Assembly (NCBI RefSeq): GCF_018156225.1
Contig: NZ_JAGTAR010000015.1
Span: 62,001 to 126,000 of the forward strand
From: Carboxylicivirga sediminis
Lineage (GTDB): Bacteria; Bacteroidota; Bacteroidia; Bacteroidales; Marinilabiliaceae
DNA: 64,000 nucleotides
Reading direction: 5' to 3'
Both the position numbers and the translations under genes were made by a program. The notes beneath the pieces were generated by a model. That model made no database searches. It was not told the origin of the DNA and saw only the letters and a program-made list of their open reading frames with translations. Shown in pieces: positions 1-64,000 of the stretch. Within the stretch, counting starts at the first letter, position 1; every line of letters begins with the position of its first letter.

Positions 1-77
1 ACAGATATTAAGCTTAAAATTAAAGTGGCTTTACGATACCTTATACTTTTAAAAGCTAATTTAATAAGCACACTCAT
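1..77 (-). CDS. ABC transporter permease, FtsX/MacB-like (N-terminal fragment)
   Basis: Only the first 25 codons lie in the window; the gene runs off the left edge. The reading frame begins MSVLIKLAFKSIRYRK and continues into a hydrophobic stretch, the usual start of FtsX-like permeases: a short amphipathic, basic N-terminus before the first membrane helix. A strong Shine-Dalgarno (GGAGGT) sits 6 bases before the ATG, and the ATG overlaps the stop of the ATPase gene by one base (TAATG), which indicates translational coupling. It is inferred to be the membrane partner of the adjacent LolD/MacB-type ATPase. Confidence 0.75.
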   Translation of the reverse strand, partial: MSVLIKLAFKSIRYRKATLILSLIS

Positions 78-790
78 TACTGACCTCCAATATTAGTTGT
101 TAGTAGCTCTTTAATACTACCATTCTTTAGTTCAATAACCTTCGTAAAATATTTGGTAAACCGTATATCATGACTCACAAATAATAAAGTTGTTTGCTTT
201 CTTGTACATTCTTTCAACAGTAAGTTGATAAAAGCTTCCTGGGCATCTTCATCAAGTGAGGACGTAGGTTCATCTGCAATAATTAATTCGGGACTGCCTA
301 ATAACGCCCGACAGGCCGCCACCCTTTGTTGTTGTCCAACACTTAACTCAGTAGCGGATTTATTTAAAAGATCTGACCCCTCAAGTCCAACAACCTGTAA
401 AAGCCTTTTTGCCTCTTCTTCAGGCTCTATGCCGGTGTTCTTAATCCGTTGAAGCCTTTCGTTTGAGAACTGTATGGGTAACATAACATTGTCTAATACC
501 GATAAATAGGGAACCAGGTTAAAGGTTTGAAATATATAACCCATGTGATTGGCTCTAAACACATCCCTATGAGAAGGCTTTAAAGCATTAATAGTCTGAT
601 CAAGAACTTTAATAGTGCCATTTTTAGGAACAATCATGCCTGAAAGCAAATTGAGTAAGGTGCTTTTTCCACTGCCACTGGAGCCTTTAAGAAAAACTCG
701 TTCACCTCTGGTTATATGCAAGTAGTCAATATTTAGTAACTCTTTATCACCATCTTTCCATTTATATGAAAGGTCTTTTATTTCTACCAT
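77..790 (-). CDS. ABC transporter ATP-binding protein, LolD/MacB type
   Basis: This 237-aa nucleotide-binding subunit has every motif: Walker A GSSGSGKST (36-44), Q-loop in FQTFNLVPYLSV (~88), signature LSVGQQQR (149-156), Walker B LIIADEP (169-175), D-loop SSLD and H-loop VSHD (His207). The length and the LSVGQQQR signature fit the FtsE/LolD/MacB group, which drives mechanotransmission or lipoprotein/efflux transporters rather than importers. An upstream in-frame ATG would add 12 residues; I chose the internal Met because MVEIKDLSYKW is the normal family N-terminus. It is coupled to the permease start and lies downstream of a run of outer-membrane proteins on the same strand. The substrate cannot be told from sequence. 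Confidence 0.9.
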   Translation of the reverse strand: MVEIKDLSYKWKDGDKELLNIDYLHITRGERVFLKGSSGSGKSTLLNLLSGMIVPKNGTIKVLDQTINALKPSHRDVFRANHMGYIFQTFNLVPYLSVLDNVMLPIQFSNERLQRIKNTGIEPEEEAKRLLQVVGLEGSDLLNKSATELSVGQQQRVAACRALLGSPELIIADEPTSSLDEDAQEAFINLLLKECTRKQTTLLFVSHDIRFTKYFTKVIELKNGSIKELLTTNIGGQ

Positions 791-953
791 AAAGGCTTTC
801 GATTTTATTAGTACATACAACAACATTAAAACAGCGGTCTCACATCTCCTTCGCGCAATAAAATTTTACGTTGGGTAATCAACTACTTGTAACATTACAC
901 ATACAATCTCTGTTGTGAGGCGATTCTCATTGGTTGTATCTAGTGCTCCAAAA

Positions 954-1748
954 CTAATATTGTATGTCATTGTTTTTTATGAATTCCTTTTTTAAAAAAG
1001 GCGGTGTAAAAATAATGATGCCAAATTCAAAACCCGAGGCGGAACTACCATCAAAACAAGAACCATAGGAAATGGCAGGGATAATATAATCATTCGGTTC
1101 CCATCGTAATCCCACCTTATATTCAGTCTTTGAACTAATTTCTCCTTCTATTCCATAAACTTCAGCAACTATACCTGTCCGAGGAATGATCTTATAAATA
1201 GCCACTCTTGTTGACCAGGTGAATCCCCAAGCTTTCTTTTTATTACTCCCATAATCAAAATCAACCAATGCACCCGGCATAATATCCCACGAAATAGCAT
1301 TATTAAATAAAGGGAATGTAATTGGAATAGCTGTCCAATAGTTCTTATGAAAGGCTGAATAACCACTTTGATTATAATAACCCGGAGCTCGACCCACACC
1401 CAAGAACATTGCCGCACCACCTGTATTAGCATCATTAACCCAAAACATGTATTTACCAAAAATATTGGTACTGAAATGTTGTGGTGAATTTGCTTTTTTA
1501 TCTTCCCAAAAAAGTGCTGATGAGAAATTTAACTCAAACTTAGGGAGTAAGCTAAAAGTAGCATACATGGCAGAGTTGCGTTCTCCAGTTGATAAAACAA
1601 AGGTACCGGTCCCATGGGGCATGGTCAGATAATTATCAGAGTTAAATTGTTGAGACAAAACTTCATTTCCGGTTATTGGTAATAATACAATAGTGATAAA
1701 TAATATGATTACCAGCTGTTTGGAACGGTTAGATAACATAGGTTGCAC
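954..1748 (-). CDS. Exported protein, probable outer-membrane beta-barrel
   Basis: The 264-aa product begins with a basic segment and a hydrophobic signal peptide ending near VLSQQF. The mature part is rich in alternating aromatic and polar strands (for example FSSALFWED, YGIEGEISSKTEYKVGLRW) and ends in a hydrophobic strand followed by a charged tail, as expected for a small outer-membrane barrel. No catalytic motif or named family was recognised. It lies 32 bp downstream of the DcaP-like porin gene and upstream of the ABC ATPase, so it is probably in the same transcription unit and may help move the same substrate across the outer membrane. Confidence 0.6.
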   Translation of the reverse strand: MQPMLSNRSKQLVIILFITIVLLPITGNEVLSQQFNSDNYLTMPHGTGTFVLSTGERNSAMYATFSLLPKFELNFSSALFWEDKKANSPQHFSTNIFGKYMFWVNDANTGGAAMFLGVGRAPGYYNQSGYSAFHKNYWTAIPITFPLFNNAISWDIMPGALVDFDYGSNKKKAWGFTWSTRVAIYKIIPRTGIVAEVYGIEGEISSKTEYKVGLRWEPNDYIIPAISYGSCFDGSSASGFEFGIIIFTPPFLKKEFIKNNDIQY

Positions 1749-1780
1749 TATAATAATTATTCTTAGTCTACTGATATATT

Positions 1781-3007
1781 TTAGAACGCATACTTTATCA
1801 TGGCTTGAATTCGTGAAGCATTTCCTTTTGCATTATCAATGTTATTTCTGTTACCCCATGCATATTCAATACCTGTCATGGCACTTGCATCAATTGTCCA
1901 CATAATATTGGCATGCCCCATTAAGCCTTTCTTCAAAGTATCATCCGGACGAAAATCTAGGCGGCCTCTGTTAAACTGGGCAAGCGCAAAGTTAGCAGAA
2001 AAAGACTTTGATAACTGATAGCCACCACCTACTGCTAGGGTAATTGCCTCATCCAAATGTAAATCTCCTGATGGAGTGAGTACAGCTCCTTGTTCTGAAC
2101 CCGTAAATATTAATATCTGACTAGCCATTCCACGATTATAGGAGGCGTGCCAGGTGGCATAGAATCTTTGAGTTATTGTTTGACGGCCATTAAAGACCGC
2201 ACCCCAGGATAAGGCGGTGGCGGTGGGCCCCTGCTTTCTGCCATACCAACGTAATTGTTCCACCTGGGCGCCAAACATTAGCATGCCATTATCTCTGTTA
2301 TTACTCAGTCGGGCCGAGAACACCGGCAAAACCGGCATAATCTCCCCTGCTTGTTCATTTGGGTTGTATATGCCATCAATCTCAGGCATCTCCAGTGACA
2401 CACCATACTGCCAATGCTCTTTAAAATTTTGTTCCCAACGTATTTGAACAGATCTTCCTCCAAATAAGGCATCTCCAGCAGAAAAATCCATAATAAATGG
2501 GAAAACTCGCAAATCAGAGAGGTTGGTCCATGTCTGGCCAATAACAAGGTTACCATATTTAACAAAGGCATGTCGCAAGCGAGGTTGTCCCGACTTTAAT
2601 GATTCATCAAAAAAATCGAATTCAATAAAGAATTTAAGAGAGCGACCTAAGCCAGTGGTGCGTCTGATGTCTAAATTAAAACGTGTTTCACGAACGTGCA
2701 TATTAAAAAACGGACCTGCATCAGCTTCTGGGGTTCCTTCTACCGGTATTTGTCCAATCAATAGCTGATTGCGTGAGCCTGCACCATTAAAATCATAGAT
2801 GGCATCAATCCTGAAGTACCCACCTATTTTCATATATAAATCGGTGCCAGGTAAATTCCAGGCACCTGGAAAATTCTTGGTCATCAAACTATCCTCTTCG
2901 CTTCCTCTAAGTTGCGAATAGGGATTTTGTGCCAACACATTGAGTGAGGCACTTATTGTAGTTAGCACAACTATTAATGAGGAAAATAAAATACGATTGT
3001 ACTTCAT
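1781..3007 (-). CDS. DcaP-like outer-membrane porin
   Basis: The 408-aa product has a signal peptide (cut after NVLAQ) and a long beta-barrel. Conserved stretches match the DcaP-like trimeric porin family: the GGYFRIDAIYDF strand after the N-terminal plug-like region, the RETRFNLDIRR strand, an acidic FFIEFDFFD strand and the GQTWTNLSDLRVFP motif. Members carry small organic anions such as dicarboxylates or beta-lactam-like molecules across the outer membrane. It lies between two other barrel genes and downstream of the amidohydrolase, pointing to uptake of that enzyme's substrate or release of its product. Family assignment is good; the transported compound is unknown. Confidence 0.75.
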   Translation of the reverse strand: MKYNRILFSSLIVVLTTISASLNVLAQNPYSQLRGSEEDSLMTKNFPGAWNLPGTDLYMKIGGYFRIDAIYDFNGAGSRNQLLIGQIPVEGTPEADAGPFFNMHVRETRFNLDIRRTTGLGRSLKFFIEFDFFDESLKSGQPRLRHAFVKYGNLVIGQTWTNLSDLRVFPFIMDFSAGDALFGGRSVQIRWEQNFKEHWQYGVSLEMPEIDGIYNPNEQAGEIMPVLPVFSARLSNNRDNGMLMFGAQVEQLRWYGRKQGPTATALSWGAVFNGRQTITQRFYATWHASYNRGMASQILIFTGSEQGAVLTPSGDLHLDEAITLAVGGGYQLSKSFSANFALAQFNRGRLDFRPDDTLKKGLMGHANIMWTIDASAMTGIEYAWGNRNNIDNAKGNASRIQAMIKYAF

Positions 3008-3040
3008 TATATGAGCTTTATTATAATTTTCACCTAACTG

Positions 3041-3922
3041 TTACCAAGGCAGAGGAACTACGGGTGCAACAGTAAATCTAATCTGATGTTGAGGTCCAAA
3101 TGCATCTGGGCGAGCAACGTAGTACCAGTACTGTAAACCTAAACGAATAGGCATTTTACCGGCTTTAAGCACTTTTTGTGCACCAGTAGCAATTGGAAAA
3201 GTAAATTTATTTCCATCTGTGCCATTATGATTGTAGGAATAAGTCGGTGTGGCATTTATCTGCCATCCATTCTTCAGGTTTATAGTGTAAAAATATTGCC
3301 CTGCTGTAACACTGGCATTAGCCGAACCACTGGCCGCAATCCAAAAATCATCAGGTGTTACTGTAGTGGATGTAGCGTCAGGATCACTCGGGTCACCCAC
3401 TCCCCAGGCATGACTTATGATAATCCCAAGTGCACCAAAACTTGTTAATTTAGCTACCATAAACTCAGGACCTAGAGTCACTTGACTTGATCTCAATGCT
3501 TTATTGGTTGCTGTAGGAAACCCTCCAAATACACCAGCCAAGGTTATCCACTTCGATGGCCATGTTTTACCAATAGCAATATCCGCACTTATATTGCCCA
3601 ATCCACCTTTCGATTCAAAATCACTGGATCCGATAACCGGCTGGGATAAATAGATTGGTATGAGTGGTCTTACGTATAGATTAAGGCCTTCAGACACTGG
3701 TATGGGCAAAGAAGGCTGAAAGTTCAGAAGAAAGGCATTTTGATTATTGGCATCGGGTATATCTCCACTATAATGGATATAGTCAATTGGAAACAGCATT
3801 TGGCCCAATGTAGCATTGGGGTTCGCTAATTTCTTTGCTAAATCAGAAGCACTTTCTTCCTCCTGGGCAAAACCTATTATGCTAAGAGAAAATATAATTG
3901 AAAATAAAAGTGTCTTTTTCAT
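3041..3922 (-). CDS. Outer-membrane transporter-like protein (MetA/phenol-degradation porin type)
   Basis: The 293-aa product has a clear signal peptide (MKKTLLFSIIF...GFAQ) and a beta-barrel rich in strands such as NAFLLNFQPSLPIPV and GLNLYVRPLIPIYL. Strand pattern and length resemble the transporter family that includes the MetA protein of phenol degradation, often annotated simply as 'transporter' or 'neuromedin U' in Bacteroidota. The C-terminus ends in a hydrophobic strand finishing in Trp, typical for BAM-assembled barrels. It sits 33 bp upstream of the DcaP-like porin and 72 bp downstream of the amidohydrolase, so the four genes are very likely co-transcribed. Confidence 0.55.
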   Translation of the reverse strand: MKKTLLFSIIFSLSIIGFAQEEESASDLAKKLANPNATLGQMLFPIDYIHYSGDIPDANNQNAFLLNFQPSLPIPVSEGLNLYVRPLIPIYLSQPVIGSSDFESKGGLGNISADIAIGKTWPSKWITLAGVFGGFPTATNKALRSSQVTLGPEFMVAKLTSFGALGIIISHAWGVGDPSDPDATSTTVTPDDFWIAASGSANASVTAGQYFYTINLKNGWQINATPTYSYNHNGTDGNKFTFPIATGAQKVLKAGKMPIRLGLQYWYYVARPDAFGPQHQIRFTVAPVVPLPW

Positions 3923-3994
3923 TTTGATTTATATAATTAGGTAAAAAAATGGGCGTAAAGTACATCACACCCATTCATTAATAATATGTCAAAA

Positions 3995-5461
3995 TTATTT
4001 GGTGGTATTTTTATACACCTTGCCGTCTTTTATAATTACTACAAAGTTTTTTTCTGGATCTCCAACCAACTCGAGGTTCTTTAGCGGATTACCATCAACA
4101 AGGATTAAGTCGGCATAAGCACCTTCCTTTACAACTCCAAGCGAACCTTCCTGGTAGGGATGACGAGGGCCACTCATTTCCAGAAGTCGCGCATTTTCTG
4201 ATGTGGCAATTTTTAATACTTCGTAAGGAGTAAACCATTCTCCCAAACGAACTAAATACAGACTCTGCTGATAAGCCTTCGAAGCATCTAATAACTGATC
4301 GGTACCAAAGGCAATATTTACCCCAAACTTTTTTGCTCTTGGGTATAAATCTGCCACAGCATCAGTAACTTGCTTATACTTGGCTGCACTAATTGGATTT
4401 GCCCAAACCATATCCTCTTCTTTCATGGCCTGAGGGCTCAGCCAGGCACCTTTTTCCTTCATTAACTTAAGGGTTTCATCTGACGCAAAAAAGCCATGTT
4501 CAATACACATAACACCTGCTTCAACAGAAGCGCGTACTCCTCTGTCAGTCATCACGTGAGATGCCACATAAGTATTATAGTTAGTTGCTTCTTCAACTGC
4601 TGCTTTTACCTCAGCAATAGAATATTCACTTACATCCAGTGGGTCATAAACAGAAGACACACCACCACCTGTGCAAATCTTAATCTGCGTAGCTCCATAT
4701 CTAAGAATATCTCTGGTTCTTAGTTGTACTTCTGCCACGCCGTCTGAGGTCATCCCCATCATGTTGCGCTCCCAATAACTCATGATATTTTTATCTCGAG
4801 GAGAATCGAGCTTACTGTAAAAATCAGCATGCCCGGCAGTTGGACTCATAAAAGGGCCTGATGGTAGGATTCGATGACCTGGAAATTCACCTGCATCAAT
4901 TAGTTTTTTTATAGCAAAAGGATTTCCTCCCATGTCTCGTACGGTTGTAAACCCTCGCAAAAGGGTTTCTTCTGCACCTTTCATACTAATGATAGCCACT
5001 TCCGCCATATCACCCCGGTTTGCCAAAAGAATTGTTGCTGGTGTATAAGCATAAGTAGTATGCCAGTGTGCATCTATTAGGCCCGGTATAAGCGTACGGC
5101 CTTCACCATCAATTTTGGTTACCTTTACCTTTTTCTTTGTGTTTTTTTCAGGCTCGTACACCATTACGGTTTTTTCGCCACGGTCTGAAAAATCATTGGC
5201 ATAGGCACCAGGCATAGCTTTTAACCCACCTGTTTTTACGTCAATTTCGTAGGCATCGGCAATTTTAATATTCTTATCAATCTTTTTAATCAGATTCTTG
5301 ACTACTAGAACGTCATAGCCTTCCAGCAGTTTTTCGTTGACACCATCAAATATATTGACATTGGTAATTAACGTGACCGATTCATCTTGAGCATGAGCAC
5401 TGAAACTCATTACTACAAGCATAAGCACTGATAATCTCAGAGTTACAACTTTTACTTTCAT
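3995..5461 (-). CDS. Secreted amidohydrolase (imidazolonepropionase/prolidase-like, COG1228)
   Basis: A metal-dependent hydrolase of the amidohydrolase superfamily, 488 aa from the chosen start. The first metal site is the HWH of LIDAHWHT; the bridging carboxylated lysine is likely the Lys of QIKICTGGG; further metal ligands are the His of YVASHVMTD, the His of CIEHGFF and the Asp of AFGTDQL. That full set predicts an active binuclear enzyme. A signal peptide (SVLMLVVMSFSAHAQ) places it in the periplasm or outside. An upstream ATG would add 10 residues, but MKVKVVTLRL gives a normal signal peptide. About 40 extra lysine-rich residues precede the HWH motif. The family hydrolyses Xaa-Pro dipeptides, cyclic amides or lactams. 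The exact substrate is unknown. Confidence 0.8.
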   Translation of the reverse strand: MKVKVVTLRLSVLMLVVMSFSAHAQDESVTLITNVNIFDGVNEKLLEGYDVLVVKNLIKKIDKNIKIADAYEIDVKTGGLKAMPGAYANDFSDRGEKTVMVYEPEKNTKKKVKVTKIDGEGRTLIPGLIDAHWHTTYAYTPATILLANRGDMAEVAIISMKGAEETLLRGFTTVRDMGGNPFAIKKLIDAGEFPGHRILPSGPFMSPTAGHADFYSKLDSPRDKNIMSYWERNMMGMTSDGVAEVQLRTRDILRYGATQIKICTGGGVSSVYDPLDVSEYSIAEVKAAVEEATNYNTYVASHVMTDRGVRASVEAGVMCIEHGFFASDETLKLMKEKGAWLSPQAMKEEDMVWANPISAAKYKQVTDAVADLYPRAKKFGVNIAFGTDQLLDASKAYQQSLYLVRLGEWFTPYEVLKIATSENARLLEMSGPRHPYQEGSLGVVKEGAYADLILVDGNPLKNLELVGDPEKNFVVIIKDGKVYKNTTK

Positions 5462-5567
5462 AGAAATTAATGTTTGATCAAAGTTTGACATAAATTTAAA
5501 ATACAGAACATTTTTGCTTAAACTCTTAAAAGAGAGTCGTAATAAGGCTTCTGTTAGTTGTTAAATT

Positions 5568-5575
5568 CAAATTTA
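5568..5575 (-). promoter_or_regulatory. Possible Bacteroidota -7 box upstream of the amidohydrolase operon
   Basis: The minus strand reads TAAATTTG, matching the Bacteroidota -7 consensus TAnnTTTG, about 107 bases upstream of the amidohydrolase ATG and between it and the MalT-like regulator gene. No good -33 box is seen at the right distance, so the call is tentative. Confidence 0.3.
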
Positions 5576-5652
5576 CAACATATTTATCCATTTATCTATA
5601 AAAGTTGAGTGGACAAAAAGTAGACATAATTGCGTATTTTAAGTTGATTACG

Positions 5653-8367
5653 CTACTTAGTATTATCAACTTTAAAAAGTCCGACCTCAATTGCTTTGTA
5701 AATAGCATCTGAGCGATTATTTACACCTAGTTTTTTATACATCCTGTATAAAGATTTCTTAACAGAATCGGTGGTGATGCCTATTTCCTGTGCAATTTCC
5801 TTATTTTGAAAATTATTGTGAAGCATTTTCAACAAATTTACTTCATTCATGGTGATTTTTACTTTCCCAGACTGCGGGTTAATAAAAGAGTCTTTAGCTA
5901 TGCTTTTCTCAGCAAATCGCTTGTCAATATTTTCTTGCAAAAAGGCATTATGAACAACTTCAAAATAAGGGTGCGTAAACCCGTGGTAAATGTAATTTTC
6001 AATCAGGGTTTGCATTTGAGTACCAACATCCAGAAAATTGCGAACCACTCCCTTTTCATAAGAAAAATTAAGGGCTTCAATAAAGGCAGCCATGCATTTA
6101 TGATGATCACCAATAAGGAAAAATAAGAGTGCCTGTAATGGTTTGGCTGCAAGCAAAAGGTTAATACGGTTTGTTCTGATTCCGAAGTCAATCAATTGGT
6201 CTAATTCTTTTTTAGCTTTTTGCAGTTTGCTATTTGTTCGTAAATACAGCCATAACTTTATTTGTGTCAGTTGAGGAAAGAATGCGAAACAATAAGGGGG
6301 GAAGGGGTTAAAGTCGGCTTCTGCACTTAATTTTCTAGCCATTTTAATATCATTATTAATAAGGCATACATCTGTTTCAAATGCCTTAACAATTGATAAT
6401 ATGGGCGTTTGTGGATAGTTACTTGCAAATTCGTTTAATTGGTTCATTACTGTTTTTAGTTCTGAACGTTTTCCAAGTGCATTAAGAACAAATCCTTTCG
6501 TAATTAGAAAATTAAGCCCCCAGATTGGGCGGCCCATGTAAATGTATTTATTAAGATCAATGCCAGATATATTTGCTTCAGATAAATCATTCTTTAGGTA
6601 TGAAGCTGTTTGGTAAAAGTAATGAGCATATATTTTTGATACGTAAAGATTACTGTTTTTCGACAAAGCGATGCACTTTTTTGCGAAACCTCTAGTTCCA
6701 TCAATGTCTCCATTAAAAGCATTTAACATGGCTTTTAAGGCGAATAAACGCATCCGCTTATCATTATCTGAAAAAGGAATTGCATTAAGCACGTTCTTAC
6801 ATTCAGATTCAGCTATGCTCTGTTGGTTTTTAGTCTGGAGTGCCAGCAGTTTAAGGAAAAAAGCAACATCTCTCACATAACTTGCTTCAGAAGGTAATTT
6901 GTTTAACGCATCTTGACTCAGAGCTATACATTCATCAATTTGTTCGGTCAGATACATTAGTGAAGCATGAGCTACTTTCACCTCAGCCCACCATCTGGCT
7001 TTATCACCTGTTAAGGTTTTTTTATACGGAGTACATTGGCTAAATAATTCACTATCCTTCTGCATAGCTACATAATCGGCATTACTATCGTGGAAAAAGA
7101 TTCTGGTTGCCAGTATTTCAGGTTCATTTTGCTGCCATTGTTCAGGGACAAGGGTCAACCATTTTTGCAATCTTGTAAACTGGTCTTTATTCAACAATGA
7201 ATGCTTATATTTTTTAAATAGACCAACTACATACTTAACATCATTGGCTTCAATGCCATGCTGGATGGCTTTATCAATATTTTGATTTTGCTCATAAAAC
7301 AATCCAGCTTTTTTATGCATGCCTTGTATCTCAACCTTGGTTTTTGTTTTCTTTAATAATTCGGACAGAAAATCGAAATAGTAATGATGATATCTATACC
7401 AATTACCATCTTCATCTAAGGAAATAATAAACTGTGAGGAAGTAACTAATTGTAGGAAGTGTGTTTTTAAATCATTGGGTTTATAATTCGTTTTTTCATT
7501 GATTAAGATTGCTTTAAGAAATTCTAAACTAAAGGAAGTGGAAATAGCAGAAACCAACATCAGTTTTTGCACAGGTTTTGATAATACAGCAATTGTTTCC
7601 TGTAGCAGGTATTCTTTAAAGTGAGATTTATTTAACTCAAATTTATATTCAAGCGTGTCAGAATTATTCTGATTTGAACAATACAACAAAGCCATCTTCA
7701 CACCTATAACCCATCCTTCGGTGTAGTTTAATATTGTTTGAGCAACATCTGGCTTAATGCTTCTGTAATGAGTTGATTGTGATAATACTTCTAATTCTTC
7801 GTTATTTATTATTAGGTCCGTTACACCAATTTCTTTTAATTCACCAAATGAAAGTTGCTTGCTAATATTAATGTCAGGTTTTTTTCGTGATATTAAAACC
7901 AAATGTACTTTAGGACTTGGACTGTGTATCAAGGTCTCGACAAACCTATTTATTTGAGGGTCGGAAATTAAATGGTAATCATCAAATACTAAAATGAATT
8001 CCTCATTTACATTACAGAATTCATTAGTTATATAGTCTGCTATTACTTTTTCGGGAGGTAGGTCCGAATTGATATTAGCAGATACATATCTATTGAAAAT
8101 GCCGGGTAATTTTTTGGATAAACCATACAATAAGTGCCGGAAAAAACTATCTGCTGCATTGAGGTCATCATCAATAGAGAGCCAACAATAGTATTTTGAG
8201 GAAGACTCTAACCACTGGCTTACCAAAATGCTTTTTCCGTATCCGGTAGGTGCTATTACAAGTGTTGCTGTTTTATTAACATTGTTCTCAATGATTGAAG
8301 ATAATCGGTTTCTGGTAATTATATCGTTGTTAATCTTTGGCCTGTGAAATTTTGTATTTTGAATCAT
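5653..8367 (-). CDS. MalT-type LuxR family ATP-dependent transcriptional activator
   Basis: A 904-aa regulator with the layout of large ATP-binding LuxR activators: an N-terminal STAND ATPase with Walker A APTGYGKS (39-46) and a Walker B-like run LVFDDYH, a long helical TPR-like middle, and a C-terminal LuxR helix-turn-helix (about 840-904: QNKEIAQEIGITTDSVKKSL, then YRMYKKLGVNNRSDAI). MalT relatives need ATP and an inducer to oligomerise and activate promoters. It is transcribed in the same direction as the amidohydrolase-porin-ABC genes and ends 190 bp before them, so it is the obvious candidate to regulate that cluster. The inducer is unknown. Confidence 0.88.
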   Translation of the reverse strand: MIQNTKFHRPKINNDIITRNRLSSIIENNVNKTATLVIAPTGYGKSILVSQWLESSSKYYCWLSIDDDLNAADSFFRHLLYGLSKKLPGIFNRYVSANINSDLPPEKVIADYITNEFCNVNEEFILVFDDYHLISDPQINRFVETLIHSPSPKVHLVLISRKKPDINISKQLSFGELKEIGVTDLIINNEELEVLSQSTHYRSIKPDVAQTILNYTEGWVIGVKMALLYCSNQNNSDTLEYKFELNKSHFKEYLLQETIAVLSKPVQKLMLVSAISTSFSLEFLKAILINEKTNYKPNDLKTHFLQLVTSSQFIISLDEDGNWYRYHHYYFDFLSELLKKTKTKVEIQGMHKKAGLFYEQNQNIDKAIQHGIEANDVKYVVGLFKKYKHSLLNKDQFTRLQKWLTLVPEQWQQNEPEILATRIFFHDSNADYVAMQKDSELFSQCTPYKKTLTGDKARWWAEVKVAHASLMYLTEQIDECIALSQDALNKLPSEASYVRDVAFFLKLLALQTKNQQSIAESECKNVLNAIPFSDNDKRMRLFALKAMLNAFNGDIDGTRGFAKKCIALSKNSNLYVSKIYAHYFYQTASYLKNDLSEANISGIDLNKYIYMGRPIWGLNFLITKGFVLNALGKRSELKTVMNQLNEFASNYPQTPILSIVKAFETDVCLINNDIKMARKLSAEADFNPFPPYCFAFFPQLTQIKLWLYLRTNSKLQKAKKELDQLIDFGIRTNRINLLLAAKPLQALLFFLIGDHHKCMAAFIEALNFSYEKGVVRNFLDVGTQMQTLIENYIYHGFTHPYFEVVHNAFLQENIDKRFAEKSIAKDSFINPQSGKVKITMNEVNLLKMLHNNFQNKEIAQEIGITTDSVKKSLYRMYKKLGVNNRSDAIYKAIEVGLFKVDNTK

Positions 8368-8530
8368 AATTTTGTTAGGTTCTGTGGCAATTGTGTATAA
8401 TGGTAGTGTGGTCTTATGTTTTAAGTCAAAATTTTTGACAAATTTATGCTTAAAATTAAGAGATACTTTTTATTCTCCAAACAGCTAAATCAGGTAAATA
8501 ATGATGAGCTGTTGTAAACTTTAAGAGTTT

Positions 8531-8945
8531 TTATTTGCTACTAGGATTCAGCTTTCTTATGCTCCTTATCCTTTCTTGAAGTTTGATTTTTAATTTGCAT
8601 TCGTTAATGTAGGCGTTGTTCTGTATTGTCTAAATAATTGTCAGATGGTGTTAGCTATCTAACGCTTCATGTCAATACTAATTATGGTAGTAATTGTTAA
8701 ATGCTAAGCTGTTACGTAAATCATCCAGGCAGAAATAGTTGTTTTGTTTAATTGTATTCTTCATCATCCTGTGATACCACTCAATCTTGCCTTGAGTCAT
8801 GGTATGATATGGTACTCCCCTGACATGCCTCATGCCAAAATATTCTATTAATTTTGCAACTCATGCAAAATATAGGATGAACTATTGTCCGATAATATAC
8901 TAGACCTTTCAATCTTCGTGCAATCCGGTTGTTGTCAGAGCCTTA
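8531..8945 (-). pseudogene. Decayed DDE (IS481/IS3-like integrase core) transposase
   Basis: On the minus strand the C-terminal half of a transposase can be pieced together across frames: LTTTGLHED, then RSSILSDNSSSY, then KLIEYFGMRHVRGVPYH and TMTQGKIEWYHRMMKN, then HEALDS and ERIRSIRKLN. The SDN containing the second catalytic Asp and the MTQGKIE(R/W)YH motif are hallmarks of the rve integrase core. At least two frameshifts and four in-frame stops (for example after ELQN and after NNYYHN) show that it is dead. No intact N-terminal half or terminal inverted repeats are visible. It marks an old insertion at the edge of the mobile region. Confidence 0.75.
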
Positions 8946-8955
8946 TTTATGAAAA

Positions 8956-9315
8956 TTACATTACTAGCCAGACTTTTTTAGGCATGCGTTTTTCAAAATT
9001 TAACTCTGACACCAATTGCCTTAGGCCGATGTTCAAAATCTTCAGAAAGTTTACTTCATTAATATTGGCTTCATTCTTGGTACTGCCAGTTAATAGGTAT
9101 TTGCTGACTTCTAGAAAATCTTTCCTCCGTTTACAGTATAAATTGGCGTTAATTTCTTCTATAAGGCGCAGTTCAGCGATTCTTATTTCGTCTCGTGCTA
9201 TTTCCTCAATATTGTGCTGGTTTTGAGCATTTATAGCGCTTTTGTCGCGAAAAGTTGATCCAAATGATGTTCGCATTTCTTGATAATATCAAGAATATCT
9301 TCAATAGAGATGGTT
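8956..9315 (-). pseudogene. Remnant of an unrecognised protein-coding gene
   Basis: An open stretch of 106 codons has normal coding composition and helix-rich, charged sequence (AQNQHNIEEIARDEIRIAEL, then INANLYCKRRKDFLEVSKYL). Just upstream the protein seems to continue in another frame as TISIEDILDIIKKCEHHLDQ, which then hits a stop, so the gene looks frameshifted. I do not recognise the family. With the adjacent transposase relic it forms a decayed zone between the chromosome and the integrase-bearing element. Confidence 0.35.
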
Positions 9316-9583
9316 CCCTTTATGGTAATTTACACATTTCCAATACACTTATCTATGAGATTATTCGTTGAATTATTCAGTCAATAATTTGGTGAAGCTG
9401 TGAAATTGTCCTTATTCTTTCGAATTTGATAATTGACTTTTGCCAGTCATTTTTCTGGGTATTATTGTACATCTGAGCGTTTGGCTTCGAACTCTGATGT
9501 GCGTAATAGGCAATTTTACTTCATATAGTGCTGTTTTTTACAAAGCGGAGAAGATGCCAGCTTTGTTGTTAATTCTAAATATG
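9316..9583. other. Intergenic stretch with no supported gene
   Basis: Between the broken ORF and the DUF6633-like gene. Two short overlapping open frames (about 40 codons each) exist on the minus strand, but neither has a start, a ribosome site or a recognisable motif. A short run GGAGAAGATGCCAG near 9546 resembles the 5' end of a tRNA-Ser by chance or decay, but no tRNA fold follows. Confidence 0.3.
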
Positions 9584-10168
9584 TTATTTATCTCTTTCTA
9601 AAATAAAGCGAGTAAGCTGGTCATTATTTAAAATTATGTCACCTCTATCTTTCATATAGACCATTGTCCACTCACCTATAGTCATAATATCCATTTGGCC
9701 ATAGAATTGTCCATATCTACCAGAGCTAAATTTTCTAATCATATCAGCTAGCTCTGAAATTGTTATACCATTGCATCGCATTAGAATATTCAAAGCGCAT
9801 GTACTAAGTTGTATTTCATTTAACTTTGCATCTTCCTTAATGTTTAGTAAATCGCAAAAGTTAATCAGATATGCAATTACAAAATTTTTTGCCACTCCTT
9901 TCCCGTAAATCTTGTCAATTTCGCATAATCTAATGGCAGAAGAATAAATTAACTCTTCTTGTGGTAAGTGGCCTTTATGCTCAATTATGCGAGTATAGTT
10001 GGCCGCCATAAAGAAGCTTGTGACAGTTGGGAATCTCTGCTTATAATAGTCTATCATCCATTGCCGCGACGCTGGCAAGGAGGTTTTGTTTTGCTTGTTC
10101 TGTGCGGGTAAGCTTTGGTTCTTCAGTTCTATTAGCTGATTTTTGACTTCTGTTTTTATTTGTTTCAT
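9584..10168 (-). CDS. DUF6633-like mobile-element protein
   Basis: The open frame encodes 194 aa, but its first 37 codons overlap the end of the upstream gene by more than 120 bases. Met38 (ATG starting at 10057, MIDYYKQRFPTVTSFF) is an attractive alternative that would overlap the neighbour by only 17 bases. The body contains a helical segment resembling a winged-helix or MarR-like fold (CNGITISELADMIRKFSSGR). It recalls the DUF6633 proteins next to replication genes in Bacteroidota prophages and satellites; I hold that loosely. It is the last gene of the leftward operon starting with the DUF3853 protein. Function unknown. Confidence 0.6.
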   Translation of the reverse strand: MKQIKTEVKNQLIELKNQSLPAQNKQNKTSLPASRQWMIDYYKQRFPTVTSFFMAANYTRIIEHKGHLPQEELIYSSAIRLCEIDKIYGKGVAKNFVIAYLINFCDLLNIKEDAKLNEIQLSTCALNILMRCNGITISELADMIRKFSSGRYGQFYGQMDIMTIGEWTMVYMKDRGDIILNNDQLTRFILERDK

Positions 10169-10811
10169 GGCTTGTCGCTTTTGTTTGATTGAAAGAAGGT
10201 GAACAAATTATCCAGTTTTTTGCAGCCGATTTCCAATTCTGCATTTTACTACTTCCCATCATCCAACCATTCCCTGTATAATGGTTCGTGAATTTTTCAG
10301 CTTCTACCTTTGAACTTACATTTTCTAAAAAGAAAGAAATAATGGTTTCAAGTGAGGGAGGGGTAAACTCTCCATTTTCATTATTAACCTTATTCTCCTT
10401 ATTAACCTTATTGTTAGTGTCGGTTTGATGTTGGTTTGATGTTGGTCTGTTGCCCGTTTGATGTTGGTTGTTTTGATAATGGTCGTAGTTAACAATTGTT
10501 AGAATGCTAGTTAGCTTGCTATTTTGTTGACTTATCATGCCATCGCTTTCTAACTCATTTAAGAATCGTTTAACCTTATCCCTTGACCATCCCCACCTTT
10601 CTGCAAGTGTTTTCTGAGACCAGCCAAGTTGTCCTCTTGCCAATGGTACTCTAATGCCTCTGACTCGTATATAGCCCGCAGAGTGATTTGTCAGTAATAT
10701 CATATCAACCCAGGCCTGACCTCTGGTGAATTTTTCAGAAAGCCACAATGAAGAAGAAGTAAGGGTTCTATGCACGCTCACCCATCCGTTAGAATTATTT
10801 ATAACTGACAT
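10041..10811 (-). CDS. Replication initiator / helix-loader-like winged-helix protein
   Basis: A 256-aa protein in two parts. The N-terminal ~110 residues begin GWVSVHRTLTSSSLW, contain GQAWVDMILLTNH and a winged helix (QKTLAERWGWSRDKVKRFLN), a pattern typical of phage-type replication proteins (lambda O / DnaD-like N-terminal domain). A polar Asn/Gln/Thr-rich linker (about 115-150) follows, then a DnaD-like C-terminal helical segment (FLENVSSKVEAEKFTNHYTG NGW). Such proteins melt the origin or load helicase on mobile elements. It follows the 48-aa small ORF and overlaps the DUF6633-like gene, suggesting one replication operon. The domain call is good; the exact role is inferred. Confidence 0.7.
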   Translation of the reverse strand: MSVINNSNGWVSVHRTLTSSSLWLSEKFTRGQAWVDMILLTNHSAGYIRVRGIRVPLARGQLGWSQKTLAERWGWSRDKVKRFLNELESDGMISQQNSKLTSILTIVNYDHYQNNQHQTGNRPTSNQHQTDTNNKVNKENKVNNENGEFTPPSLETIISFFLENVSSKVEAEKFTNHYTGNGWMMGSSKMQNWKSAAKNWIICSPSFNQTKATSHETNKNRSQKSANRTEEPKLTRTEQAKQNLLASVAAMDDRLL

Positions 10812-10818
10812 GTATTAG

Positions 10819-10965
10819 CTAAAAAATGATTGGTATATTTTGGATAGTGGCGGCTCTACTGAACTCATAAATGGAGTAACTAATATTTGCGAGCTTGCTA
10901 TCAGCTTGTTCAATGCCTGAGTTATGCTTCCATTCAAAGAACTGATTTAGGTTGTTAACATCCAT
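10819..10965 (-). CDS. Small 48-aa protein coupled to the DUF3853 gene
   Basis: A short open frame, MDVNNLNQFFEWKHNS to AATIQNIPIIF, preceded by a strong ribosome site (GGGAGG, 5 bases before the ATG) that lies inside the 3' end of the DUF3853 gene. The start codon follows the upstream TAA after a single base, and the stop is 7 bases before the replication gene's ATG. Tight packing and the ribosome site support translation. No homology is recognised; it is acidic and partly helical. A small accessory or regulatory protein of the element is likely. Confidence 0.6.
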   Translation of the reverse strand: MDVNNLNQFFEWKHNSGIEQADSKLANISYSIYEFSRAATIQNIPIIF

Positions 10966-10966
10966 A

Positions 10967-11254
10967 TTACCTCCCTCTACATTGATTAAACAACTCAATA
11001 GCCTTATTCTTGTCTACAATTATTTTTCGCCCATTCTGCATTACGGCATCCTTAAGAATGGTGTCTTTATATCGTTGTGCAGTGGCGTGCGAGACATTGA
11101 ATAATCTCCTAATACCAGACAAGCCATAGACATAACTTTTCTCTTCATTATTTATAAAACTCTCCTGTTTTAATTCCACTTCGGCTCTTTGTCCAATCAG
11201 TGCCTTTAATTCCCCAACTGTAAGCATTACAATTGGAGTTTCGTCATTATACAT
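10967..11254 (-). CDS. DUF3853 family helix-turn-helix protein
   Basis: The 95-aa product starts with the family's leader LTVGELKALIG, has a charged linker, then YGLSGIRRLFNVSHATAQRY followed by GRKIIVDKNKAIELF. This matches DUF3853, small MerR/excisionase-like DNA-binding proteins found in Bacteroidota mobile elements. The helix-turn-helix (residues ~50-70) suggests it is the element's excisionase or a regulator of the replication operon that it heads (DUF3853, 48-aa ORF, initiator, DUF6633-like). A palindromic operator candidate lies just upstream. Confidence 0.8.
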   Translation of the reverse strand: MYNDETPIVMLTVGELKALIGQRAEVELKQESFINNEEKSYVYGLSGIRRLFNVSHATAQRYKDTILKDAVMQNGRKIIVDKNKAIELFNQCRGR

Positions 11255-11290
11255 CTTTACTAATTTTTATTGAATTAATAATTAGTACAC

Positions 11291-11322
11291 TAGCATACTT
11301 TAATTAATCAAATTTGATGCTA
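11291..11322. promoter_or_regulatory. Palindromic operator candidate upstream of the DUF3853 operon
   Basis: A TAGCAT / ATGCTA inverted repeat flanks a perfect 12-bp palindrome ATCAAATTTGAT (11307-11318), 37-68 bases upstream of the DUF3853 start codon. Position and symmetry suit a dimeric repressor such as DUF3853 itself. This is inference from symmetry only. Confidence 0.35.
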
Positions 11323-11346
11323 CGAAACTATAATCGAACAAAGCAT

Positions 11347-11379
11347 AAAAAAACCCACGCAAGATTGGGTTTACGTGGG
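11347..11379 (-). terminator. Intrinsic terminator after the 302-aa gene
   Basis: On the minus strand a CCCACG / CGTGGG stem, extendable to seven pairs, is followed directly by a run of seven T. It lies ~80 bases past the stop of the 302-aa gene and separates it from the DUF3853 operon. Confidence 0.65.
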
Positions 11380-11457
11380 GTCAGTTGGGGTTTTTCAGAA
11401 AAATCACCTCATATCAATCACATTATGAGATATATGACTATCATTTCTTTTGTGGGG

Positions 11458-12366
11458 TCACTTTATTGGTAAACAATACTCAAATGATAAAAGATCACTT
11501 GCTTTGTCTTTAAAATGCAAATTATACTGCGTTTTAAAGAATTCATCAAGAGGCGTATTGACATTGTTCTTTGGATTGTGATTATTAGTCATTTTTCCTT
11601 TTCCATTATCAAAAACTGTATTTGCTTTTGCCACATCTAACTTAAATATGTTCGCAACACGAAAGATATCAGTATGCGTTCCATTAAAAGCAATCTTCTT
11701 CGAGCTTCTTCCGCTCAAGTATTTATAGACTGCCAATTCCTTTAATTGCCTCCTGGATACATCCATTATTTTATTTTCCCTGCAATAATTATCAAAAGCT
11801 TCAATGAACTTGCATTCACTGTCATTTAACATTTGTGTTATTCTATTTTCGGTGTATCCAATAACACCACATACATCTTTAAATGTTACTTTTTCTGCCT
11901 TTAAACTTTCAAATGGATTAAGTTCAATATCAACTCCTAAAATAGACCTGTAGAAATATTGAACATTGTCAGATATTTCTTCCACAACACAAAAAAAATC
12001 ATCGATATACTCTTTGATTATTATATATATATCATTATCAGGATTATCCGAAACTTTAGCATCTACCCGTCTTGAGCATCTTATAAGATGAACTAACACA
12101 TAGATTAAGTCTGTCTCAATTCTTTTAATATAAATATCTTCAACCACCTCTCTGCCTCCCTTAGATTGGAGAGAAAAAAAGATTGTCTCTAAGGCTGAAA
12201 GTATCGCAGTTGGGTCACAATCATCGATATCATAAATAAATTCTTCATTTTCAATCCGTCTAGAAAGCTCCTCGAAATTGTCAGATTTAATCTCTTCTTT
12301 CATCATATCGATTATTAAAAGAAGAATTTCAATGCTCTTATTTATTTCATTTATTGCATTATACAT
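11458..12366 (-). CDS. Unknown 302-aa mobile-element protein
   Basis: No family was recognised. The protein starts with an acidic helical region (INKSIEILLLIIDMMKEEI), has long helices likely forming a coiled-coil or RteC-like bundle, and contains a possible DNA-binding segment (AEKVTFKDVCGVIGYTENRI) in the middle. It is 11 bases downstream of the integrase gene on the same strand and has its own terminator, so it is probably transcribed with the integrase. Genes in this position often encode excision or regulatory partners of the integrase; that role is inferred from position only. Confidence 0.6.
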   Translation of the reverse strand: MYNAINEINKSIEILLLIIDMMKEEIKSDNFEELSRRIENEEFIYDIDDCDPTAILSALETIFFSLQSKGGREVVEDIYIKRIETDLIYVLVHLIRCSRRVDAKVSDNPDNDIYIIIKEYIDDFFCVVEEISDNVQYFYRSILGVDIELNPFESLKAEKVTFKDVCGVIGYTENRITQMLNDSECKFIEAFDNYCRENKIMDVSRRQLKELAVYKYLSGRSSKKIAFNGTHTDIFRVANIFKLDVAKANTVFDNGKGKMTNNHNPKNNVNTPLDEFFKTQYNLHFKDKASDLLSFEYCLPIK

Positions 12367-12377
12367 TATGAATTAAT

Positions 12378-13655
12378 TTAAAAGTTAATATACTTATCTA
12401 CCATATTGTCAACATCCTTGCTAACAATATCAATATATGGCTGCATCGCCTTATAATCGGAGTGACCTGTGATTTTCATAACAGCATGGGCTGGCATCCC
12501 ATTCAATAGAGCATTACAAATAAATGTTCGTCGACCGGTATGAGTACCTACCAAACTGTACTTTGGATAGGTGTTCTCAATCCTTCTATTCCCAACAAAA
12601 TCAATAGCAGTTACTGGCTCATTGATTTGCGCTAATTCACAAAGCTCCTTTAGGTAATCATTCATACGCTGATTGGAAATAACGGGCAGGGCCTTCTCAT
12701 CCTTAAAATGAAATTCCTTGTATTTATCAATCAACTCTATCGCTTTTGAGTTAAGTTTAATACTTAACTTATCAGTTGTCTTCTGGGTTACTATCTCAAT
12801 CTTACCCTTCTTGATATCATGCTTTTGTAGTTTATACACATCAGAATAGCGCAATGATGTATAACAGCAAAACAAGAACACATCTCTCACTCGTTCAAGG
12901 TATTGTTTAGATTCCGGAATCTTATAATTGCGCACTAAATCCAGTTCGGCAGAACTTAAATAGATAACCTGCTTATCAGCTGTTTTTAACTTCGGTTTAA
13001 AGCCTTGATAGGCATTATTGTTGGTGTGATTTTTTTCTACTGCCCACTTGAGAAACCACTTCAAAAAGCCAAGTTGCTTTTTTATCGTAGTATTCTTCAT
13101 TTTTCCTTCCTTACGCAGATATTCAACAAGGTCGGTCAATTTCTCTTCATCCAGCTTATCCAGATGTAGCTTTTTGTCGAAATTCACTAAGTGCTTCTTA
13201 AGAGATTTGAATTTCGTATAGGTGGGCTGCATCCAATCATTTTGTTTGCCTCTCTCTTTGACAAATAGGTCATATAATTCAAAAAAGCTCAATTCTTGCT
13301 CGACTTCCTGATGCTTAACATTTTTCTTCCGAGAAAATTCTTCAGCAAAGTCTACCTTGAGCTTCTCAAGGTCTATCTCTAATCTTTCAATCTGATGTTT
13401 AAGAGAGAAGTTATCGAGAAAGCTTTTCTGTAATGCAAGCTTTGAGTTGATAATATTGTATGGTTCCTTTTGTTTATTATGGTATCCCTGCAACACTACC
13501 TGACCTTTTTCATCCCATGCTTTCGCATCAATACGATAACCCGTTGACAAGGTAATGCGTTGCCCATTGTGATTAACTGCAATTCGGATTGGCACGTTCT
13601 CTATAATTATCTCGCCATCCTTTTTACGCTTTTCTAATGACAGTTTATATCTCAT
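12378..13655 (-). CDS. Tyrosine recombinase / phage-type integrase (left element)
   Basis: A complete Bacteroidota integrase of 425 aa from the chosen start. The Arm-type N-terminal domain (RYKLSLEKRKKDGEIIIENV onward) is followed by a SAM-like core-binding domain (~110-215) and the catalytic domain. Catalytic residues are visible: Arg I in TSLRYSDVY, HTGRR (His-x-x-Arg) and the Tyr of DYKAMQPYIDI. The open frame extends 34 codons further upstream, but MRYKLSL is the family start and the extension has no domain. Upstream lie direct repeats TTTACACGCA-like that could be arm sites. It sits next to the left att-like repeat and probably moves the 9.6-13.8-kb element. Confidence 0.92.
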   Translation of the reverse strand: MRYKLSLEKRKKDGEIIIENVPIRIAVNHNGQRITLSTGYRIDAKAWDEKGQVVLQGYHNKQKEPYNIINSKLALQKSFLDNFSLKHQIERLEIDLEKLKVDFAEEFSRKKNVKHQEVEQELSFFELYDLFVKERGKQNDWMQPTYTKFKSLKKHLVNFDKKLHLDKLDEEKLTDLVEYLRKEGKMKNTTIKKQLGFLKWFLKWAVEKNHTNNNAYQGFKPKLKTADKQVIYLSSAELDLVRNYKIPESKQYLERVRDVFLFCCYTSLRYSDVYKLQKHDIKKGKIEIVTQKTTDKLSIKLNSKAIELIDKYKEFHFKDEKALPVISNQRMNDYLKELCELAQINEPVTAIDFVGNRRIENTYPKYSLVGTHTGRRTFICNALLNGMPAHAVMKITGHSDYKAMQPYIDIVSKDVDNMVDKYINF

Positions 13656-13812
13656 TTTGTGTGTAAAAATGTTACACGCAATTTTACACGCATTATTTGA
13701 GATATCAAAGTATATTTTGATAAATTTAATTAAATGCCAAATTTTATTAATACCCACTATTAAAGGGATATATGAGGTAGTCTTAATGCTATCAAAATTC
13801 TAGGTTCGAGAG

Positions 13813-13861
13813 CCTCTCTCTCCGCTGACTGCGAAAGCAATTTAAAGTAAAACCCTGTAAG
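13813..13861 (+). repeat. Left att-like repeat (tRNA-Ser 3'-end-like core plus terminator arm)
   Basis: This 49-bp stretch aligns without gaps to 46419-46467. Both begin with the same 16 bases (CCTCTCTCTCCGCTGA), differ in the next 15, then share AAAGTAAARCCCTGTAAG. The core looks like the 3' acceptor arm of a Bacteroidota tRNA-Ser, and a T-loop-like GGTTCGAGA precedes it here, but no complete tRNA is present. Together with the flanking integrases it marks a recombination site; the copy may be attR of the left element and/or attL of the PUL island. Confidence 0.7.
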
Positions 13862-13880
13862 TCAACGCTTATAGGGTTTT
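13849..13880 (+). terminator. Hairpin terminator at the left att repeat
   Basis: A stem of AAAACCCTGTAAG with CTTATAGGGTTTT (one G-T wobble), six-base loop and T run. It is the tRNA-type terminator carried with the att-like repeat. Confidence 0.7.
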
Positions 13881-13931
13881 TTTTATGCGCAATATTTTGC
13901 AAAAAGATGCAAAAAAACGCAGTTTTTGAGC

Positions 13932-13971
13932 GGACTTATCGAGGACTTGATTTTCTCAAAAAAAGTCCTCG
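13932..13971. repeat. Subterminal island repeat and hairpin
   Basis: GGACTTATCGAGGACTT (13932-13948) matches the right-end sequence at 46345-46361 in 15 of 17 positions and the same orientation. Its last nine bases, CGAGGACTT, also form an inverted repeat with AAGTCCTCG (13963-13971). Repeated GGACTT boxes near both ends suit arm-type binding sites for the island integrase. Confidence 0.5.
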
Positions 13972-14072
13972 ATTGACAGTTGCAAAACACTCTGTATTGC
14001 GCTCTATTACTCGGTTTTGAATCGTTACAAAATGAACTCATAAAAATAATTTTAACATTAAAAATTATCATT

Positions 14073-15287
14073 ATGAGTGGACTTGAAAATGTCAAAATCC
14101 TGTTCTTCATCAAAAGAACAAAACTTACCAAAACAGGAGATGCAACAATCTTTGTTAGAATCACTATTAATAAGGAAAGAACAGAGTTCTCACTTAAAAA
14201 ACATGTCAATCCTAATAATTGGGATGACAAAAAGGACAGAGCTAAAGGTCGAAGCCCGGAAATTTTAGAACTCAATGAATTCATCGATCAATATCAACGA
14301 AAAATATTATCTTATATTGATTTTATGATCTTGGATAATCAAACCGTCACTGCTCGAATTATTCAGGAAAAATTAGTGGGTAAAAAAGAAAACAGGCGAA
14401 CTATCCTGAAAGTATTCCAGGAACATAATGACAATGCCAGGAAGCTAATTGGCATAGACTTCGCTCCTGATACAGTTCAACGCTACGAAACCAGTTATAT
14501 GCACACCAAAGACTTTATTCGTTGGCAGTATCAACGTGAAGACATGGCTTTGGATGACCTGAATCATCAGTTTGTATGCAGTTATGAATTATACCTAAAA
14601 ACCGAACGCAAATGCGCCCACAACACTGCTATTAAGTATTTAAAGAACTTCAAAAAGATTGTTCGCATTGCATTGGCCAATGGTTGGATGAAGAAAGATC
14701 CATTTGCTACCATTAAATTCAAACTTAAGCCTGTTGATGCTGTATACCTTACCAAAGAGGAATTGGATATAATTATCAATAAAGAAATAGGCATAGAACG
14801 TTTAAGACAGGTACGCGATGTGTTTGTTTTTTGCTGCTTTACCGGGTTAGCATTCTCTGATGCCAAGTCATTAAAAAGACAACATATCACAACCGATAGT
14901 AACGGAATTACCTGGATTCATAAAAAGCGCACCAAAACCGATCAAATGAGTACCATCTTTGTGATTGAAGCTGCTAAAAAGTTATTGACTAAGTATAAAT
15001 ACGAGCCTGAACTTATTGAAAAAGGTACAGTTCTTCCCGTTCTCAGTAACCAAAAAATGAATGCATTTTTGAAAGAAATAGGAATCATATGTGGTATTGA
15101 TAAGCCAATATCAACTCATACAGCCAGGCACACTTTTGCAACTACGGTTGCTTTGGAAAATAATATGCCTCTGGAAGTTGTATCAAAAACACTTGGCCAT
15201 TCAAGTACAAAGATGACTCAGCGTTATGCCAGAACAACGGAAGCTTTGATAAAGAAAAATATGGTGAAGATTAAGAATTTGTATTAG
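14073..15287 (+). CDS. Tyrosine recombinase / integrase of the PUL island
   Basis: A 404-aa Bacteroidota-type integrase. The frame extends upstream to a TTG, but MSGLENVKILFFIKRTK at this ATG is the typical start of the family's Arm/N-terminal domain. A SAM-like core-binding domain (~105-210) precedes the catalytic domain with HTARHTF (His-x-x-Arg), GHSSTKMTQRYA and the nucleophile Tyr. The Arg I position reads TGLAFSDAK, so the usual Arg is missing; this substitution is known in Bacteroidota integrases such as IntDOT and need not abolish activity. It sits just inside the left repeat, is transcribed into the island and is followed by its own terminator. Confidence 0.92.
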   Translation: MSGLENVKILFFIKRTKLTKTGDATIFVRITINKERTEFSLKKHVNPNNWDDKKDRAKGRSPEILELNEFIDQYQRKILSYIDFMILDNQTVTARIIQEKLVGKKENRRTILKVFQEHNDNARKLIGIDFAPDTVQRYETSYMHTKDFIRWQYQREDMALDDLNHQFVCSYELYLKTERKCAHNTAIKYLKNFKKIVRIALANGWMKKDPFATIKFKLKPVDAVYLTKEELDIIINKEIGIERLRQVRDVFVFCCFTGLAFSDAKSLKRQHITTDSNGITWIHKKRTKTDQMSTIFVIEAAKKLLTKYKYEPELIEKGTVLPVLSNQKMNAFLKEIGIICGIDKPISTHTARHTFATTVALENNMPLEVVSKTLGHSSTKMTQRYARTTEALIKKNMVKIKNLY

Positions 15288-15297
15288 GAATCTCTTC

Positions 15298-15337
15298 GGG
15301 CTCTTTGTTTGAAATAATTATTAACAACAAAGAGCCC
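15298..15337 (+). terminator. Terminator hairpin after the island integrase
   Basis: A perfect 12-bp inverted repeat GGGCTCTTTGTT / AACAAAGAGCCC with a 16-base loop, starting 10 bases after the integrase stop. It lies between convergent genes (integrase and sulfatase) and lacks a long T run, so it may act in both directions weakly. Confidence 0.6.
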
Positions 15338-15401
15338 AATTTAACTCCCAGTTTTTCTGATCTTCAATAATTAAATGACGTTTAATAAAAAAAAATAGTT
15401 T

Positions 15402-15433
15402 ACGGATAGTTCAATTGGTCAGAGTATGTCTTA
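15402..15433 (+). other. Possible tRNA 5'-half remnant
   Basis: The string TAGTTCAATTGGTCAGAGTA closely resembles a tRNA D-arm (T8, A9, D-stem GTTC, loop AATTGGTCA), preceded by a 7-base acceptor-like strand. No anticodon arm or 3' half follows. It may be a tRNA fragment left by an earlier integration, or chance. Confidence 0.35.
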
Positions 15434-15480
15434 TCTAATATATTTATGAATTCCGACTTCAGCCTGCTAATGATGATCAC

Positions 15481-16914
15481 TTATTTTTGAGTTACTTCCT
15501 TTTTCCATTCTTCATGTATTTTTGTAAGTTCCTCGATTATCTCCGGGAATGATTCAGCTACATTGTTTTGCTCTGATATGTCTTCTGCCAAATTGAAAAG
15601 CTCAACACCCTTACCTAAATTAGTATGTTGCTTTTTTGCTATTTTATCAGCTATATTTTGATCCAGAACTACTTTTAGCTTCCAATCACCTTTGCGAACG
15701 GCCCATGCAAATTCAACATCCCAAACCATTGTATTCCGTTCAATTTCTTTCTCATGCAAAATATTAGGCAAAAGATTTAAACCGTCTGATTCTGTATAAG
15801 CTTCTTCTGTCGCACCTGCAGCAGACAATAATGTTGGCATCAAATCCAAAGTACTAACCATAATATCATTAGTAGTGTTTTTTTCAATCTTATTTTCCCA
15901 ATGGATCAACATTGGCACTCGAATTCCACCCTCGTAAAGAGAATATTTAGTACTATATAGGGGAGTATTGTCGCCTCCGCTACAGTTTGAACCGCCATTG
16001 TCTGTGGTATAAACTATAACAGTATTATCATCCAATCCAAGTTCCTCTAATTTCTTTCGAATGGCACCAATTTCCCTATCCATATAATGCAGCTGTGCAT
16101 GGTAATAATCTCTGCCATGAGGTAGGTTAGGAATAATGGATTGATCATACCATACATTTCGAGATATTGAACCATCTAATTCTTCAAAATCAGGATAGTA
16201 AGGAAGATTCCATTCTTTTAGATACTTTTTAGGTAATTGAAAGGTAAAATTATGGACTGCATTAAAAGCTATTTGAAGAAAAAAAGGTTTCTTCTGATTC
16301 TTTTCAATAAACTCCTGAGACCAACTTGATATTTGTTCTGTGGAAAAACCATCTTCCGTAAGTTCCTTTCCGTTCCTTAGCCAATGTTCAGCTGGAAGCC
16401 CATGGTGCTTCATCGCTTCATCATTATGGTATAAGTAGTGCACCCTACCTCCATGGCCGGCTGTGACACATTCATCAAAACCGTGATTATTAGGGTAATT
16501 ATACGAAGCAGGACTATCATCTTCACCATAGTGCAATTTCCCAAAATAACCGGTTACATATCCTAAATCTTTAAATCCCTGAGCTATGGTTTTAGTGCCA
16601 TCGGCAATTCCTGATCCGCCGTAAAAATAATTACCATTACGTGCCTGGTACTGCCCGGTTATTAAGCCAACGCGAGAAGGACTACAAATAGGACTCGTTA
16701 CATATGCATTTGTAAACGACATGCTTTCTGCTGCCAATTGATCCAGATTCGGTGTTTTTAAATCATGGACACCCAAATAGTTCATATCTGCATAGCCATG
16801 GTCGTCTGAAACGATAAGGATTACGTTTGGCGACTGGGCATTGACAGTAGTATGCTGAAAGCCGAAAACAAGAATTACAAAAAGCAGGTAATAGCCTTTT
16901 CTCATAATATTCAT
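15481..16914 (-). CDS. Secreted sulfatase (family S1)
   Basis: A 477-aa arylsulfatase-type enzyme with signal peptide (ending VNAQ). The first metal-binding Asp pair is in IVSDDHGYADM; the sulfatase signature is CSPSRVGLITG with Cys77, the residue converted to formylglycine by an anaerobic or aerobic maturase. Further conserved pieces are GYFGKLHYG and TTDNGGSNCSGG (second metal site). The Cys-type signature means the active-site Cys must be modified in the cytoplasm. It is the last gene of the PUL operon, 69 bp beyond the 1037-aa protein, and likely removes sulfate esters from the polysaccharide or its oligosaccharides. The specific subfamily cannot be assigned by eye. Confidence 0.9.
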   Translation of the reverse strand: MNIMRKGYYLLFVILVFGFQHTTVNAQSPNVILIVSDDHGYADMNYLGVHDLKTPNLDQLAAESMSFTNAYVTSPICSPSRVGLITGQYQARNGNYFYGGSGIADGTKTIAQGFKDLGYVTGYFGKLHYGEDDSPASYNYPNNHGFDECVTAGHGGRVHYLYHNDEAMKHHGLPAEHWLRNGKELTEDGFSTEQISSWSQEFIEKNQKKPFFLQIAFNAVHNFTFQLPKKYLKEWNLPYYPDFEELDGSISRNVWYDQSIIPNLPHGRDYYHAQLHYMDREIGAIRKKLEELGLDDNTVIVYTTDNGGSNCSGGDNTPLYSTKYSLYEGGIRVPMLIHWENKIEKNTTNDIMVSTLDLMPTLLSAAGATEEAYTESDGLNLLPNILHEKEIERNTMVWDVEFAWAVRKGDWKLKVVLDQNIADKIAKKQHTNLGKGVELFNLAEDISEQNNVAESFPEIIEELTKIHEEWKKEVTQK

Positions 16915-16983
16915 AATGTATTGTTAATGTGTAATAAATTTTTTTACTTAAAAACGATGTATCATTTAACACTAGATAGCTGC

Positions 16984-19900
16984 CTAATATTTAATTACTT
17001 TGTGCACTTCGAAACTATTCTTCAAAGAGAAATGCAGCAGATAAGCACCTGGCTGACAAGACCTGAAGTCAACGCAAGTGTTCTTATTTTCTAATTCTTG
17101 ACATGAAACTTTTTCTCCACTCAAGCTATAAACAACCAATTTAGAGCTTTCTATGTCGCTAGGAAAAAATACATTTAGTTCATTAATTACCGGATTAGGG
17201 TAGATTCTAATTTTGTTTTCAGATACTTCTGATTTTGCTAATAAATTAGTGTCACTTTTGATTTCCAGTATTCTAAAAGCTCCTGCCGGAATAGTTACGT
17301 TCATAGTTGGGTTAAGTGTCCCCATTTCTTCATTACTGATCCTGTCCTTCACGGACCACTCACCTTCTTTATTGGCCGTAATACTACTTAGGCAATCACC
17401 ACCCGGACTCATGAGGTTTGGATCTACAAGGTAAAGCAAGTAGTGGTCTTCGGCAATTCTGTTGACTGAAGAAAAAACTTCTCCGGTAATAATCACAGGG
17501 AACATATCTATATCTTCAGTTCCCTTGCTCATAGCTTCAAGTACTCGTTCTTTCGTTTGACTTAGAGATAAAACTTCGTCATCTATTGAAGCCGTTTCTC
17601 CGTCGGATTCAATTTGTGTTGTGAAGTATGAAATATCAATATCAGAACGATTGTTTGGTTTTCCGATTATAGGGGCGTAGCCATAACCATGCCCTAGGTT
17701 TGGAATGTGATTATGGGTCTGTTGGTAACGTCCGTAAGTATAAGCTGCCCAGTCTGTTTTAGGAGTTGTGGCACTACCCCATTCAACACCCATTTTGGAT
17801 AATAGACCAAAGCCATCGGCCTGAATATAACCTTTATGCGTTTGACTTCCAGTATTAAAGTCATGTCCGCCACTCGTCCAATAAGCTTCTGGAACTAACT
17901 CTTCTTTGAGCGTTAGGGTAACAGGCGAAATATTCAATAAGTTTTCTCTTTGAGGAGGTGCGATAATACCTTTACCTAAGAGGTGAATAAACTGCTCAAC
18001 ACCAGTTGACATCGAATGCATTTCCTCTCTTTTTTGCTGATTGTACTGGCGACTGCATATATTTAAATAATTTGCACCCAAAGACACCGCTGTTAACAAC
18101 GAACGAGATGCCGGATGACCTGTATTGACCCGGCTCCAGTCCCAAAGGCGGGAATAGGCAGGTATATCGCTCACCCATCGATACCCCCAATTGTTAACGT
18201 ATCCTGCATACCATGCACCTACACGTCCCGCTGTATTTAAGTCAGGAGTTCGTGAGTTGCTGTCTTCATTGCTCATGATTAAAACATCTTTGTATTTCTC
18301 GGAAATGATTCCTGATTGCATCCAGGACATTTGGGATCGAACGGCCCAAACAGCACCCTTGTTATGAAACCACACATTTTTGCCCTTTTCCTTTGCATAG
18401 TCCATTAATGGTAACATAAAGTCACGAATAAAAAAATCCTGCTTACCCTTCTCGTTCACTTCAAAAGGACTATAGGCAAAACCATATTCGACAATACCGA
18501 CTCCCAGATAGGCATTGGGTGCGACATCCATCATGGCTTTATATGTATCAAGCGAAACCTGAATGCCGTGCGCTTTGGAATAGAACGGAATACCTTCTTC
18601 CTCCATTCTTCTGGCAAAGGTGAGAAGTGTTTCTTTCGATAACCCTTTTTCTGCTTCAGTAACCCAAGTACCATCAGGATTTTGATATTGGAAGTAACCT
18701 GTCCAATTTTCATATAGTTGAACTCTAAAAGCAAACTTAATGCGATCGGGATATGGGAATTTTTGATTGTAATAAGCTAACTCATTCTTCCAGATGCTAA
18801 TCCAATCTTCCATAGTAACATCATTAAGGCCATCTCCCTGAGTACCATTAACCTGAATTATAATGGGCTTATCAGAAGGCAGATCAACTGCAACACCAGC
18901 CCAATTGTTAATATTGGTTTGAATATTAGAATAAGCATCCGAAATACTCTTCATCTGACCACTCCAGTCCCTCTGAGCTAGTTCTGTAAGCCATTCGGAA
19001 GAATTATCAGGGCTTATCAAGTAAAGGTTGTCATCGCCATTAGGAGCACCAGCCAAAAGAATTTTGTCCTGCCCACTCTCAGATACCGTAGTTACATCAT
19101 TAAAAGACAGCTGATTAGTTCTCCTATAGGCTAAAAGCTGAGCACTAGATGAGTACAAAAAGACATCATCACCATAGACCATAGCCACCTGTTTTTCATC
19201 ACTCCCAAGCAGGTAGTTGCCAGAACTCAGGTATTTTGCACGGTAACCAGAGGCATAATCATCTTTTTCAATAGAAAATCCACTATTACTGTACGTAACA
19301 CGTTTCATTCCATCCAAAGGATCAATAAAACCTTTGTCATCAAAAATAAGAGCTTCTCCATTCTCTTTTGTATACAGAAGTGCATTTTGACCATGATCAC
19401 TACGATTTAATCCCAGTTCGACCTCTGAAAAGGAACTGATAGGCGCAAAGGAAGGGAAAGCATAAATATTGCCATATTGCTCGTTGTCTCTATATGCCCT
19501 GTTTAGGTACACATCTTCTGTACCGTTGCGGTCAAAGTCATAAACCAACAGCTCCCTAATTGCTCCATCAAACTTATGTTTCGAGATAATGGTACCTTCT
19601 GCGTTTATAACAAAAACATAATTGAGTACAGTGCCTGCTAATATGTAATTCTCACCTTCAGATTTTATGTGAGCTACAGAAAATACAGGTCCACTTTGCA
19701 ATCCGGTTGTCCATAGCCGATCCCCTTTGCTGTTATAACAATAGACCGAATCATCGGCGCAGCCAAGTATTACCTCTTCAGATTCATCACCAATAATGTC
19801 TCCTGTACAGATATCGAAACAAAAGCCTCCTGTTTTATCTTGCCACAATTTTTCTCCCGCCATATTGGTTCCAAACACATCGTAATTATATGTTGAGCCA

Positions 19901-20097
19901 ATGATTTTTTGTTTCACCACATCACCTTTGTTGATAACCTTCAGACGATAAGCATTTAGCCCATTAAGGTTAAGTACTTTAATGTGATATGATGAATTGG
20001 TCGTTTTATTATTTTTTATTCCTGGCACAGCAACGCTTTCTTGTGCTATAAAAAACAAACCAAAGATGCTTAATATGATAAAAATGTGTTTATTCAT
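16984..20097 (-). CDS. Secreted beta-propeller/TIM-barrel-like enzyme with T9SS domain; candidate GH150-like lambda-carrageenase
   Basis: A 1037-aa exported protein (signal peptide ending SVAVPG). Residues ~50-370 are a PQQ/FG-GAP-like beta-propeller with repeats such as DICTGDIIGDESEEVILGC and VYDFDRNGTEDVYLN. Residues ~390-870 look like a (beta/alpha)-barrel catalytic region with many aromatic and acidic residues (WISIWKNELAYYNQKFPYP, GVGIVEYGFAY, KNVWFHNKGAVWAV, YKDVLIMSNEDSNS). The C-terminal ~80 residues are a type IX sorting domain (IRIYPNPVINELNVFFP to the end). Propeller plus separate catalytic region is the described layout of lambda-carrageenases such as CglA, and the neighbours are sulfatases and a beta-galactosidase. 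That identity is inference; a different family is possible. Confidence 0.6.
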   Translation of the reverse strand: MNKHIFIILSIFGLFFIAQESVAVPGIKNNKTTNSSYHIKVLNLNGLNAYRLKVINKGDVVKQKIIGSTYNYDVFGTNMAGEKLWQDKTGGFCFDICTGDIIGDESEEVILGCADDSVYCYNSKGDRLWTTGLQSGPVFSVAHIKSEGENYILAGTVLNYVFVINAEGTIISKHKFDGAIRELLVYDFDRNGTEDVYLNRAYRDNEQYGNIYAFPSFAPISSFSEVELGLNRSDHGQNALLYTKENGEALIFDDKGFIDPLDGMKRVTYSNSGFSIEKDDYASGYRAKYLSSGNYLLGSDEKQVAMVYGDDVFLYSSSAQLLAYRRTNQLSFNDVTTVSESGQDKILLAGAPNGDDNLYLISPDNSSEWLTELAQRDWSGQMKSISDAYSNIQTNINNWAGVAVDLPSDKPIIIQVNGTQGDGLNDVTMEDWISIWKNELAYYNQKFPYPDRIKFAFRVQLYENWTGYFQYQNPDGTWVTEAEKGLSKETLLTFARRMEEEGIPFYSKAHGIQVSLDTYKAMMDVAPNAYLGVGIVEYGFAYSPFEVNEKGKQDFFIRDFMLPLMDYAKEKGKNVWFHNKGAVWAVRSQMSWMQSGIISEKYKDVLIMSNEDSNSRTPDLNTAGRVGAWYAGYVNNWGYRWVSDIPAYSRLWDWSRVNTGHPASRSLLTAVSLGANYLNICSRQYNQQKREEMHSMSTGVEQFIHLLGKGIIAPPQRENLLNISPVTLTLKEELVPEAYWTSGGHDFNTGSQTHKGYIQADGFGLLSKMGVEWGSATTPKTDWAAYTYGRYQQTHNHIPNLGHGYGYAPIIGKPNNRSDIDISYFTTQIESDGETASIDDEVLSLSQTKERVLEAMSKGTEDIDMFPVIITGEVFSSVNRIAEDHYLLYLVDPNLMSPGGDCLSSITANKEGEWSVKDRISNEEMGTLNPTMNVTIPAGAFRILEIKSDTNLLAKSEVSENKIRIYPNPVINELNVFFPSDIESSKLVVYSLSGEKVSCQELENKNTCVDFRSCQPGAYLLHFSLKNSFEVHKVIKY

Positions 20098-20145
20098 GTT
20101 TAAATTTATTTACAATGGCCATATGTATCTCACAAATAATTTCAA

Positions 20146-20291
20146 TCATTTCCCTGTATGCAACTTAAACAATTGAATTTGCATGCTCGTTTCATCTTTT
20201 TTTTTGATTTTGTTGACAGGTTTCACGAACACCTTCCCACCGTTGCAGTTAAGTTTAACGATATAGGTTCCTTGAGGTAATCCAAGATACG
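20146..20291 (-). pseudogene. Detached remains of the type IX sorting domain of the upstream glycosidase
   Basis: In a frame different from the upstream gene this stretch reads SLTYLGLPQGTYIVKLNCNG, GKVFVKPVNK and a lysine-rich tail to a stop. That is the second half of a T9SS type A C-terminal domain. The first half (NIKLYPTSTTGADVY) lies at the end of the annotated 533-aa gene, and a middle piece (YINGCRAKYVEIYKLMRQKQ) is visible in a third frame. Two frameshifts, the first at a TA-rich run GTATATC, therefore split one domain. Sequencing error is an alternative explanation. Confidence 0.75.
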
Positions 20292-21893
20292 TTAAGCTGA
20301 TTCTGATAAACCTATATTACGCATTGTTTTTGTCTCATGAGCTTGTAGATTTCGACATATTTGGCTCTGCAACCATTGATATACATCTGCCCCAGTGGTG
20401 GAAGTGGGATACAGCTTAATATTGAGTTCAGATAATCCTTTGACTGATGCAGAAGGTGTAATGTCAGAAGATTCCTTAAAAATAAAACGTGAATATGATA
20501 GCGGGGGAAGGGTTATGGGAATATGGTTTTCTTGTATTGAATCCACATTTGTTGAAACAAGCTCACCAAATTCATCAAGCGTATTCACCAGGGATTTGCT
20601 TTCCACAATTTCCAAATTACTACCCTTATCAATAAAGACATTAGCAACCTTTTCATGATTTGATTTATTAATAAGATAGAGCAGATACTCCCCATCTTTT
20701 TCCACTGCAAAACCATAAGTTGAGGGGTTGTTTTCATCCAACATTTGTAACATATTCCCTCCTTGGGCTTTAGCCAGCAATTCAAAACCGTATCTCATGG
20801 GATTGTATCGCATACTATGATTAAAAGCGATCAAGGCATCTTTATCATCTTTTCTGTTGCTTACCCAATACCAATAGCAGGTCATATACCAGTTACCAAT
20901 AAAGTGCTCCTGCAACATATCTATCATCAATAAACTCGTTGTATATCGATCAAAACCAATTAAATTCGATTTTTTACCCGTGCCATATTCGTTGTTCGCA
21001 AATTTTAAATCTGGGTAACCTAATTCTTTAGCCCATTTTCTTAATGAGTCTGCTTCGGTTCGCCATGCACGATTGTGATTTTTTCTATCCCGCAAAGGTC
21101 TTTCAATCTGCCATTCATTAAATGTTCCCGGCTCGTACTCCTTTGGATTACCTCCGTATGGCCACTTTCCATGGGTTTCGACAATGTCTGCATAATCCCC
21201 TGCAATCTTAAGGTATTGCCTCAGGTACTTTTTTGTCATGTTATTATGGTTAAACATACATTTGATATCAGGATCAACCTTCTTCATTGCTTTAACATGT
21301 TGAACAAATAGATGAGCTTCGTTTTCCCAACCTCCGTTTTTGCCTTCATTTCCTAAATACCAAAATGCACCACCAAAACCTTTGCTTTTTACATATTCAA
21401 CCATTCTTACCGCGCGTGCAATACTCTCATCTATTTTACCGTACTTGTAACCTGACGTGATGTTTACTCCAAGCAAAGGTGTTATTCCCGAAATTTTTAC
21501 CATTTCAAGATATTCATCCAGACTGGTCCAATCTTTCGATACTGTATTTTTGGAGTTATCCCAATCAGGGTTGAATGGGTCGCCTTGCATAACTCCTGTG
21601 GGGTTTTCCCAATCCCAATACTTAACAACTCCACCGCCAGGATACCTCATAGTACCTACATCAACTATTCTCATCCAATTTGTGAAATTGCTTCGCTCAT
21701 AGAGTGAATCGCCGTCGTTACAATAAACAGAGTGCATGCCAACCAGATAATCGCTGATTTTCCATTTAACACTATCGGGATATACTTCAAAGTTTATTGA
21801 CTGACGACTTTCATTATTGCTATTATTAGGAATATCTCCCCCAAATATCTCCCCCAATGCACACAGCATTATTAACACTACCGCAGCTGCCAT
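20292..21893 (-). CDS. Putative clan GH-A glycoside hydrolase, C-terminally frameshifted
   Basis: The 533-aa product has a signal peptide and a (beta/alpha)8-type glycosidase body. MRYPGGGVVKYWDWENPTG (82-100) is the PGG strand seen in GH51/GH39/GH79/GH86-like enzymes; the putative acid/base is Glu183 in WYLGNEG and the putative nucleophile is Glu302 in FANNEYGTG. A beta-sandwich follows (~420-480: YLLYLINKSNH, PPLSYSRFIF). The family cannot be fixed by eye. The last ~40 residues are a T9SS sorting domain that leaves frame and stops early, so the enzyme may be retained or lost unless frameshifts are corrected. It is flanked within 5-200 bp by PUL genes on the same strand. Confidence 0.7.
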   Translation of the reverse strand: MAAAVVLIMLCALGEIFGGDIPNNSNNESRQSINFEVYPDSVKWKISDYLVGMHSVYCNDGDSLYERSNFTNWMRIVDVGTMRYPGGGVVKYWDWENPTGVMQGDPFNPDWDNSKNTVSKDWTSLDEYLEMVKISGITPLLGVNITSGYKYGKIDESIARAVRMVEYVKSKGFGGAFWYLGNEGKNGGWENEAHLFVQHVKAMKKVDPDIKCMFNHNNMTKKYLRQYLKIAGDYADIVETHGKWPYGGNPKEYEPGTFNEWQIERPLRDRKNHNRAWRTEADSLRKWAKELGYPDLKFANNEYGTGKKSNLIGFDRYTTSLLMIDMLQEHFIGNWYMTCYWYWVSNRKDDKDALIAFNHSMRYNPMRYGFELLAKAQGGNMLQMLDENNPSTYGFAVEKDGEYLLYLINKSNHEKVANVFIDKGSNLEIVESKSLVNTLDEFGELVSTNVDSIQENHIPITLPPLSYSRFIFKESSDITPSASVKGLSELNIKLYPTSTTGADVYQWLQSQICRNLQAHETKTMRNIGLSESA

Positions 21894-21898
21894 CCTAT

Positions 21899-23896
21899 TT
21901 ATTTTAAATTAAAATATAAATAACAAGTATCTGTGTTTTTGCCATCGGAAACAGTTACTTGTGTAATACACCTTCCTTCTTGAGCATTGTTACTATCAAT
22001 ACGCAACTTCCCTTTTGCATCGATAGAAACAAAAGATGGTCCGGTAACTTTTTCAAAACGTAAGTCACAATTTTCAGGATTTGTAACACTCTGATTCAAG
22101 TCCTCTTCGTAATCATTAAATACATTAACTGTTTTAATTTTTCTCTTCCTGAACTGAAAACGAGGTGCAATGCGATTGTCGAAATTTCCTGTTTTTACAT
22201 TGATTTGCACCATTGTAAGGCTTAGTGGCTGTAATGAGAATTCCATTTCCCTCTGATTACCACCTATTGTAATTGTTTTACCAAAATCAGACAATTCAAG
22301 AGCTGTAATTTCATTTTCTGAAAACCTTTTAGCATAATTGCCAAACTCAACTACCTCGTTGAAGTTTAGTTTCACTTTTTGCTCTACATCCTTTTTATTC
22401 AATAAATAGGCATAAATAATTTTTGGCACTTCGGCGTTACAACTGCCCATCTTAGCTGATGGCTCAACAATAAATACCTGAGTTTTGGCTTCTGTATTAC
22501 CACTTTTCGATTGATATTCAAATAGTTTTGAAGGTTTCTCGTTTACTTGTCTTATTCCTTCACCTATTAATCCGGTGCTATAGAGTATTGGGTTATAACG
22601 ATATTCTCCATTTTTAGTATAGGAGATACTTTGATTATCCTTTAATCCTATATTACCTTCATAATTTCCCTTGATACCTCCATAAAAACAAGCATACGGA
22701 AATCCGGCTTCTGTTAATTCCATTACAAATTGAGTATTTACCAATCCTATTTGAAAAGTTGTGTAATCAGGTAACTTACTTTCTTTTGCTCTAGTATCAA
22801 TCCCATTTGCATGAGGTATCAATTGAATTCCGGGATAGCCTTTAGATTCACAATATGAAGTTAACCAATTATAAATCTGTTTTGTATTACCCATTCCTTG
22901 GTCGGCAATAAAGCCAAATGTCATATCGCTTTCATCCAACCACTGATTCCATGAGCGACGATAGTGCATTGAACAACCTAAGAAACTAACATCATCACCG
23001 GAAGCATCTAACATTTTATCCAGTTCACCTCTTAAAAACTTTACAGGTGTTGGAATTTTAGTTCCACCTTTTTCACATTCCTTAAACTGCACCATCCACT
23101 GAATATTCTTACCTAATTCTTTAGCAAAACTATCAGCATCATTTATGTATGCTTGTATTGTTTCAGCAAGCCACTCCCCTTTGTTTTTATTTACTAATTT
23201 CCATGGGTATATATTATCGTCCCATCCGATAAAAATTTCACCTCCTACCTGAATAACAGGGTAATCAGGGCCACCCAGTTCAAAATATCTTTTAAGAAAT
23301 CGTCGATTTTCCAAAAACTGCATCTCCCTGCTTGATAATTTAGCTGCTTGTTCGGGAGTCATTAATTCACCATGTAATGTATATGGCTCCGGATCACGAT
23401 AAAACAAACGATTATTGTTTTCATCGTAACTATACAATTCGCCCGAACGCCATGTCATACAAATTATTGGCTTTGCATTTGTTGTTTTTAGTACATCCAC
23501 AAAGGCATCCAAATCAATCATCTCATTACGCGGCGCACTATTATTTATATCGTAATTTTGATCCCAGATATTCCCTGCCGCTTTAGTCCTGTATGGGTTC
23601 GTTTTACCGTAATAGGTTGTATGATTATTGTCCCAATGAGTAATTAACAAATTATCGTGTCCGGCACTTGGCCATCTTAATGAGCCGGCTCCGTAGTTTT
23701 TTATAGCATCTGTGTATTGACTGCTTTTAGCAAACTCACTTGTACTACATCTATCAAGCATTCCTAACCCATTAACTCCATCAGCTATTTCTTTTGCATT
23801 CTGATGCAAATCAACACTATACACTTCCACCTCCTGACCTGTAACTGAGAATACTTTTACAAGTGCGATAAGAATGGAAACTAAATATTTTTTCAT
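21899..23896 (-). CDS. Secreted glycosidase-like protein (putative clan GH-A) with C-terminal Ig-like domain
   Basis: A 665-aa protein with signal peptide (VFSVTGQ). The N-terminal ~450 residues look like a TIM-barrel: GAGSLRWPSAGHD corresponds to the RxPGG strand of GH-A relatives, PVIQVGGEIFIGWDD to the strand carrying the acid/base Glu, and SFLGCSMHYRRSW to a later active-site strand. A beta-sandwich (~470-575) follows, then a ~90-residue putative Ig-like domain (APRFQFRKRKIKTVNVFND, ITQVTVSDGKNTDTCYL). No T9SS domain is present. Stop and start of this and the next gene are 5 bp apart. It may act on the same galactan, but no known family could be assigned. Confidence 0.6.
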   Translation of the reverse strand: MKKYLVSILIALVKVFSVTGQEVEVYSVDLHQNAKEIADGVNGLGMLDRCSTSEFAKSSQYTDAIKNYGAGSLRWPSAGHDNLLITHWDNNHTTYYGKTNPYRTKAAGNIWDQNYDINNSAPRNEMIDLDAFVDVLKTTNAKPIICMTWRSGELYSYDENNNRLFYRDPEPYTLHGELMTPEQAAKLSSREMQFLENRRFLKRYFELGGPDYPVIQVGGEIFIGWDDNIYPWKLVNKNKGEWLAETIQAYINDADSFAKELGKNIQWMVQFKECEKGGTKIPTPVKFLRGELDKMLDASGDDVSFLGCSMHYRRSWNQWLDESDMTFGFIADQGMGNTKQIYNWLTSYCESKGYPGIQLIPHANGIDTRAKESKLPDYTTFQIGLVNTQFVMELTEAGFPYACFYGGIKGNYEGNIGLKDNQSISYTKNGEYRYNPILYSTGLIGEGIRQVNEKPSKLFEYQSKSGNTEAKTQVFIVEPSAKMGSCNAEVPKIIYAYLLNKKDVEQKVKLNFNEVVEFGNYAKRFSENEITALELSDFGKTITIGGNQREMEFSLQPLSLTMVQINVKTGNFDNRIAPRFQFRKRKIKTVNVFNDYEEDLNQSVTNPENCDLRFEKVTGPSFVSIDAKGKLRIDSNNAQEGRCITQVTVSDGKNTDTCYLYFNLK

Positions 23897-23990
23897 GCCT
23901 ATATTTTTTAAAAAAATGGTAAGGTCGCCTGTACCTTTTTCCTAACTATCTGAATATCGGGAGAGTTCGGAGAAATACAATATTAACTTT

Positions 23991-24029
23991 ACTGATCTTC
24001 GATTCTCAATGATAGAATCGAAGATCAGT
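23991..24029. repeat. Long intercistronic hairpin in the PUL operon
   Basis: A perfect 16-bp inverted repeat ACTGATCTTCGATTCT / AGAATCGAAGATCAGT with a seven-base loop, between the 430-aa T9SS protein gene and the 665-aa glycosidase-like gene. No T run follows. A stable mRNA hairpin here could protect the upstream transcript or limit downstream expression. Confidence 0.7.
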
Positions 24030-24056
24030 ACTTGCAATACCTTTTATCAAGCCCTT

Positions 24057-25349
24057 TTATAAAATAACCTTCCGGCCAACAACCTGATTTCCTACTTGAA
24101 TTTTTAATACATACACTTTATGCTTAGCTAACTGAACAGTAGAAGATAGTATTTTTTTAGACTGCGCTTCTACCAAGTTTCCTGTAAGGTCATAAACTTT
24201 AAATGTGAAATGTTCATTGCAACTTATTGTAATCCTATCGTAATCCTGTTTTATAGTAATATCGTCTTCGGATATCGCACCAATTGCTGTAGGCGTATCT
24301 CCAAAAACCTTAAACTCACTCAGTGCAAAACCTTTAAATTTAAGTTGGTATTGATTGAATTGTTTACCCGGTGCAATAGCAAAATCTTTTTGTTCTCCAT
24401 TAGTGAAAAATTGATTTGTTTGTTCATCAATTAACACAGCTGTAAGGTCAGCATTAACGCCATATAAACTCCAATTTTGAGGTCCGAATTCAAAATCACT
24501 TCCTGCCACGGATAATTTATTCCATACTAAAGTATAATCATGGATCTTAGCCAGATTTTTCAATGGTTTTGATTCGAAATAATTGTAGAAATACACTTCG
24601 TCAAACTCTATAAGTGACCCAGAAGTTGAGTTCTGACTATTATATCCTAAATATACTTTCCCTATTTCATCAGCCGGTATACCTGTTCCAATTGTCCAGG
24701 ATGCCACAGCTACTTGATCGATAAATACTTTAATATTGCTTGTGTTAATGGTTATGCCAAGTTGCTGTTTGGTATCTGCGGGAATATTAACCCCATCTTG
24801 TTGTTTCGCACTACCTTTGTAGTTACAAACTAACTGTTGGTTTGTAATATTATACGCAAAAGTTACATGCTCACTGGCCGATGTTTCGATACTCAAAAAA
24901 TCAATCTCTCCTGTAGTGCCAGATGGTAATTTTATTAAAGAAGCAAAGGTTAAATCATTTAAATAACAGGCCTTTCCAGTTAAAGAAGCAACAAGCGTAT
25001 TTTTATTCCCCCCAATAATAACAGAGTTTCCATTAATACCAGAGCCAATAGAGATGGATTCGGTTCCTGTTGCGTTCTCACTCATTCCTGACTGAAACAA
25101 TACATCACTTTCATTAGCTGCCACTAAACTATAACTGGTAAGCTCAGTATTCATATCTGTATTAATCGTTAATGTAGAGTTTACACCTGCTATTCTTTTG
25201 TATGTATTTAAATCATTATCGTTTAACTCAGTAACATCAAACACATCTGTGCTTCCCTGAATGTTATAAGTCATTGAATAATCTATTTCCTGCGCATTCA
25301 TTATATTTGTTAATAATGCAGCAACAACCAAAAGTAAAAACTTTTTCAT
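24057..25349 (-). CDS. Secreted T9SS protein with laminin-G/concanavalin-like domain
   Basis: A 430-aa exported protein (signal peptide ending MNAQ). Residues ~60-260 form a beta-rich sandwich resembling LamG/ConA-like lectin domains (SIETSASEHVTFAYN, QLGITINTSNIKVFID, AYLGYNSQ-like strand, LIEFDEVYFYNYF). Residues ~360-430 are a type IX sorting domain (DITIKQDYDRITISCNEHFT and VYDLTGNLVEAQ, ending VGRKVIL). No catalytic residues were found, so a carbohydrate-binding surface protein is the simplest idea. It lies inside the PUL operon between a sulfatase and the 665-aa protein. Confidence 0.65.
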   Translation of the reverse strand: MKKFLLLVVAALLTNIMNAQEIDYSMTYNIQGSTDVFDVTELNDNDLNTYKRIAGVNSTLTINTDMNTELTSYSLVAANESDVLFQSGMSENATGTESISIGSGINGNSVIIGGNKNTLVASLTGKACYLNDLTFASLIKLPSGTTGEIDFLSIETSASEHVTFAYNITNQQLVCNYKGSAKQQDGVNIPADTKQQLGITINTSNIKVFIDQVAVASWTIGTGIPADEIGKVYLGYNSQNSTSGSLIEFDEVYFYNYFESKPLKNLAKIHDYTLVWNKLSVAGSDFEFGPQNWSLYGVNADLTAVLIDEQTNQFFTNGEQKDFAIAPGKQFNQYQLKFKGFALSEFKVFGDTPTAIGAISEDDITIKQDYDRITISCNEHFTFKVYDLTGNLVEAQSKKILSSTVQLAKHKVYVLKIQVGNQVVGRKVIL

Positions 25350-25408
25350 AATGCTTGGATTTTAATTATTTATTTTAGATAGAGGGGAGAACCCCTCATT
25401 ATTATTTA

Positions 25409-26830
25409 TCAATCTTTTCGGTTATGCATTTTTTCTAATGGAAACTCAGGGTGTTCTGTCCTGCCTATTTTCATAAGGATTTCAAATTCCTTAACCTTAT
25501 CCGGATATTTTTCCGCTAGATTATTTTCTTCACCTGAATCCTCATTCAGGTTATACAGTTCCATATTTTTTCCTTTATACCTTACTGCTTTCCATTCATT
25601 TTGACGAATAGCCTGTACAGGACCTCTCTTCTCATTGAATTCCCAATACAAATACTCATGTGTCTTTTGATTTTCATTATCACCAATAACAGAGGGCAAG
25701 AATGAAATTCCATCTATCTTACCAGAAGGTCTAACACCGGCTATTTCACAGGCAGTAGGGTAGAAATCCCAGAAAGCACTAATGTGATGATTGACTGAGC
25801 CAGGCGTTATTTTTTGTGGCCATTTCATTACAAATGGTGAATGAATTCCACCTTCATACAAATCCCTCTTCTTTCCTTTGAATTCCCCATTACTGTTGAA
25901 GAACTCAGCTTTAATATTGTCATATTCGTGCCCGTTGTCACTTGTGAAAATCACAATAGTATTCTCCCCTATTCCGAGGTCTTTTAAAAGCTGATTAATC
26001 AATCCTACATCGCTATCGAGTTTTGAAACCATCGAGGCATAAGTTACATGCCCGTTTTTATCATGTAAATAGTGACCTGGTTTCATTTCTCGTAATGGCC
26101 AATCCAAATCTTTATATTGAGATTTATACTCATCGGGTATCGTTAATTCGTAATGAGGTAATGTGTAAGCCAGGTACAAAAAGAATTTCTCATCTTTATT
26201 AGTATTAATAAAGTCGACTGCTTTTTCTGTGAATAGGTTATGAATATACTTGCCTTTCTTTTCAAGCACGTTATTTCCTTCAATTCTAATCTGAGTTTGA
26301 TTTTCATAAACACTATCAGCATAATAGTGATGAGCAGTCCTATGACGGTTAAAACCATAGAAATAATCAAAGCCCTGCTTGTTGGGAACACCTTTACCAC
26401 ACAGTTCAGCCAATCCCCATTTACCAATTACCCCGGTGATATACCCTGCCTTTTTCAATTCATCCGCTACGGTTATTGTGTTTTCATCAAATGTGGCAGG
26501 TTTTCCACTGGCAGTCCAACTTGGATTTTCACGGATAATTCCATGCCCAGTATGTAGACCTGTCATTAAACTGGCCCTTGAAGGTCCGCACACAGCACTT
26601 CCTGCATAGTGATTAGTAAACACCATTCCCTCGTTAGCCAATTGATCAATGTTGGGTGTATGAATCTTTTTTTGGCCGTTGTAACCTAAATCTCCATAAC
26701 CTAAATCATCCGCCAGGATATAAATGATATTAGGTTTTTGACCTTTGTTTGCGTTAATACTTCCTTTCCTGGAAGACTGGCAACTAGAACAAATTATACC
26801 GATTAAAATAATTAAGGCTGTTTTATTCAT
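25409..26830 (-). CDS. Sulfatase lipoprotein (family S1)
   Basis: A 473-aa sulfatase. The N-terminus (IILIGIICSSCQSSRKG) is a lipoprotein signal with the likely lipidated Cys17, placing it in the periplasm or on the outer membrane. Metal site YILADDLGYGDLGY, signature CGPSRASLMTG with Cys81 (formylglycine), and GVIGKWGLAELCGKG and FTSDNGHE follow in normal order. Its start codon overlaps the stop of the preceding sulfatase gene by eight bases, a sign of translational coupling. The length is normal for S1 enzymes. Substrate position (for example galactose-2- or 6-sulfate) is not decided by sequence. Confidence 0.9.
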   Translation of the reverse strand: MNKTALIILIGIICSSCQSSRKGSINANKGQKPNIIYILADDLGYGDLGYNGQKKIHTPNIDQLANEGMVFTNHYAGSAVCGPSRASLMTGLHTGHGIIRENPSWTASGKPATFDENTITVADELKKAGYITGVIGKWGLAELCGKGVPNKQGFDYFYGFNRHRTAHHYYADSVYENQTQIRIEGNNVLEKKGKYIHNLFTEKAVDFINTNKDEKFFLYLAYTLPHYELTIPDEYKSQYKDLDWPLREMKPGHYLHDKNGHVTYASMVSKLDSDVGLINQLLKDLGIGENTIVIFTSDNGHEYDNIKAEFFNSNGEFKGKKRDLYEGGIHSPFVMKWPQKITPGSVNHHISAFWDFYPTACEIAGVRPSGKIDGISFLPSVIGDNENQKTHEYLYWEFNEKRGPVQAIRQNEWKAVRYKGKNMELYNLNEDSGEENNLAEKYPDKVKEFEILMKIGRTEHPEFPLEKMHNRKD

Positions 26831-28343
26831 TTTTCTTCTTTTTCTTTTTAGTTATACCATGAGCTTTATCAAATTCTTCCATCCAATAACTCAAACCAAC
26901 TTCTTCTCCTGCCTTCATCCGCTCAATTACCTCAGGATGTTCATTTTTTAACCATTCTAATATTTTCACAGATTGTGGGGTTGTATGGTGAACAACATCA
27001 TCTTTAGGTGCAAACTTTTCTTCTAACTCCAATAGTTTTGACTTGTATTTTTCTATTTTATCCTGACTACCGGATTTATGTATTAGGTTATTTATCTGAT
27101 AAGGATCATTTTTCATTGAGTAAAATTCCTCTGCCATTTTTTCTTCTTCGAAGAAATATTTTTGGGCTGCATTTAACTTATTCTGTTCATTTAATTGTCG
27201 CATTATATGAACTGCAGGCCGGTAAAATTCAAGATACCCCTGATGAGCATCAAAAGGTATTTCAGGCTTATCATGACGTACATAATAATAGTTTCTCCCT
27301 ATTAAACACCTACTCTGATCATGTATTTCATCCCATGTATCGCGTGCCCCAAACACATAGGTTCTTTTAAAATTATTTTGTAATAATGATTTACCGCTGA
27401 CATTTTTGGGTTTTTCTATGCCTGCCAAATCAAGAATCGTGGCGGTAATGTCTGTAGCACAAACTAGATTTTCATTAACAATACTCTGGTCAAAAAACTT
27501 ATTGCCTGAAATGATTAATGGTATATGAAGGCCGGAATCAAATAAATAACCTTTACCACGTATATTGCACCTACCATTATCTCCAATGAAAATAATAATA
27601 GTGTTATCATACAATCCTTTTTCTTTAAGCTCTTGAATTAGCATGCCAACTTCATTATCAGCATATTCGATCATATCTAAATACTTCGCATAATCAAGTC
27701 GAGTTTCCGGAGTATCTGCAATATAAGGTGGTAACTCAACATCATTCAGGTTGACCGGATATTCCGACTGCTTCCGTACATCATTCCACCAATCACCTCT
27801 ATGTGTTACTTTTAATTGTATCTGTGAGAAAAAAGGCTCATCCGCTTTAGAGAATTCAAACTTCTTATCAAACAGGCCAAAATTATCAACCCCATCCCAA
27901 GGGCCAATGGCTGTATGTTTAAAGTTACAATCAATTTTTGTTCCCTTATCCATTACCTTACTGTGGCCCAGAATACATGTATACCCTGCCTCCCGTAAGT
28001 AATATGTAAAGGGCTTAAAATCTTTATCTAAAGGAATATCACGATTACTTCTATGATTACCTGCATTAATGGCTAACTGATGTGTACCGATCATCATGGC
28101 ACTTCGGCTTGGGCTACAAATTGAATTAGTAGTATAACACTTTGTAAAGCGTGTTCCCTTTGCAGCTAATGCGTCTAAATTTGGTGTTTTTACAGCTTTA
28201 GTACCATAACATGCCAAATCAGGGGCAATATCTTCAGCCATTAACCAAATTATATTAGGTCTTTTACTTTGTTTTTGCCCTTTTGATAATACGCTCTGAT
28301 AGCTCAGCACCACAATCAGAATGCTAAAAATATACTTGTTCAT
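26823..28343 (-). CDS. Secreted sulfatase (family S1, N-sulfoglucosamine-sulfohydrolase-like layout)
   Basis: A 506-aa sulfatase with signal peptide (MNKYIFSILIVVLSYQSVLS). Signature CSPSRSAMMIG (Cys76 in this numbering) follows a metal site LMAEDIAPDLACYGTKAV; later elements are GHSKVMDKGTKID and FIGDNGRCNIRGKGY. The ED...DLACYG pattern and short signature tail resemble the S1_8/heparan-type group, which includes enzymes acting on several sulfated glycans. The frame is open 14 codons further upstream, but MNKYIF begins the signal peptide. The C-terminus is lysine-rich and overlaps the start of the downstream sulfatase. Confidence 0.88.
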   Translation of the reverse strand: MNKYIFSILIVVLSYQSVLSKGQKQSKRPNIIWLMAEDIAPDLACYGTKAVKTPNLDALAAKGTRFTKCYTTNSICSPSRSAMMIGTHQLAINAGNHRSNRDIPLDKDFKPFTYYLREAGYTCILGHSKVMDKGTKIDCNFKHTAIGPWDGVDNFGLFDKKFEFSKADEPFFSQIQLKVTHRGDWWNDVRKQSEYPVNLNDVELPPYIADTPETRLDYAKYLDMIEYADNEVGMLIQELKEKGLYDNTIIIFIGDNGRCNIRGKGYLFDSGLHIPLIISGNKFFDQSIVNENLVCATDITATILDLAGIEKPKNVSGKSLLQNNFKRTYVFGARDTWDEIHDQSRCLIGRNYYYVRHDKPEIPFDAHQGYLEFYRPAVHIMRQLNEQNKLNAAQKYFFEEEKMAEEFYSMKNDPYQINNLIHKSGSQDKIEKYKSKLLELEEKFAPKDDVVHHTTPQSVKILEWLKNEHPEVIERMKAGEEVGLSYWMEEFDKAHGITKKKKKKNE

Positions 28344-28385
28344 CTGTTTAAAATTTATCTTTAGTATGTCAGATGCAACGCTCAA

Positions 28386-28433
28386 TGAATGTTAATCATG
28401 CTAAAGCATATAGCTTAGCACCATTAACATTCA
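28386..28433. repeat. Long intercistronic hairpin upstream of the second PUL block
   Basis: An 11-bp perfect inverted repeat TGAATGTTAAT / ATTAACATTCA encloses a second stem (GCTAAAGC / GCTTAGC, one bulge). It lies between the GH2 gene and the sulfatase pair, the only sizable gap in the front of the operon. It may stabilise the susC-susD-GH2 message or act as an attenuator. Confidence 0.6.
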
Positions 28434-28449
28434 TCTTCGTTTCATTCTA

Positions 28450-30867
28450 TTATTCCCGTATATTAATGTTAATTTCTTTCCCTATTAATCCCAGGCTAGT
28501 TGCCTTAATTTTAACGTTGTTGCCTTTTTTAACTGGCTTATATATTGCTATACATTGACCATGGAAAGCTTTTCTAGCTTTTATTTTATTGTTTGATAAA
28601 TCCAGTACATCACCATTTTCCACACCAATTAACTCCAGGTGCTCTGTGGAGCTAAATTCTATCCAATTATCAGCATAGGGCACCGGAACATTGTTTTCAT
28701 CTACAACTTCAGCAAACACAATTATTGCATCATTATGCTTTTCAGACAGCACATTATGAGAAGTACGTAGATTGATTCTATAGGGCAATCCGGCAGTTTG
28801 AACCTTTTTGCTTATTGTTTGCTTTTTACTATCTGTGGCTACTACTTTTAATTCACCGAGTTGATAAGGCACATTCCATACAATTTGCAAATCGTCAGTC
28901 ATCTTCTTCTTACCCAAAGACTTGCCATTTAGAAACAATTCAGCCTCTGCGCAATTGGTATAGGCTACAACAGGTATTTCGGTACCTTCTTTTACCTTGT
29001 GGGTCCAATGAGGTAAAATATGAACCATAGGAGTGTCAGACCATAAACTTTGATAGAGATAATAACTATCTGTTGGCAGGTTTGCCAAATCAATCACGCC
29101 GAAGTTTGCTGTTCGTGCAGGCCATTGAAACGATTCTCCCAGGTAATCGATACCAGTCCAGCGAAAACCTCCAATATAATAAGGCAAATCTTTTGTGGCT
29201 TTCCAGTAATCCCTGATACCCATTCTCACAATACTATTGTCGTAGCTGGACTGATAAACTAAATTATCATCAGGGAATATTTCTGTGGGTGATAGATCTT
29301 CTACGTGATAAATCCTGTTTTTAATATCCTCAAAACTTTGTTTGCGTTCTAGTTCCCAAGGTGCTGGGAAGTCACGAAGTCTGTATAATGTTTTGGTTCT
29401 GTAAAAACCTCGGGTTTGATAGTTGTGTGTCATCTCAGTCCCTAAAAGAATTTTTTCAGGATACTTTTCATGGTACTTAACAAGAGCATTTAAATATTCA
29501 CCTCTACCATTAAAACCAATAATGTCAACAGATTTCCCATTATAACTGCGCCCTTGAGTGATCAATCGGGTTGTATCGTACTGTTTAATGAAATCATACA
29601 GTTTTTTCTCTGTTTCTGGAGTTGCCTTTTTAACTTCATTGCCAATACTCCAAAACAGTATGCTCGGATGGTTTCTGTCACGTTTTATAAATGTTTCCAG
29701 ATCATTCTGCCAATTTTCTTCGAAATATAAACCGTAATCGTATTCTGCTTTTGGTGTTTCCCAGCCATCAAAAATCTCATCAACTACATACAAACCAATA
29801 CTATCGCATATTTCGTAAAAATCAGTTTGAAAAGGATTGTGTGCAGTACGAACAGCATTACACCCCATCTCCTTTAATAGTTTTAGTCGATACAACCAAA
29901 GGTCACGTGGCACTGCAGTTCCAACAGGACCTCCATCCTGATGTAGGCAAACTCCTTTTAATATTTCCTTTTGACCATTGATCCACAAACCCTTAGTGCT
30001 ACTAACTTCAATGTGTCGAAAACCAAATTTGGTTTGATGTAAATCAATGGCTTCTTTACCCTTTAGTAATTCTATTTCGCAGGTATACAAATAAGGTGTT
30101 TGAGCACTCCAGGTATTTGGATTCTTAAGCTTTATGGTAGTTTCATTCGTAATTTCCTTGTGAGTCAAACGCTTTTTAGCAACTTCTCTATTATCCTGAT
30201 TGTATATGCGCACAATCATTGAATAAGCAGAGGCCTCTTTGTCATTTACTCCAGTAAGCTCATACTTTACTGTAACTTCCCGGTTATCTTTGGTTGTTAC
30301 GAACAAACTCGTTTCATCAAGGTGAACAGGTTCTGTTATTTGCAACCTTGCAGCTCTATAAATCCCACTACCTGTGTACCATCTTCCGCTGGGCGTTTTT
30401 GAATGATCTACTTTTACGGCAATAACATTCTCTCCTGGTTTCAAATATTGATTAAGTGTATAACGAATAGGTAAATAGCCATTGGGATGAAAACCTAATT
30501 TTTGACCATTTATATATATTGTACTGTTACAATAAATGGCGTCAAATATTACGGTTACTTTCTTTGAATCCCATTTGGGGCTATATTCGAAATGCTTTCG
30601 ATAACAAGCTATACCTGTTGGCAAAAAGGCACCATGTGTGCCTGAAGGATTTTTTTCTGAATAATTACCTTCAATAGACCAATCATGAGGGATGTCAATT
30701 TGCCTCCAGGAGGTATCATCGTAATTTGTTTTTTCAAAGTCAGTTATATCCCCTAATCGGAACAACCAATCGTTATTAAAATTAATGTTCTCTCTATTTT
30801 GAGCAACTATAGCTACGTGCCAAACTAACTGGGTAAGCAGACTAAAAATTAATATTATTCTTCTCAT
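28450..30867 (-). CDS. Secreted GH2 beta-galactosidase-like glycosidase
   Basis: An 805-aa GH2 enzyme with signal peptide (VAIVAQ). The N-terminal sugar-binding jelly-roll contains DIPHDWSIEGNYS and GTHGAFLPTGIACYRKHF. An Ig-like domain (~190-290) precedes the TIM barrel, which has the acid/base Glu in FWSIGNEVKK (~411) and the nucleophile Glu in LLGTEMTH (~476). A C-terminal Ig-like domain follows. Arrangement and RTAHNPF motif (GCNAVRTAHNPF) match GH2 beta-galactosidases; beta-glucuronidase or mannosidase activity cannot be excluded. It starts 1 base after susD and is the first enzyme of the operon, likely cleaving galactose-containing oligosaccharides in the periplasm. Confidence 0.9.
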   Translation of the reverse strand: MRRIILIFSLLTQLVWHVAIVAQNRENINFNNDWLFRLGDITDFEKTNYDDTSWRQIDIPHDWSIEGNYSEKNPSGTHGAFLPTGIACYRKHFEYSPKWDSKKVTVIFDAIYCNSTIYINGQKLGFHPNGYLPIRYTLNQYLKPGENVIAVKVDHSKTPSGRWYTGSGIYRAARLQITEPVHLDETSLFVTTKDNREVTVKYELTGVNDKEASAYSMIVRIYNQDNREVAKKRLTHKEITNETTIKLKNPNTWSAQTPYLYTCEIELLKGKEAIDLHQTKFGFRHIEVSSTKGLWINGQKEILKGVCLHQDGGPVGTAVPRDLWLYRLKLLKEMGCNAVRTAHNPFQTDFYEICDSIGLYVVDEIFDGWETPKAEYDYGLYFEENWQNDLETFIKRDRNHPSILFWSIGNEVKKATPETEKKLYDFIKQYDTTRLITQGRSYNGKSVDIIGFNGRGEYLNALVKYHEKYPEKILLGTEMTHNYQTRGFYRTKTLYRLRDFPAPWELERKQSFEDIKNRIYHVEDLSPTEIFPDDNLVYQSSYDNSIVRMGIRDYWKATKDLPYYIGGFRWTGIDYLGESFQWPARTANFGVIDLANLPTDSYYLYQSLWSDTPMVHILPHWTHKVKEGTEIPVVAYTNCAEAELFLNGKSLGKKKMTDDLQIVWNVPYQLGELKVVATDSKKQTISKKVQTAGLPYRINLRTSHNVLSEKHNDAIIVFAEVVDENNVPVPYADNWIEFSSTEHLELIGVENGDVLDLSNNKIKARKAFHGQCIAIYKPVKKGNNVKIKATSLGLIGKEININIRE

Positions 30868-30868
30868 C

Positions 30869-32371
30869 TTACAACTCCGGATTTAATTCTAATTCATTTT
30901 TTGGTAAAGGATAGTATCGATTTGTATCATCTACAACAATCGGTTTTTCACCACTATTTTCTATTTTTTCGACGAATTTATCGTGTCTGATTAAGTCTTC
31001 TTTTCTCTTTCCTTCATTAAAGAACTCCCATGCTCTTTCCTGCAATATGGCTTCTCTTAATTGATCTTGAGTTAAATCAGAAGGTAAAGCTTCAAGACCA
31101 GCTCGTTGACGAATGGCATTGACTTTAGCAAAAGATTCAGTATCACCTGCATTAATCTCATTTAGAGCCTCTGCCTCACTTAGTAAAACATCAGCATATC
31201 GTAGCACGGGTAAGTTGACTTTTTGAAACATATCATTTCGTAAATCAATGCCTTTGCCAGCATCTCCATGTGGATATTTATTATGGAAGAATAGAAGTGA
31301 TTTTCCTTTCGGTCCAGGCCCCTTAAACCCTGGCTGAGGTTTACCATTTGCAGCCACTGGTTTAATTATTTCACCATCTCTGTTTATCCATTGATGGCGC
31401 ATAACATCAAGCCATCGTTTATCATTCTCCTGATCAAATGAATAATAGAATTTTAGTTCCATCGAGAATATCTTGCCTGATCCAAAATAATCTGAAGCAA
31501 AATCATATTGAAAAATTGCCAAATCAGTCGATCCTGAATTTGCTGAACCTAAATTTTTATCAAAAGCATCATCTGATATCATTACATTGAACAAAACTTC
31601 ATGATTTAATGGATTGGTTGGATCCCAAAGGTCATTGTACTCGGGCAACAAGTCATATTTATTTAATTGCCTTATTTTTTCAGCCACACTAACCACCTCA
31701 TTCCATTGCTTGGTTCTTAAGTGTGTTTTTAATAACAGGCCTAATGCCGCACCTTTTGTTACAGCTCCTGGTCGCTGCTCTGGCGCATCCACATCTAATA
31801 GATTTATGGCCTCATTTAATTCATCAGTAATAAATTTGTTAATATCTTCCCAACTTGATAATTCATATTTTTTTTCTGGGTCATAATGCGAGTTAGTAAT
31901 CAATACCACGCTTTCAAATAATGAAGTTAAATCGTAATAAGCCAATGCACGTAAAAATTTAATTTCCCCTTTTACTTTAATGAAATATTCATCATTAAGT
32001 GGTTCAGGCATTTTCTCAAGCATAACATTTGCCCTGTTAACGGTATTGTATATATCGCCATATATATCTTGAAAAACAGATTCTTCTGGTGTGTAGGTAA
32101 ACTCGTTAAATATTTTTGTTACACCACTTCCCTGAGAGATATCGGTTGGCACCTCTTGCAAAAAAAGATACCATCGCTGATAATAGCCCCCTTTTTCCAT
32201 GCCCAACAGGCTAGAGTACAAACCTGTTAATGATGAGTTTAGTTCCTGTTGTGTAGTGAATTTTTTACTTACAGGAGTACTTAATAACTCTTCCTCCAGA
32301 AATCCATCACAAGCAGATGTAATTGTAGCAAGCGATAAGAACAGAATTATATATTTTTTTATAAATTTCAT
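30869..32371 (-). CDS. susD: SusD-like glycan-binding lipoprotein
   Basis: A 500-aa RagB/SusD family surface lipoprotein. The lipobox is TITSAC with lipidated Cys21. The TPR-like helices and the family's signature pieces are present: TTQQELNSSLTGLYSSLL, FLRALAYYDLTSLFE, and near the C-terminus YADVLLSEAEALNEI and ERAWEFFNEGKRKEDLIRHD. It forms the lid of the SusC transporter and binds the incoming glycan. It lies 4 bases downstream of susC. No SusE/F-type gene follows; the 430-aa surface protein could fill that role. Confidence 0.93.
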   Translation of the reverse strand: MKFIKKYIILFLSLATITSACDGFLEEELLSTPVSKKFTTQQELNSSLTGLYSSLLGMEKGGYYQRWYLFLQEVPTDISQGSGVTKIFNEFTYTPEESVFQDIYGDIYNTVNRANVMLEKMPEPLNDEYFIKVKGEIKFLRALAYYDLTSLFESVVLITNSHYDPEKKYELSSWEDINKFITDELNEAINLLDVDAPEQRPGAVTKGAALGLLLKTHLRTKQWNEVVSVAEKIRQLNKYDLLPEYNDLWDPTNPLNHEVLFNVMISDDAFDKNLGSANSGSTDLAIFQYDFASDYFGSGKIFSMELKFYYSFDQENDKRWLDVMRHQWINRDGEIIKPVAANGKPQPGFKGPGPKGKSLLFFHNKYPHGDAGKGIDLRNDMFQKVNLPVLRYADVLLSEAEALNEINAGDTESFAKVNAIRQRAGLEALPSDLTQDQLREAILQERAWEFFNEGKRKEDLIRHDKFVEKIENSGEKPIVVDDTNRYYPLPKNELELNPEL

Positions 32372-32375
32372 CTTA

Positions 32376-35300
32376 TTAAAATTTTAAATTAAGGGTTAAT
32401 AGATAATTACGACTCTGAGGAGATCCATTCTGATCCAGTCCTAGGTTAGTATTCGTATTGCCGGTGCTACTCTCCGGATCAAACCCGCTGTAATTGGTTA
32501 TAGTAAATAAGTTTTGTGCTGTTACAGATATGTTACAACTTTTTAAGAATTCACTTCGATTTAAATTTAAGTCATAACCCAATGTTAGATTTTGTAATCG
32601 TACATAACTAGCATCTTCAACAAAATAGTCGCTGGCAAAACTACCGTACTGAGTTGTTTTCCATGAGCCACTTTTTGCAATTGGAGTATCCGTATTAATT
32701 GGGGTCCACCTGTCTAAAGCAGTATCCCAGAATCGAGATTCATTTTTTGCTCTATTCACATTGAACCTATCCACATCAAAGCTACCGGTAAATTGGGCAC
32801 CTAAATACCATCTTTTATAGGATAAATTTAAATTTAAAGCAGCTCTGTATTTTGGAAGTCCATGACCTAAAATAGTTTTGTCTTGTTCATCTATTACTCC
32901 ATCTTCATTAAGATCCTTGAATAGATAATCTCCGGGTTCACTATTAGGCTGCAATGTTTGCTCATCATTTTCTTGAATAATTCGGTCGGCTTTATAGCCA
33001 TAGAACGTACTAATTGGTTGACCAACCATCCATCTGTTATAATCAATCGTACCTTGTCCAATACCTACATTATAGCCTGTTAATAACATCGTATTTTCAT
33101 TAGGCAAGACATCTACTTTATTATCGTTATAACTGAAGTTACCATTCATTTCGAGACTCAAATGATTGGCTAATTTAATTTTCCCCGATAAATTTATTTC
33201 AAACCCTTCGTTTGAGACGACACCATCACTTACTATAATCGTTTTATGACCATAATATTGATTTATGGGCATGTTAAAAATTAGATTGGTTGTCTGCTTA
33301 TTATAATAATCAAAACTCAAAGACCATGGCGTATTGGTTAATATTAAATCTAACCCAACATTGCTTTGTTTTGTCTTTTCCCACTGTAAGTCTGTGTTCG
33401 CAATATTCCCAGGTGCTAGTCCGGTAATTAGGTTGTTTCCATCAAAAGTATATTTCGTATAAACTCCATCCATTTTTACCAAAGAAGCTCCTTCGGCAAT
33501 ACCATTAATATTACCTGTTAACCCATAACCCAGTCTTATTTTAATACCTAATTTATCTTTAAGGTTTCCGACAAACCCTTCTTCACTTAACCACCAAGAA
33601 GCACCTGCAGAAGGGAAAAAACCCCATCTATTATCCTTTGGTAGAACGCTTGCCCCATCATAACGCATCGAAGCTGTCAGGTTATATTTTAGTCCAAAGC
33701 TATACTCTGCACGTGCTAAATAACCTAATGTTGAAGGACTTATCACAGAACTAGCAGGATTGGTAAATGAACTAGCCATACCGAGATTGTTAAACGAAAC
33801 GTCTTCGGTTGCAAAACCTTTAGCTGTTATGTCAAACAACTCTTTTCTGTTCTTTTCTGCTGATACACCAGCTAAGGTTACTAGTTTGTGTTTGTTCCAT
33901 TTATTATTGTAAGTCACTAAAAAGTCGCCTAATAATTTTGAAGATCTTGCACTACTTTTTTTGGCCATCCCTGACAATCCATTTGCGTCTATTGCACCTT
34001 CTTTAGTAGTGCTTGGGAAGAATCTATTCTTTAAATCATTATTATATATATAACTACCAGTAAGCTTAACATCTATTTTTTTTGTCAGTTTATAATTTAA
34101 TTGTGTACTTAAAAGAACATTATAAACTTTATTGTTTTTTTCTACATCATATAGATATGGTAATGGATTTGTACCAGCTACACCAACCGGAGGCTCACCA
34201 TATGTACCATCCTCGTTATAAAAAGGAATTAAGGGATTAACCTGTAATATATTATACATTACACTTTCACTACTAGACCCAGGAGAGTAATTAGTATAAT
34301 TAGCATCGATGAAAGCTGTTTTTATATTATTACTGATAGAAAAATTTTTAGATAATTGACTACTTGTTTTAACACTAAAAGTGTACCTTTCAAAATCAGT
34401 ATTTTTCAATATTCCTTCTTGATTAGTATAGCCTAATGAAACAAATACCTGGTTTTTTTTATTCCCTTTTATAAAATTAAGGTTATGATCCTGATAAAAA
34501 GCCGTACGGAATGTTTCATCTATATAATCATAGCCATCACCCATATTTGCAATTTCCTCATCTGAATAAATAGGATCATTCCCTTCGGCTTCTGCAACTT
34601 CATTTTCAATCTTTGCCAACTCAGATGCCGGGGCATACTCAAATGGTCTGATTAATTTTTGAATACCGAACTTAGAATTATATGCAATAAGCCCTTCTGT
34701 TTCTGCCGCATCTTTTGTTTTAATTAGTATTACACCATTAGCTCCCCTTATTCCATAAATTGCTGCAGCACTTGCATCTTTTAAAATATCAATACGTTCA
34801 ATTATCGAGGGGTCTATCGTATTGTTCATCTCCGGGTCAATGGGAATTCCATCTACCACGTATAAAGGTTCACTTGATAAATTGATACTATTACTTCCTC
34901 GAATCCTGATCTTAGGCAAAGCATTTGGATCTGCACCTCCTGATTGTATAACATTAACACCTGCAGTCATTCCAGATAAAGTGCTTCCCACATCTTTATT
35001 TAATCCCTTAGGTATATCTTCACTTGATACAGATGCAACCGCTCCTGTAACATCCCTCTTTTTCTGAGTACCATAACCAACAGCTACTACTTCATCCAGG
35101 CCAATGGCAGCAGGCATCATCTGCACGTCAATGGTCAATTCCCTACCTACTACCACCTCCTGGTTAGCCATCCCTATAAATGAGAATTTCAAGACGGAAC
35201 CAACAGGCACATCGGATATAATATAGTTGCCATTCATATCGGAAATCGTACCATTTGTTGTTCCTTTTATTAACACATTTACACCCGGAAGAGTCTCGCC

Positions 35301-35486
35301 TGTTTCATCCTTTATGCTTCCACTAATGGTCTTCTTTTTCCTGGAACCTGCATCTTGCGAATAACTATTCTGTGTAGAGGTAACCCCTAACAACAATATC
35401 AGGAATAAAAAAATAAGCTTCCTTTTTAAATTCAATTCGGATGCTGCTATTCTCGATAAGCACCTTATCACATGTTTTTTTTTCAT
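32376..35486 (-). CDS. susC: SusC-like TonB-dependent outer-membrane transporter
   Basis: A 1036-aa TonB-dependent receptor. An N-terminal signal segment is followed by a carboxypeptidase-regulatory-like domain (GSIKDETGETLPGVNVLIKG), the plug (VGYGTQKKRDVTGAVASVSS; IRIRGSNSINLSSEPLYVVD) with the characteristic SusC plug motif, and a 22-strand barrel ending QSRNYLLTLNLKF. It imports oligosaccharides with SusD. The gene is the first of a ten-gene leftward operon divergent from the HTCS gene. The upstream region is AT-rich and includes a G/C hairpin in the leader. Confidence 0.94.
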   Translation of the reverse strand: MKKKHVIRCLSRIAASELNLKRKLIFLFLILLLGVTSTQNSYSQDAGSRKKKTISGSIKDETGETLPGVNVLIKGTTNGTISDMNGNYIISDVPVGSVLKFSFIGMANQEVVVGRELTIDVQMMPAAIGLDEVVAVGYGTQKKRDVTGAVASVSSEDIPKGLNKDVGSTLSGMTAGVNVIQSGGADPNALPKIRIRGSNSINLSSEPLYVVDGIPIDPEMNNTIDPSIIERIDILKDASAAAIYGIRGANGVILIKTKDAAETEGLIAYNSKFGIQKLIRPFEYAPASELAKIENEVAEAEGNDPIYSDEEIANMGDGYDYIDETFRTAFYQDHNLNFIKGNKKNQVFVSLGYTNQEGILKNTDFERYTFSVKTSSQLSKNFSISNNIKTAFIDANYTNYSPGSSSESVMYNILQVNPLIPFYNEDGTYGEPPVGVAGTNPLPYLYDVEKNNKVYNVLLSTQLNYKLTKKIDVKLTGSYIYNNDLKNRFFPSTTKEGAIDANGLSGMAKKSSARSSKLLGDFLVTYNNKWNKHKLVTLAGVSAEKNRKELFDITAKGFATEDVSFNNLGMASSFTNPASSVISPSTLGYLARAEYSFGLKYNLTASMRYDGASVLPKDNRWGFFPSAGASWWLSEEGFVGNLKDKLGIKIRLGYGLTGNINGIAEGASLVKMDGVYTKYTFDGNNLITGLAPGNIANTDLQWEKTKQSNVGLDLILTNTPWSLSFDYYNKQTTNLIFNMPINQYYGHKTIIVSDGVVSNEGFEINLSGKIKLANHLSLEMNGNFSYNDNKVDVLPNENTMLLTGYNVGIGQGTIDYNRWMVGQPISTFYGYKADRIIQENDEQTLQPNSEPGDYLFKDLNEDGVIDEQDKTILGHGLPKYRAALNLNLSYKRWYLGAQFTGSFDVDRFNVNRAKNESRFWDTALDRWTPINTDTPIAKSGSWKTTQYGSFASDYFVEDASYVRLQNLTLGYDLNLNRSEFLKSCNISVTAQNLFTITNYSGFDPESSTGNTNTNLGLDQNGSPQSRNYLLTLNLKF

Positions 35487-35899
35487 ACTTTTGAATTAAT
35501 TAACCTGAATATTTTCCAATATTTAAAATTAAAACCGGGGGCGTCCAGACCTTCGGTTTTTTTGATGATTCAATAAACCAACTAAATAATAATTAATAGT
35601 AATACTATAATTATTGATGCAATAAATAAGGAAAGCGTCATAACCTGAAAACGTACTTTTAATTTCATGATACAATAGTAAGGTCTATCAAAATAAATGC
35701 ATATAACAAAAAGACATAATTCAACAATTTTTAAGACAATAGAAGCAATCTTCGCTCAATACTACCTAATAAACAGCGCAATACATACAACGTCACTTTG
35801 CAATACAACAAATCAGACAATTAAAATAAATAATAAGACATTGCGATTTTTAAGTCGACATTTTCCCTTATTTTTAGAGATATTAAAATTTAAGCCTTA
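35487..35899. promoter_or_regulatory. Divergent PUL regulatory region (susC / HTCS)
   Basis: This 413-bp region separates susC from the HTCS gene. It holds a G/C hairpin (35531-35560: AAAACCG / CGGTTTT) flanked by AT-rich DNA, which on the minus strand sits in the susC leader and could act as an attenuator or sRNA terminator. No exact TAnnTTTG box was found with a matching -33 box in either orientation. A 67-codon open frame directly before the HTCS gene shows no coding signs and is not called. Confidence 0.6.
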
Positions 35900-38800
35900 A
35901 TGAAAATTACAAATTCCAGAAAAGGAGTATGGGTTCTTTGGTTATTTTTAACTTCATTTCAACTCACTTATTCCAATTCTATAGATATTAGATTTGAGCA
36001 TATAGGATTAAAGGAGGGATTGCCTACTAATAGTGTTCTTTCTTTTGCCCAGGATCATGATGGATTTATGTGGGTTGGAACTTCAAACGGATTATTCCGG
36101 TATGATGGATACACATTCGAACAACCGTTTTATACCAATAATATAGGTTTAGGTATTGAATCGGCTATATCAGCTCTTATTGTCGACAAAAATAATTCAT
36201 TATGGGCAGCCACCAATAATGGCCTGTTGCTCATTGATTTAAACACTTACAAAACAAAAGCATATGTAAATAAGCCAAATAACAACAACTCTTTATGCAA
36301 TAACGAAGTCAGAGCTTTGTTTATTAATAAAAATGACCAAGTTTGGATTGGGACGAAAAATGGCTTATCTGTATTTAATCCGGGAGATCAATCATTCAAA
36401 AATTATTACCATCAACCTAATGTAGAGACCTCATTAAGCCATAATATTGTTCGTGCAATAGCAGAAGACTCAAAAGGGAATATTTGGGTAGGCACGTATG
36501 ATGGTTTAAATATATTCTCCCCGGTAACCGAATCGTTTACTAAACTTAAATTAACTAATAAGTTGGATAATCAAGCACCTAATGATCTCGTATTAGATTT
36601 AAAAACGTATAGCATATTACCTAATCATATTTTTGCCGGCACCAATAAGGGTTTATTCAAAATTGACATATCTTCAAAGGAATTCCAAACATTCTATGTT
36701 ACCAAGGATAAGTATAAATCGCCATCAAATAATACCATTAAATCCATTGGGCCTTATATTAATGGTAAAATTCCTTTAGGAACAGATTTTGGTTTTAATT
36801 TATTTTCTCCATTTGAAAGAACATTTGAGCACTTTTTTTATCAACCTAATAATATCAGAAGCATATCTAATAATGTGATAAAATGCACATATATTGATGC
36901 CTCGGGTACAATGTGGATTGGCACTAACAATGGGATAAATATTTTTGACATCAACAAAGCACAATTTAGCTTCAATAGGATAAATAATACCAATCTTGAT
37001 TTTACTGATTATGATATTGCATGTTTCGCAGAGTCAGATAAAAATATTTGGTTTGGCAGTGGTAATGGAATAGCTTTTGTAAATAAAAAGACCGGGAAAT
37101 TCAATAGTTATCCTACTGATTCAAAAACCAATGATCTTCATATCGATAGGGAAGGTAGTCTTTGGGCTGCAACAGTTCAGGGGGTATTCAAAATTAATGA
37201 AAAAAGGAATACATTCGATATCTTCTCGGAAAACACCTCTAAACTTGGATTGTCTACAAACTTTACCAACACAGTAATTGAAACTGAGGATAATAGTATT
37301 TGGATTGGAACAAGTGGTCATGGTATCAATAGAATATTTCGTTCAAGAAGCATTAACGGTGAATTAAAAGAAGACAGTGTTGCCCATTATAGTAATCATT
37401 CTGGATTCTCCATACCATCAGATAAAATTCAAACATTATTGGAAGATCAAAATTATTTATGGGTCAGCACCAATGGAAATGGAGTTTTTAGGATTAATAT
37501 AAATACTAATGAATATGAGGTTTATACCGTTAAAACGACTAAAGGCAACCTCCTGTCAAATACTTGCTATGATATAATTAAACTACCTAACAAGAGTTTA
37601 TTATTCTGCACATCTAAAGGAATATGCTTATTTGAAAAGGGACATTTCCGAGAAATTATTATACCAGGCATCTCAAATTCCAAAGTAATAAATGGGATAT
37701 TAACTCCGGAAGGATCATTATGGCTATCAGATTATACAAAACTTTACAGATTTGCCAACTACTCTCACGATACCTACCAAAGTTTTGAAATCGAACGGAC
37801 CTTGCCAATAGGTGTATTTAACAAACGTTCGTCTTTATTAACTGAAAATGGACAGCTACTATTTGGAGCTATAAATGGGGTAGTATCATTTTACCCTCAG
37901 CAATTTACTTCCAATAATTTCATTGCACCAATTCAAATTAGTTCAATTGAAGTAAATAACGAGATGATTCTTCCTGGTAAAGATTTAAATAACCAGAAGA
38001 CAATTAGCAAACCCATTCATTTTGAAGACCTGATACATCTTAAGGAATCTGACAGAAACATTGTAATTAACTTTGCTTCCATGCACTTCTCCGGCCTCTA
38101 TGAAAATAATTACAGTTATAAACTAGAAGGATTTGATACAGAATGGAATTATACCACTGGTGATAAAAATTACGCTCGATATTCGAACCTTAGAAAAGGA
38201 AATTACACATTCATTCTTAAGGCTACCAATAATGATGATATTTGGATGCCTGATGAGAAAATAATCAAATTTAAAGTGGCACCATATTGGTATGCCAGTC
38301 CTTGGGCTTTTGTACTATATGCCATATTAATATTCTCATTCACCTATATGGGTATTAAACTAATTATAGCTGACAAGGAAAAAAGTCATATTAAATTAAT
38401 TAATAAGATTAAACTCCAATTCTTTACGAATATTTCACATGAGTTTAAAACCCCTTTAACTCTGATTCTCCTTCCCCTTGAAAATATCCTAAGAACTAAA
38501 CCTATCCACCCAGAAGAATATATTGAATCTGTAAATATAGCTCATAAGAATGCTATAAAATTAAAAAATCTCATTGATCAATTGATGCTATTTAGAAAGA
38601 TAGATGCTGGAAAAATGAGACTGGCAGTTAATCAGTATAATTTTGTTGATTTTGCTCAAAGTATCTTTAAGGCTTTTGAATTCAGCTTTAAGGATAAAGA
38701 ACTTGATACACGATTAATCACTTCTGAAACTAAAATTCAATTGTGGTTTGACCAACAAAAAATGGAAATGCTATTAAATAATCTTCTTTCGAATGCATTA

Positions 38801-39967
38801 AAATTCACCCAAAGACACGGTAGTATTAAGCTATCTATTGAGGAAAAAGCAAAATACATAATAGTATCAGTTAGTGATTCCGGCAAGGGCATTAGTAAAG
38901 AAAACCAAAAGCATATCTTTGAACGTTTTTATCAGGATGACCATAACCGAAACCAATCAGGGACTGGCATTGGATTAAATTTAGTGAAAGATATTGCAGA
39001 ATTGCATCATGGCAGTGTTGCGGTTGAAAGCGAAGCTGGAAAAGGCTCCTGTTTCAAGGTGAAATTATTAAAAGGGAAAAGTCATTTTGATTCAAATACT
39101 GATTTTGCATTCACATCTACTGAGAAAAATGAATATCCGGAAATTGATATAGTTCATAATTCATCATCACAAAATATTAATGATGGTGATTCAGTTGAAG
39201 GACAAAAGGAAAAGAACACTATCCTTATCGCAGAAGATAATGATGAGATCAGGAAGTATATCATCAAGCATTTACACCCTTTTTACAATTTTATTGAGGC
39301 AGCTGATGGTAAAGAAGCACTGAAAAAAGTAAAAGATACGGAGGTTTCATTAATAATTTCAGACTTAATGATGCCAATTATGGGAGGTAATGAATTTTGC
39401 CAGATGGTTAAGGAGGATGTTTTATATTCTCACATACCATTCATTATGCTGACTGCAAAATCCTCGATAGACCAGAAAATACAAGGATTGTCTGAGGGTG
39501 CTGATGCATACATAACTAAACCATTTGATTTCACACATTTAAAAGTTACAATAGATAATTTAATAGTAAATAGAGAAAAACTAAAAAAGAAGTATTCAGA
39601 AAACCTGATCATCGGGCCAAATGAAATTAAAATTGAGTCACTTGATGAGAAATTTCTGAGATCGACACTGGCTATAATTGAAGAAAACATTGCTAATTTC
39701 GACTTAAGTGTTGATAATCTAGCAAGTGAACTGAAAATCAGCAGCAAACAACTTTATAGGAAAATTAAAGCATTAACCGATCAAACACCAATTGAATTAA
39801 TTAAGGAAATGAGACTTAAACGCGCAAAACAGTATCTGGACAAGAATGGCGCTAATATTTCTGAGATAGCATACTCTTGCGGGTTTGCTACTCCAGCCTA
39901 CTTTACCAAGTGCTTTAAAGAGAAATATAATTGTACACCCACTGAATATAAAAAAAATAGGTCATAG
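35900..39967 (+). CDS. Hybrid two-component system sensor-regulator (HTCS)
   Basis: A 1355-aa single-protein two-component system that controls PULs. The N-terminal periplasmic sensor has Reg_prop propeller repeats (DGFMWVGTSNGLFRYDGY, GNIWVGTYDGLNIF, GTMWIGTNNGINIF) to ~720, a Y_Y_Y domain (SYKLEGFDTEWNYTTGD, ~737-790) and a membrane helix (~800-825). A histidine kinase follows with phospho-His in NISHEFKTPLT (~847) and HATPase motifs NNLLSNALKF, SDSGKGIS and GTGIGLNLV. A receiver (~1108-1225, phospho-Asp in ISDLMMP) and an AraC-type HTH (~1267-1355) complete it. Gene is divergent from susC, so the operon is its expected target; oligosaccharide of the PUL glycan is the likely signal. Confidence 0.95.
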   Translation: MKITNSRKGVWVLWLFLTSFQLTYSNSIDIRFEHIGLKEGLPTNSVLSFAQDHDGFMWVGTSNGLFRYDGYTFEQPFYTNNIGLGIESAISALIVDKNNSLWAATNNGLLLIDLNTYKTKAYVNKPNNNNSLCNNEVRALFINKNDQVWIGTKNGLSVFNPGDQSFKNYYHQPNVETSLSHNIVRAIAEDSKGNIWVGTYDGLNIFSPVTESFTKLKLTNKLDNQAPNDLVLDLKTYSILPNHIFAGTNKGLFKIDISSKEFQTFYVTKDKYKSPSNNTIKSIGPYINGKIPLGTDFGFNLFSPFERTFEHFFYQPNNIRSISNNVIKCTYIDASGTMWIGTNNGINIFDINKAQFSFNRINNTNLDFTDYDIACFAESDKNIWFGSGNGIAFVNKKTGKFNSYPTDSKTNDLHIDREGSLWAATVQGVFKINEKRNTFDIFSENTSKLGLSTNFTNTVIETEDNSIWIGTSGHGINRIFRSRSINGELKEDSVAHYSNHSGFSIPSDKIQTLLEDQNYLWVSTNGNGVFRININTNEYEVYTVKTTKGNLLSNTCYDIIKLPNKSLLFCTSKGICLFEKGHFREIIIPGISNSKVINGILTPEGSLWLSDYTKLYRFANYSHDTYQSFEIERTLPIGVFNKRSSLLTENGQLLFGAINGVVSFYPQQFTSNNFIAPIQISSIEVNNEMILPGKDLNNQKTISKPIHFEDLIHLKESDRNIVINFASMHFSGLYENNYSYKLEGFDTEWNYTTGDKNYARYSNLRKGNYTFILKATNNDDIWMPDEKIIKFKVAPYWYASPWAFVLYAILIFSFTYMGIKLIIADKEKSHIKLINKIKLQFFTNISHEFKTPLTLILLPLENILRTKPIHPEEYIESVNIAHKNAIKLKNLIDQLMLFRKIDAGKMRLAVNQYNFVDFAQSIFKAFEFSFKDKELDTRLITSETKIQLWFDQQKMEMLLNNLLSNALKFTQRHGSIKLSIEEKAKYIIVSVSDSGKGISKENQKHIFERFYQDDHNRNQSGTGIGLNLVKDIAELHHGSVAVESEAGKGSCFKVKLLKGKSHFDSNTDFAFTSTEKNEYPEIDIVHNSSSQNINDGDSVEGQKEKNTILIAEDNDEIRKYIIKHLHPFYNFIEAADGKEALKKVKDTEVSLIISDLMMPIMGGNEFCQMVKEDVLYSHIPFIMLTAKSSIDQKIQGLSEGADAYITKPFDFTHLKVTIDNLIVNREKLKKKYSENLIIGPNEIKIESLDEKFLRSTLAIIEENIANFDLSVDNLASELKISSKQLYRKIKALTDQTPIELIKEMRLKRAKQYLDKNGANISEIAYSCGFATPAYFTKCFKEKYNCTPTEYKKNRS

Positions 39968-40041
39968 CTATTCTCTGTATTAAAATTATTACCATTTGTA
40001 ATATAGTCATACATTTTCAAGAAAAGATAGATACAATTATT

Positions 40042-41034
40042 TTAAGCATGACCTGATAGAGAAGTCAGCTTCAAATCAAATTCATCCATCAATAAACCCA
40101 GGTACTTATTTTTCCTTTTAAACTTATCAATTAGACCTTCTGGACCTGCCAGATATTGTTCCTTTTTGATAGAGATAACCAAGTCAGCGATATCATCACC
40201 TTCATTTAAAGCTGTATTTTCCAGAACAGTATTTACATGAACATCAAAGCAAGCACTTTCTGAAATTTTGCTCCACTTATCAAATGCTTTCCCTTTATCT
40301 GGAAATAAAGTGACCTGGTAACCTTTGAGCGTATTTAGCTTTTGCACATTCAGCATTTCAATAGAGCCAACAGCAACCCAATTGTATTGTGGATAATACA
40401 ATGCTCCGAATATGGCATTCTTTTCACCTTCAGCAATGGCAACGGGTCTTGTTTTATCAATAAGTAGGTGAGCGCCAAAGAATACTTGTTTTAGATTGAA
40501 GTCCTTTTGCTTAGTGACATGGTGCACCCAATTGATATAACCAACTCGTTTTAGTGTAGCTGAATTGTACTGCATTACCTTACCTGTTCGCACTTGTCCC
40601 AATCGATTGACTTGCCAAAATATGGTTTTATTCCCTTTGGCTGTACCAACGTAATATTTCTGTAATACTTCTAAAACCAAGTGCTCAGGAAAGTATTTAC
40701 TCAAGCCAATAGCAAAGTTATTTTGGTGATAGTTCGTAAGGGAAGATAACATTAACTCTTTGTCAATACATGAAGGAGGTTTGATGATTGGTTTTGGCTT
40801 AAGAGTCGGTTTAATATAATCATCCGGTTCGTATCCATTTTTCTCAAAGTACATTTTGGGCGTGAAATGATAACCGCATTTTTCCACACGGTTACACCTA
40901 CCTGTATAATCAGATAAATGTTTGTTGGTGTGATTATCAATATACCGGGTAAAAGTCCGTTGGTGACATTGCGGACAATGATACCTGGTTGAGCGCCCTT
41001 TGTATTTTTCCAATGAATAGCGAATATCTGGCAT
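40042..41034 (-). CDS. DUF6371/primase-like mobile-element protein
   Basis: A 330-aa protein with an N-terminal zinc-finger-like cluster (CPQCHQRTF and later CNRVEKCGYH) and a TOPRIM-like C-terminal region with VAIAEGEKNAIFGAL, where the Glu would bind metal. This matches the primase-like DUF6371 / CHC2-TOPRIM proteins beside DUF3987 genes on Bacteroidota mobilizable elements such as NBUs. It probably primes or assists replication of the excised island. It lies on the opposite strand from the HTCS gene, 75 bp from its end, so the PUL cargo ends exactly where the mobility genes start. A putative iteron array follows upstream. Confidence 0.75.
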   Translation of the reverse strand: MPDIRYSLEKYKGRSTRYHCPQCHQRTFTRYIDNHTNKHLSDYTGRCNRVEKCGYHFTPKMYFEKNGYEPDDYIKPTLKPKPIIKPPSCIDKELMLSSLTNYHQNNFAIGLSKYFPEHLVLEVLQKYYVGTAKGNKTIFWQVNRLGQVRTGKVMQYNSATLKRVGYINWVHHVTKQKDFNLKQVFFGAHLLIDKTRPVAIAEGEKNAIFGALYYPQYNWVAVGSIEMLNVQKLNTLKGYQVTLFPDKGKAFDKWSKISESACFDVHVNTVLENTALNEGDDIADLVISIKKEQYLAGPEGLIDKFKRKNKYLGLLMDEFDLKLTSLSGHA

Positions 41035-41055
41035 AAAGGAGAGTTTTTTGTTTTA

Positions 41056-41246
41056 GTGGAGTTTGTGGAGTAGTGGAGGATTGTTGTTTTTCAAGCACTT
41101 ACTAGTCCATACTACTCCACTCACTCCACAATCTTATCAAATCTAAAATAATTATTGAACTATTTATGCTGCTCCATACTCCACACTTACTACACTCAAA
41201 CTCCACACATAAAGTACTGTGAATCAATCAAACTCCACAACTCCAC
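41056..41246. repeat. ACTCCAC / GTGGAGT repeat array (candidate origin or regulatory array)
   Basis: The gap between the primase-like and DUF3987 genes carries six exact ACTCCAC copies (starting 41114, 41123, 41178, 41200, 41232, 41240) and two exact inverted GTGGAGT copies (41056, 41065), plus near-matches such as GTGGAGG at 41073. Dense repeats beside a replication-type gene suit iteron-like binding sites or an origin. Confidence 0.6.
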
Positions 41247-41261
41247 AAACTCTACAGTTCT

Positions 41262-42617
41262 CTAGTTTAAAATTTCTGTTTCATACACTCCCTTTTGCAC
41301 CTTATGTGCCAACTTGGTATTACTGAGCAATTGGTAGGCATATGATTCTTTAGCAATACCCATATGGTCTGCCATTTGAATAAACTCTTTGTTGGTAAAT
41401 TCCTTTTTCCCAATCTTTTTAATGACTTGTAGAACTTTACCCTCCTTGGAGTTGTCCTCATACACATTCAAAACCATATTATTGAGTTTTAAAGCATTGA
41501 CATAAAAGTAATCCTTTAGCATAATGGCTTTCTTCATCGAGTCCATGGTAATATGCTTAATCGGTTGCCCTTCAAAAAAGCTATTGGAGACTTCAAGAAT
41601 CAGGGCAAACCGTAATATATACCTATCCAACTTCGACAGGATTCCAGAAATGGTTGCATCCTTATTGGATGGCTTTACATGTTTATTGACTTCATCAATA
41701 AATAAGACCTCTGCCGTTTCTGATAATGATAACTCTATTGTACCCATGTTCTCATAGACTTTATCCATCAAAGCTTTCATTCTGGTATGGAATTTCTCCA
41801 CCATATAATCATCTGGATTTTTTCTTTGGATATATTTCTTTTCCATTTTTAATGGAATGGCAAATAAAATTCGCTCAAAGAACCCGTCTTTGATATCCTT
41901 TGCCTTAAAGGATGCAATCACATCATCCTGAATACTTCCAATAATGGAAACACAAGGCATACTCAACGAAGAGCTTTCAACTTCTTTACGATCTAGTGAA
42001 ATAGGCGCACCATCCCAAATGGATAAAAACTGACTTTGCTTTGAGGTTCCGCTGTAACCAATCAAATTCAATATAAAGCTCTTAAACTCATCAGGCATCA
42101 ATATCATTCCATTGGGGTTTTGCTTGTGCATATTGATTAAGGCTTCGAATGTTGGGTCAGTGGAATAGAGCTTTCGCTTTATCGGCTTTTTGTCACCTGC
42201 ATCCGGATCAAAGTTAGCTACAGCTGCCTCGTATTCTTTATCAAATTGTTTTTGTTGGTTCTTAACGGCTTTAAAAGCTGTTTTTAATGGAGCACTTTTA
42301 TTCTGTCCAGACTTACCAACCAGCACAACCCACATTGATGGGTTTTCTATCCACTCGATATGTTTTCGCAGATGATATGAGTTTCCTATTATCCCTGCCA
42401 ATGCTGTCAGTATACTAACGGCGGTATAATCTATATTGTAATTTCCATTATCATACAGTTCAAGAATGGTGTTCTGGATAAACCTTGGAAATATGCTTAA
42501 AGGAAATTCAGACTCACCTTCCTGCTTTAGTCTGACATTGGCTTCTTCTAATGATAGTTTTCCATATGTAAGGTGTGCCTTTCCCAATTCTGTTTTATCG
42601 TTTTCAATTGATTTCAT
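41262..42617 (-). CDS. DUF3987 domain protein (P-loop ATPase-like, mobile element)
   Basis: A 451-aa protein matching DUF3987, proteins that accompany primases on Bacteroidota mobile elements. The conserved start (FPLSIFPRFIQNTILELYD) is followed by a P-loop-like run VVLVGKSGQNKSAPL (~94-108), MILMPDEFKSFILN and SMPCVSIIGSIQDD. The nucleotide-binding core suggests a helicase- or ATPase-like role in element replication. It lies 14 bp downstream of the HTH protein gene and upstream of the repeat array. Function beyond this is not established. Confidence 0.8.
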   Translation of the reverse strand: MKSIENDKTELGKAHLTYGKLSLEEANVRLKQEGESEFPLSIFPRFIQNTILELYDNGNYNIDYTAVSILTALAGIIGNSYHLRKHIEWIENPSMWVVLVGKSGQNKSAPLKTAFKAVKNQQKQFDKEYEAAVANFDPDAGDKKPIKRKLYSTDPTFEALINMHKQNPNGMILMPDEFKSFILNLIGYSGTSKQSQFLSIWDGAPISLDRKEVESSSLSMPCVSIIGSIQDDVIASFKAKDIKDGFFERILFAIPLKMEKKYIQRKNPDDYMVEKFHTRMKALMDKVYENMGTIELSLSETAEVLFIDEVNKHVKPSNKDATISGILSKLDRYILRFALILEVSNSFFEGQPIKHITMDSMKKAIMLKDYFYVNALKLNNMVLNVYEDNSKEGKVLQVIKKIGKKEFTNKEFIQMADHMGIAKESYAYQLLSNTKLAHKVQKGVYETEILN

Positions 42618-42631
42618 ACGCTTACAAAAAA

Positions 42632-42913
42632 TTACCCATTAATACTCTCCAGGTATGCTTCAATCTCCGAAGCTTTGTAATAGATTTTACGACCAGTCTT
42701 TTTGTAGGCAATCACTTTATTATCACGCATAGTCTGTAACGTTCGTCTGCTAACATTTAATAATTTGCATACTTCTTCTGTAACATACCAACGATCTTTA
42801 AAACCATCATTCTTGGCCACATTGATACTATCAATCTTATCGTTAATATGGTCAATCTTACCCATTAACTTATTAAATAGATGCTCATCTACAATTACAA
42901 CTGTCTTGCTCAT
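42632..42913 (-). CDS. Excisionase-like helix-turn-helix protein
   Basis: A 93-aa protein with an N-terminal helical segment and a C-terminal winged-helix of the MerR/excisionase type: DRWYVTEEVCKLLNVSRRTL, QTMRDNKVIAYKKTGRKIYY, KASEIEAYL. Members bend DNA at att or control element promoters. Just upstream of its start is a 10-bp-phased array of AGTAA boxes that could be its binding site. It heads the DUF3987-primase gene row on the minus strand. Confidence 0.85.
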   Translation of the reverse strand: MSKTVVIVDEHLFNKLMGKIDHINDKIDSINVAKNDGFKDRWYVTEEVCKLLNVSRRTLQTMRDNKVIAYKKTGRKIYYKASEIEAYLESING

Positions 42914-42982
42914 TTTTATACGATTTAAATGTGTTATTAAATTTTATTTCGTCAAACCTAAGCAATACTGTGAAGTCACTTT

Positions 42983-43032
42983 CCAGTAAAAGATAGTAAC
43001 GGAAAGTAAAGGAGAGTAATAGCAAGTAAAAA
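42983..43032. repeat. Five 10-bp-phased AGTAA repeats upstream of the excisionase-like gene
   Basis: Five consecutive 10-base units each contain AGTAA at the same offset (CCAGTAAAAG, ATAGTAACGG, AAAGTAAAGG, AGAGTAATAG, CAAGTAAAAA). Two more AGTAAA boxes lie near 43080-43110. The exact helical phasing, ~70 bases before the HTH gene's start, is what a cooperative DNA-binding protein would need. Confidence 0.75.
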
Positions 43033-43280
43033 AATGTTTTGTATCGTATTTTATCGTTTTATCGGTTCTTAATTGAGCGCAAGTAAATATTATTGAGTAC
43101 AGAGTAAATTACTTCAAAGCAATAATTCTCGACATTTTCCTATTTACTGCTTTTTAATACCATCTAAAAATCAAATGTTTTGACTTTTATTGCTATTTAT
43201 TTCCTTATGCTTCAATCCTTTTGTCATTGCTTTCTATTTCCTTATTACTGACCAAAATAATGCAATAAACAACCACTAAA

Positions 43281-43476
43281 ATGACATTTAGACGAACGAT
43301 ATTAAAACAAGATTTGGCCGTTAAACTATACCCTCAGAGTTCAAATATCAATGCAGCGATGCAATTGCTCGGGAAAGTTGACGAGAAATAAACGAGCTCA
43401 TTATTACACTCACAAAGAGTTGGAAGCTATTCTGGAACATTATTGTATAAGCCAGGAAGAATTTGAGTTGTTATAG
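43281..43476 (+). pseudogene. Broken DUF4248-like gene (copy of the intact one downstream)
   Basis: The open frame starts RTILKQDLAVKLYPQSSN and AMQLLGK as in the intact DUF4248 gene at 44072, then stops after KVDEK. The rest of the protein (LTRNKRAHYYTHKELEAILE and HYCISQEEFELL) continues in another frame, with about 15 codons of the intact protein missing at the junction. A small deletion explains the break. It is a duplicated and decayed paralogue. Confidence 0.8.
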
Positions 43477-43534
43477 GGACTTCTTAAGGGAAATCATGGT
43501 AAAACACACGAAAAACCATGCAAAACAAGCTCAA

Positions 43535-43740
43535 AAGCACTGTATGCACCAATATACAGATAGCTTTTAAGTGCTTTTTCATGCTTGAGAGTATTTTCAG
43601 AGTATTTACAGACCATATCTAGAGTATATTGCGCTTGCTTTTGAGTGCTTTGCATAATTTTGAAGACAATATTCAGTGTGCTTTTTGAATGCTTTCAAAA
43701 ATTGAGATTGCTTTTTGTATGCTTTGCTCATTATCAATAG
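43535..43740. repeat. TGCTTT-rich repeat region (iteron-like)
   Basis: A gene-free stretch holds many TGCTTT(T) boxes, several in pairs (TGCTTTTGAGTGCTTT at 43638; TGCTTTTTGAATGCTTT at 43680; TGCTTTTTGTATGCTTT at 43710) and an inverted AAAAGCA near 43534. The whole gap from 42914 to 44071 otherwise holds only the broken DUF4248 copy. Confidence 0.55.
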
Positions 43741-43887
43741 TGCTTGATGTAAATCACCACCAATATGAAAACAACTCCAGTGTTACATTAAAAAAAGTGC
43801 TTCGTTTTTAAGAGTGTATTTTGAGTACTTTATTGGAGATGGTAGGGGCTGTCGCACATGAAACGATAAAAAATTCAAATTGTCGTC

Positions 43888-43991
43888 AATTGGCATAGCT
43901 GTGTCCGAAATTGGCCTAGCTGTAAGTCGCTAGTTTTGTGATTACTTTCATGATTTTTGCTCCGCTCGGCATAAATCAAGTAAACTTGATT
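43888..43991. promoter_or_regulatory. Direct repeats and palindrome upstream of DUF4248 gene
   Basis: AATTGGCNTAGCTGT occurs twice (43888 and 43909) at a 21-base spacing, about two helical turns. Further down an 8-bp inverted repeat AATCAAGT / ACTTGATT (43974-43991) lies ~80 bases before the DUF4248 start. Both look like operator or promoter-binding sites; the bound protein is unknown. Confidence 0.45.
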
Positions 43992-44071
43992 CTGCCCTCA
44001 CTTATCGCAAAAATTTATAATATAATTTTACAACCATCAAAATAAAGTAGAATAATATTAAGCGCAATACA

Positions 44072-44308
44072 ATGAGATTACCCCGAACAATACTAAAGCA
44101 AGATTTAGCTAAAAAATTATACCCACAAAGTTCAAATGTAACTTCTGCCATGCAATTACTGCGGAAGGAAATAAATCTATCGCCGAAATTAAACTCGAAA
44201 CTTCATGCATTAACCAGAAATAAACGGGCTCACTATTTTACCCATAAAGAACTGGAAGTGATCCTGGAACATTTTTGTATTAATCAGGATGAGTTTGAGG
44301 GGCTATAG
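44072..44308 (+). CDS. DUF4248 family small protein
   Basis: The intact 78-aa member of DUF4248, small proteins common in Bacteroidota genomes and mobile elements. Conserved elements are TILKQDLAKKLYPQS near the N-terminus, a central LRKEINLSPKLNSKL and the C-terminal YFTHKELEVILEHF. The helical content suggests a DNA- or protein-binding adaptor. A broken copy lies 0.8 kb upstream, and paired direct repeats precede the gene. Function unknown. Confidence 0.8.
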   Translation: MRLPRTILKQDLAKKLYPQSSNVTSAMQLLRKEINLSPKLNSKLHALTRNKRAHYFTHKELEVILEHFCINQDEFEGL

Positions 44309-44333
44309 GATCCATCTTAAAGAAAATTTCTTC

Positions 44334-44360
44334 AATAAAGGAAAACCAGTTCCCTTTATT
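44334..44360. terminator. Possible hairpin between DUF4248 and the AbiEii gene
   Basis: An 8-bp inverted repeat AATAAAGG / CCTTTATT with an 11-base loop sits between two convergent genes. No T run follows, so termination is uncertain. Confidence 0.3.
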
Positions 44361-44426
44361 GATAATTCGATCAAGTTCTTGGCTTGAACTACAATTTAAA
44401 ATCCTGCTATATAAGCAATTGGTCAA

Positions 44427-45443
44427 TTATTTGTTTCTTTCTTCTTTGGAGTTATTGATTCTTTCTTTTAGTAACTTAATACGTTCAATGAGTTCGTCAA
44501 ATAATAACGATGTCCCATAAATCATTTCTTCCTGCATCCGTTGGTAGTCCCTTCTCCAGCTATTAATAACGGCATCAGGTGGAAGTGGATTCAATGATTT
44601 AGGTTGATGCCCACTGTAATCAATATTGCTTATCTTGGTATAAACCTTTCTATGCTCTATTATTTCGTTATACAACTCATTGTTTGCTAATGCAATTTCA
44701 GCATACTTTGTTCGCATCAGCATTTCAACATCATATAAATGCCTGCTCAATCGGTCAACCCTAATTTCATTCTCCGGCTTTTGAAATTCTTCGTGTAGTA
44801 GGAACAGTTTTTCCAAAAAAGTACGTTCAGGGTTTACGCAACCTACACTTATTGGGTCATCAGCAAATGGTTTACCCTTGTAGTGTTCACCAACCAACGA
44901 TGAGAATACACAATTTGTAAACGGTTCACGCAAAGAACGGCTTCCAATCTCAATTTTCACTTCAGGTTTTGTGTAAGAGGAGGAAGAGGTACATGTTTCG
45001 TATTTGACTAAAATTTGAACAGGCTCAAGGTTTTCTCCTTCTTCTTCGTATAATTCTACTTTTATATCAGTAAATCCAACCTCGTTAAACTTATTCTGCA
45101 ATTCAGGGATAAAGCTATCATAAATGTACTTTCGAGTAGCAGACCTTAACTTTTTCACCTGTTTTACGGTGGTGCATTCTTCAATGCCAAGAAAGCTTTT
45201 GTCAAGTGCAAGGTCAATATCTTCCGAAAAACGTTCAATAATTCTCCATGCTTTACTCAGTGAAGTACCGCCTTTAAACACGATATGTGGAGCTGCCTCC
45301 AACTCCTGAATTAAAGCTAGGGTTTGTACTACCCACCAATCTTTCTCTACTGCCGATGCCGGAATGCCTATATTATTGCCTATTGCCTCAAATATTGAAT
45401 TCCGTTCTTCCGGTTTAATTTTATAAAACGTTATACCAGTCAT
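44427..45443 (-). CDS. AbiEii/AbiGii-type nucleotidyltransferase toxin
   Basis: The 338-aa toxin half of an AbiE-like type IV toxin-antitoxin or abortive infection system. It has the nucleotidyltransferase core FKGGTSLSKAWRIIERF and SEDIDLALDKS, where GGTSLSK and the Asp-x-Asp supply nucleotide and metal binding, and the PERTFLEKLFLLHE segment typical of the family. AbiEii proteins inactivate tRNAs or other targets by transferring nucleotides. The start codon overlaps the antitoxin stop by four bases (ATGA), the usual coupling. It lies inside the island, likely for phage defence and island maintenance. Confidence 0.9.
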   Translation of the reverse strand: MTGITFYKIKPEERNSIFEAIGNNIGIPASAVEKDWWVVQTLALIQELEAAPHIVFKGGTSLSKAWRIIERFSEDIDLALDKSFLGIEECTTVKQVKKLRSATRKYIYDSFIPELQNKFNEVGFTDIKVELYEEEGENLEPVQILVKYETCTSSSSYTKPEVKIEIGSRSLREPFTNCVFSSLVGEHYKGKPFADDPISVGCVNPERTFLEKLFLLHEEFQKPENEIRVDRLSRHLYDVEMLMRTKYAEIALANNELYNEIIEHRKVYTKISNIDYSGHQPKSLNPLPPDAVINSWRRDYQRMQEEMIYGTSLLFDELIERIKLLKERINNSKEERNK

Positions 45444-46042
45444 TCTTGCTCAATTGCTTGTTGCATAATATTCTTAATCCAAACAGGGGCTAAATCTATA
45501 TCATGCATAAGTTTCTTTTTATCTTCTTTTTTTAATAAGGTCACTATTTTTTGTATTTCTGATTCAGTGGACTTATCCTTTCCAAGCTCACGCAATGCTT
45601 GAATAACCAAAGCACTTATCTTTCCTTTGGCTAAAAGGTTTTTGGGAGTTGTACGTTTAAGTTTTATAGTGCGTTTGCCAACTTTTATTGTTCGTGGAGC
45701 TCCATCTGTAAGAAAAACAAGGTTCATAGGCACTTGTGTACTTAATCCTAAAGCATTTAGTGCGTATGTACCAGTAGGAACCAGCATTATTTTGTCTCGC
45801 TTTGCTATACCTTGAGCAACCTCCTCGGCTGTTGGCATTACTTCGCCGATCAGTTCACTTATTTTTGGGCGTACATAAATCCCTTGTGCTATTTGCTTTA
45901 TAAGTCCTTTCTCCCTAAGTCGTTGTAATGCTTTACGAATCGCAGTAGGTGTTCCGAGTTTGTTAAAATCATCAGGAAACAATAACACCCCTCTAGGTTT
46001 TGACCTAATACATCTGTTTATATTACTTTCTGTATCTATCAC
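45440..46042 (-). CDS. AbiEi-type antitoxin and autorepressor (DUF6088-like)
   Basis: The 200-aa antitoxin. The N-terminal winged-helix (DDFNKLGTPTAIRKALQRLR then EKGLIKQIAQGIYVRP) binds DNA, and the rest matches the DUF6088/AbiEi_1-like layout (GTYALNALGLSTQVP, LVFLTDGAPRTIKVGKRTI). AbiEi proteins repress their own operon by binding inverted repeats and counteract the toxin. A near-perfect palindrome (46056-46086) starts 14 bases upstream of the start codon, where such a repressor would bind. Confidence 0.88.
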   Translation of the reverse strand: MIDTESNINRCIRSKPRGVLLFPDDFNKLGTPTAIRKALQRLREKGLIKQIAQGIYVRPKISELIGEVMPTAEEVAQGIAKRDKIMLVPTGTYALNALGLSTQVPMNLVFLTDGAPRTIKVGKRTIKLKRTTPKNLLAKGKISALVIQALRELGKDKSTESEIQKIVTLLKKEDKKKLMHDIDLAPVWIKNIMQQAIEQE

Positions 46043-46055
46043 TTACATAAATATC

Positions 46056-46086
46056 TTGTCACAAATTTAGTAAATATTTGTGACAA
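46056..46086. promoter_or_regulatory. Palindromic operator of the AbiE-like pair
   Basis: A perfect 11-bp inverted repeat TTGTCACAAAT / ATTTGTGACAA separated by nine AT-rich bases, immediately upstream of the antitoxin gene. This is the expected layout for AbiEi autoregulation. Confidence 0.75.
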
Positions 46087-46344
46087 AAATCATTTTGATT
46101 GGATTTTAGATCAAACTTTCTAAGACCTATAGTAACGAGGGTAATATTTACTTCTCAAAACAAAACGAGTGTATATTTTGCCAATATTTACTCTTGATAA
46201 ATCTTCACTCATTCAGATGTCGAGTTTTTTGCGCAAAATACTTAACAAAAATCCATTTTTAGGTTCGATTCCTTTTTGCTACTTTTGGGGGAAATGAGTT
46301 CAATAAAACGCATTTAAAACGGGCAATTTTTGGCCTTTTTTGGT

Positions 46345-46361
46345 GGACTTACAGAGGACTT
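46345..46361 (+). repeat. Right subterminal island repeat
   Basis: GGACTTACAGAGGACTT matches the left-end repeat (13932-13948) at 15 of 17 positions in the same orientation and lies 57 bases inside the right att-like repeat. It is probably a recombinase arm site or part of the element end. Confidence 0.5.
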
Positions 46362-46418
46362 AAAAAATTGAATTCGTAAAATATTGAGAATAGGGTACTT
46401 AAAGTAAATTTTCAGTTC

Positions 46419-46467
46419 CCTCTCTCTCCGCTGAAAGCGGAAGTAGTTCAAAGTAAAGCCCTGTAAG
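46419..46467 (+). repeat. Right att-like repeat (tRNA-Ser 3'-end-like core plus terminator arm)
   Basis: The counterpart of 13813-13861: a shared 16-base core CCTCTCTCTCCGCTGA, 15 diverged bases of equal length, then AAAGTAAAGCCCTGTAAG. No upstream tRNA body is present. It bounds the PUL island on the right; beyond it lies chromosome-type sequence starting with the WcaF-like gene. Confidence 0.7.
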
Positions 46468-46486
46468 CATTAACTTACAGGGCTTT
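46455..46486 (+). terminator. Hairpin terminator at the right att repeat
   Basis: A perfect 13-bp stem AAAGCCCTGTAAG / CTTACAGGGCTTT with a six-base loop, followed by T-rich sequence. It is the tRNA-type terminator of the att-like repeat. Confidence 0.75.
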
Positions 46487-46641
46487 GTGTTTATTTATTA
46501 TCAGACACTATCTAATCTGGTTATTAGGTGAATATTGTTATCCGTTCTATCAACAGCATTTATCTTGCGTAAAACAGTACCTTTAAAATTTGCCACCATA
46601 TAATAAAGATTGTACTTTCAACATTGCAATTATACAATTTG

Positions 46642-47193
46642 ATGACAAGTACTGACTTATCTAAATACAATAATGACTGGTTTGATGAGGGAGCTGGTTA
46701 TTTGAAAAGAACCATCTGGTTTATGGTTAATGCTCTTTTTTTTATTAATCCATGTAACCCATTATCAGGCTTAAAAGTGCGATTGCTTCGTTTGTTTGGA
46801 GCCAAATTAGGAAAAGGGGTCGTAATTAAACCTGGAGTGAATATTAAATATCCCTGGAAGCTGGAGATTGGCGATAACACCTGGATAGGAGAGCGTGTGT
46901 GGATTGATAATCTGGATAAGGTTGTTATCGGGAGAAACTGTTGTTTATCTCAGGAAGCCTTGATTCTGATAGGTAACCATAATTACAAACGTTCCGCCTT
47001 CGATTTAATGGTGGCACCGGTTTTAATTGAAGATGGCGTGTGGTTAGGCGCCAGAAGTGTGGTAACAGGTGGCATTACCTGTGGTAATCATTCCGTTTTA
47101 AGTGTAAATAGTGTGGCTTCATCATCAATGGAGCCATATGTTATCTACAGAGGCAATCCGGCTGAAAAAGTAAAGGTGCGCATCATTAGTTAG
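46642..47193 (+). CDS. WcaF-like left-handed beta-helix acetyltransferase
   Basis: A 183-aa O-acetyltransferase of the left-handed beta-helix type. Hexapeptide turns are visible (GVVIKPGVNIKYPWKLEIGD, IGRNCCLSQEALILIGNHN, VWLGARSVVTGGITCGNHSV), and the active-site His is in GNHNYKR. The pattern and the N-terminal NDWFDEGAGYLKRTIWFM match WcaF, which acetylates colanic-acid or other exopolysaccharide units. An upstream in-frame start would add six residues. It lies beyond the island's right end and converges with the next gene, whose coding region overlaps its last eight bases. Confidence 0.8.
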   Translation: MTSTDLSKYNNDWFDEGAGYLKRTIWFMVNALFFINPCNPLSGLKVRLLRLFGAKLGKGVVIKPGVNIKYPWKLEIGDNTWIGERVWIDNLDKVVIGRNCCLSQEALILIGNHNYKRSAFDLMVAPVLIEDGVWLGARSVVTGGITCGNHSVLSVNSVASSSMEPYVIYRGNPAEKVKVRIIS

Positions 47194-48547
47194 ATGTTTG
47201 CAACCATTTAGGTAATTTCGCAGGCGTTGATTTGCGACCATAAAAGAAGTCATCCATCTGTACTGCCCAGTAACGAAAGTTTGGAAAATGTCGGATGCTC
47301 CACCTAACCATATTGTGCAGGATATTGCTTGGGTGCGAATAGGGACAAGTACTCATGCAACGACCACAATCGGTGCCGGCACTACACCAGTATTTAAAGC
47401 ATTTTTCTGAGTTTATTTGCCATCGTTCTACACCATTAATGATGTCTTTGTTGATATCCGATATAGCGGATGCCGGGCAATTTATGGCACACTTGAGGCA
47501 TTTGTTACAGAAGTCCTCATAACTGCTATCGTACTTTCGGTTTTCAACAGGTAAAGGCATATCTGTTGTAATCACACCTATACGCACTCTTGGGCCATGC
47601 TCAGGCGTCATTAATAATCCCATCCGCCCAATTTCTCCCAGGTTGGCATCGCGTGCTACCAAAGGGGCCACCACCTGGTAGTTACCATCAATATGAGCAC
47701 GTGCATTAAATCCGCAATTGCGTATAAACATGGCTATTTGCGTGGCAATAATACCTGCTTGCAGATATTGATTAGCCGATTCCATGATAATTGAACTTCT
47801 GGGAGAAGCAGCTACCATTTCGTGATCCATCTCAACAGTGAAAGCGATGGCCGTATGGTGTTGTTTGTCTATTTTTTTGCCATAGCGTTCACCTCGTCCG
47901 CCAACCGAGTACCAATGATAATCCTTTAAAGAGGTGAAACCAATTGATACAGCCCCTGACTTACGGGCCCATTGTTTTATAAACTGACCATATTTATCTG
48001 GGGTAACGGAGTGGGACGTGTCTTTGGCTTGGCCTTCAACATACTGGTGTAATCCATCAACAATATGAAAGAGAGCGTCGGTTGCCCTAAACGAAAGGGG
48101 GTTGTAAAATGTTGCTTGTGGGCTTAATAAACCTGGCAGCTGTCTGAATTGCTCATCATTTTCCAGGTGTTCGGGGTGCATCTGGTAGTATTGTTGGTAA
48201 TGTTGAGTGTTGGGCTTTAGTTCATTTCGTGAGAACATGATGGTTCTTTCATCTATTTGTCCTGAGGCAATAGGTTCATTGTCTGTCTTAAAAAATGAGC
48301 TTGGGATAAACAGGTATAGTCCGGCAAGGATAACCATTGAATCAAAAGCAATAATCAATCCCTTATATGTATCGTCAAGGAGGTAAGGAAGCATTGTGAT
48401 AGCTCCGCAAACCAGTATTAAAATGGCAGCTTTAACAGCGGCGTTGTTGCGCTTTTCAAATAATGAGGTAATGAACATTAATACCATTAGCGCGGCAAGT
48501 GCTGCACCCGTAAGTGTCATAAATAGTTTAAAGTGTGGCATGGTCAA
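47186..48547 (-). CDS. Membrane-anchored reductive dehalogenase-like Fe-S protein
   Basis: A 453-aa protein. Residues 1-85 hold about three membrane helices (LFMTLTGAALAALMVLMFIT and others), followed by a globular region similar to reductive dehalogenases and epoxyqueuosine reductase: WARKSGAVSIGFTSLKDYHW, ASPRSSIIMESANQYLQAG, EIGRMGLLMTPEHGPRVRIG. Two Fe-S cluster motifs are complete: CNKCLKCAINCP (~350) and CFKYWCSAGTDCGRCMSTCP (~385-405). A corrinoid cofactor would be expected; no twin-arginine signal is present. It may reduce halogenated or other electron-poor compounds, but the cobalamin role is inferred from family only. Confidence 0.75.
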   Translation of the reverse strand: MTMPHFKLFMTLTGAALAALMVLMFITSLFEKRNNAAVKAAILILVCGAITMLPYLLDDTYKGLIIAFDSMVILAGLYLFIPSSFFKTDNEPIASGQIDERTIMFSRNELKPNTQHYQQYYQMHPEHLENDEQFRQLPGLLSPQATFYNPLSFRATDALFHIVDGLHQYVEGQAKDTSHSVTPDKYGQFIKQWARKSGAVSIGFTSLKDYHWYSVGGRGERYGKKIDKQHHTAIAFTVEMDHEMVAASPRSSIIMESANQYLQAGIIATQIAMFIRNCGFNARAHIDGNYQVVAPLVARDANLGEIGRMGLLMTPEHGPRVRIGVITTDMPLPVENRKYDSSYEDFCNKCLKCAINCPASAISDINKDIINGVERWQINSEKCFKYWCSAGTDCGRCMSTCPYSHPSNILHNMVRWSIRHFPNFRYWAVQMDDFFYGRKSTPAKLPKWLQTSN

Positions 48548-48619
48548 TGTTTAAATGAGCATGCAAAATACATCTAATGGCCAATTAAAAAACTGATTTG
48601 CATCAATGTTAGCCTGCTG

Positions 48620-49555
48620 CTAAGGGTTTATAAACTGCCTGAAAAGCTTTTCAAAATCCTGACGAGACGTATAAGGCACGCTACCTCCTGCAACTGTAGT
48701 TGACAGGGCGCCGCTTTTACATCCCATTTCTATGGCTTTATCGCTGCTTTTATTCTCAATAATGCCAGATAAAAATCCTGCAGTAAAAGCATCTCCTGCA
48801 CCAATGCAATCTATTGGATGAGCGTTCTGATAAGCAGGGTAGGAGCGCTTTGACTGTGAATCGATATGCTGAACACCATGGCTGCCACACGTGCTGATAA
48901 TCTGAGTCGTGCATTGTTGCAGTAATGATTTTACCTCAGTGTTATTGCCTTTGAGCAGCAATTGTAACTCGGTCTCATTAGGTAAGAAAACATCAACATA
49001 TGGAAGCAGCTGCCTGAGGTCAGTATCCCACTTCTCTTCTACATCCCACTGTGGGTCTAACGATGTATGTACCTGATGCTTTTTTATAGCTTTAAAAAAC
49101 TGGGGCAATACATCTCTGAAGTGTGGCAGTACATACGGGTTCGACATGTGAAAATAAGGCGTTGAAGCTATCAGATTAAAGGGGATATCCTGAGGTGATA
49201 GTTGTGCCATTGCACCTGCATGAGTTAGGTTTGCCCGATCTTCATCCTTACTCATTACTACCGTGCAGCCTGTTTTATAAGCTTTCTTTTCAATCATATA
49301 GTTGGTGCAAACCCCATATGAACCAAGCAACTCCTTAAACTGCTGTCCAAAACTATCGGCGCCAATGGAACCGATATACGCCACATTAACACCCAGTGCA
49401 GCAAGGTGTGCAGCGGTTATACCTGCCGAGCTTCCTAAAACGATATCAAAATCATGGGCTATTACTTCTTCTCCAAAGTGTGGAAGTTTGTTAAAGTTGT
49501 TGAAGATAAGGTCTATATTGCAGTCGCCGGTAACGATGATGTCGTACTTTTTCAT
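48620..49555 (-). CDS. PfkB-family carbohydrate kinase
   Basis: A 311-aa ribokinase-type sugar kinase. N-terminal IIVTGDCNIDLIFNNFNKLP and GSSAGITAAHLAALGVNVAY hold the substrate side; LPNETELQLLL is the PfkB family lid strand, and near the C-terminus DCIGAGDAFTAGFLSGII carries the GAGD signature with the catalytic Asp and anion hole. Ribokinase/fructokinase-like activity with ATP is expected; the sugar is not known. The next gene on the same strand (YigZ-like) starts 629 bases upstream and ends 14 bp before this gene, so they may be co-transcribed. Confidence 0.85.
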   Translation of the reverse strand: MKKYDIIVTGDCNIDLIFNNFNKLPHFGEEVIAHDFDIVLGSSAGITAAHLAALGVNVAYIGSIGADSFGQQFKELLGSYGVCTNYMIEKKAYKTGCTVVMSKDEDRANLTHAGAMAQLSPQDIPFNLIASTPYFHMSNPYVLPHFRDVLPQFFKAIKKHQVHTSLDPQWDVEEKWDTDLRQLLPYVDVFLPNETELQLLLKGNNTEVKSLLQQCTTQIISTCGSHGVQHIDSQSKRSYPAYQNAHPIDCIGAGDAFTAGFLSGIIENKSSDKAIEMGCKSGALSTTVAGGSVPYTSRQDFEKLFRQFINP

Positions 49556-49569
49556 AGTAGGAGTTTGGT

Positions 49570-50184
49570 TTAAACGGTTTTGATGAAGTCGATGCTTACA
49601 GATTCAATCTTTTCAAATTTATTAATTAATGCTTTAGTTTCAGACTGACGACAACTCAACTCAATGGCACAACGCAGGTTAAAATCTTGTTGATGAATAT
49701 TCGGGTTTTCATCCTTTATAACCTTCATCACATCATTCATTACGCCGTAATCGAAATTAATTCTGTAATAGTCATTGATTGTTTTTTCAATAATAGTGGC
49801 ATTGTTAATGGCATCAATACTTCCTTCTTTATAAGCGCGAATTAGTCCGCTGGTGCCTAGTTTTGTACCCCCAAAATAGCGGATAACAACAATCAGAATG
49901 TTGGTTAAATCATGAGAGCGGATTTGCCCCAGAATGGGCTTGCCTGCTGTTCCCGATGGCTCACCATCATCATTGGCCCTGAAGTGCTTGCCGTCAACGC
50001 CTAATTGCCAGGCATAGCAGTGGTGGCGGGCATCGTAATATTGTTTCTTTAACTCGGCAATGTGTTCTTTCACTTCGTCTTCATCAGATACGGGATAGGC
50101 ATAGGTAATAAATTTACTCCCTTTTTCTTTGTAGATGCCTTCCGATGCGTTTTCAATTGTTTTATATTTATCGGGTAATGTCAT
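49570..50184 (-). CDS. yigZ: YigZ/IMPACT family protein
   Basis: A 204-aa protein matching the YigZ family: N-terminal SEGIYKEKGSKFITYAYPVS, then HHCYAWQLGVDGKHFRANDD and GEPSGTAGKPILGQI, and the signature VIRYFGGTKLGTSGLIRAY. The C-terminal domain is EF-G-domain-IV-like. It binds ribosome-related or nucleic-acid ligands; the exact role is not established. Full length for the family. Confidence 0.9.
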   Translation of the reverse strand: MTLPDKYKTIENASEGIYKEKGSKFITYAYPVSDEDEVKEHIAELKKQYYDARHHCYAWQLGVDGKHFRANDDGEPSGTAGKPILGQIRSHDLTNILIVVIRYFGGTKLGTSGLIRAYKEGSIDAINNATIIEKTINDYYRINFDYGVMNDVMKVIKDENPNIHQQDFNLRCAIELSCRQSETKALINKFEKIESVSIDFIKTV

Positions 50185-50623
50185 TGCTTTGCAATCGTTC
50201 TGTAAATTTTGAGTGAGTGAAATTAATAAATTCCTGTGGTTGATTTAAACTTTATATTCTAATATGCCATAGGAACAAAATGCCAACTGTATTAGTCTGA
50301 TGATTAGCATGTAGTTGTGAGTTGTTCTGAAGTCTTATTCATAAGATGACTTAATCACGTAAAAGCCAGGCTAATGTATTGGGTGTAGTTACTTGTTGTA
50401 ATGGTCTGGTTTATAGGGGATGATTAATGATGCCAGATAACTTTTTAAGGGTGAATGTTATTGATGATTTGCAACATTAATTAATTGTTAAGTTTTAGTA
50501 CTTTCGTAAAAGTGGGTAAAGCTATTATTTATGAATGTATACATTTGCAACCCCAAATTTATGTGTAATTATTAATTGACTAAATTTCATTAGTCTCATT
50601 TGCTAAACAGAGATTATAGAAAC
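50185..50623. other. Intergenic region between divergent yigZ and porin genes
   Basis: A 439-bp AT-rich gap without coding signs. It holds the candidate -7 box TACATTTG (50540-50547) of the porin gene and no strong hairpin or repeat. Confidence 0.5.
50540..50547 (+). promoter_or_regulatory. Candidate -7 box of the porin gene
   Basis: TACATTTG fits the Bacteroidota -7 consensus TAnnTTTG, 77 bases before the porin start codon. The -33 box is weak. Confidence 0.4.
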
Positions 50624-51859
50624 ATGACAACTAAAACTATTTTAATTGCACTGCTTTTGGTGGGATTTGTGGCCGGTGCGCAAGAGAAGGATGCTAATCC
50701 GGTCAGCTTATCAAATTGGTATGATAAGTTAAAAGTTAACGGGTATATGCAGCTCCGTTACAATGATTTATACAAGACTAATCCTGATATGGAGAATCCT
50801 CAGGGTGATCGTACTTATGGTGGATATGACGGATTCTCAATTCGCCGAATGCGTTTAAAGGTGAGTGGGCAGGTACATCCTCGTTTATATTTCTATTTTC
50901 AGGCCGACTTTGCTTCAGATGGTAAAAACCTTGGCCAGTTGCGCGATGCTTATTTCGACTATTTTCTGGATCCGGCAGGAGAATGGAGAATGAGAGGTGG
51001 ACAAAGTAAAATTCCTTTTGGTTTTGAAAACCTGCAATCGTCGCAGGACAGGCTGGCACTTGATCGAAATGATCCGCTCAACAGCGCTGTCAGAGATGAG
51101 CGTGATATGGGAATCGGTATTCATTATGCACCGCAAGCAATACGCGAACGTTTTAAAACGCTTAAAAGCAAAGGGCTTAAAGGATCTGGTGATTATGGGA
51201 TGGCTTACGTCATGGTTTATAATGGGCAACGCGGTAATAGTTTGGTTCCTGATGAGAAAAAAATCCCTCATATAGCTGCTCGATTTACCTATCCAATTGA
51301 GTTAAGCTCCGGACAGTATATGGAGTTTGGTGTGCAGGGATATACAGGTAACTACAAAATGACATCGGTTACAGATGGCGTTGTTGTAAGAAACGATGAC
51401 GGTAGTTTAAGCTCAGAATCAGCTATGGACAAAACGTTTGCCGACCAGCGTATTGCAGGTACCATTGTTTATTACCCTCAGCCATTTGGTTTTCAGGCCG
51501 AATATAATTTTGGTGTGGGACCAGAGTTTGCTTATGATGCTGTCAATGAAATAGGCTCAGTAGGTAAAGAAAAGTTGCATGGTGGTTATGCCCAGGTTAT
51601 GTATCGCATTCAGCATAATAAGCAAGAGATTTTCCCCTTTGTTAAGGGAATGTATTACGATGGAGGTAAGAAGTTTGAGTTGGATGCCCGAAGCTATACC
51701 GTTAAAGAATTGGAGATTGGCGTTGAGTGGCAACCAATTAAAGCCTTTGAGGCAGTGGCTATGTACACCATCTCTGATCGTCGCTACGAAGACATGGCCA
51801 ATCCGGTTAATCGTCAGGCTGGTCAGCTAATCAGGATTCAGTTACAGGTTAATTTTTAA
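50624..51859 (+). CDS. Phosphate-selective porin-like (OprO/OprP) outer-membrane protein
   Basis: A 411-aa porin with signal peptide (MTTKTILIALLLVGFVAGAQ). Barrel strands with the OprO/P family features are seen: YMQLRYNDLY, FSIRRMRLKVSGQVHPRLYF, FYFQADFASDGK, PFGFENLQSSQDRLALDRND. The C-terminus ends IRIQLQVNF with a terminal Phe. An upstream open-frame start would add 8 residues but has no signal logic. The family typically admits phosphate or other anions; substrate specificity is not decided here. It precedes the SnoaL-like lipoprotein gene by 14 bp. Confidence 0.85.
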   Translation: MTTKTILIALLLVGFVAGAQEKDANPVSLSNWYDKLKVNGYMQLRYNDLYKTNPDMENPQGDRTYGGYDGFSIRRMRLKVSGQVHPRLYFYFQADFASDGKNLGQLRDAYFDYFLDPAGEWRMRGGQSKIPFGFENLQSSQDRLALDRNDPLNSAVRDERDMGIGIHYAPQAIRERFKTLKSKGLKGSGDYGMAYVMVYNGQRGNSLVPDEKKIPHIAARFTYPIELSSGQYMEFGVQGYTGNYKMTSVTDGVVVRNDDGSLSSESAMDKTFADQRIAGTIVYYPQPFGFQAEYNFGVGPEFAYDAVNEIGSVGKEKLHGGYAQVMYRIQHNKQEIFPFVKGMYYDGGKKFELDARSYTVKELEIGVEWQPIKAFEAVAMYTISDRRYEDMANPVNRQAGQLIRIQLQVNF

Positions 51860-51873
51860 ACTAAAACAAATCT

Positions 51874-52326
51874 ATGAAACAGTTATTTTTCCTATTGCTT
51901 GTAAGCATAAGTCTGTTGGCTTGTGGAAGCAAACCGCAACAAGATGTCTATAGTACTGTAGATGATGAAGTCAAACAGACGATTTTGCAGCAGATGGAAG
52001 ATTCGCGTCAGGGATGGAATGATGGTGACTTTGAGCGCTATATGCAGGTGTATTGGCAATCAGATTCACTTTGTTTTATGGGACTGAATAGTATCACTTA
52101 CGGCTGGCAAAATACCTTGGAAAGATACCAGAAAGGCTATCCAACAGCCGCACACCGTGGGACTTTAACCTATACGTTTAAACGATTTAAACAATTGGCC
52201 GATGATTGTGTTATAGTTATCGGAAGTTTCCACCTTAAGCGTCAGATGGGGGATGCCGAAGGTAACTTTTCGCTGGTGTGGAAATATATTGATGATCAGT
52301 GGAAAATTATACTTGATCATACCTGA
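51874..52326 (+). CDS. SnoaL/DUF4440-like lipoprotein
   Basis: A 150-aa lipoprotein: lipobox ISLLAC (Cys17) and an NTF2-like fold. Residues QGWNDGDFERYMQVYWQSD and the C-terminal GNFSLVWKYIDDQWKIILDH match the DUF4440/SnoaL-like group, which covers small binding or enzymatic domains such as ketosteroid isomerase relatives. It follows the porin gene at 14 bp and is probably co-transcribed with it. Confidence 0.75.
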   Translation: MKQLFFLLLVSISLLACGSKPQQDVYSTVDDEVKQTILQQMEDSRQGWNDGDFERYMQVYWQSDSLCFMGLNSITYGWQNTLERYQKGYPTAAHRGTLTYTFKRFKQLADDCVIVIGSFHLKRQMGDAEGNFSLVWKYIDDQWKIILDHT

Positions 52327-52361
52327 ATCATGTAAGAATTGTAAGTAATATAGTCGGATCG

Positions 52362-52395
52362 AGGGCTCTTCATAATTAATTTGAAGGGCCTTTTT
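52362..52395 (+). terminator. Terminator after the SnoaL-like gene
   Basis: AGGGCTCTTCA pairs with TTGAAGGGCCT around an AT-rich loop, two mismatches, followed by a run of T (CCTTTTTC). It separates the porin operon from kdsC. Confidence 0.5.
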
Positions 52396-52424
52396 CTTAT
52401 CTTCGCACTAAAAGTGAAAACAGA

Positions 52425-52940
52425 ATGAGTAATTTCAAGGAAGATTTAATGAAAGTGAAGGCGTTTGTCTTCGATGTAGATGGTGTTTTGTCGTCCCAGA
52501 TGATACCCATGCATCCTTCGGGAGAGCCTATGCGTACAGCTAATATTAAGGATGGTTTTGCCTTGCAGCTGACTGTAAAATTGGGATATCCGGTGGCCAT
52601 CATATCGGGAGGTAATACCCATGCAGTGCAGAAAAGGTACGAGGGGTTGGGAGTGAAGCATATTTACCTTGGAATTTCGAAGAAATTGCCCTGTTTTGAA
52701 GAGTGGCTGGAAGAAACTGGTGTGAATGCCGATGAGGTGATGTATATGGGCGATGATTTACCCGATTATCCGGTGATGAAACGCGTGGGTGTGCCTGTAT
52801 GCCCATCAGATGCCGTCGAAGAAATTAAGTCATTATGCAAATATATATCAGATAAAAAAGGAGGGGAAGGTGCCGTGCGCGATGTGATGGAGCAGGTATT
52901 AAGGGCACACGGAAAGTGGGCTTTGGATTATATTTGGTAA
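52425..52940 (+). CDS. kdsC: KdsC-like HAD phosphatase (3-deoxy-D-manno-octulosonate 8-phosphate phosphatase)
   Basis: A 171-aa HAD-superfamily enzyme. FVFDVDGVLSSQMI is motif I with the nucleophile Asp17 and acid/base Asp19; AIISGGNTHAVQKR is motif II and YMGDDLPDYPVMKRVG motif IV. The KDGFALQLTVKLGYPVAIIS region and length match KdsC, which removes phosphate from KDO-8-phosphate in lipopolysaccharide synthesis. The gene is followed by the UbiA gene after 15 bases. The assignment is firm at family level. Confidence 0.85.
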   Translation: MSNFKEDLMKVKAFVFDVDGVLSSQMIPMHPSGEPMRTANIKDGFALQLTVKLGYPVAIISGGNTHAVQKRYEGLGVKHIYLGISKKLPCFEEWLEETGVNADEVMYMGDDLPDYPVMKRVGVPVCPSDAVEEIKSLCKYISDKKGGEGAVRDVMEQVLRAHGKWALDYIW

Positions 52941-52955
52941 CCTAGCAATCGGACA

Positions 52956-53897
52956 ATGTATATACTAAAACTGATACGCCTTAAAAACCTTTTGATGATT
53001 GGCGGAATGCAATATGCATTGCGCTATGGATTAATTCAGCCTATTCTCGAACAGTTTGACTTGCATCCGGTTTTATCCCATTTTCGATTTGCTTTGGTGG
53101 TGCTGGCTACTTTGCTGCTGGCAGCATCGGGCTATATCATTAATGATTATTTCGACATTCGTATTGACCGAATTAATAAGCCTGGTAAGGTGCTGGTGGG
53201 TAAGTATATCACCCGCCGGATGGCCCTTTTTCTGCATGTGCTGCTGACCATTAGCGGTATACTAATAGGCTTGTTTATAGCTTATGTATCCCGCAAAGAA
53301 ATTTATGCCCTCATGTTTATCAGTACTCCGGTCATACTATGGTATTACAGTACAACATTTAAACGGCATATTGTTATTGGTAACCTGGTTATTTCCTTCT
53401 TAACAGGTATCGTTGTGTTGCTGGTGGTATCGGTTGAGTTTGCCATGCTGAGTAAAGTGCATGGACAGGCTATAATACGTACCGAGGCATGCTCAACAGC
53501 TTGGTTCTGGACAAGTGGCTTCGCCATTTTTGCATTTATTAGCAATTTTATTCGTGAGATAATTAAAGATACAGAAGATATAAAAGGCGATAAAGCGGTT
53601 GGTTGTAAAACCTTGCCTATTGCCTTGGGGTTGCCTTTAACCAAAGCTTTTGTACTAATCATTGTGGCTTTCACGTTAATAGCCTTGTGGGGTATTTATT
53701 TTTATGTAGATGATTTTCAGGATATCCCGTATGTATTGCCTTATTTTATAATCGGATTTACATTGCCACACTTCTTATTGGCAGTTAAATGGATAAAGGC
53801 CGGTACGCCTGCAGATTATCATCAGGTCAGCAACATCAGTAAGTTAATTATTCTGTTGGGAGTACTGTTTATTCTCATGGCTGGTCAGATGTTTTAA
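52956..53897 (+). CDS. UbiA-family prenyltransferase
   Basis: A 313-aa membrane protein with about eight helices. The two Asp-rich motifs of UbiA enzymes are intact: NDYFDIRIDRINKPGK (~64-80) and KDTEDIKGDKAVG (~207-219), which bind Mg and prenyl diphosphate. In Bacteroidota such proteins are often annotated as geranylgeranylglycerol-phosphate geranylgeranyltransferase or menaquinone/heme prenyltransferase; the substrate cannot be read here. It lies between kdsC and maf on the same strand. Confidence 0.82.
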   Translation: MYILKLIRLKNLLMIGGMQYALRYGLIQPILEQFDLHPVLSHFRFALVVLATLLLAASGYIINDYFDIRIDRINKPGKVLVGKYITRRMALFLHVLLTISGILIGLFIAYVSRKEIYALMFISTPVILWYYSTTFKRHIVIGNLVISFLTGIVVLLVVSVEFAMLSKVHGQAIIRTEACSTAWFWTSGFAIFAFISNFIREIIKDTEDIKGDKAVGCKTLPIALGLPLTKAFVLIIVAFTLIALWGIYFYVDDFQDIPYVLPYFIIGFTLPHFLLAVKWIKAGTPADYHQVSNISKLIILLGVLFILMAGQMF

Positions 53898-53995
53898 AAC
53901 ACATAGGCTATCTGCGCAATCCAATTTCATTGGTGCGTAATTGTTTTATATTTGCCTTTTGCATATTGATAATCTTAAAATATAGTTGCTCAGTA

Positions 53996-54568
53996 ATGAC
54001 TAACTACAAATTGATTTTGGCTTCACAATCGCCTCGCCGACAAGAGTTGCTTTCTCATCTGAATATTCCTTTTGATGTAATGGTTAAAGAGGATGTTGAG
54101 GAAACATATCCGGATGATATTCCGGCACATGAAGTACCTTTGTACCTGGCCCGGAAGAAGGCCTTGCCTTACGAAACCGATTGCAAGGCAGGCCATATAT
54201 TGGTGATAACAGCCGATACAATCGTGTGTTGTGATGAGCACATACTGGGCAAACCTGCCGATAAGAAGGAAGCAGAGAAAATGTTGCAGATGCTGTCGGG
54301 GCGTGCCCACGAAGTGATAACTGGCGTAGCACTTACCAGTGGCAGCAAGCAATCAGTGTTTACTGTATCAACCAAGGTGTTTTTTAAAACACTGACGCCA
54401 CAGGAAATTGATTTTTACATTGAACAATACCAGCCTTTTGACAAAGCAGGTGCATATGGTATTCAGGAGTGGATTGGCATGATAGGTATTGAGCGTATCG
54501 AAGGTTCTTACTTTAATGTGGTGGGATTGCCTGTGCAGAAGTTATATAACGAATTACAGAAATTTTAA
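53996..54568 (+). CDS. maf: Maf-family nucleoside triphosphate pyrophosphatase
   Basis: A 190-aa house-cleaning enzyme. It starts with LILASQSPRRQELLSHLNI, the Maf signature, and has the conserved ITADTIVCCDEHILGKPADK and DKAGAYGIQEWIGMIGIERI segments. Maf enzymes hydrolyse non-canonical or alarm-linked nucleotides. The frame is open 22 codons further upstream from a TTG, but the signature sits right at this ATG. It is 98 bp after the UbiA gene and is followed by the S46 peptidase after 22 bases. Confidence 0.9.
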   Translation: MTNYKLILASQSPRRQELLSHLNIPFDVMVKEDVEETYPDDIPAHEVPLYLARKKALPYETDCKAGHILVITADTIVCCDEHILGKPADKKEAEKMLQMLSGRAHEVITGVALTSGSKQSVFTVSTKVFFKTLTPQEIDFYIEQYQPFDKAGAYGIQEWIGMIGIERIEGSYFNVVGLPVQKLYNELQKF

Positions 54569-54590
54569 AAATCCTTATAAAATCAACAGA

Positions 54591-56750
54591 ATGATTAAAA
54601 GAATAGTATTGACATTGGTGGCGGCATTGTTTTTACAAACTTTTGCCAGAGCCGATGAAGGAATGTGGATTCCGATGTTGTTGAAAAAATACAACATTGA
54701 ACAGATGCAGGAGATGGGCTTTAAGCTGACAGCGGAAGATGTGTACAGTGTTAATCAGGCTTGTCTGAAAGATGCAGTGGTGATTTTTGGCCGTGGCTGC
54801 ACAGGTGAGCTGATTTCTGATAAAGGACTAATTGTGACCAACCATCATTGTGGCTATGGTCAGATTCAGTACCATAGCTCTGTTGAGCACGATTACCTGA
54901 CGAATGGTTTCTGGGCGATGTCACCCGAGGAAGAGTTGGTGAATCCCGATCTGACAGTGACTTTCCTGAAACGAATGGAAGATGTAACTGCACGCGTACT
55001 TGATGGCGTGAATGATGACATGAAAGTTGAGGAACGTAATAAAATCATTGCCCAAAATATCAAAGCTATCAAAGAAGAGGCGATTAAAGATACGCACTAT
55101 AAAGCTGTGTTGAAGCCTTTCTTTCAGGGTAATCAGTATTTTTTGTTTGTTAACGAGGTGTTCAAAGATGTTCGTTTGGTAGGCGCTCCTCCATCGGCTA
55201 TAGGTAAGTTTGGTGGCGACACCGATAACTGGATGTGGCCCCGTCATACCGGTGATTTTTCGATGTTCCGTATTTATGCTGATAAAGATAATAAGCCGGC
55301 AGCGTACTCAAAGGACAACGTGCCTTACAAGCCTGCAAAGCACTTTCCGGTTTCGCTAAAAGGTGTGAACGAAGGGGATTTTACCATGGTTTTCGGGTAT
55401 CCGGGCAGTACGTATCAGTACGTGCCATCATACCACCTGGAGATGCTGACTGAAACAGTGAATCCCAAGCTGATTGATGTGCGTACCGAAAAGCTGGCTA
55501 TTATGAACCGCTTCCAGGAGGCCGACCCTGCTGTACGTATTAAGTACGCAGCTAAAAACGCACGTATCTCTAACAGCTGGAAGCGCTGGATTGGTGAAAA
55601 CAGGGGGCTGGAAATTCTGGATGCCATCAACAAAAAACAAGCTTACGAAGAAGGGTTTATGGCCTGGGCCAAAGCCGAGGCCCCTGAGTATGCTGATTTA
55701 TTGGATAAATATAAAGCCGTTTATAAAGACTATACCAACTACAACCTGACGTATGGTTACTACCGCGAGATGATTCCATCTAACGGCATCGAGATTGCTA
55801 ATCTGGCTGGTAAGATGGAGGCTCTGGTGGCCCTTTATAAAGCCGATGAACTGAATGCTGAAGCTGCACAGAAACTTAAAGACGGGCTGGTGAAAAGCGT
55901 CAAATTATTCTTTAAAGATTACTATCAGCCACTGGATATGGAAATTTCGGCTAAGCTGTTAAGCATGTATGCCGAAAATATTGAAGCAACTTTTCAGCCA
56001 GGTGTGTACAATTTGATCAATGGTAAATTTAAGAGTGATGTTAATAAATATGTCGACTACCTCTTTGCCAAATCGATTTTTGATGAGGAGGCGAAGGTGA
56101 TTGAGTTTATCAATGGCTTCTCGGCCAAGTCGCTTAAGACATTGGAAAAAGACCCGGCTTACCTGCTCAATAAGAGCTTTGCAAGTGTGTATGGCGATAA
56201 GGTGTATCCGCAGCTGAAAAAGTACCGCAGTGAGCTGGCCGACCTGGATAAAGCCTACATGGCTGCTCAAATGAAGTACGAGTCGGATAGAATCTTTTAT
56301 CCCGATGCCAACTTCACTTTGCGTGTGTCATATGGTCAGGTGAAGGGCTATACTGCACGCGATGCTGTTTACTATAAGCACTATACAACTCTTGAAGGGA
56401 TTATGGAAAAGGATAATCCGGATATTTACGATTACCGCGTACCGGCCAAGCTAAAGGAGTTGTATAACAACAAAGACTATGGTCGTTACGAAGTGGACGG
56501 AACAGTGCCGGTTTGTTTTGTTGCTACTAACCACACAACAGGAGGTAACTCTGGTAGTCCGGTGCTCAACGCCGAAGGCCATCTGATTGGTATTAACTTC
56601 GATCGTGCCTGGGAAGGGGTGATGAGTGATTTGATGTTTAACCCTGAGCAATGTCGTAATATTTCTTTAGACATGCGCTATGTTCTGTTTATCGTTGACA
56701 AAATGGCTGGAGCTGGTTACCTGCTCGATGAGATGACTATTATTGAGTAA
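54591..56750 (+). CDS. S46 dipeptidyl-peptidase, DPP11 type
   Basis: A 719-aa exported serine peptidase (signal peptide ending FARADEG) of the S46 family. The catalytic His is in VTNHHCGYG (85/86), the Asp in GGDTDNWMWPRHTGDF, and the Ser in GGNSGSPVLNAEG (Ser654 in this numbering). Arg672 in GINFDRAWEGVMSD corresponds to the Arg that gives DPP11 its Asp/Glu specificity (Gly in DPP7), so acidic P1 specificity is predicted. The open frame reaches 34 codons further upstream, overlapping maf, but MIKRIVLTLVAALF is the natural signal-peptide start. It degrades peptides in the periplasm. Confidence 0.9.
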   Translation: MIKRIVLTLVAALFLQTFARADEGMWIPMLLKKYNIEQMQEMGFKLTAEDVYSVNQACLKDAVVIFGRGCTGELISDKGLIVTNHHCGYGQIQYHSSVEHDYLTNGFWAMSPEEELVNPDLTVTFLKRMEDVTARVLDGVNDDMKVEERNKIIAQNIKAIKEEAIKDTHYKAVLKPFFQGNQYFLFVNEVFKDVRLVGAPPSAIGKFGGDTDNWMWPRHTGDFSMFRIYADKDNKPAAYSKDNVPYKPAKHFPVSLKGVNEGDFTMVFGYPGSTYQYVPSYHLEMLTETVNPKLIDVRTEKLAIMNRFQEADPAVRIKYAAKNARISNSWKRWIGENRGLEILDAINKKQAYEEGFMAWAKAEAPEYADLLDKYKAVYKDYTNYNLTYGYYREMIPSNGIEIANLAGKMEALVALYKADELNAEAAQKLKDGLVKSVKLFFKDYYQPLDMEISAKLLSMYAENIEATFQPGVYNLINGKFKSDVNKYVDYLFAKSIFDEEAKVIEFINGFSAKSLKTLEKDPAYLLNKSFASVYGDKVYPQLKKYRSELADLDKAYMAAQMKYESDRIFYPDANFTLRVSYGQVKGYTARDAVYYKHYTTLEGIMEKDNPDIYDYRVPAKLKELYNNKDYGRYEVDGTVPVCFVATNHTTGGNSGSPVLNAEGHLIGINFDRAWEGVMSDLMFNPEQCRNISLDMRYVLFIVDKMAGAGYLLDEMTIIE

Positions 56751-56774
56751 TTATTACTCATGCAAGCATATTTC

Positions 56775-56801
56775 AAAGGCCATCCCATCGGGGTGGCCTT
56801 T
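56775..56801. terminator. Bidirectional terminator between convergent genes
   Basis: AAAGGCCATCCC pairs with GGGGTGGCCTTT around a 3-base loop (12 pairs, one wobble). It lies between the S46 gene and the polymerase gene that ends in the opposite direction. Confidence 0.7.
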
Positions 56802-56828
56802 GCTTTTGAGATGATATGGTCTGCTCTG

Positions 56829-59804
56829 TCAAATACTAATCGTTTCAACTGACTTTCGTAAGCGGGTATTCTCTTCCAGCGTCTGGTTATTTAAACGGTA
56901 CATTTGGCTTACTTCAATGCTTATAAAGCCATACTCTTCCACTACTTTGCCACGTATAAGGTAACAGCCTGGCCCTCTGAAGGGGTAGCGTTTAAATGAA
57001 TGGGCAAAATGTACCGTGTCCAGCCAGTAGCCATCAATATCCAGAAAAGTGCCAAATGACATATGTTCGCCACTGCTGGTGCGTGTGGGTTTGCGAGTGA
57101 TCAGGTAGCCCACTATTACCACTGTTTGATTAATGAAATGGGGCAGATCGGCGGCTTTTAGTAAACTGGGTAGCTGCTTCTCCAGTAGTTTAAAGGGCGA
57201 ACTCAATGGGAAACCCAGCAATTCCAGTTCATCAAAGGCATTTTCGAGCTCGTGCTCCCATAAAAGGGGTAGTTCAAATTCCCTTACAACTGTTTGAAAA
57301 AGCGTCGGCTCGGGCTTGGTCACTTTTGTGTGGCCTAGCAGGTAGTGAGCATCCCACAGCAGTTCTTTTTTTGTTTTGCCGGTAAACCGGAAAGCATCAA
57401 TACGTATTAGTATTAGCAGTTGTTCAAGCGATATGGGTACGCGCGTTACAAAATCGGCCAGGCTGGAGAACTCGCCAAACAAACCACGCTCGTTGAGCAG
57501 CAGCTCAACAGATTTTTTTTCAAGCCCATGAAGCATAAAAAAGCCCAAAAACAGTCGTTTATCTCTGATGATGCAAGGCCAGTCGCTCCGGTTAACACAG
57601 GGCGTTTCAATAATAGCACCATGCATGCGGGCTTCGTGCAGGTAAAGCTCAGGGCGATAAAAACCACCACCGTTATTTAAAGTAGCAACCATATATTCGC
57701 GCGGGTAATAAGCCTTAAGGAACAGAGCCTGATAACTCTCAACGGCGTAGCTGGCCGAATGTCCTTTGGCAAAAGCATAGTTGGCAAAGCTCTCAATTTG
57801 TCGCCATATATCGGCAATGGTTTGCCGGGCATAGCCTTTCTGTTGGCAGTTGCTGAAAAACTTATCGCGCACCTTCCAGAATTCGTTGCGCTGCCTGAAT
57901 TTCCACGACATGCCACGGCGCAGTACATCGGCTTCGTCCAGCGATAGACCGGCAAAGTAGTGTGCCACTTTAATCACATCTTCCTGGTAAACCATCACAC
58001 CGTAGGTTTCTTCCAGTAGGTTGTATAGTTCAGGCAGTTCCTCCCGTGCTTTTTCACGTCGGCCCTCATCCTGAAAGCGCAGAATGTATTCACGCATCAT
58101 GCCGCTTTTGGCTACACCCGGGCGAATGATAGAGCTGGCAGCTACCAGGCGCAGGTAGTCATCGGCCTTCAGTTTGGTGAGTAGCATGCGCATGGCCGGC
58201 GATTCAACATAGAAGCAGCCAATGGCTTTACCTACTTTCAGTAGTTCTTTAATATGCTCATCGCTTTTAAGTCTGGGGATATCATCAATATCAATTTCAT
58301 TACCAGTGTTTGCACGGATAATGCCCAGCGTGTCTTTAATCTTGCTCAGTCCTCTTTGGCTTAGGATATCAAACTTATGAAGCCCCACATCCTCGGCTAT
58401 GTACATGTCAAACTGGGTGGAGGGGAAACCTTTGGGCAAAAGTTCGGTGGACGAGTAGCAGTTCATGGGTTCTTCAGAGATAATGATGCCGCTGGAGTGA
58501 ATGCTGCAATGGCTGGGAAAACCATCGATAAACTGGCTGTATTTAATCACCCATTCGCCATACTTGCTTTCGGTAGCTAACGATGGGTTTTTCTGTAACG
58601 CTACTATTTCGTCGTCGGGCAGTCCAAACACCTTGGCTATCTCCCTGATAGCCGATTTGTATTTGAAGGTGACGTAGTTGCCCAACAGGGCCACGTGATC
58701 GTAGCCATATGTTTCAAAAATATACCGGGTCACAGCATCGCGGTCGGTCCACGAAAAGTCAATGTCAAAGTCGGGCGGCGACTGCCTGAAGGGGTTGATA
58801 AAGCGCTCAAAATATAAATCCAGCTCAATGGGGTCTACATTGGTGATGCGCAGCAGGTAGGCTACTAAGCTGTTGGCGCCGCTTCCCCGGCCAATGTGAT
58901 AAAAATTCTGACTGCGGGCATAGTCCACAATGTCGAGCGTAACCAGAAAGTAGGCGCAAAAGCCCAGGTCGCGTATTACTTCCAGCTCTTTATACATGCG
59001 TTTAACTACCTCCTCGTTTTTATTCGGAAAGCGGTAGCTCAGCCCTTCTTCACAACGTGTTTTCAGGAGCTCAAAATCAGCTTCTTTACTGCCAGTGAAA
59101 ACCTGCTTGTTTTTGTTGGTGCCAAAGCTAAAGTCGATGCTGCACGAGTCCAGCAACTTTTCTGTGTTTTCAATAATCTGCGGATAGGCAGCAAACAGTT
59201 GTTGTAGTTTGTCTTTGGGCAGGATGGTATCGGTTTCACTGGCCTGCTCGCTTTTAGGTAGTTTGCTCAGCAGGGTATTGTTGTCGATGGCTCGCAGCAA
59301 ACGATGCGCATTGTAATCGTGTTTGTTGCGAAAAGTGCAGGTGTGCTTAAGCACCAGTTTATCCAGGCGATTTCTCCAAGGAGAGAAGGGGAGCTGTTTC
59401 AGCTCTTCCGGCGAAATGCCAATGAACTCATTGTCGCGCAGCTCGTCATCGTCATGGGTAAAGGGATAGATGATATAGGCATTATCAAAAGATGGCGCCA
59501 GCGGGTCAAAACTGACCTTCTCGTGCAGATGAGGCGTCAGGTATTCGTTGATTTCTCTAAAGCCTGCATTGTTTTTTGCCAGAGCTATGTATTGCTGCTT
59601 CGTGCCGTTTCGAAAGTCAACACCCACCACCGGGAGGATGTTGTGCTGAGCCGCCAGGCGCACAAAATCAATGCTCGCTGCCGTGTTGTTGATATCAGTG
59701 AGGGCAAAAGTGGTGTATCCGTGATATGTGAGCACCTTAATCAAATCCTCGGTGGAGATGGTGCCGTATTTAAAGCTGTAGTATGAATGGCAATTGGTAA
59801 GCAT
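56829..59804 (-). CDS. DnaE2-like error-prone DNA polymerase III alpha subunit
   Basis: A 991-aa C-family polymerase, shorter than replicative DnaE (about 1150-1200 aa). The N-terminal PHP domain begins MLTNCHSYYSFKYGTISTED with ALTDINNTAASIDF. Polymerase motifs include GRGSGANSLVAYLLRI and the catalytic acidic strand PPDFDIDFSWTDRDAVTRYI, with GHSASYAVESYQALFLKAYY typical of the fingers region. The C-terminus has an OB-fold. Short length and pairing with a Y-family polymerase and an XRE-S24 repressor indicate a damage-tolerance (ImuC/DnaE2-type) rather than replicative role. Its start is 59 bases downstream of the Y-family gene's stop. Confidence 0.85.
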   Translation of the reverse strand: MLTNCHSYYSFKYGTISTEDLIKVLTYHGYTTFALTDINNTAASIDFVRLAAQHNILPVVGVDFRNGTKQQYIALAKNNAGFREINEYLTPHLHEKVSFDPLAPSFDNAYIIYPFTHDDDELRDNEFIGISPEELKQLPFSPWRNRLDKLVLKHTCTFRNKHDYNAHRLLRAIDNNTLLSKLPKSEQASETDTILPKDKLQQLFAAYPQIIENTEKLLDSCSIDFSFGTNKNKQVFTGSKEADFELLKTRCEEGLSYRFPNKNEEVVKRMYKELEVIRDLGFCAYFLVTLDIVDYARSQNFYHIGRGSGANSLVAYLLRITNVDPIELDLYFERFINPFRQSPPDFDIDFSWTDRDAVTRYIFETYGYDHVALLGNYVTFKYKSAIREIAKVFGLPDDEIVALQKNPSLATESKYGEWVIKYSQFIDGFPSHCSIHSSGIIISEEPMNCYSSTELLPKGFPSTQFDMYIAEDVGLHKFDILSQRGLSKIKDTLGIIRANTGNEIDIDDIPRLKSDEHIKELLKVGKAIGCFYVESPAMRMLLTKLKADDYLRLVAASSIIRPGVAKSGMMREYILRFQDEGRREKAREELPELYNLLEETYGVMVYQEDVIKVAHYFAGLSLDEADVLRRGMSWKFRQRNEFWKVRDKFFSNCQQKGYARQTIADIWRQIESFANYAFAKGHSASYAVESYQALFLKAYYPREYMVATLNNGGGFYRPELYLHEARMHGAIIETPCVNRSDWPCIIRDKRLFLGFFMLHGLEKKSVELLLNERGLFGEFSSLADFVTRVPISLEQLLILIRIDAFRFTGKTKKELLWDAHYLLGHTKVTKPEPTLFQTVVREFELPLLWEHELENAFDELELLGFPLSSPFKLLEKQLPSLLKAADLPHFINQTVVIVGYLITRKPTRTSSGEHMSFGTFLDIDGYWLDTVHFAHSFKRYPFRGPGCYLIRGKVVEEYGFISIEVSQMYRLNNQTLEENTRLRKSVETISI

Positions 59805-59863
59805 GTTTATTTGTTGTTGAACCGTTGATTTGTTTATGATTGCGGACTAATTTTAGCATCGCA

Positions 59864-61111
59864 CTATGCACCACGGATCATCTTCTGACTCCGTACTTCG
59901 GGCTTCGGACTAATAATAGCCCCATCCATCTGTCCGTTAAATGGGTTCATTTGTTTTACATGGCGTGCCCGCATGCCCTGAGCGCGTTTGACGGCATCTT
60001 CGCCGTAACGTCCACGCAGTTTGTCCATGGCCTGGTAGAGCTTAATCATCTTAAACGAGTCCTCAAACAAGCGTATCTGGTAGCTGCCGCCAACCAGGTT
60101 GCTAAAGCGCACGCCAATCAGGCGAACCAGTACCCGACGATTGTACACTTTATCAAACAGGTCTTTCACCGTTTCAATAAGTGTATGATCCAGAGATGTG
60201 TAAGGGATGTGCTTTTGTTTGGTATGTGTTTGAAAATCGGAGTAGCGCACCTTTACTGACACACATGATGTGAGCTTATTGCTATTACGCAGCTGATAGG
60301 CCAGGCTTTCGGCCATACCCACCAGTATGCTTTTGAGCGTGTACACGTCGGTGGTGTCCTGCTCAAAAGTACGCTCGGTAGAAATGGATTTACGCTCGCT
60401 CCAGGCTACTACCGGCGTGTTATCAATGCCCTGTGCCTTTTTCCAGATGGCAATGCCGTTTTTGCCCAGTACGCGTTCCAGCAGTTCGGGTGGCATCTCC
60501 TGCACGGTGCGTACTCGCTCAATGCCCATGCGTCGTAGCAGATGATAGGTTTTGTTGCCCACCATGGGTATTTTCTTGATGGATAGAGGAGCCAGAAAGG
60601 GTTTTTCGTAGCCCGTTTCTATCTGAATGTGGTTATTGGGCTTAGCTTCACCAGTACCCACTTTAGCTACGGTTTTACTGGTTGATAAGCCAAATGAGAT
60701 AGGGAGCTTAGTTTCGTGAATGATTTCTTCGCGTAGTTCTTTGGCCCACAGATAGGTGGTTTTAATGTAGCGATCCATGCCTGTTACATCAATGTAAAAC
60801 TCATCGATGGATGATTTCTCGAAAAGGGGAGAACGCTCCCTGATGATGTCGGTAATGGTATTGGAATATTCGCTGTAGGCCTGACTGTTGCCCCTGATGA
60901 CTTTGGCATGGGGGCACAGCTGCCGGGCCATACGCATAGGCATGGCCGAATGTATGCCATAAGTGCGGGCCTCGTAGCTACAGGCCGCTACCACGCCTCG
61001 GTCTGATGTTCCGCCAATCAGCACCGGAACGCCTATCAACTCCTTATTTATCAAACGCTCGCACGACACAAAAAAAGTGTCTAGATCCAGATGCAAAATT
61101 GATTTATTCAT
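59864..61111 (-). CDS. dinB: Y-family DNA polymerase (DinB/ImuB-like)
   Basis: A 415-aa translesion polymerase. The N-terminus SILHLDLDTFFVSCERL holds the first catalytic Asp; KSSIDEFYIDVTGMDRY holds the Asp-Glu pair, so it is catalytically complete (unlike classical ImuB). Helix-hairpin-helix (IKKIPMVGNKTYHLLRRMG) and little finger follow. The C-terminal tail is short and carries a lysine-rich clamp-binding candidate. It forms a divergent unit with the XRE-S24 repressor gene and is followed by the DnaE2-like polymerase, together a two-polymerase mutagenesis cassette. Confidence 0.88.
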   Translation of the reverse strand: MNKSILHLDLDTFFVSCERLINKELIGVPVLIGGTSDRGVVAACSYEARTYGIHSAMPMRMARQLCPHAKVIRGNSQAYSEYSNTITDIIRERSPLFEKSSIDEFYIDVTGMDRYIKTTYLWAKELREEIIHETKLPISFGLSTSKTVAKVGTGEAKPNNHIQIETGYEKPFLAPLSIKKIPMVGNKTYHLLRRMGIERVRTVQEMPPELLERVLGKNGIAIWKKAQGIDNTPVVAWSERKSISTERTFEQDTTDVYTLKSILVGMAESLAYQLRNSNKLTSCVSVKVRYSDFQTHTKQKHIPYTSLDHTLIETVKDLFDKVYNRRVLVRLIGVRFSNLVGGSYQIRLFEDSFKMIKLYQAMDKLRGRYGEDAVKRAQGMRARHVKQMNPFNGQMDGAIISPKPEVRSQKMIRGA

Positions 61112-61141
61112 TTAATTGTCGATTATATCGTCATTTATCAT

Positions 61142-61171
61142 ACTATAATATAGTCATCTTTCGTATATTTG
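61142..61171. promoter_or_regulatory. Divergent promoter/operator of the damage-tolerance cassette
   Basis: A palindrome ACTATA-A-TATAGT (61142-61154) lies in the 143-bp gap between the dinB-like and XRE-S24 genes, next to TATATTTG (61164-61171), a perfect Bacteroidota -7 box for the repressor gene. The palindrome is a candidate repressor site. Confidence 0.5.
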
Positions 61172-61254
61172 TAAATCATTCTAGCCTTCAAAATGAGGGT
61201 GAGAATGGCAAGCTATTGATAATCATGGTTAAAAAATTTCAATACAGATAGTCT

Positions 61255-61968
61255 ATGTATTTTGCAGATAATATTAAGTTCTTGAGAAAGCGTAAGGGTA
61301 TGTCACAGAGTGATTTGTCGGGTGTATTGGAGCTGACTCGCACCACGTTGGCAGGCTATGAAAAAAGTGTGCAGCCGCCATTTAAAACACTTATCCGTTT
61401 TGCCGAGTATTTTAATGTTTCCATCGATGCGTTGGTACGCTATAAATTAGATGCATTGTCGGAGTTTCAGTTATCGCAGATTGAAGGTGGATTTGATATT
61501 GATGTAACCGGGCAAAAGTTGAGGTTGTTGACTATTTCGGTTAGCGATGAGGGAGAGGAGAATATTGAACTGGTGCCGGTGAAAGCACAGGCCGGCTATG
61601 CATCCGACTACGGTGATACTGGGTTTATAGCCTCATTGCCAAAATTCTCCTTACCCTTTTTACCAAAAGATAAAACATACCGAACGTTTCAGATTCAGGG
61701 CGATTCGATGTTGCCCATCCCCGAAGGTGCCTGGGTAACGGGCTCATATATTCAAAACTGGCAGATGATTAAAGATGGTACGCCTTGTATAGTTGTAACG
61801 CGCGATGAAGGTATTGTCTTTAAGGTGGTGTATAATCAGGTGCAAAGTAAACAGTCGCTGCTGCTGGTGTCCACCAATCGACTGTATAAGCCATATGAAT
61901 TAAATGTGAGTCAGATTGTTGAGGTTTGGCAGTTTGAAACCTATAATGGTTTTGAGATTGAGCGATGA
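61255..61968 (+). CDS. LexA-like XRE-S24 transcriptional repressor
   Basis: A 237-aa repressor. Residues 1-65 are a Cro/CI-type helix-turn-helix (RKRKGMSQSDLSGVLELTRT). The C-terminal half is an S24 autoprotease: putative cleavage site Ala113-Gly114 in KAQAGYASDYG, catalytic Ser151 in IQGDSMLPI and Lys190 in GIVFKVVYN. The layout matches repressors that are cleaved on RecA activation. Divergent from the DinB-DnaE2 pair, it is the likely SOS-type regulator of that cassette and of itself. A palindrome lies in the shared promoter. Confidence 0.88.
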   Translation: MYFADNIKFLRKRKGMSQSDLSGVLELTRTTLAGYEKSVQPPFKTLIRFAEYFNVSIDALVRYKLDALSEFQLSQIEGGFDIDVTGQKLRLLTISVSDEGEENIELVPVKAQAGYASDYGDTGFIASLPKFSLPFLPKDKTYRTFQIQGDSMLPIPEGAWVTGSYIQNWQMIKDGTPCIVVTRDEGIVFKVVYNQVQSKQSLLLVSTNRLYKPYELNVSQIVEVWQFETYNGFEIER

Positions 61969-62059
61969 TGATTGCCGGGTATTTTATGAACCTGCAATTG
62001 GGTGCTGCTTCGAAGAAGATGATTATCTTTACTCAAAACCTTAAAATATTAAATGAATT

Positions 62060-62527
62060 ATGAGAATTACTTTATTAATCCTTATAGCAGGATTTGGCTT
62101 TGCATGCAATAATATCAAACAGAATTCAACAACTTTTCCGGAGCAATATGTAGGTACCTGGCAGTTGATATCGTCCGATTATCACAGTAAAGATTCGGTG
62201 ACTTCGAATATGGTAGATGGGCAAGAGATGATTAAAATTATCACTCCCACGCATTTTGCTTTTTTTCTACATGATTTACAGCAGGGTAAAGATAGCAGCA
62301 CAGTCGCCTATATGTCGGGTGGCGGCACAATGGACTTTAGCAATGGCGAGTATGTTGAAAACCTTGATTTTTGTACCGCTCGTACCTGGGAAGGTCACTC
62401 GTTTAAATTTAAGTTGGAGCTAAAGGGCGATACACTTATTCAGCAGGGAGTGGAAGAGTTGGAAGAGCTTGGCTTGGGTGATGAGAACCTGTTGCTAATT
62501 GAAAAGTATGTGCGCGTAAAGGAATAG
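62060..62527 (+). CDS. Lipocalin-like lipoprotein
   Basis: A 155-aa lipoprotein (GFGFAC, Cys16) with a small beta-barrel pattern: YVGTWQLISSDYHSKDSV near the N-terminus, then ITPTHFAFFLHD and KFKLELKGDTLIQQGVEEL. This resembles lipocalin-like and DUF4488-type proteins that bind small hydrophobic molecules. No catalytic motif was seen. It is followed by the DUF6263 gene after 80 bases. Confidence 0.6.
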   Translation: MRITLLILIAGFGFACNNIKQNSTTFPEQYVGTWQLISSDYHSKDSVTSNMVDGQEMIKIITPTHFAFFLHDLQQGKDSSTVAYMSGGGTMDFSNGEYVENLDFCTARTWEGHSFKFKLELKGDTLIQQGVEELEELGLGDENLLLIEKYVRVKE

Positions 62528-62607
62528 TGGAGCCAGACGTTTGCCCTGACGCAATCCTGAATAAATTTTCTTAGCTTCGTAACATTATAATTAATAAACC
62601 TAATATT

Positions 62608-63531
62608 ATGAAGAAACTTAACTTGTTTCTGCTGCTAATTGCAGTAGCGCTGTTTTCATTCGATGCGCCAGCGCAAACAGCTTTACGCTATAACCTCAAG
62701 GTGGGCGAGACTTATCTGCTTAAGCAGCATACAACCCAGGCTATTGAGCAAAATATTTCTGGGATGTCTCAAAATGTCAGCACAACTATTGCTGGTGATA
62801 TTTCTATAAAGATAAACGACAAAAGCAGTGAAGTTTATACCTCGGAGCTGGTTTTTGAGTCGATGTTGTTTAAACTCGAAGCGGCCATGATGAACATGAG
62901 TTATGATTCAAATGATGCCAATGCTGATCCAAACAATCCTTTAAATAAAACTTTTAGCCTGATTGTAGGTCATAAGTTTCAGATGAAATTTGATGAAAGG
63001 GGCAATGTTTTGGAAGTAAAAGGCTTTGAAGCTGTCTTGGAGAAATTGTCCACTGCCTTTGGTGATAATCCTCAGCAGGCGGCCATGATGAAGCAGCAGT
63101 TGTCCGGTCAGTTCTCTGATGAGAGTATGAAACATACCATGAGCAGTATGCTTATAATTTATCCGGTTGAAAAAGTGAAGGTTGGATCAAAGTGGACTAC
63201 CAATACTCAATTAGTGCAGCCTGTTCCAATCGATAATACATTTAACTACAATGTGGATGCTGTGAGTGGCAATGAGGTGAAATTGTCGGGTTCAGGCACC
63301 ATGGCTACAAAAGAAGGACAGTCGGTAGAGCAAATGGGTATGACACAGCATTTTAATCTGAAAGGCGATGTGTCGTTTACTGCTAATATTAATGCTAAAA
63401 CAGGCTGGCCAACAGAGGTAAAGCTCACTCAAAGTCTGGATGGAAACGTAGCAATAGAGTCGGCTCAGCTGCCTGCTCCAATGGAAATGCCGATGAAGAT
63501 TAAAACCGAGTCGACTTATACGAGTATGTAA
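62608..63531 (+). CDS. DUF6263 family exported protein
   Basis: A 307-aa protein with signal peptide (ending APAQ). LRYNLKVGETYLLKQHTTQ, the FDERGNVLEVKGFE strand and KVKVGSKWTTNT match the DUF6263 family, Bacteroidota proteins of unknown role with a lipoprotein-carrier-like fold. A strong bidirectional terminator follows. Confidence 0.8.
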   Translation: MKKLNLFLLLIAVALFSFDAPAQTALRYNLKVGETYLLKQHTTQAIEQNISGMSQNVSTTIAGDISIKINDKSSEVYTSELVFESMLFKLEAAMMNMSYDSNDANADPNNPLNKTFSLIVGHKFQMKFDERGNVLEVKGFEAVLEKLSTAFGDNPQQAAMMKQQLSGQFSDESMKHTMSSMLIIYPVEKVKVGSKWTTNTQLVQPVPIDNTFNYNVDAVSGNEVKLSGSGTMATKEGQSVEQMGMTQHFNLKGDVSFTANINAKTGWPTEVKLTQSLDGNVAIESAQLPAPMEMPMKIKTESTYTSM

Positions 63532-63552
63532 TTCGATTATTATTAATAGCAT

Positions 63553-63581
63553 AAAAAAAGCCGGTTACACCGGCTTTTTTT
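63553..63581. terminator. Bidirectional terminator
   Basis: AAAAAAAGCCGG / CCGGCTTTTTTT with a five-base loop, between the DUF6263 gene and the convergent DUF3857-like gene. T runs on both strands support termination in both directions. Confidence 0.9.
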
Positions 63582-63586
63582 ATTGT

Positions 63587-64000
63587 TTATGTTTTTGAAA
63601 TCAATACTGTTTTGGCATTGTCGGCTATTGATACCTTTTCAAGGAACTCTCTGAAGTCATTAAATTCTTCTTTAGGGTAGGTGCCTTTGTTGATTTGAAA
63701 ATAGCGATGGTAAATGATATGACCATCTTTATATTCTGCAAAGCTTTCATATTCGCCATATTTTGAGCTAAGCACAGTTTTAGTAGGGAGCGCTTCTATT
63801 TCTACATCTGCAGGTAGTGCATATTTTATGGTGTCCGATTCGCTGTAGTTGCGTTTGATGTAAACGGGATTGTTTCTCTTTCGTGCATATTGAGGTACCG
63901 AATTGAACGCATTGAACAGATTAAGTTTCAGGATGGTCCTGTTGCCCATTTGTGTGCAATAGTTTGAAGCTTCCAGTCGCATATTTTTGGTTAGAGAAGG
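63587..64000 (-). CDS. DUF3857/transglutaminase-like protein (C-terminal fragment)
   Basis: Only the last ~138 codons lie in the window; the frame is open to the right edge, so any Met seen here is internal. Near the C-terminus LPTKTVLSSKYGEYESFAEY and RYFQINKGTYPKEEFNDFREF match the end of DUF3857-domain proteins, exported proteins that often carry a transglutaminase-like core. The catalytic part lies outside the window. Confidence 0.7.
   Translation of the reverse strand, partial: PSLTKNMRLEASNYCTQMGNRTILKLNLFNAFNSVPQYARKRNNPVYIKRNYSESDTIKYALPADVEIEALPTKTVLSSKYGEYESFAEYKDGHIIYHRYFQINKGTYPKEEFNDFREFLEKVSIADNAKTVLISKT

Follow-up and report, generated by a model that had tools for sequence, protein, structure and literature searches.

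Breakdown of lambda-carrageenan has been described as a cascade of an S1_8 2-O-sulfatase, a GH110 alpha-1,3-galactosidase, an S1_15 6-O-sulfatase, and a GH2 beta-galactosidase (Vickers et al. 2025). In the available text of PMC12549532, GH150A and GH150B act on lambda-carrageenan and not on kappa- or iota-carrageenan. The closest described systems are the plasmid-borne Lambda-CarPUL of Pseudoalteromonas distincta U2A and PUL 8 of P. carrageenovora 9T. (For the P. carrageenovora genes, the labels S1_8A/B/C, S1_15, and GH110A/B were assigned from gene length, gene order, and the accessible part of PMC6262041.) GH150 is also found in marine Bacteroidota (Flammeovirga kamogawensis p1, Maribacter vaceletii, Labilibacter marinus, and a Carboxylicivirga sp.) and is PUL-borne in the gut strains Alistipes (K. 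sydneyanus) and a Bacteroides xylanisolvens MAG, which are likened here by description only (PMC11748540 and PMC13168452, in part). One pattern scan of genome contigs yielded 32 GH150 loci, each with flanks of up to 10 kb around GH150. These loci, together with the accessible portions of PMC6262041, PMC11748540, and PMC13168452, rule out a PUL-borne GH150 as a novelty, and an earlier note on this DNA overstated the case in calling such systems rare and possibly undescribed.

We analyzed a 64,000-nucleotide stretch of the Carboxylicivirga sediminis genome (the window). It contains a SusCD-type locus for which our leading reading, held at just short of an even chance, is that it serves a 2-sulfated galactan resembling, but probably not identical to, plain lambda-carrageenan, and that it is cargo of an integrase element. 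In common with Lambda-CarPUL and PUL 8, the locus has GH150, an S1_8-type sulfatase (by nearest solved structure), and a GH2 beta-galactosidase, and it likewise lies on mobile DNA, although here this is an integrase element rather than a plasmid. However, it adds SusCD and an HTCS, the proteins P0002 and P0003, and an S1_20-like sulfatase, it has one divergent GH150, and it lacks two hallmarks of the cascade, GH110 and S1_15. Some of the marine Bacteroidota loci resemble it in having SusC, an HTCS, or relatives of its sulfatases S_C or S_B. Unlike the window protein, their GH150s are 40-50% identical to CglA or 48-54% identical to GH150B.

Gene content of the locus

An ORF check of the window found the ten leftward genes and divergent HTCS gene where the earlier note had placed them. 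The HTCS gene (35,900-39,967, plus strand) encodes Reg_prop, Y_Y_Y, HisKA, HATPase_c, Response_reg, and HTH_18 domains. The ten other genes, all on the minus strand, are separated by -8 to 194 bp. They include those for a SusC TonB-dependent transporter (32,376-35,486; TIGR04056, 801.5 bits), SusD (30,869-32,371; SusD_RagB, 96.4 bits), and a beta-galactosidase with GH2 domains (28,450-30,867; 701 bits to 3gm8 and 420 bits to 9bey), which scored 596.5 bits against the GalA model, under its equivalog cut-off of 900. Pfam and NCBIfam models, with the C-x-P-S-R motif, bore out the assignments of SusC, SusD, GH2, and three formylglycine sulfatases. Neither GH29 nor GH43 was matched in a Pfam search of the window locus. 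P0004 (24,057-25,349; 430 aa) is a secreted LamG-like protein and a possible surface glycan binder. It had been called a surface T9SS protein, and it does match Laminin_G_3 (19.7 bits) and Por_Secre_tail (16.8 bits), but both matches are weak and below cut-off. Between the genes for P0004 and P0003 is a minus-strand hairpin with a 17-bp stem and a 7-nt loop (23,990-24,030; fold z-score of -4.55, equaled by 0 of 200 shuffles).

All three sulfatases match PF00884 (E values of 9e-35 to 1e-57) and contain the C-x-P-S-R formylglycine motif. Their specificities are predicted here from the nearest solved structure. S_C (26,823-28,385), the gene for which overlaps that of S_B by 8 bp, is of the S1_8 type and is predicted to be a galactose-2-sulfate 2-O-sulfatase; it scored 250, 183, and 156 bits against S1_8A, S1_8B, and S1_8C, compared with 106 bits for the best non-S1_8 enzyme. 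It is 49% identical to a Flammeovirga plasmid sulfatase encoded one gene from GH150, in an operon that also has a clade A GH150, a GH110 (58%), and an S1_15-like sulfatase (51%). S_B (25,409-26,830) is nearest to solved S1_20 galactose/GalNAc 3-O-sulfatases (7ana, 323.7 bits; 7an1, 287.4 bits; entries identified from PMC10154620), and five GH150 loci have homologues of it with 39-45% identity. S_A (15,481-16,914; PF00884, 195.7 bits; CSPSR motif) is of unsure subfamily, and its best solved matches are kappa/iota-carrageenan 4-O-sulfatases (6prm, 212.8 bits). In the comparison with solved sulfatases, S1_15 was the nearest type for none of the three; S_A and S_B are 27-28% identical to the P. 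carrageenovora S1_15 candidates, and other solved sulfatases score higher. The nearest solved types are not ones that act only on glycosaminoglycans or fucans, an outcome that the earlier note had named as counting against its reading.

A GH150 relative and its GH51-like neighbor

The gene at 16,984-20,097 (minus strand) encodes a 1037-aa protein with a T9SS tail, a candidate endo-galactanase. It matches the Pfam domains CGLA_M (106.8 bits; cut-off, 27) and Beta-prop_CGLA (89.3 bits; cut-off, 26.8), with CGLA_C narrowly below its cut-off (24.8 bits; cut-off, 27), and it matched no unrelated enzyme family. Because these three lambda-carrageenase domains match, two of them above cut-off, the earlier guess of GH150 was right at the superfamily level, where the protein's sequence makes it a GH150 relative. 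A structure model of moderate confidence (pTM of 0.72, mean pLDDT of 66) has a propeller at about residues 27-361, a (beta/alpha)8-like domain at about 412-708, and a beta-sandwich at about 829-948, with limits taken by eye from secondary structure. As modeled, the protein has the propeller, middle, and C-terminal architecture of GH150.

It does not belong to either characterized clade, however. In a tree of 49 rows, left after removal of eight duplicate loci (L033-L039 and L060), it fell outside the two lambda-carrageenase clades, A with 36 rows and B with 10, as a third deep lineage. Its exact position is unsure because its branch is long, and the tree program warned that it may be misplaced. 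The tree was built without the GH150 matches of genomes G814, G815, G816, and G821, which we term C41-type from the matched range. The protein is 22.9% identical to P. carrageenovora GH150B and 26.4% identical to CglA over 435 aa. Its main matches are 20-29% identical, with the exception of one 99% copy in another genus; this count of a single close relative covers scored first-look candidates in the genome searches (2 or 11 from a longer set in many of the genomes). The GH150 search matched 6 of 393 genomes, one of them (G631) through the T9SS tail only. The 32-locus scan is blind to close relatives of the protein because position 8 of the pattern is F and the protein has I. Clades A and B are themselves only 24-26% identical to each other and both are lambda-specific; therefore, divergence alone is no sign of a new substrate.

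Foldseek aligned 613-616 columns of the model with three Streptococcus pneumoniae GH98 chains (TM of 0.53-0.55 by target; E values of 5.5e-10 to 1.5e-9), with propeller matches ranked equally or higher in the same list. Homology between GH150 and GH98 at the profile level was ruled out (hhalign probability of 0.6%). The matches of the GH150 profile to PDB sequences were nearly all to the propeller part, and the barrel part matched no glycosidase there. The likeness to the GH98 endo-beta-galactosidases and endoxylanases is thus one of fold only, and we retain it as a fold lead.

The earlier note also proposed two GH-A-like glycosidases, and profiles agreed. P0002 (20,292-21,893, minus strand; 533 aa) gave weak GH51 matches alone, but its alignment profile matched GH51 structures with an E value of 1.3e-22. 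N182-E183 and E302 are invariant in seven sequences, and we take them to be the acid/base NE and the nucleophile of clan GH-A. None of the seven family members matched Pfam GH51 at an E value of 0.1, and the family has no Pfam model. P0003 (21,899-23,896, minus strand; 665 aa) is a remote relative (hhalign probability of 98.3% to the P0002 family alignment) that seems to lack the nucleophile; its residue aligned to E302 is non-acidic. It had no Pfam match, its single-sequence structure model had a pLDDT of 31.5, and it matched no plasmid. At an E value of 1e-6, it matched 1 of 393 genomes, its own; its copy in G849, a genome of another genus, is 99.5% identical in nucleotides.

Members of the P0002 family adjoin divergent GH150s in the window, in a second locus of the same genome (C41), and in Pontiella. 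The C41 locus has its own divergent GH150 with GH29, GH43, and many sulfatases. Within the genus, 5 of 14 genomes have the divergent GH150, and those same 5 have the P0002 family, which represents one inherited locus and not five events. The fetched range of 38 clade A and B GH150 stretches, the marine Bacteroidota loci included, had no P0002 match. The family is also found without GH150: weak homologues in seven genomes of the order, none of which matched GH150, tandem homologues in Pontiella C2, one on the Flammeovirga plasmid, and additional copies in G814 and G815.

Candidate substrates

The locus probably serves a 2-sulfated galactan, either lambda-carrageenan or a relative, a choice that is beyond sequence. 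We infer the following pathway from gene content. Outside the cell, the T9SS-exported GH150-like protein would cleave the polymer at a beta-galactosidic linkage, giving fragments for the LamG-like protein, SusD, and SusC to bind and import; the HTCS would sense a fragment and turn on the operon. Inside the cell, S_C would remove the galactose 2-sulfate, S_B and S_A may remove other sulfates, and the GH2 enzyme would release terminal beta-galactose. P0002 may act on the other linkage, which is handled by GH110 in the lambda pathway.

Pointing to a galactan are the GH150 domains and model, the match of S_C to S1_8, the S_B homologues, and the GH2 enzyme. The lambda-carrageenan of the earlier note keeps the support of S_C, but the position of the 1037-aa protein outside clades A and B, the missing GH110 and S1_15, and the association with a GH51-like family make the plain polymer doubtful. 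There is still a sizeable chance, though one clearly below even, that this is a plain lambda-carrageenan PUL with a third lambda-carrageenase lineage, in which GH110 activity would come from elsewhere in the genome or be dispensable and P0002 and P0003 would serve hybrid or branched parts. The S1_8-type sulfatase and GH2 are as in the lambda pathway, and GH150A and GH150B are confined to lambda-carrageenan despite their low mutual identity (PMC12549532, in part). A genome-wide search with one P. carrageenovora GH110 query found no match in the window locus and one 29% homologue, at C67. Counting ORFs of at least 300 aa with a best match that covers half of the query, 28 of the 38 A and B stretches likewise had no GH110 in the fetched range. 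However, GH110 lies near GH150 in the other 10 and was found in neither the window nor the C41 locus. No sulfatase is nearest to S1_15, half of the basic residues common to A and B are changed in the 1037-aa protein (6 of 12 R/K/H residues retained, but 7 of 11 acidic ones), and the genome's second divergent GH150 shares its locus with GH29 and GH43.

Those last two families, with the many sulfatases at C41, would fit a mixed sulfated polymer instead of a pure galactan, such as a sulfated arabinogalactan or a fucose-bearing galactan, with P0002 of arabinofuranosidase type; all 14 solved sequences matched by the P0002 profile are named arabinofuranosidases or arabinosidases. We consider this unlikely. 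The window locus itself matches neither GH29 nor GH43, S_C and GH2 indicate 2-sulfated galactose, and the similarity to GH51 is remote. It is more improbable still, to the point of being hardly credible, that the 1037-aa protein has descended from GH150 as a surface binder with no catalytic role. It does retain only 36 of 68 columns common to A and B, and the CglA D506 column is a gap or non-acidic. Yet E611, D644, H510, K580, and R625/R640/R650/R665 are retained, several at barrel strand ends in the model; 51% of A-conserved positions are present, compared with 56-61% in clade B; and the 99% copy in the other genus has an intact frame.

An integrase element carrying the locus

An integrase element of about 32.6 kb, with ends that appear to derive from tRNA-Ser, carries the locus as cargo. 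The direct repeat CCTCTCTCTCCGCTGA lies at 13,813-13,828 and again at 46,419-46,434 (plus strand), and nowhere else in the window (0 in 100 shuffles). Just inside the first copy is a tyrosine integrase gene (13,980-15,287, plus strand; Phage_integrase, Phage_int_SAM_5, and Arm-DNA-bind_5), so that both the integrase and the terminal repeats expected of an integrative element are present. In G849, the same element end falls within a tRNA-Ser(tga) gene, in its 3' end. No intact tRNA gene was found on either side of the window element or in the 12 kb before the window.

The element occurs in two genera of Marinilabiliaceae. Sliding identity with G849 delimits a common PUL cassette (15,010-40,114) with a sharp drop on both sides. 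One by one, the cassette genes are 99.1-99.7% identical in G849, compared with 81-89% for the backbone genes: 89.3% for the integrase and 87.2% and 81.2% for DUF6371 (40,042-41,034) and DUF3987 (41,262-42,617), both on the minus strand. An AbiEii/AbiEi-type toxin-antitoxin pair (44,427-46,042, minus strand; PADLOC, 334.8 and 237 bits) is variable cargo and had no blastn match within the fetched G849 stretch.

In gut Bacteroides, seaweed-polysaccharide PULs can be cargo of integrase elements. The window element differs from these in its two Marinilabiliaceae genera, its apparently tRNA-Ser-derived ends, its size, and its divergent GH150. Putative integrative elements and lateral transfer are mentioned in the available text of PMC13168452. 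The near-identical cassette on a more divergent backbone shows the passage of an entire seaweed-type PUL from one genus to another, a process of the sort inferred for gut bacteria.

More broadly, GH150 may not be confined to lambda-carrageenan. Two deep lineages, that of the 1037-aa protein and the C41/Pontiella type, may act in two phyla, jointly with the P0002 family, on a different sulfated galactan, an ability that would spread between genera as a cassette in tRNA-Ser integrase elements, with a GH150 barrel that is a distant fold relative of GH98. We rate this proposal as possible but somewhat below even. A third GH150 lineage with another enzyme partner tests the lambda-only description of characterized GH150s (PMC12549532, in part), and the 1037-aa protein and P0002 are two candidate enzymes for sulfated galactans.

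A remote GH150 protein in a compact operon

As the earlier note stated, ten leftward genes and a divergently oriented HTCS gene are present, and the formylglycine motif was found in all three of the sulfatases (S_A, S_B, and S_C). The operon is compact, with intergenic gaps of -8 to 194 bp, and the SusC-HTCS spacing is 413 bp. A hairpin with a 17-bp perfect stem (23990-24030; z -4.55) lies between the genes for P0004, a LamG-like protein (24057..25349, minus strand), and P0003 (21899..23896, minus strand). It is perhaps an intra-operon terminator or an mRNA processing site.

The 1037-aa protein (16984..20097, minus strand), for which GH150 membership had been proposed, matched the Pfam families CGLA_M (106.8 bits) and Beta-prop_CGLA (89.3 bits), scored slightly below the cut-off for CGLA_C, and has a T9SS sorting domain as its C-terminal end. 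Canonical GH150s in a compared genome (G154) score 478-634 bits with CGLA_M. By this measure, the window protein belongs to the family only remotely. An AlphaFold2 model (the protein plus 32 relatives; pTM 0.72, mean pLDDT 66) predicts a propeller, a (beta/alpha)8-like domain, a beta-sandwich, and the T9SS domain. Its secondary structure, read by eye, would place E611, K580, H510, and D644 at or just past barrel strand ends. A Foldseek search of the PDB retrieved numerous propellers as well as catalytic modules of GH98 (613-616 columns; target-normalised TM 0.53-0.55). Comparison of the GH150 and GH98 profiles gave no similarity, and no paper naming both was found among the open-licence literature.

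As yardsticks we used Pseudoalteromonas carrageenovora CglA and that species' second GH150 (GH150B), which are 24-26% identical to each other. The window protein shares 22.9% identity with GH150B across 926 aa and 26.4% with CglA across 435 aa. A 99% identical copy occurs in a genome of another Marinilabiliaceae genus (G849), and the other main matches are at 20-29%, with short pieces at ≤37% among the matches listed. In a tree of 49 rows, clade A has 36 proteins, including CglA and the characterised Bacteroidota enzyme OUC-CglA of Maribacter vaceletii (PMC11202985; locus L057), and clade B has 10, including GH150B. The window protein grouped with another protein from its genome (contig C41) and one from Pontiella sulfatireligans, outside both clades (97/92). 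The window protein's branch is 3.2 substitutions, a length at which, the tree program warns, branches may join falsely.

CGLA_M was found in 2 of 395 Bacteroidota genomes (this one and one other). Protein searches matched at least 6 of 393 genomes at the order level, counting this genome and one tail-only match, and at least 10 of 71 at the family level, again counting this one. A scan of the genome contig collection gave 32 GH150 loci, and a plasmid search for relatives of the 1037-aa protein matched 2 of 72,556 records. The earlier note had treated PUL-borne GH150 as a rarity, but such loci are already known and are not new here.

Sixty-eight reference columns are conserved (≥95%) in clades A and B, and the window and C41 proteins keep 36 and 40 of them. 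Of 103 A-conserved columns, clade B keeps 0.56-0.61, the window protein 0.51, the C41 protein 0.43, and the Pontiella protein 0.45. In the middle domain, the fractions are 0.67 for clade B versus 0.49 for the window protein. Among the charged residues that A and B share, the window protein retains 7 of 11 acidic and 6 of 12 basic ones. This pattern would be compatible with an active enzyme whose sulfate recognition has changed.

P0002 beside divergent GH150s

P0002 (533 aa; 20292..21893, minus strand) is a GH-A protein with remote similarity to GH51 structures, no matching Pfam family, and N-E and E invariant across seven family members. Its ORF stops early, and typical T9SS-tail residues go on in another frame (20100-20300), so that the tail coding looks frame-broken. 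The G849 gene has the identical end point and the identical 194-bp gap. P0003 (665 aa) is a remote relative of P0002 with a non-acidic nucleophile position in their alignment. A search of 393 genomes at E 1e-6 turned it up in its own genome and nowhere else; among 24 genomes or records bearing a GH150, 3 gave weak matches (E 1e-4 to 7e-4). The G849 copy is 99.5% identical.

P0002 had no match at E 1e-5 in 38 stretches around ordinary clade A or B GH150s (one a duplicate). It adjoins a divergent GH150 in the window and on Pontiella contig C3, and a homologue lies beside the divergent GH150 on C41. That C41 locus is in a very large second PUL region (C41:0.3-68 kb; L086, L013, L011, L012, and L085) that includes two pairs of SusC/SusD genes, numerous sulfatases, GH2s, a GH29, and a GH43; beyond it come an integrase-like gene (C41:68782-69978, identified from its start alone) and a tRNA-Arg gene. 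Within the genus, GH150 and P0002 matches coincide in 5 of 14 genomes, and the other 9 have neither. Each of the five has a pair on a single contig, about 16-30 kb apart. These look like one inherited locus and thus are not five independent events. One of the compared genomes (G821) has a partial P0002 match and also clade A/B GH150s.

Some observations speak against a strict pairing. Weak P0002 matches turned up in seven further genomes of the order that gave no GH150 match, no GH150 was found in the fetched stretches around a Flammeovirga plasmid homologue or the tandem homologues on Pontiella contig C2, and G814 and G815 have additional P0002 copies elsewhere. Contig C2 has two more copies besides the tandem ones (L104:2030-3550 and L104:7382-9952), which appear identical over their common stretch, and one G815 copy is interrupted by a stop.

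GH110 homologues (31-61%, P. carrageenovora's own aside) occur in 10 of the 38 ordinary stretches and were not found within the fetched range of the other 28. A search of the own genome with one P. carrageenovora GH110 gave no match in the window and a sole homologue (29%) on contig C67.

A PUL inside a mobile element

Window positions 13803-46431 align piecewise to G849 contig 311 (170923-138325). The element ends have CCTCTCTCTCCGCTGA in common, which occurs exactly twice in the window. One end in G849 falls within a tRNA-Ser gene, at its 3' end; no intact tRNA gene was found at either end in the window. Genes S_A through HTCS are 99.1-99.7% identical between the two, versus 89% for the integrase, 87% for DUF6371, and 81% for DUF3987. 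Near 15.01 kb, identity climbs abruptly from about 0.83 to 0.99, and near 40.11 kb it drops from 1.0 to about 0.87. The window's AbiE pair has no match in G849, where its position is taken by a protein of 474 aa whose PADLOC hits are weak and of pAgo/CARF type (L130:13624-15048), and so the element appears to exchange its defence cargo. That the two copies differ in flanks, backbones, and cargo speaks against simple contamination. Most likely, then, the backbones of related elements diverged first and the PUL was later transferred between them as a cassette.

A second tyrosine integrase (12378-13757) adjoins the left end, which suggests tandem elements at one site. GC content is 0.44-0.48 at 54001-62000 versus 0.32-0.41 at 14-46 kb.

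Sulfatases and the probable substrate

The solved S1_8A, S1_8B, and S1_8C sulfatases give S_C scores of 250, 183, and 156 bits (best other, 106), and S1_8 enzymes remove the 2-O-sulfate in the lambda-carrageenan pathway (PMC12549532). It is also 49% identical to a sulfatase one gene away from a clade A GH150 on a Flammeovirga kamogawensis plasmid, in an operon that also carries GH110 and S1_15-like genes. GH150A and GH150B are described as active on lambda-carrageenan and inactive on kappa- and iota-carrageenan (Vickers et al., PMC12549532). The solved sulfatases closest to S_A are, weakly, kappa/iota-carrageenan 4-O-sulfatases. S1_15 is the closest solved type for none of the three. S_B is closest to BT1622 and BT1636, which are S1_20 galactose/GalNAc 3-O-sulfatases (PMC10154620), and has homologues (39-45%) in five GH150 loci (L045, L046, L051, L052, and L072). 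A 3-O-sulfatase has no obvious role on lambda-carrageenan, which argues against that polymer as the plain substrate if S_B is truly 3-O-specific. Judged from sequence, the galactan may be lambda-carrageenan itself, but a relative with a linkage handled by P0002 seems somewhat likelier, at just under even odds.

No mention of a third GH150 lineage, the P0002 association, or the cassette transfer was found in the open-licence titles, abstracts, and passages searched, under terms other than a name for the P0002 family, which has none. The locus is best explained as a mobile PUL that targets a 2-sulfated galactan, with a third-lineage GH150 as its opening enzyme.
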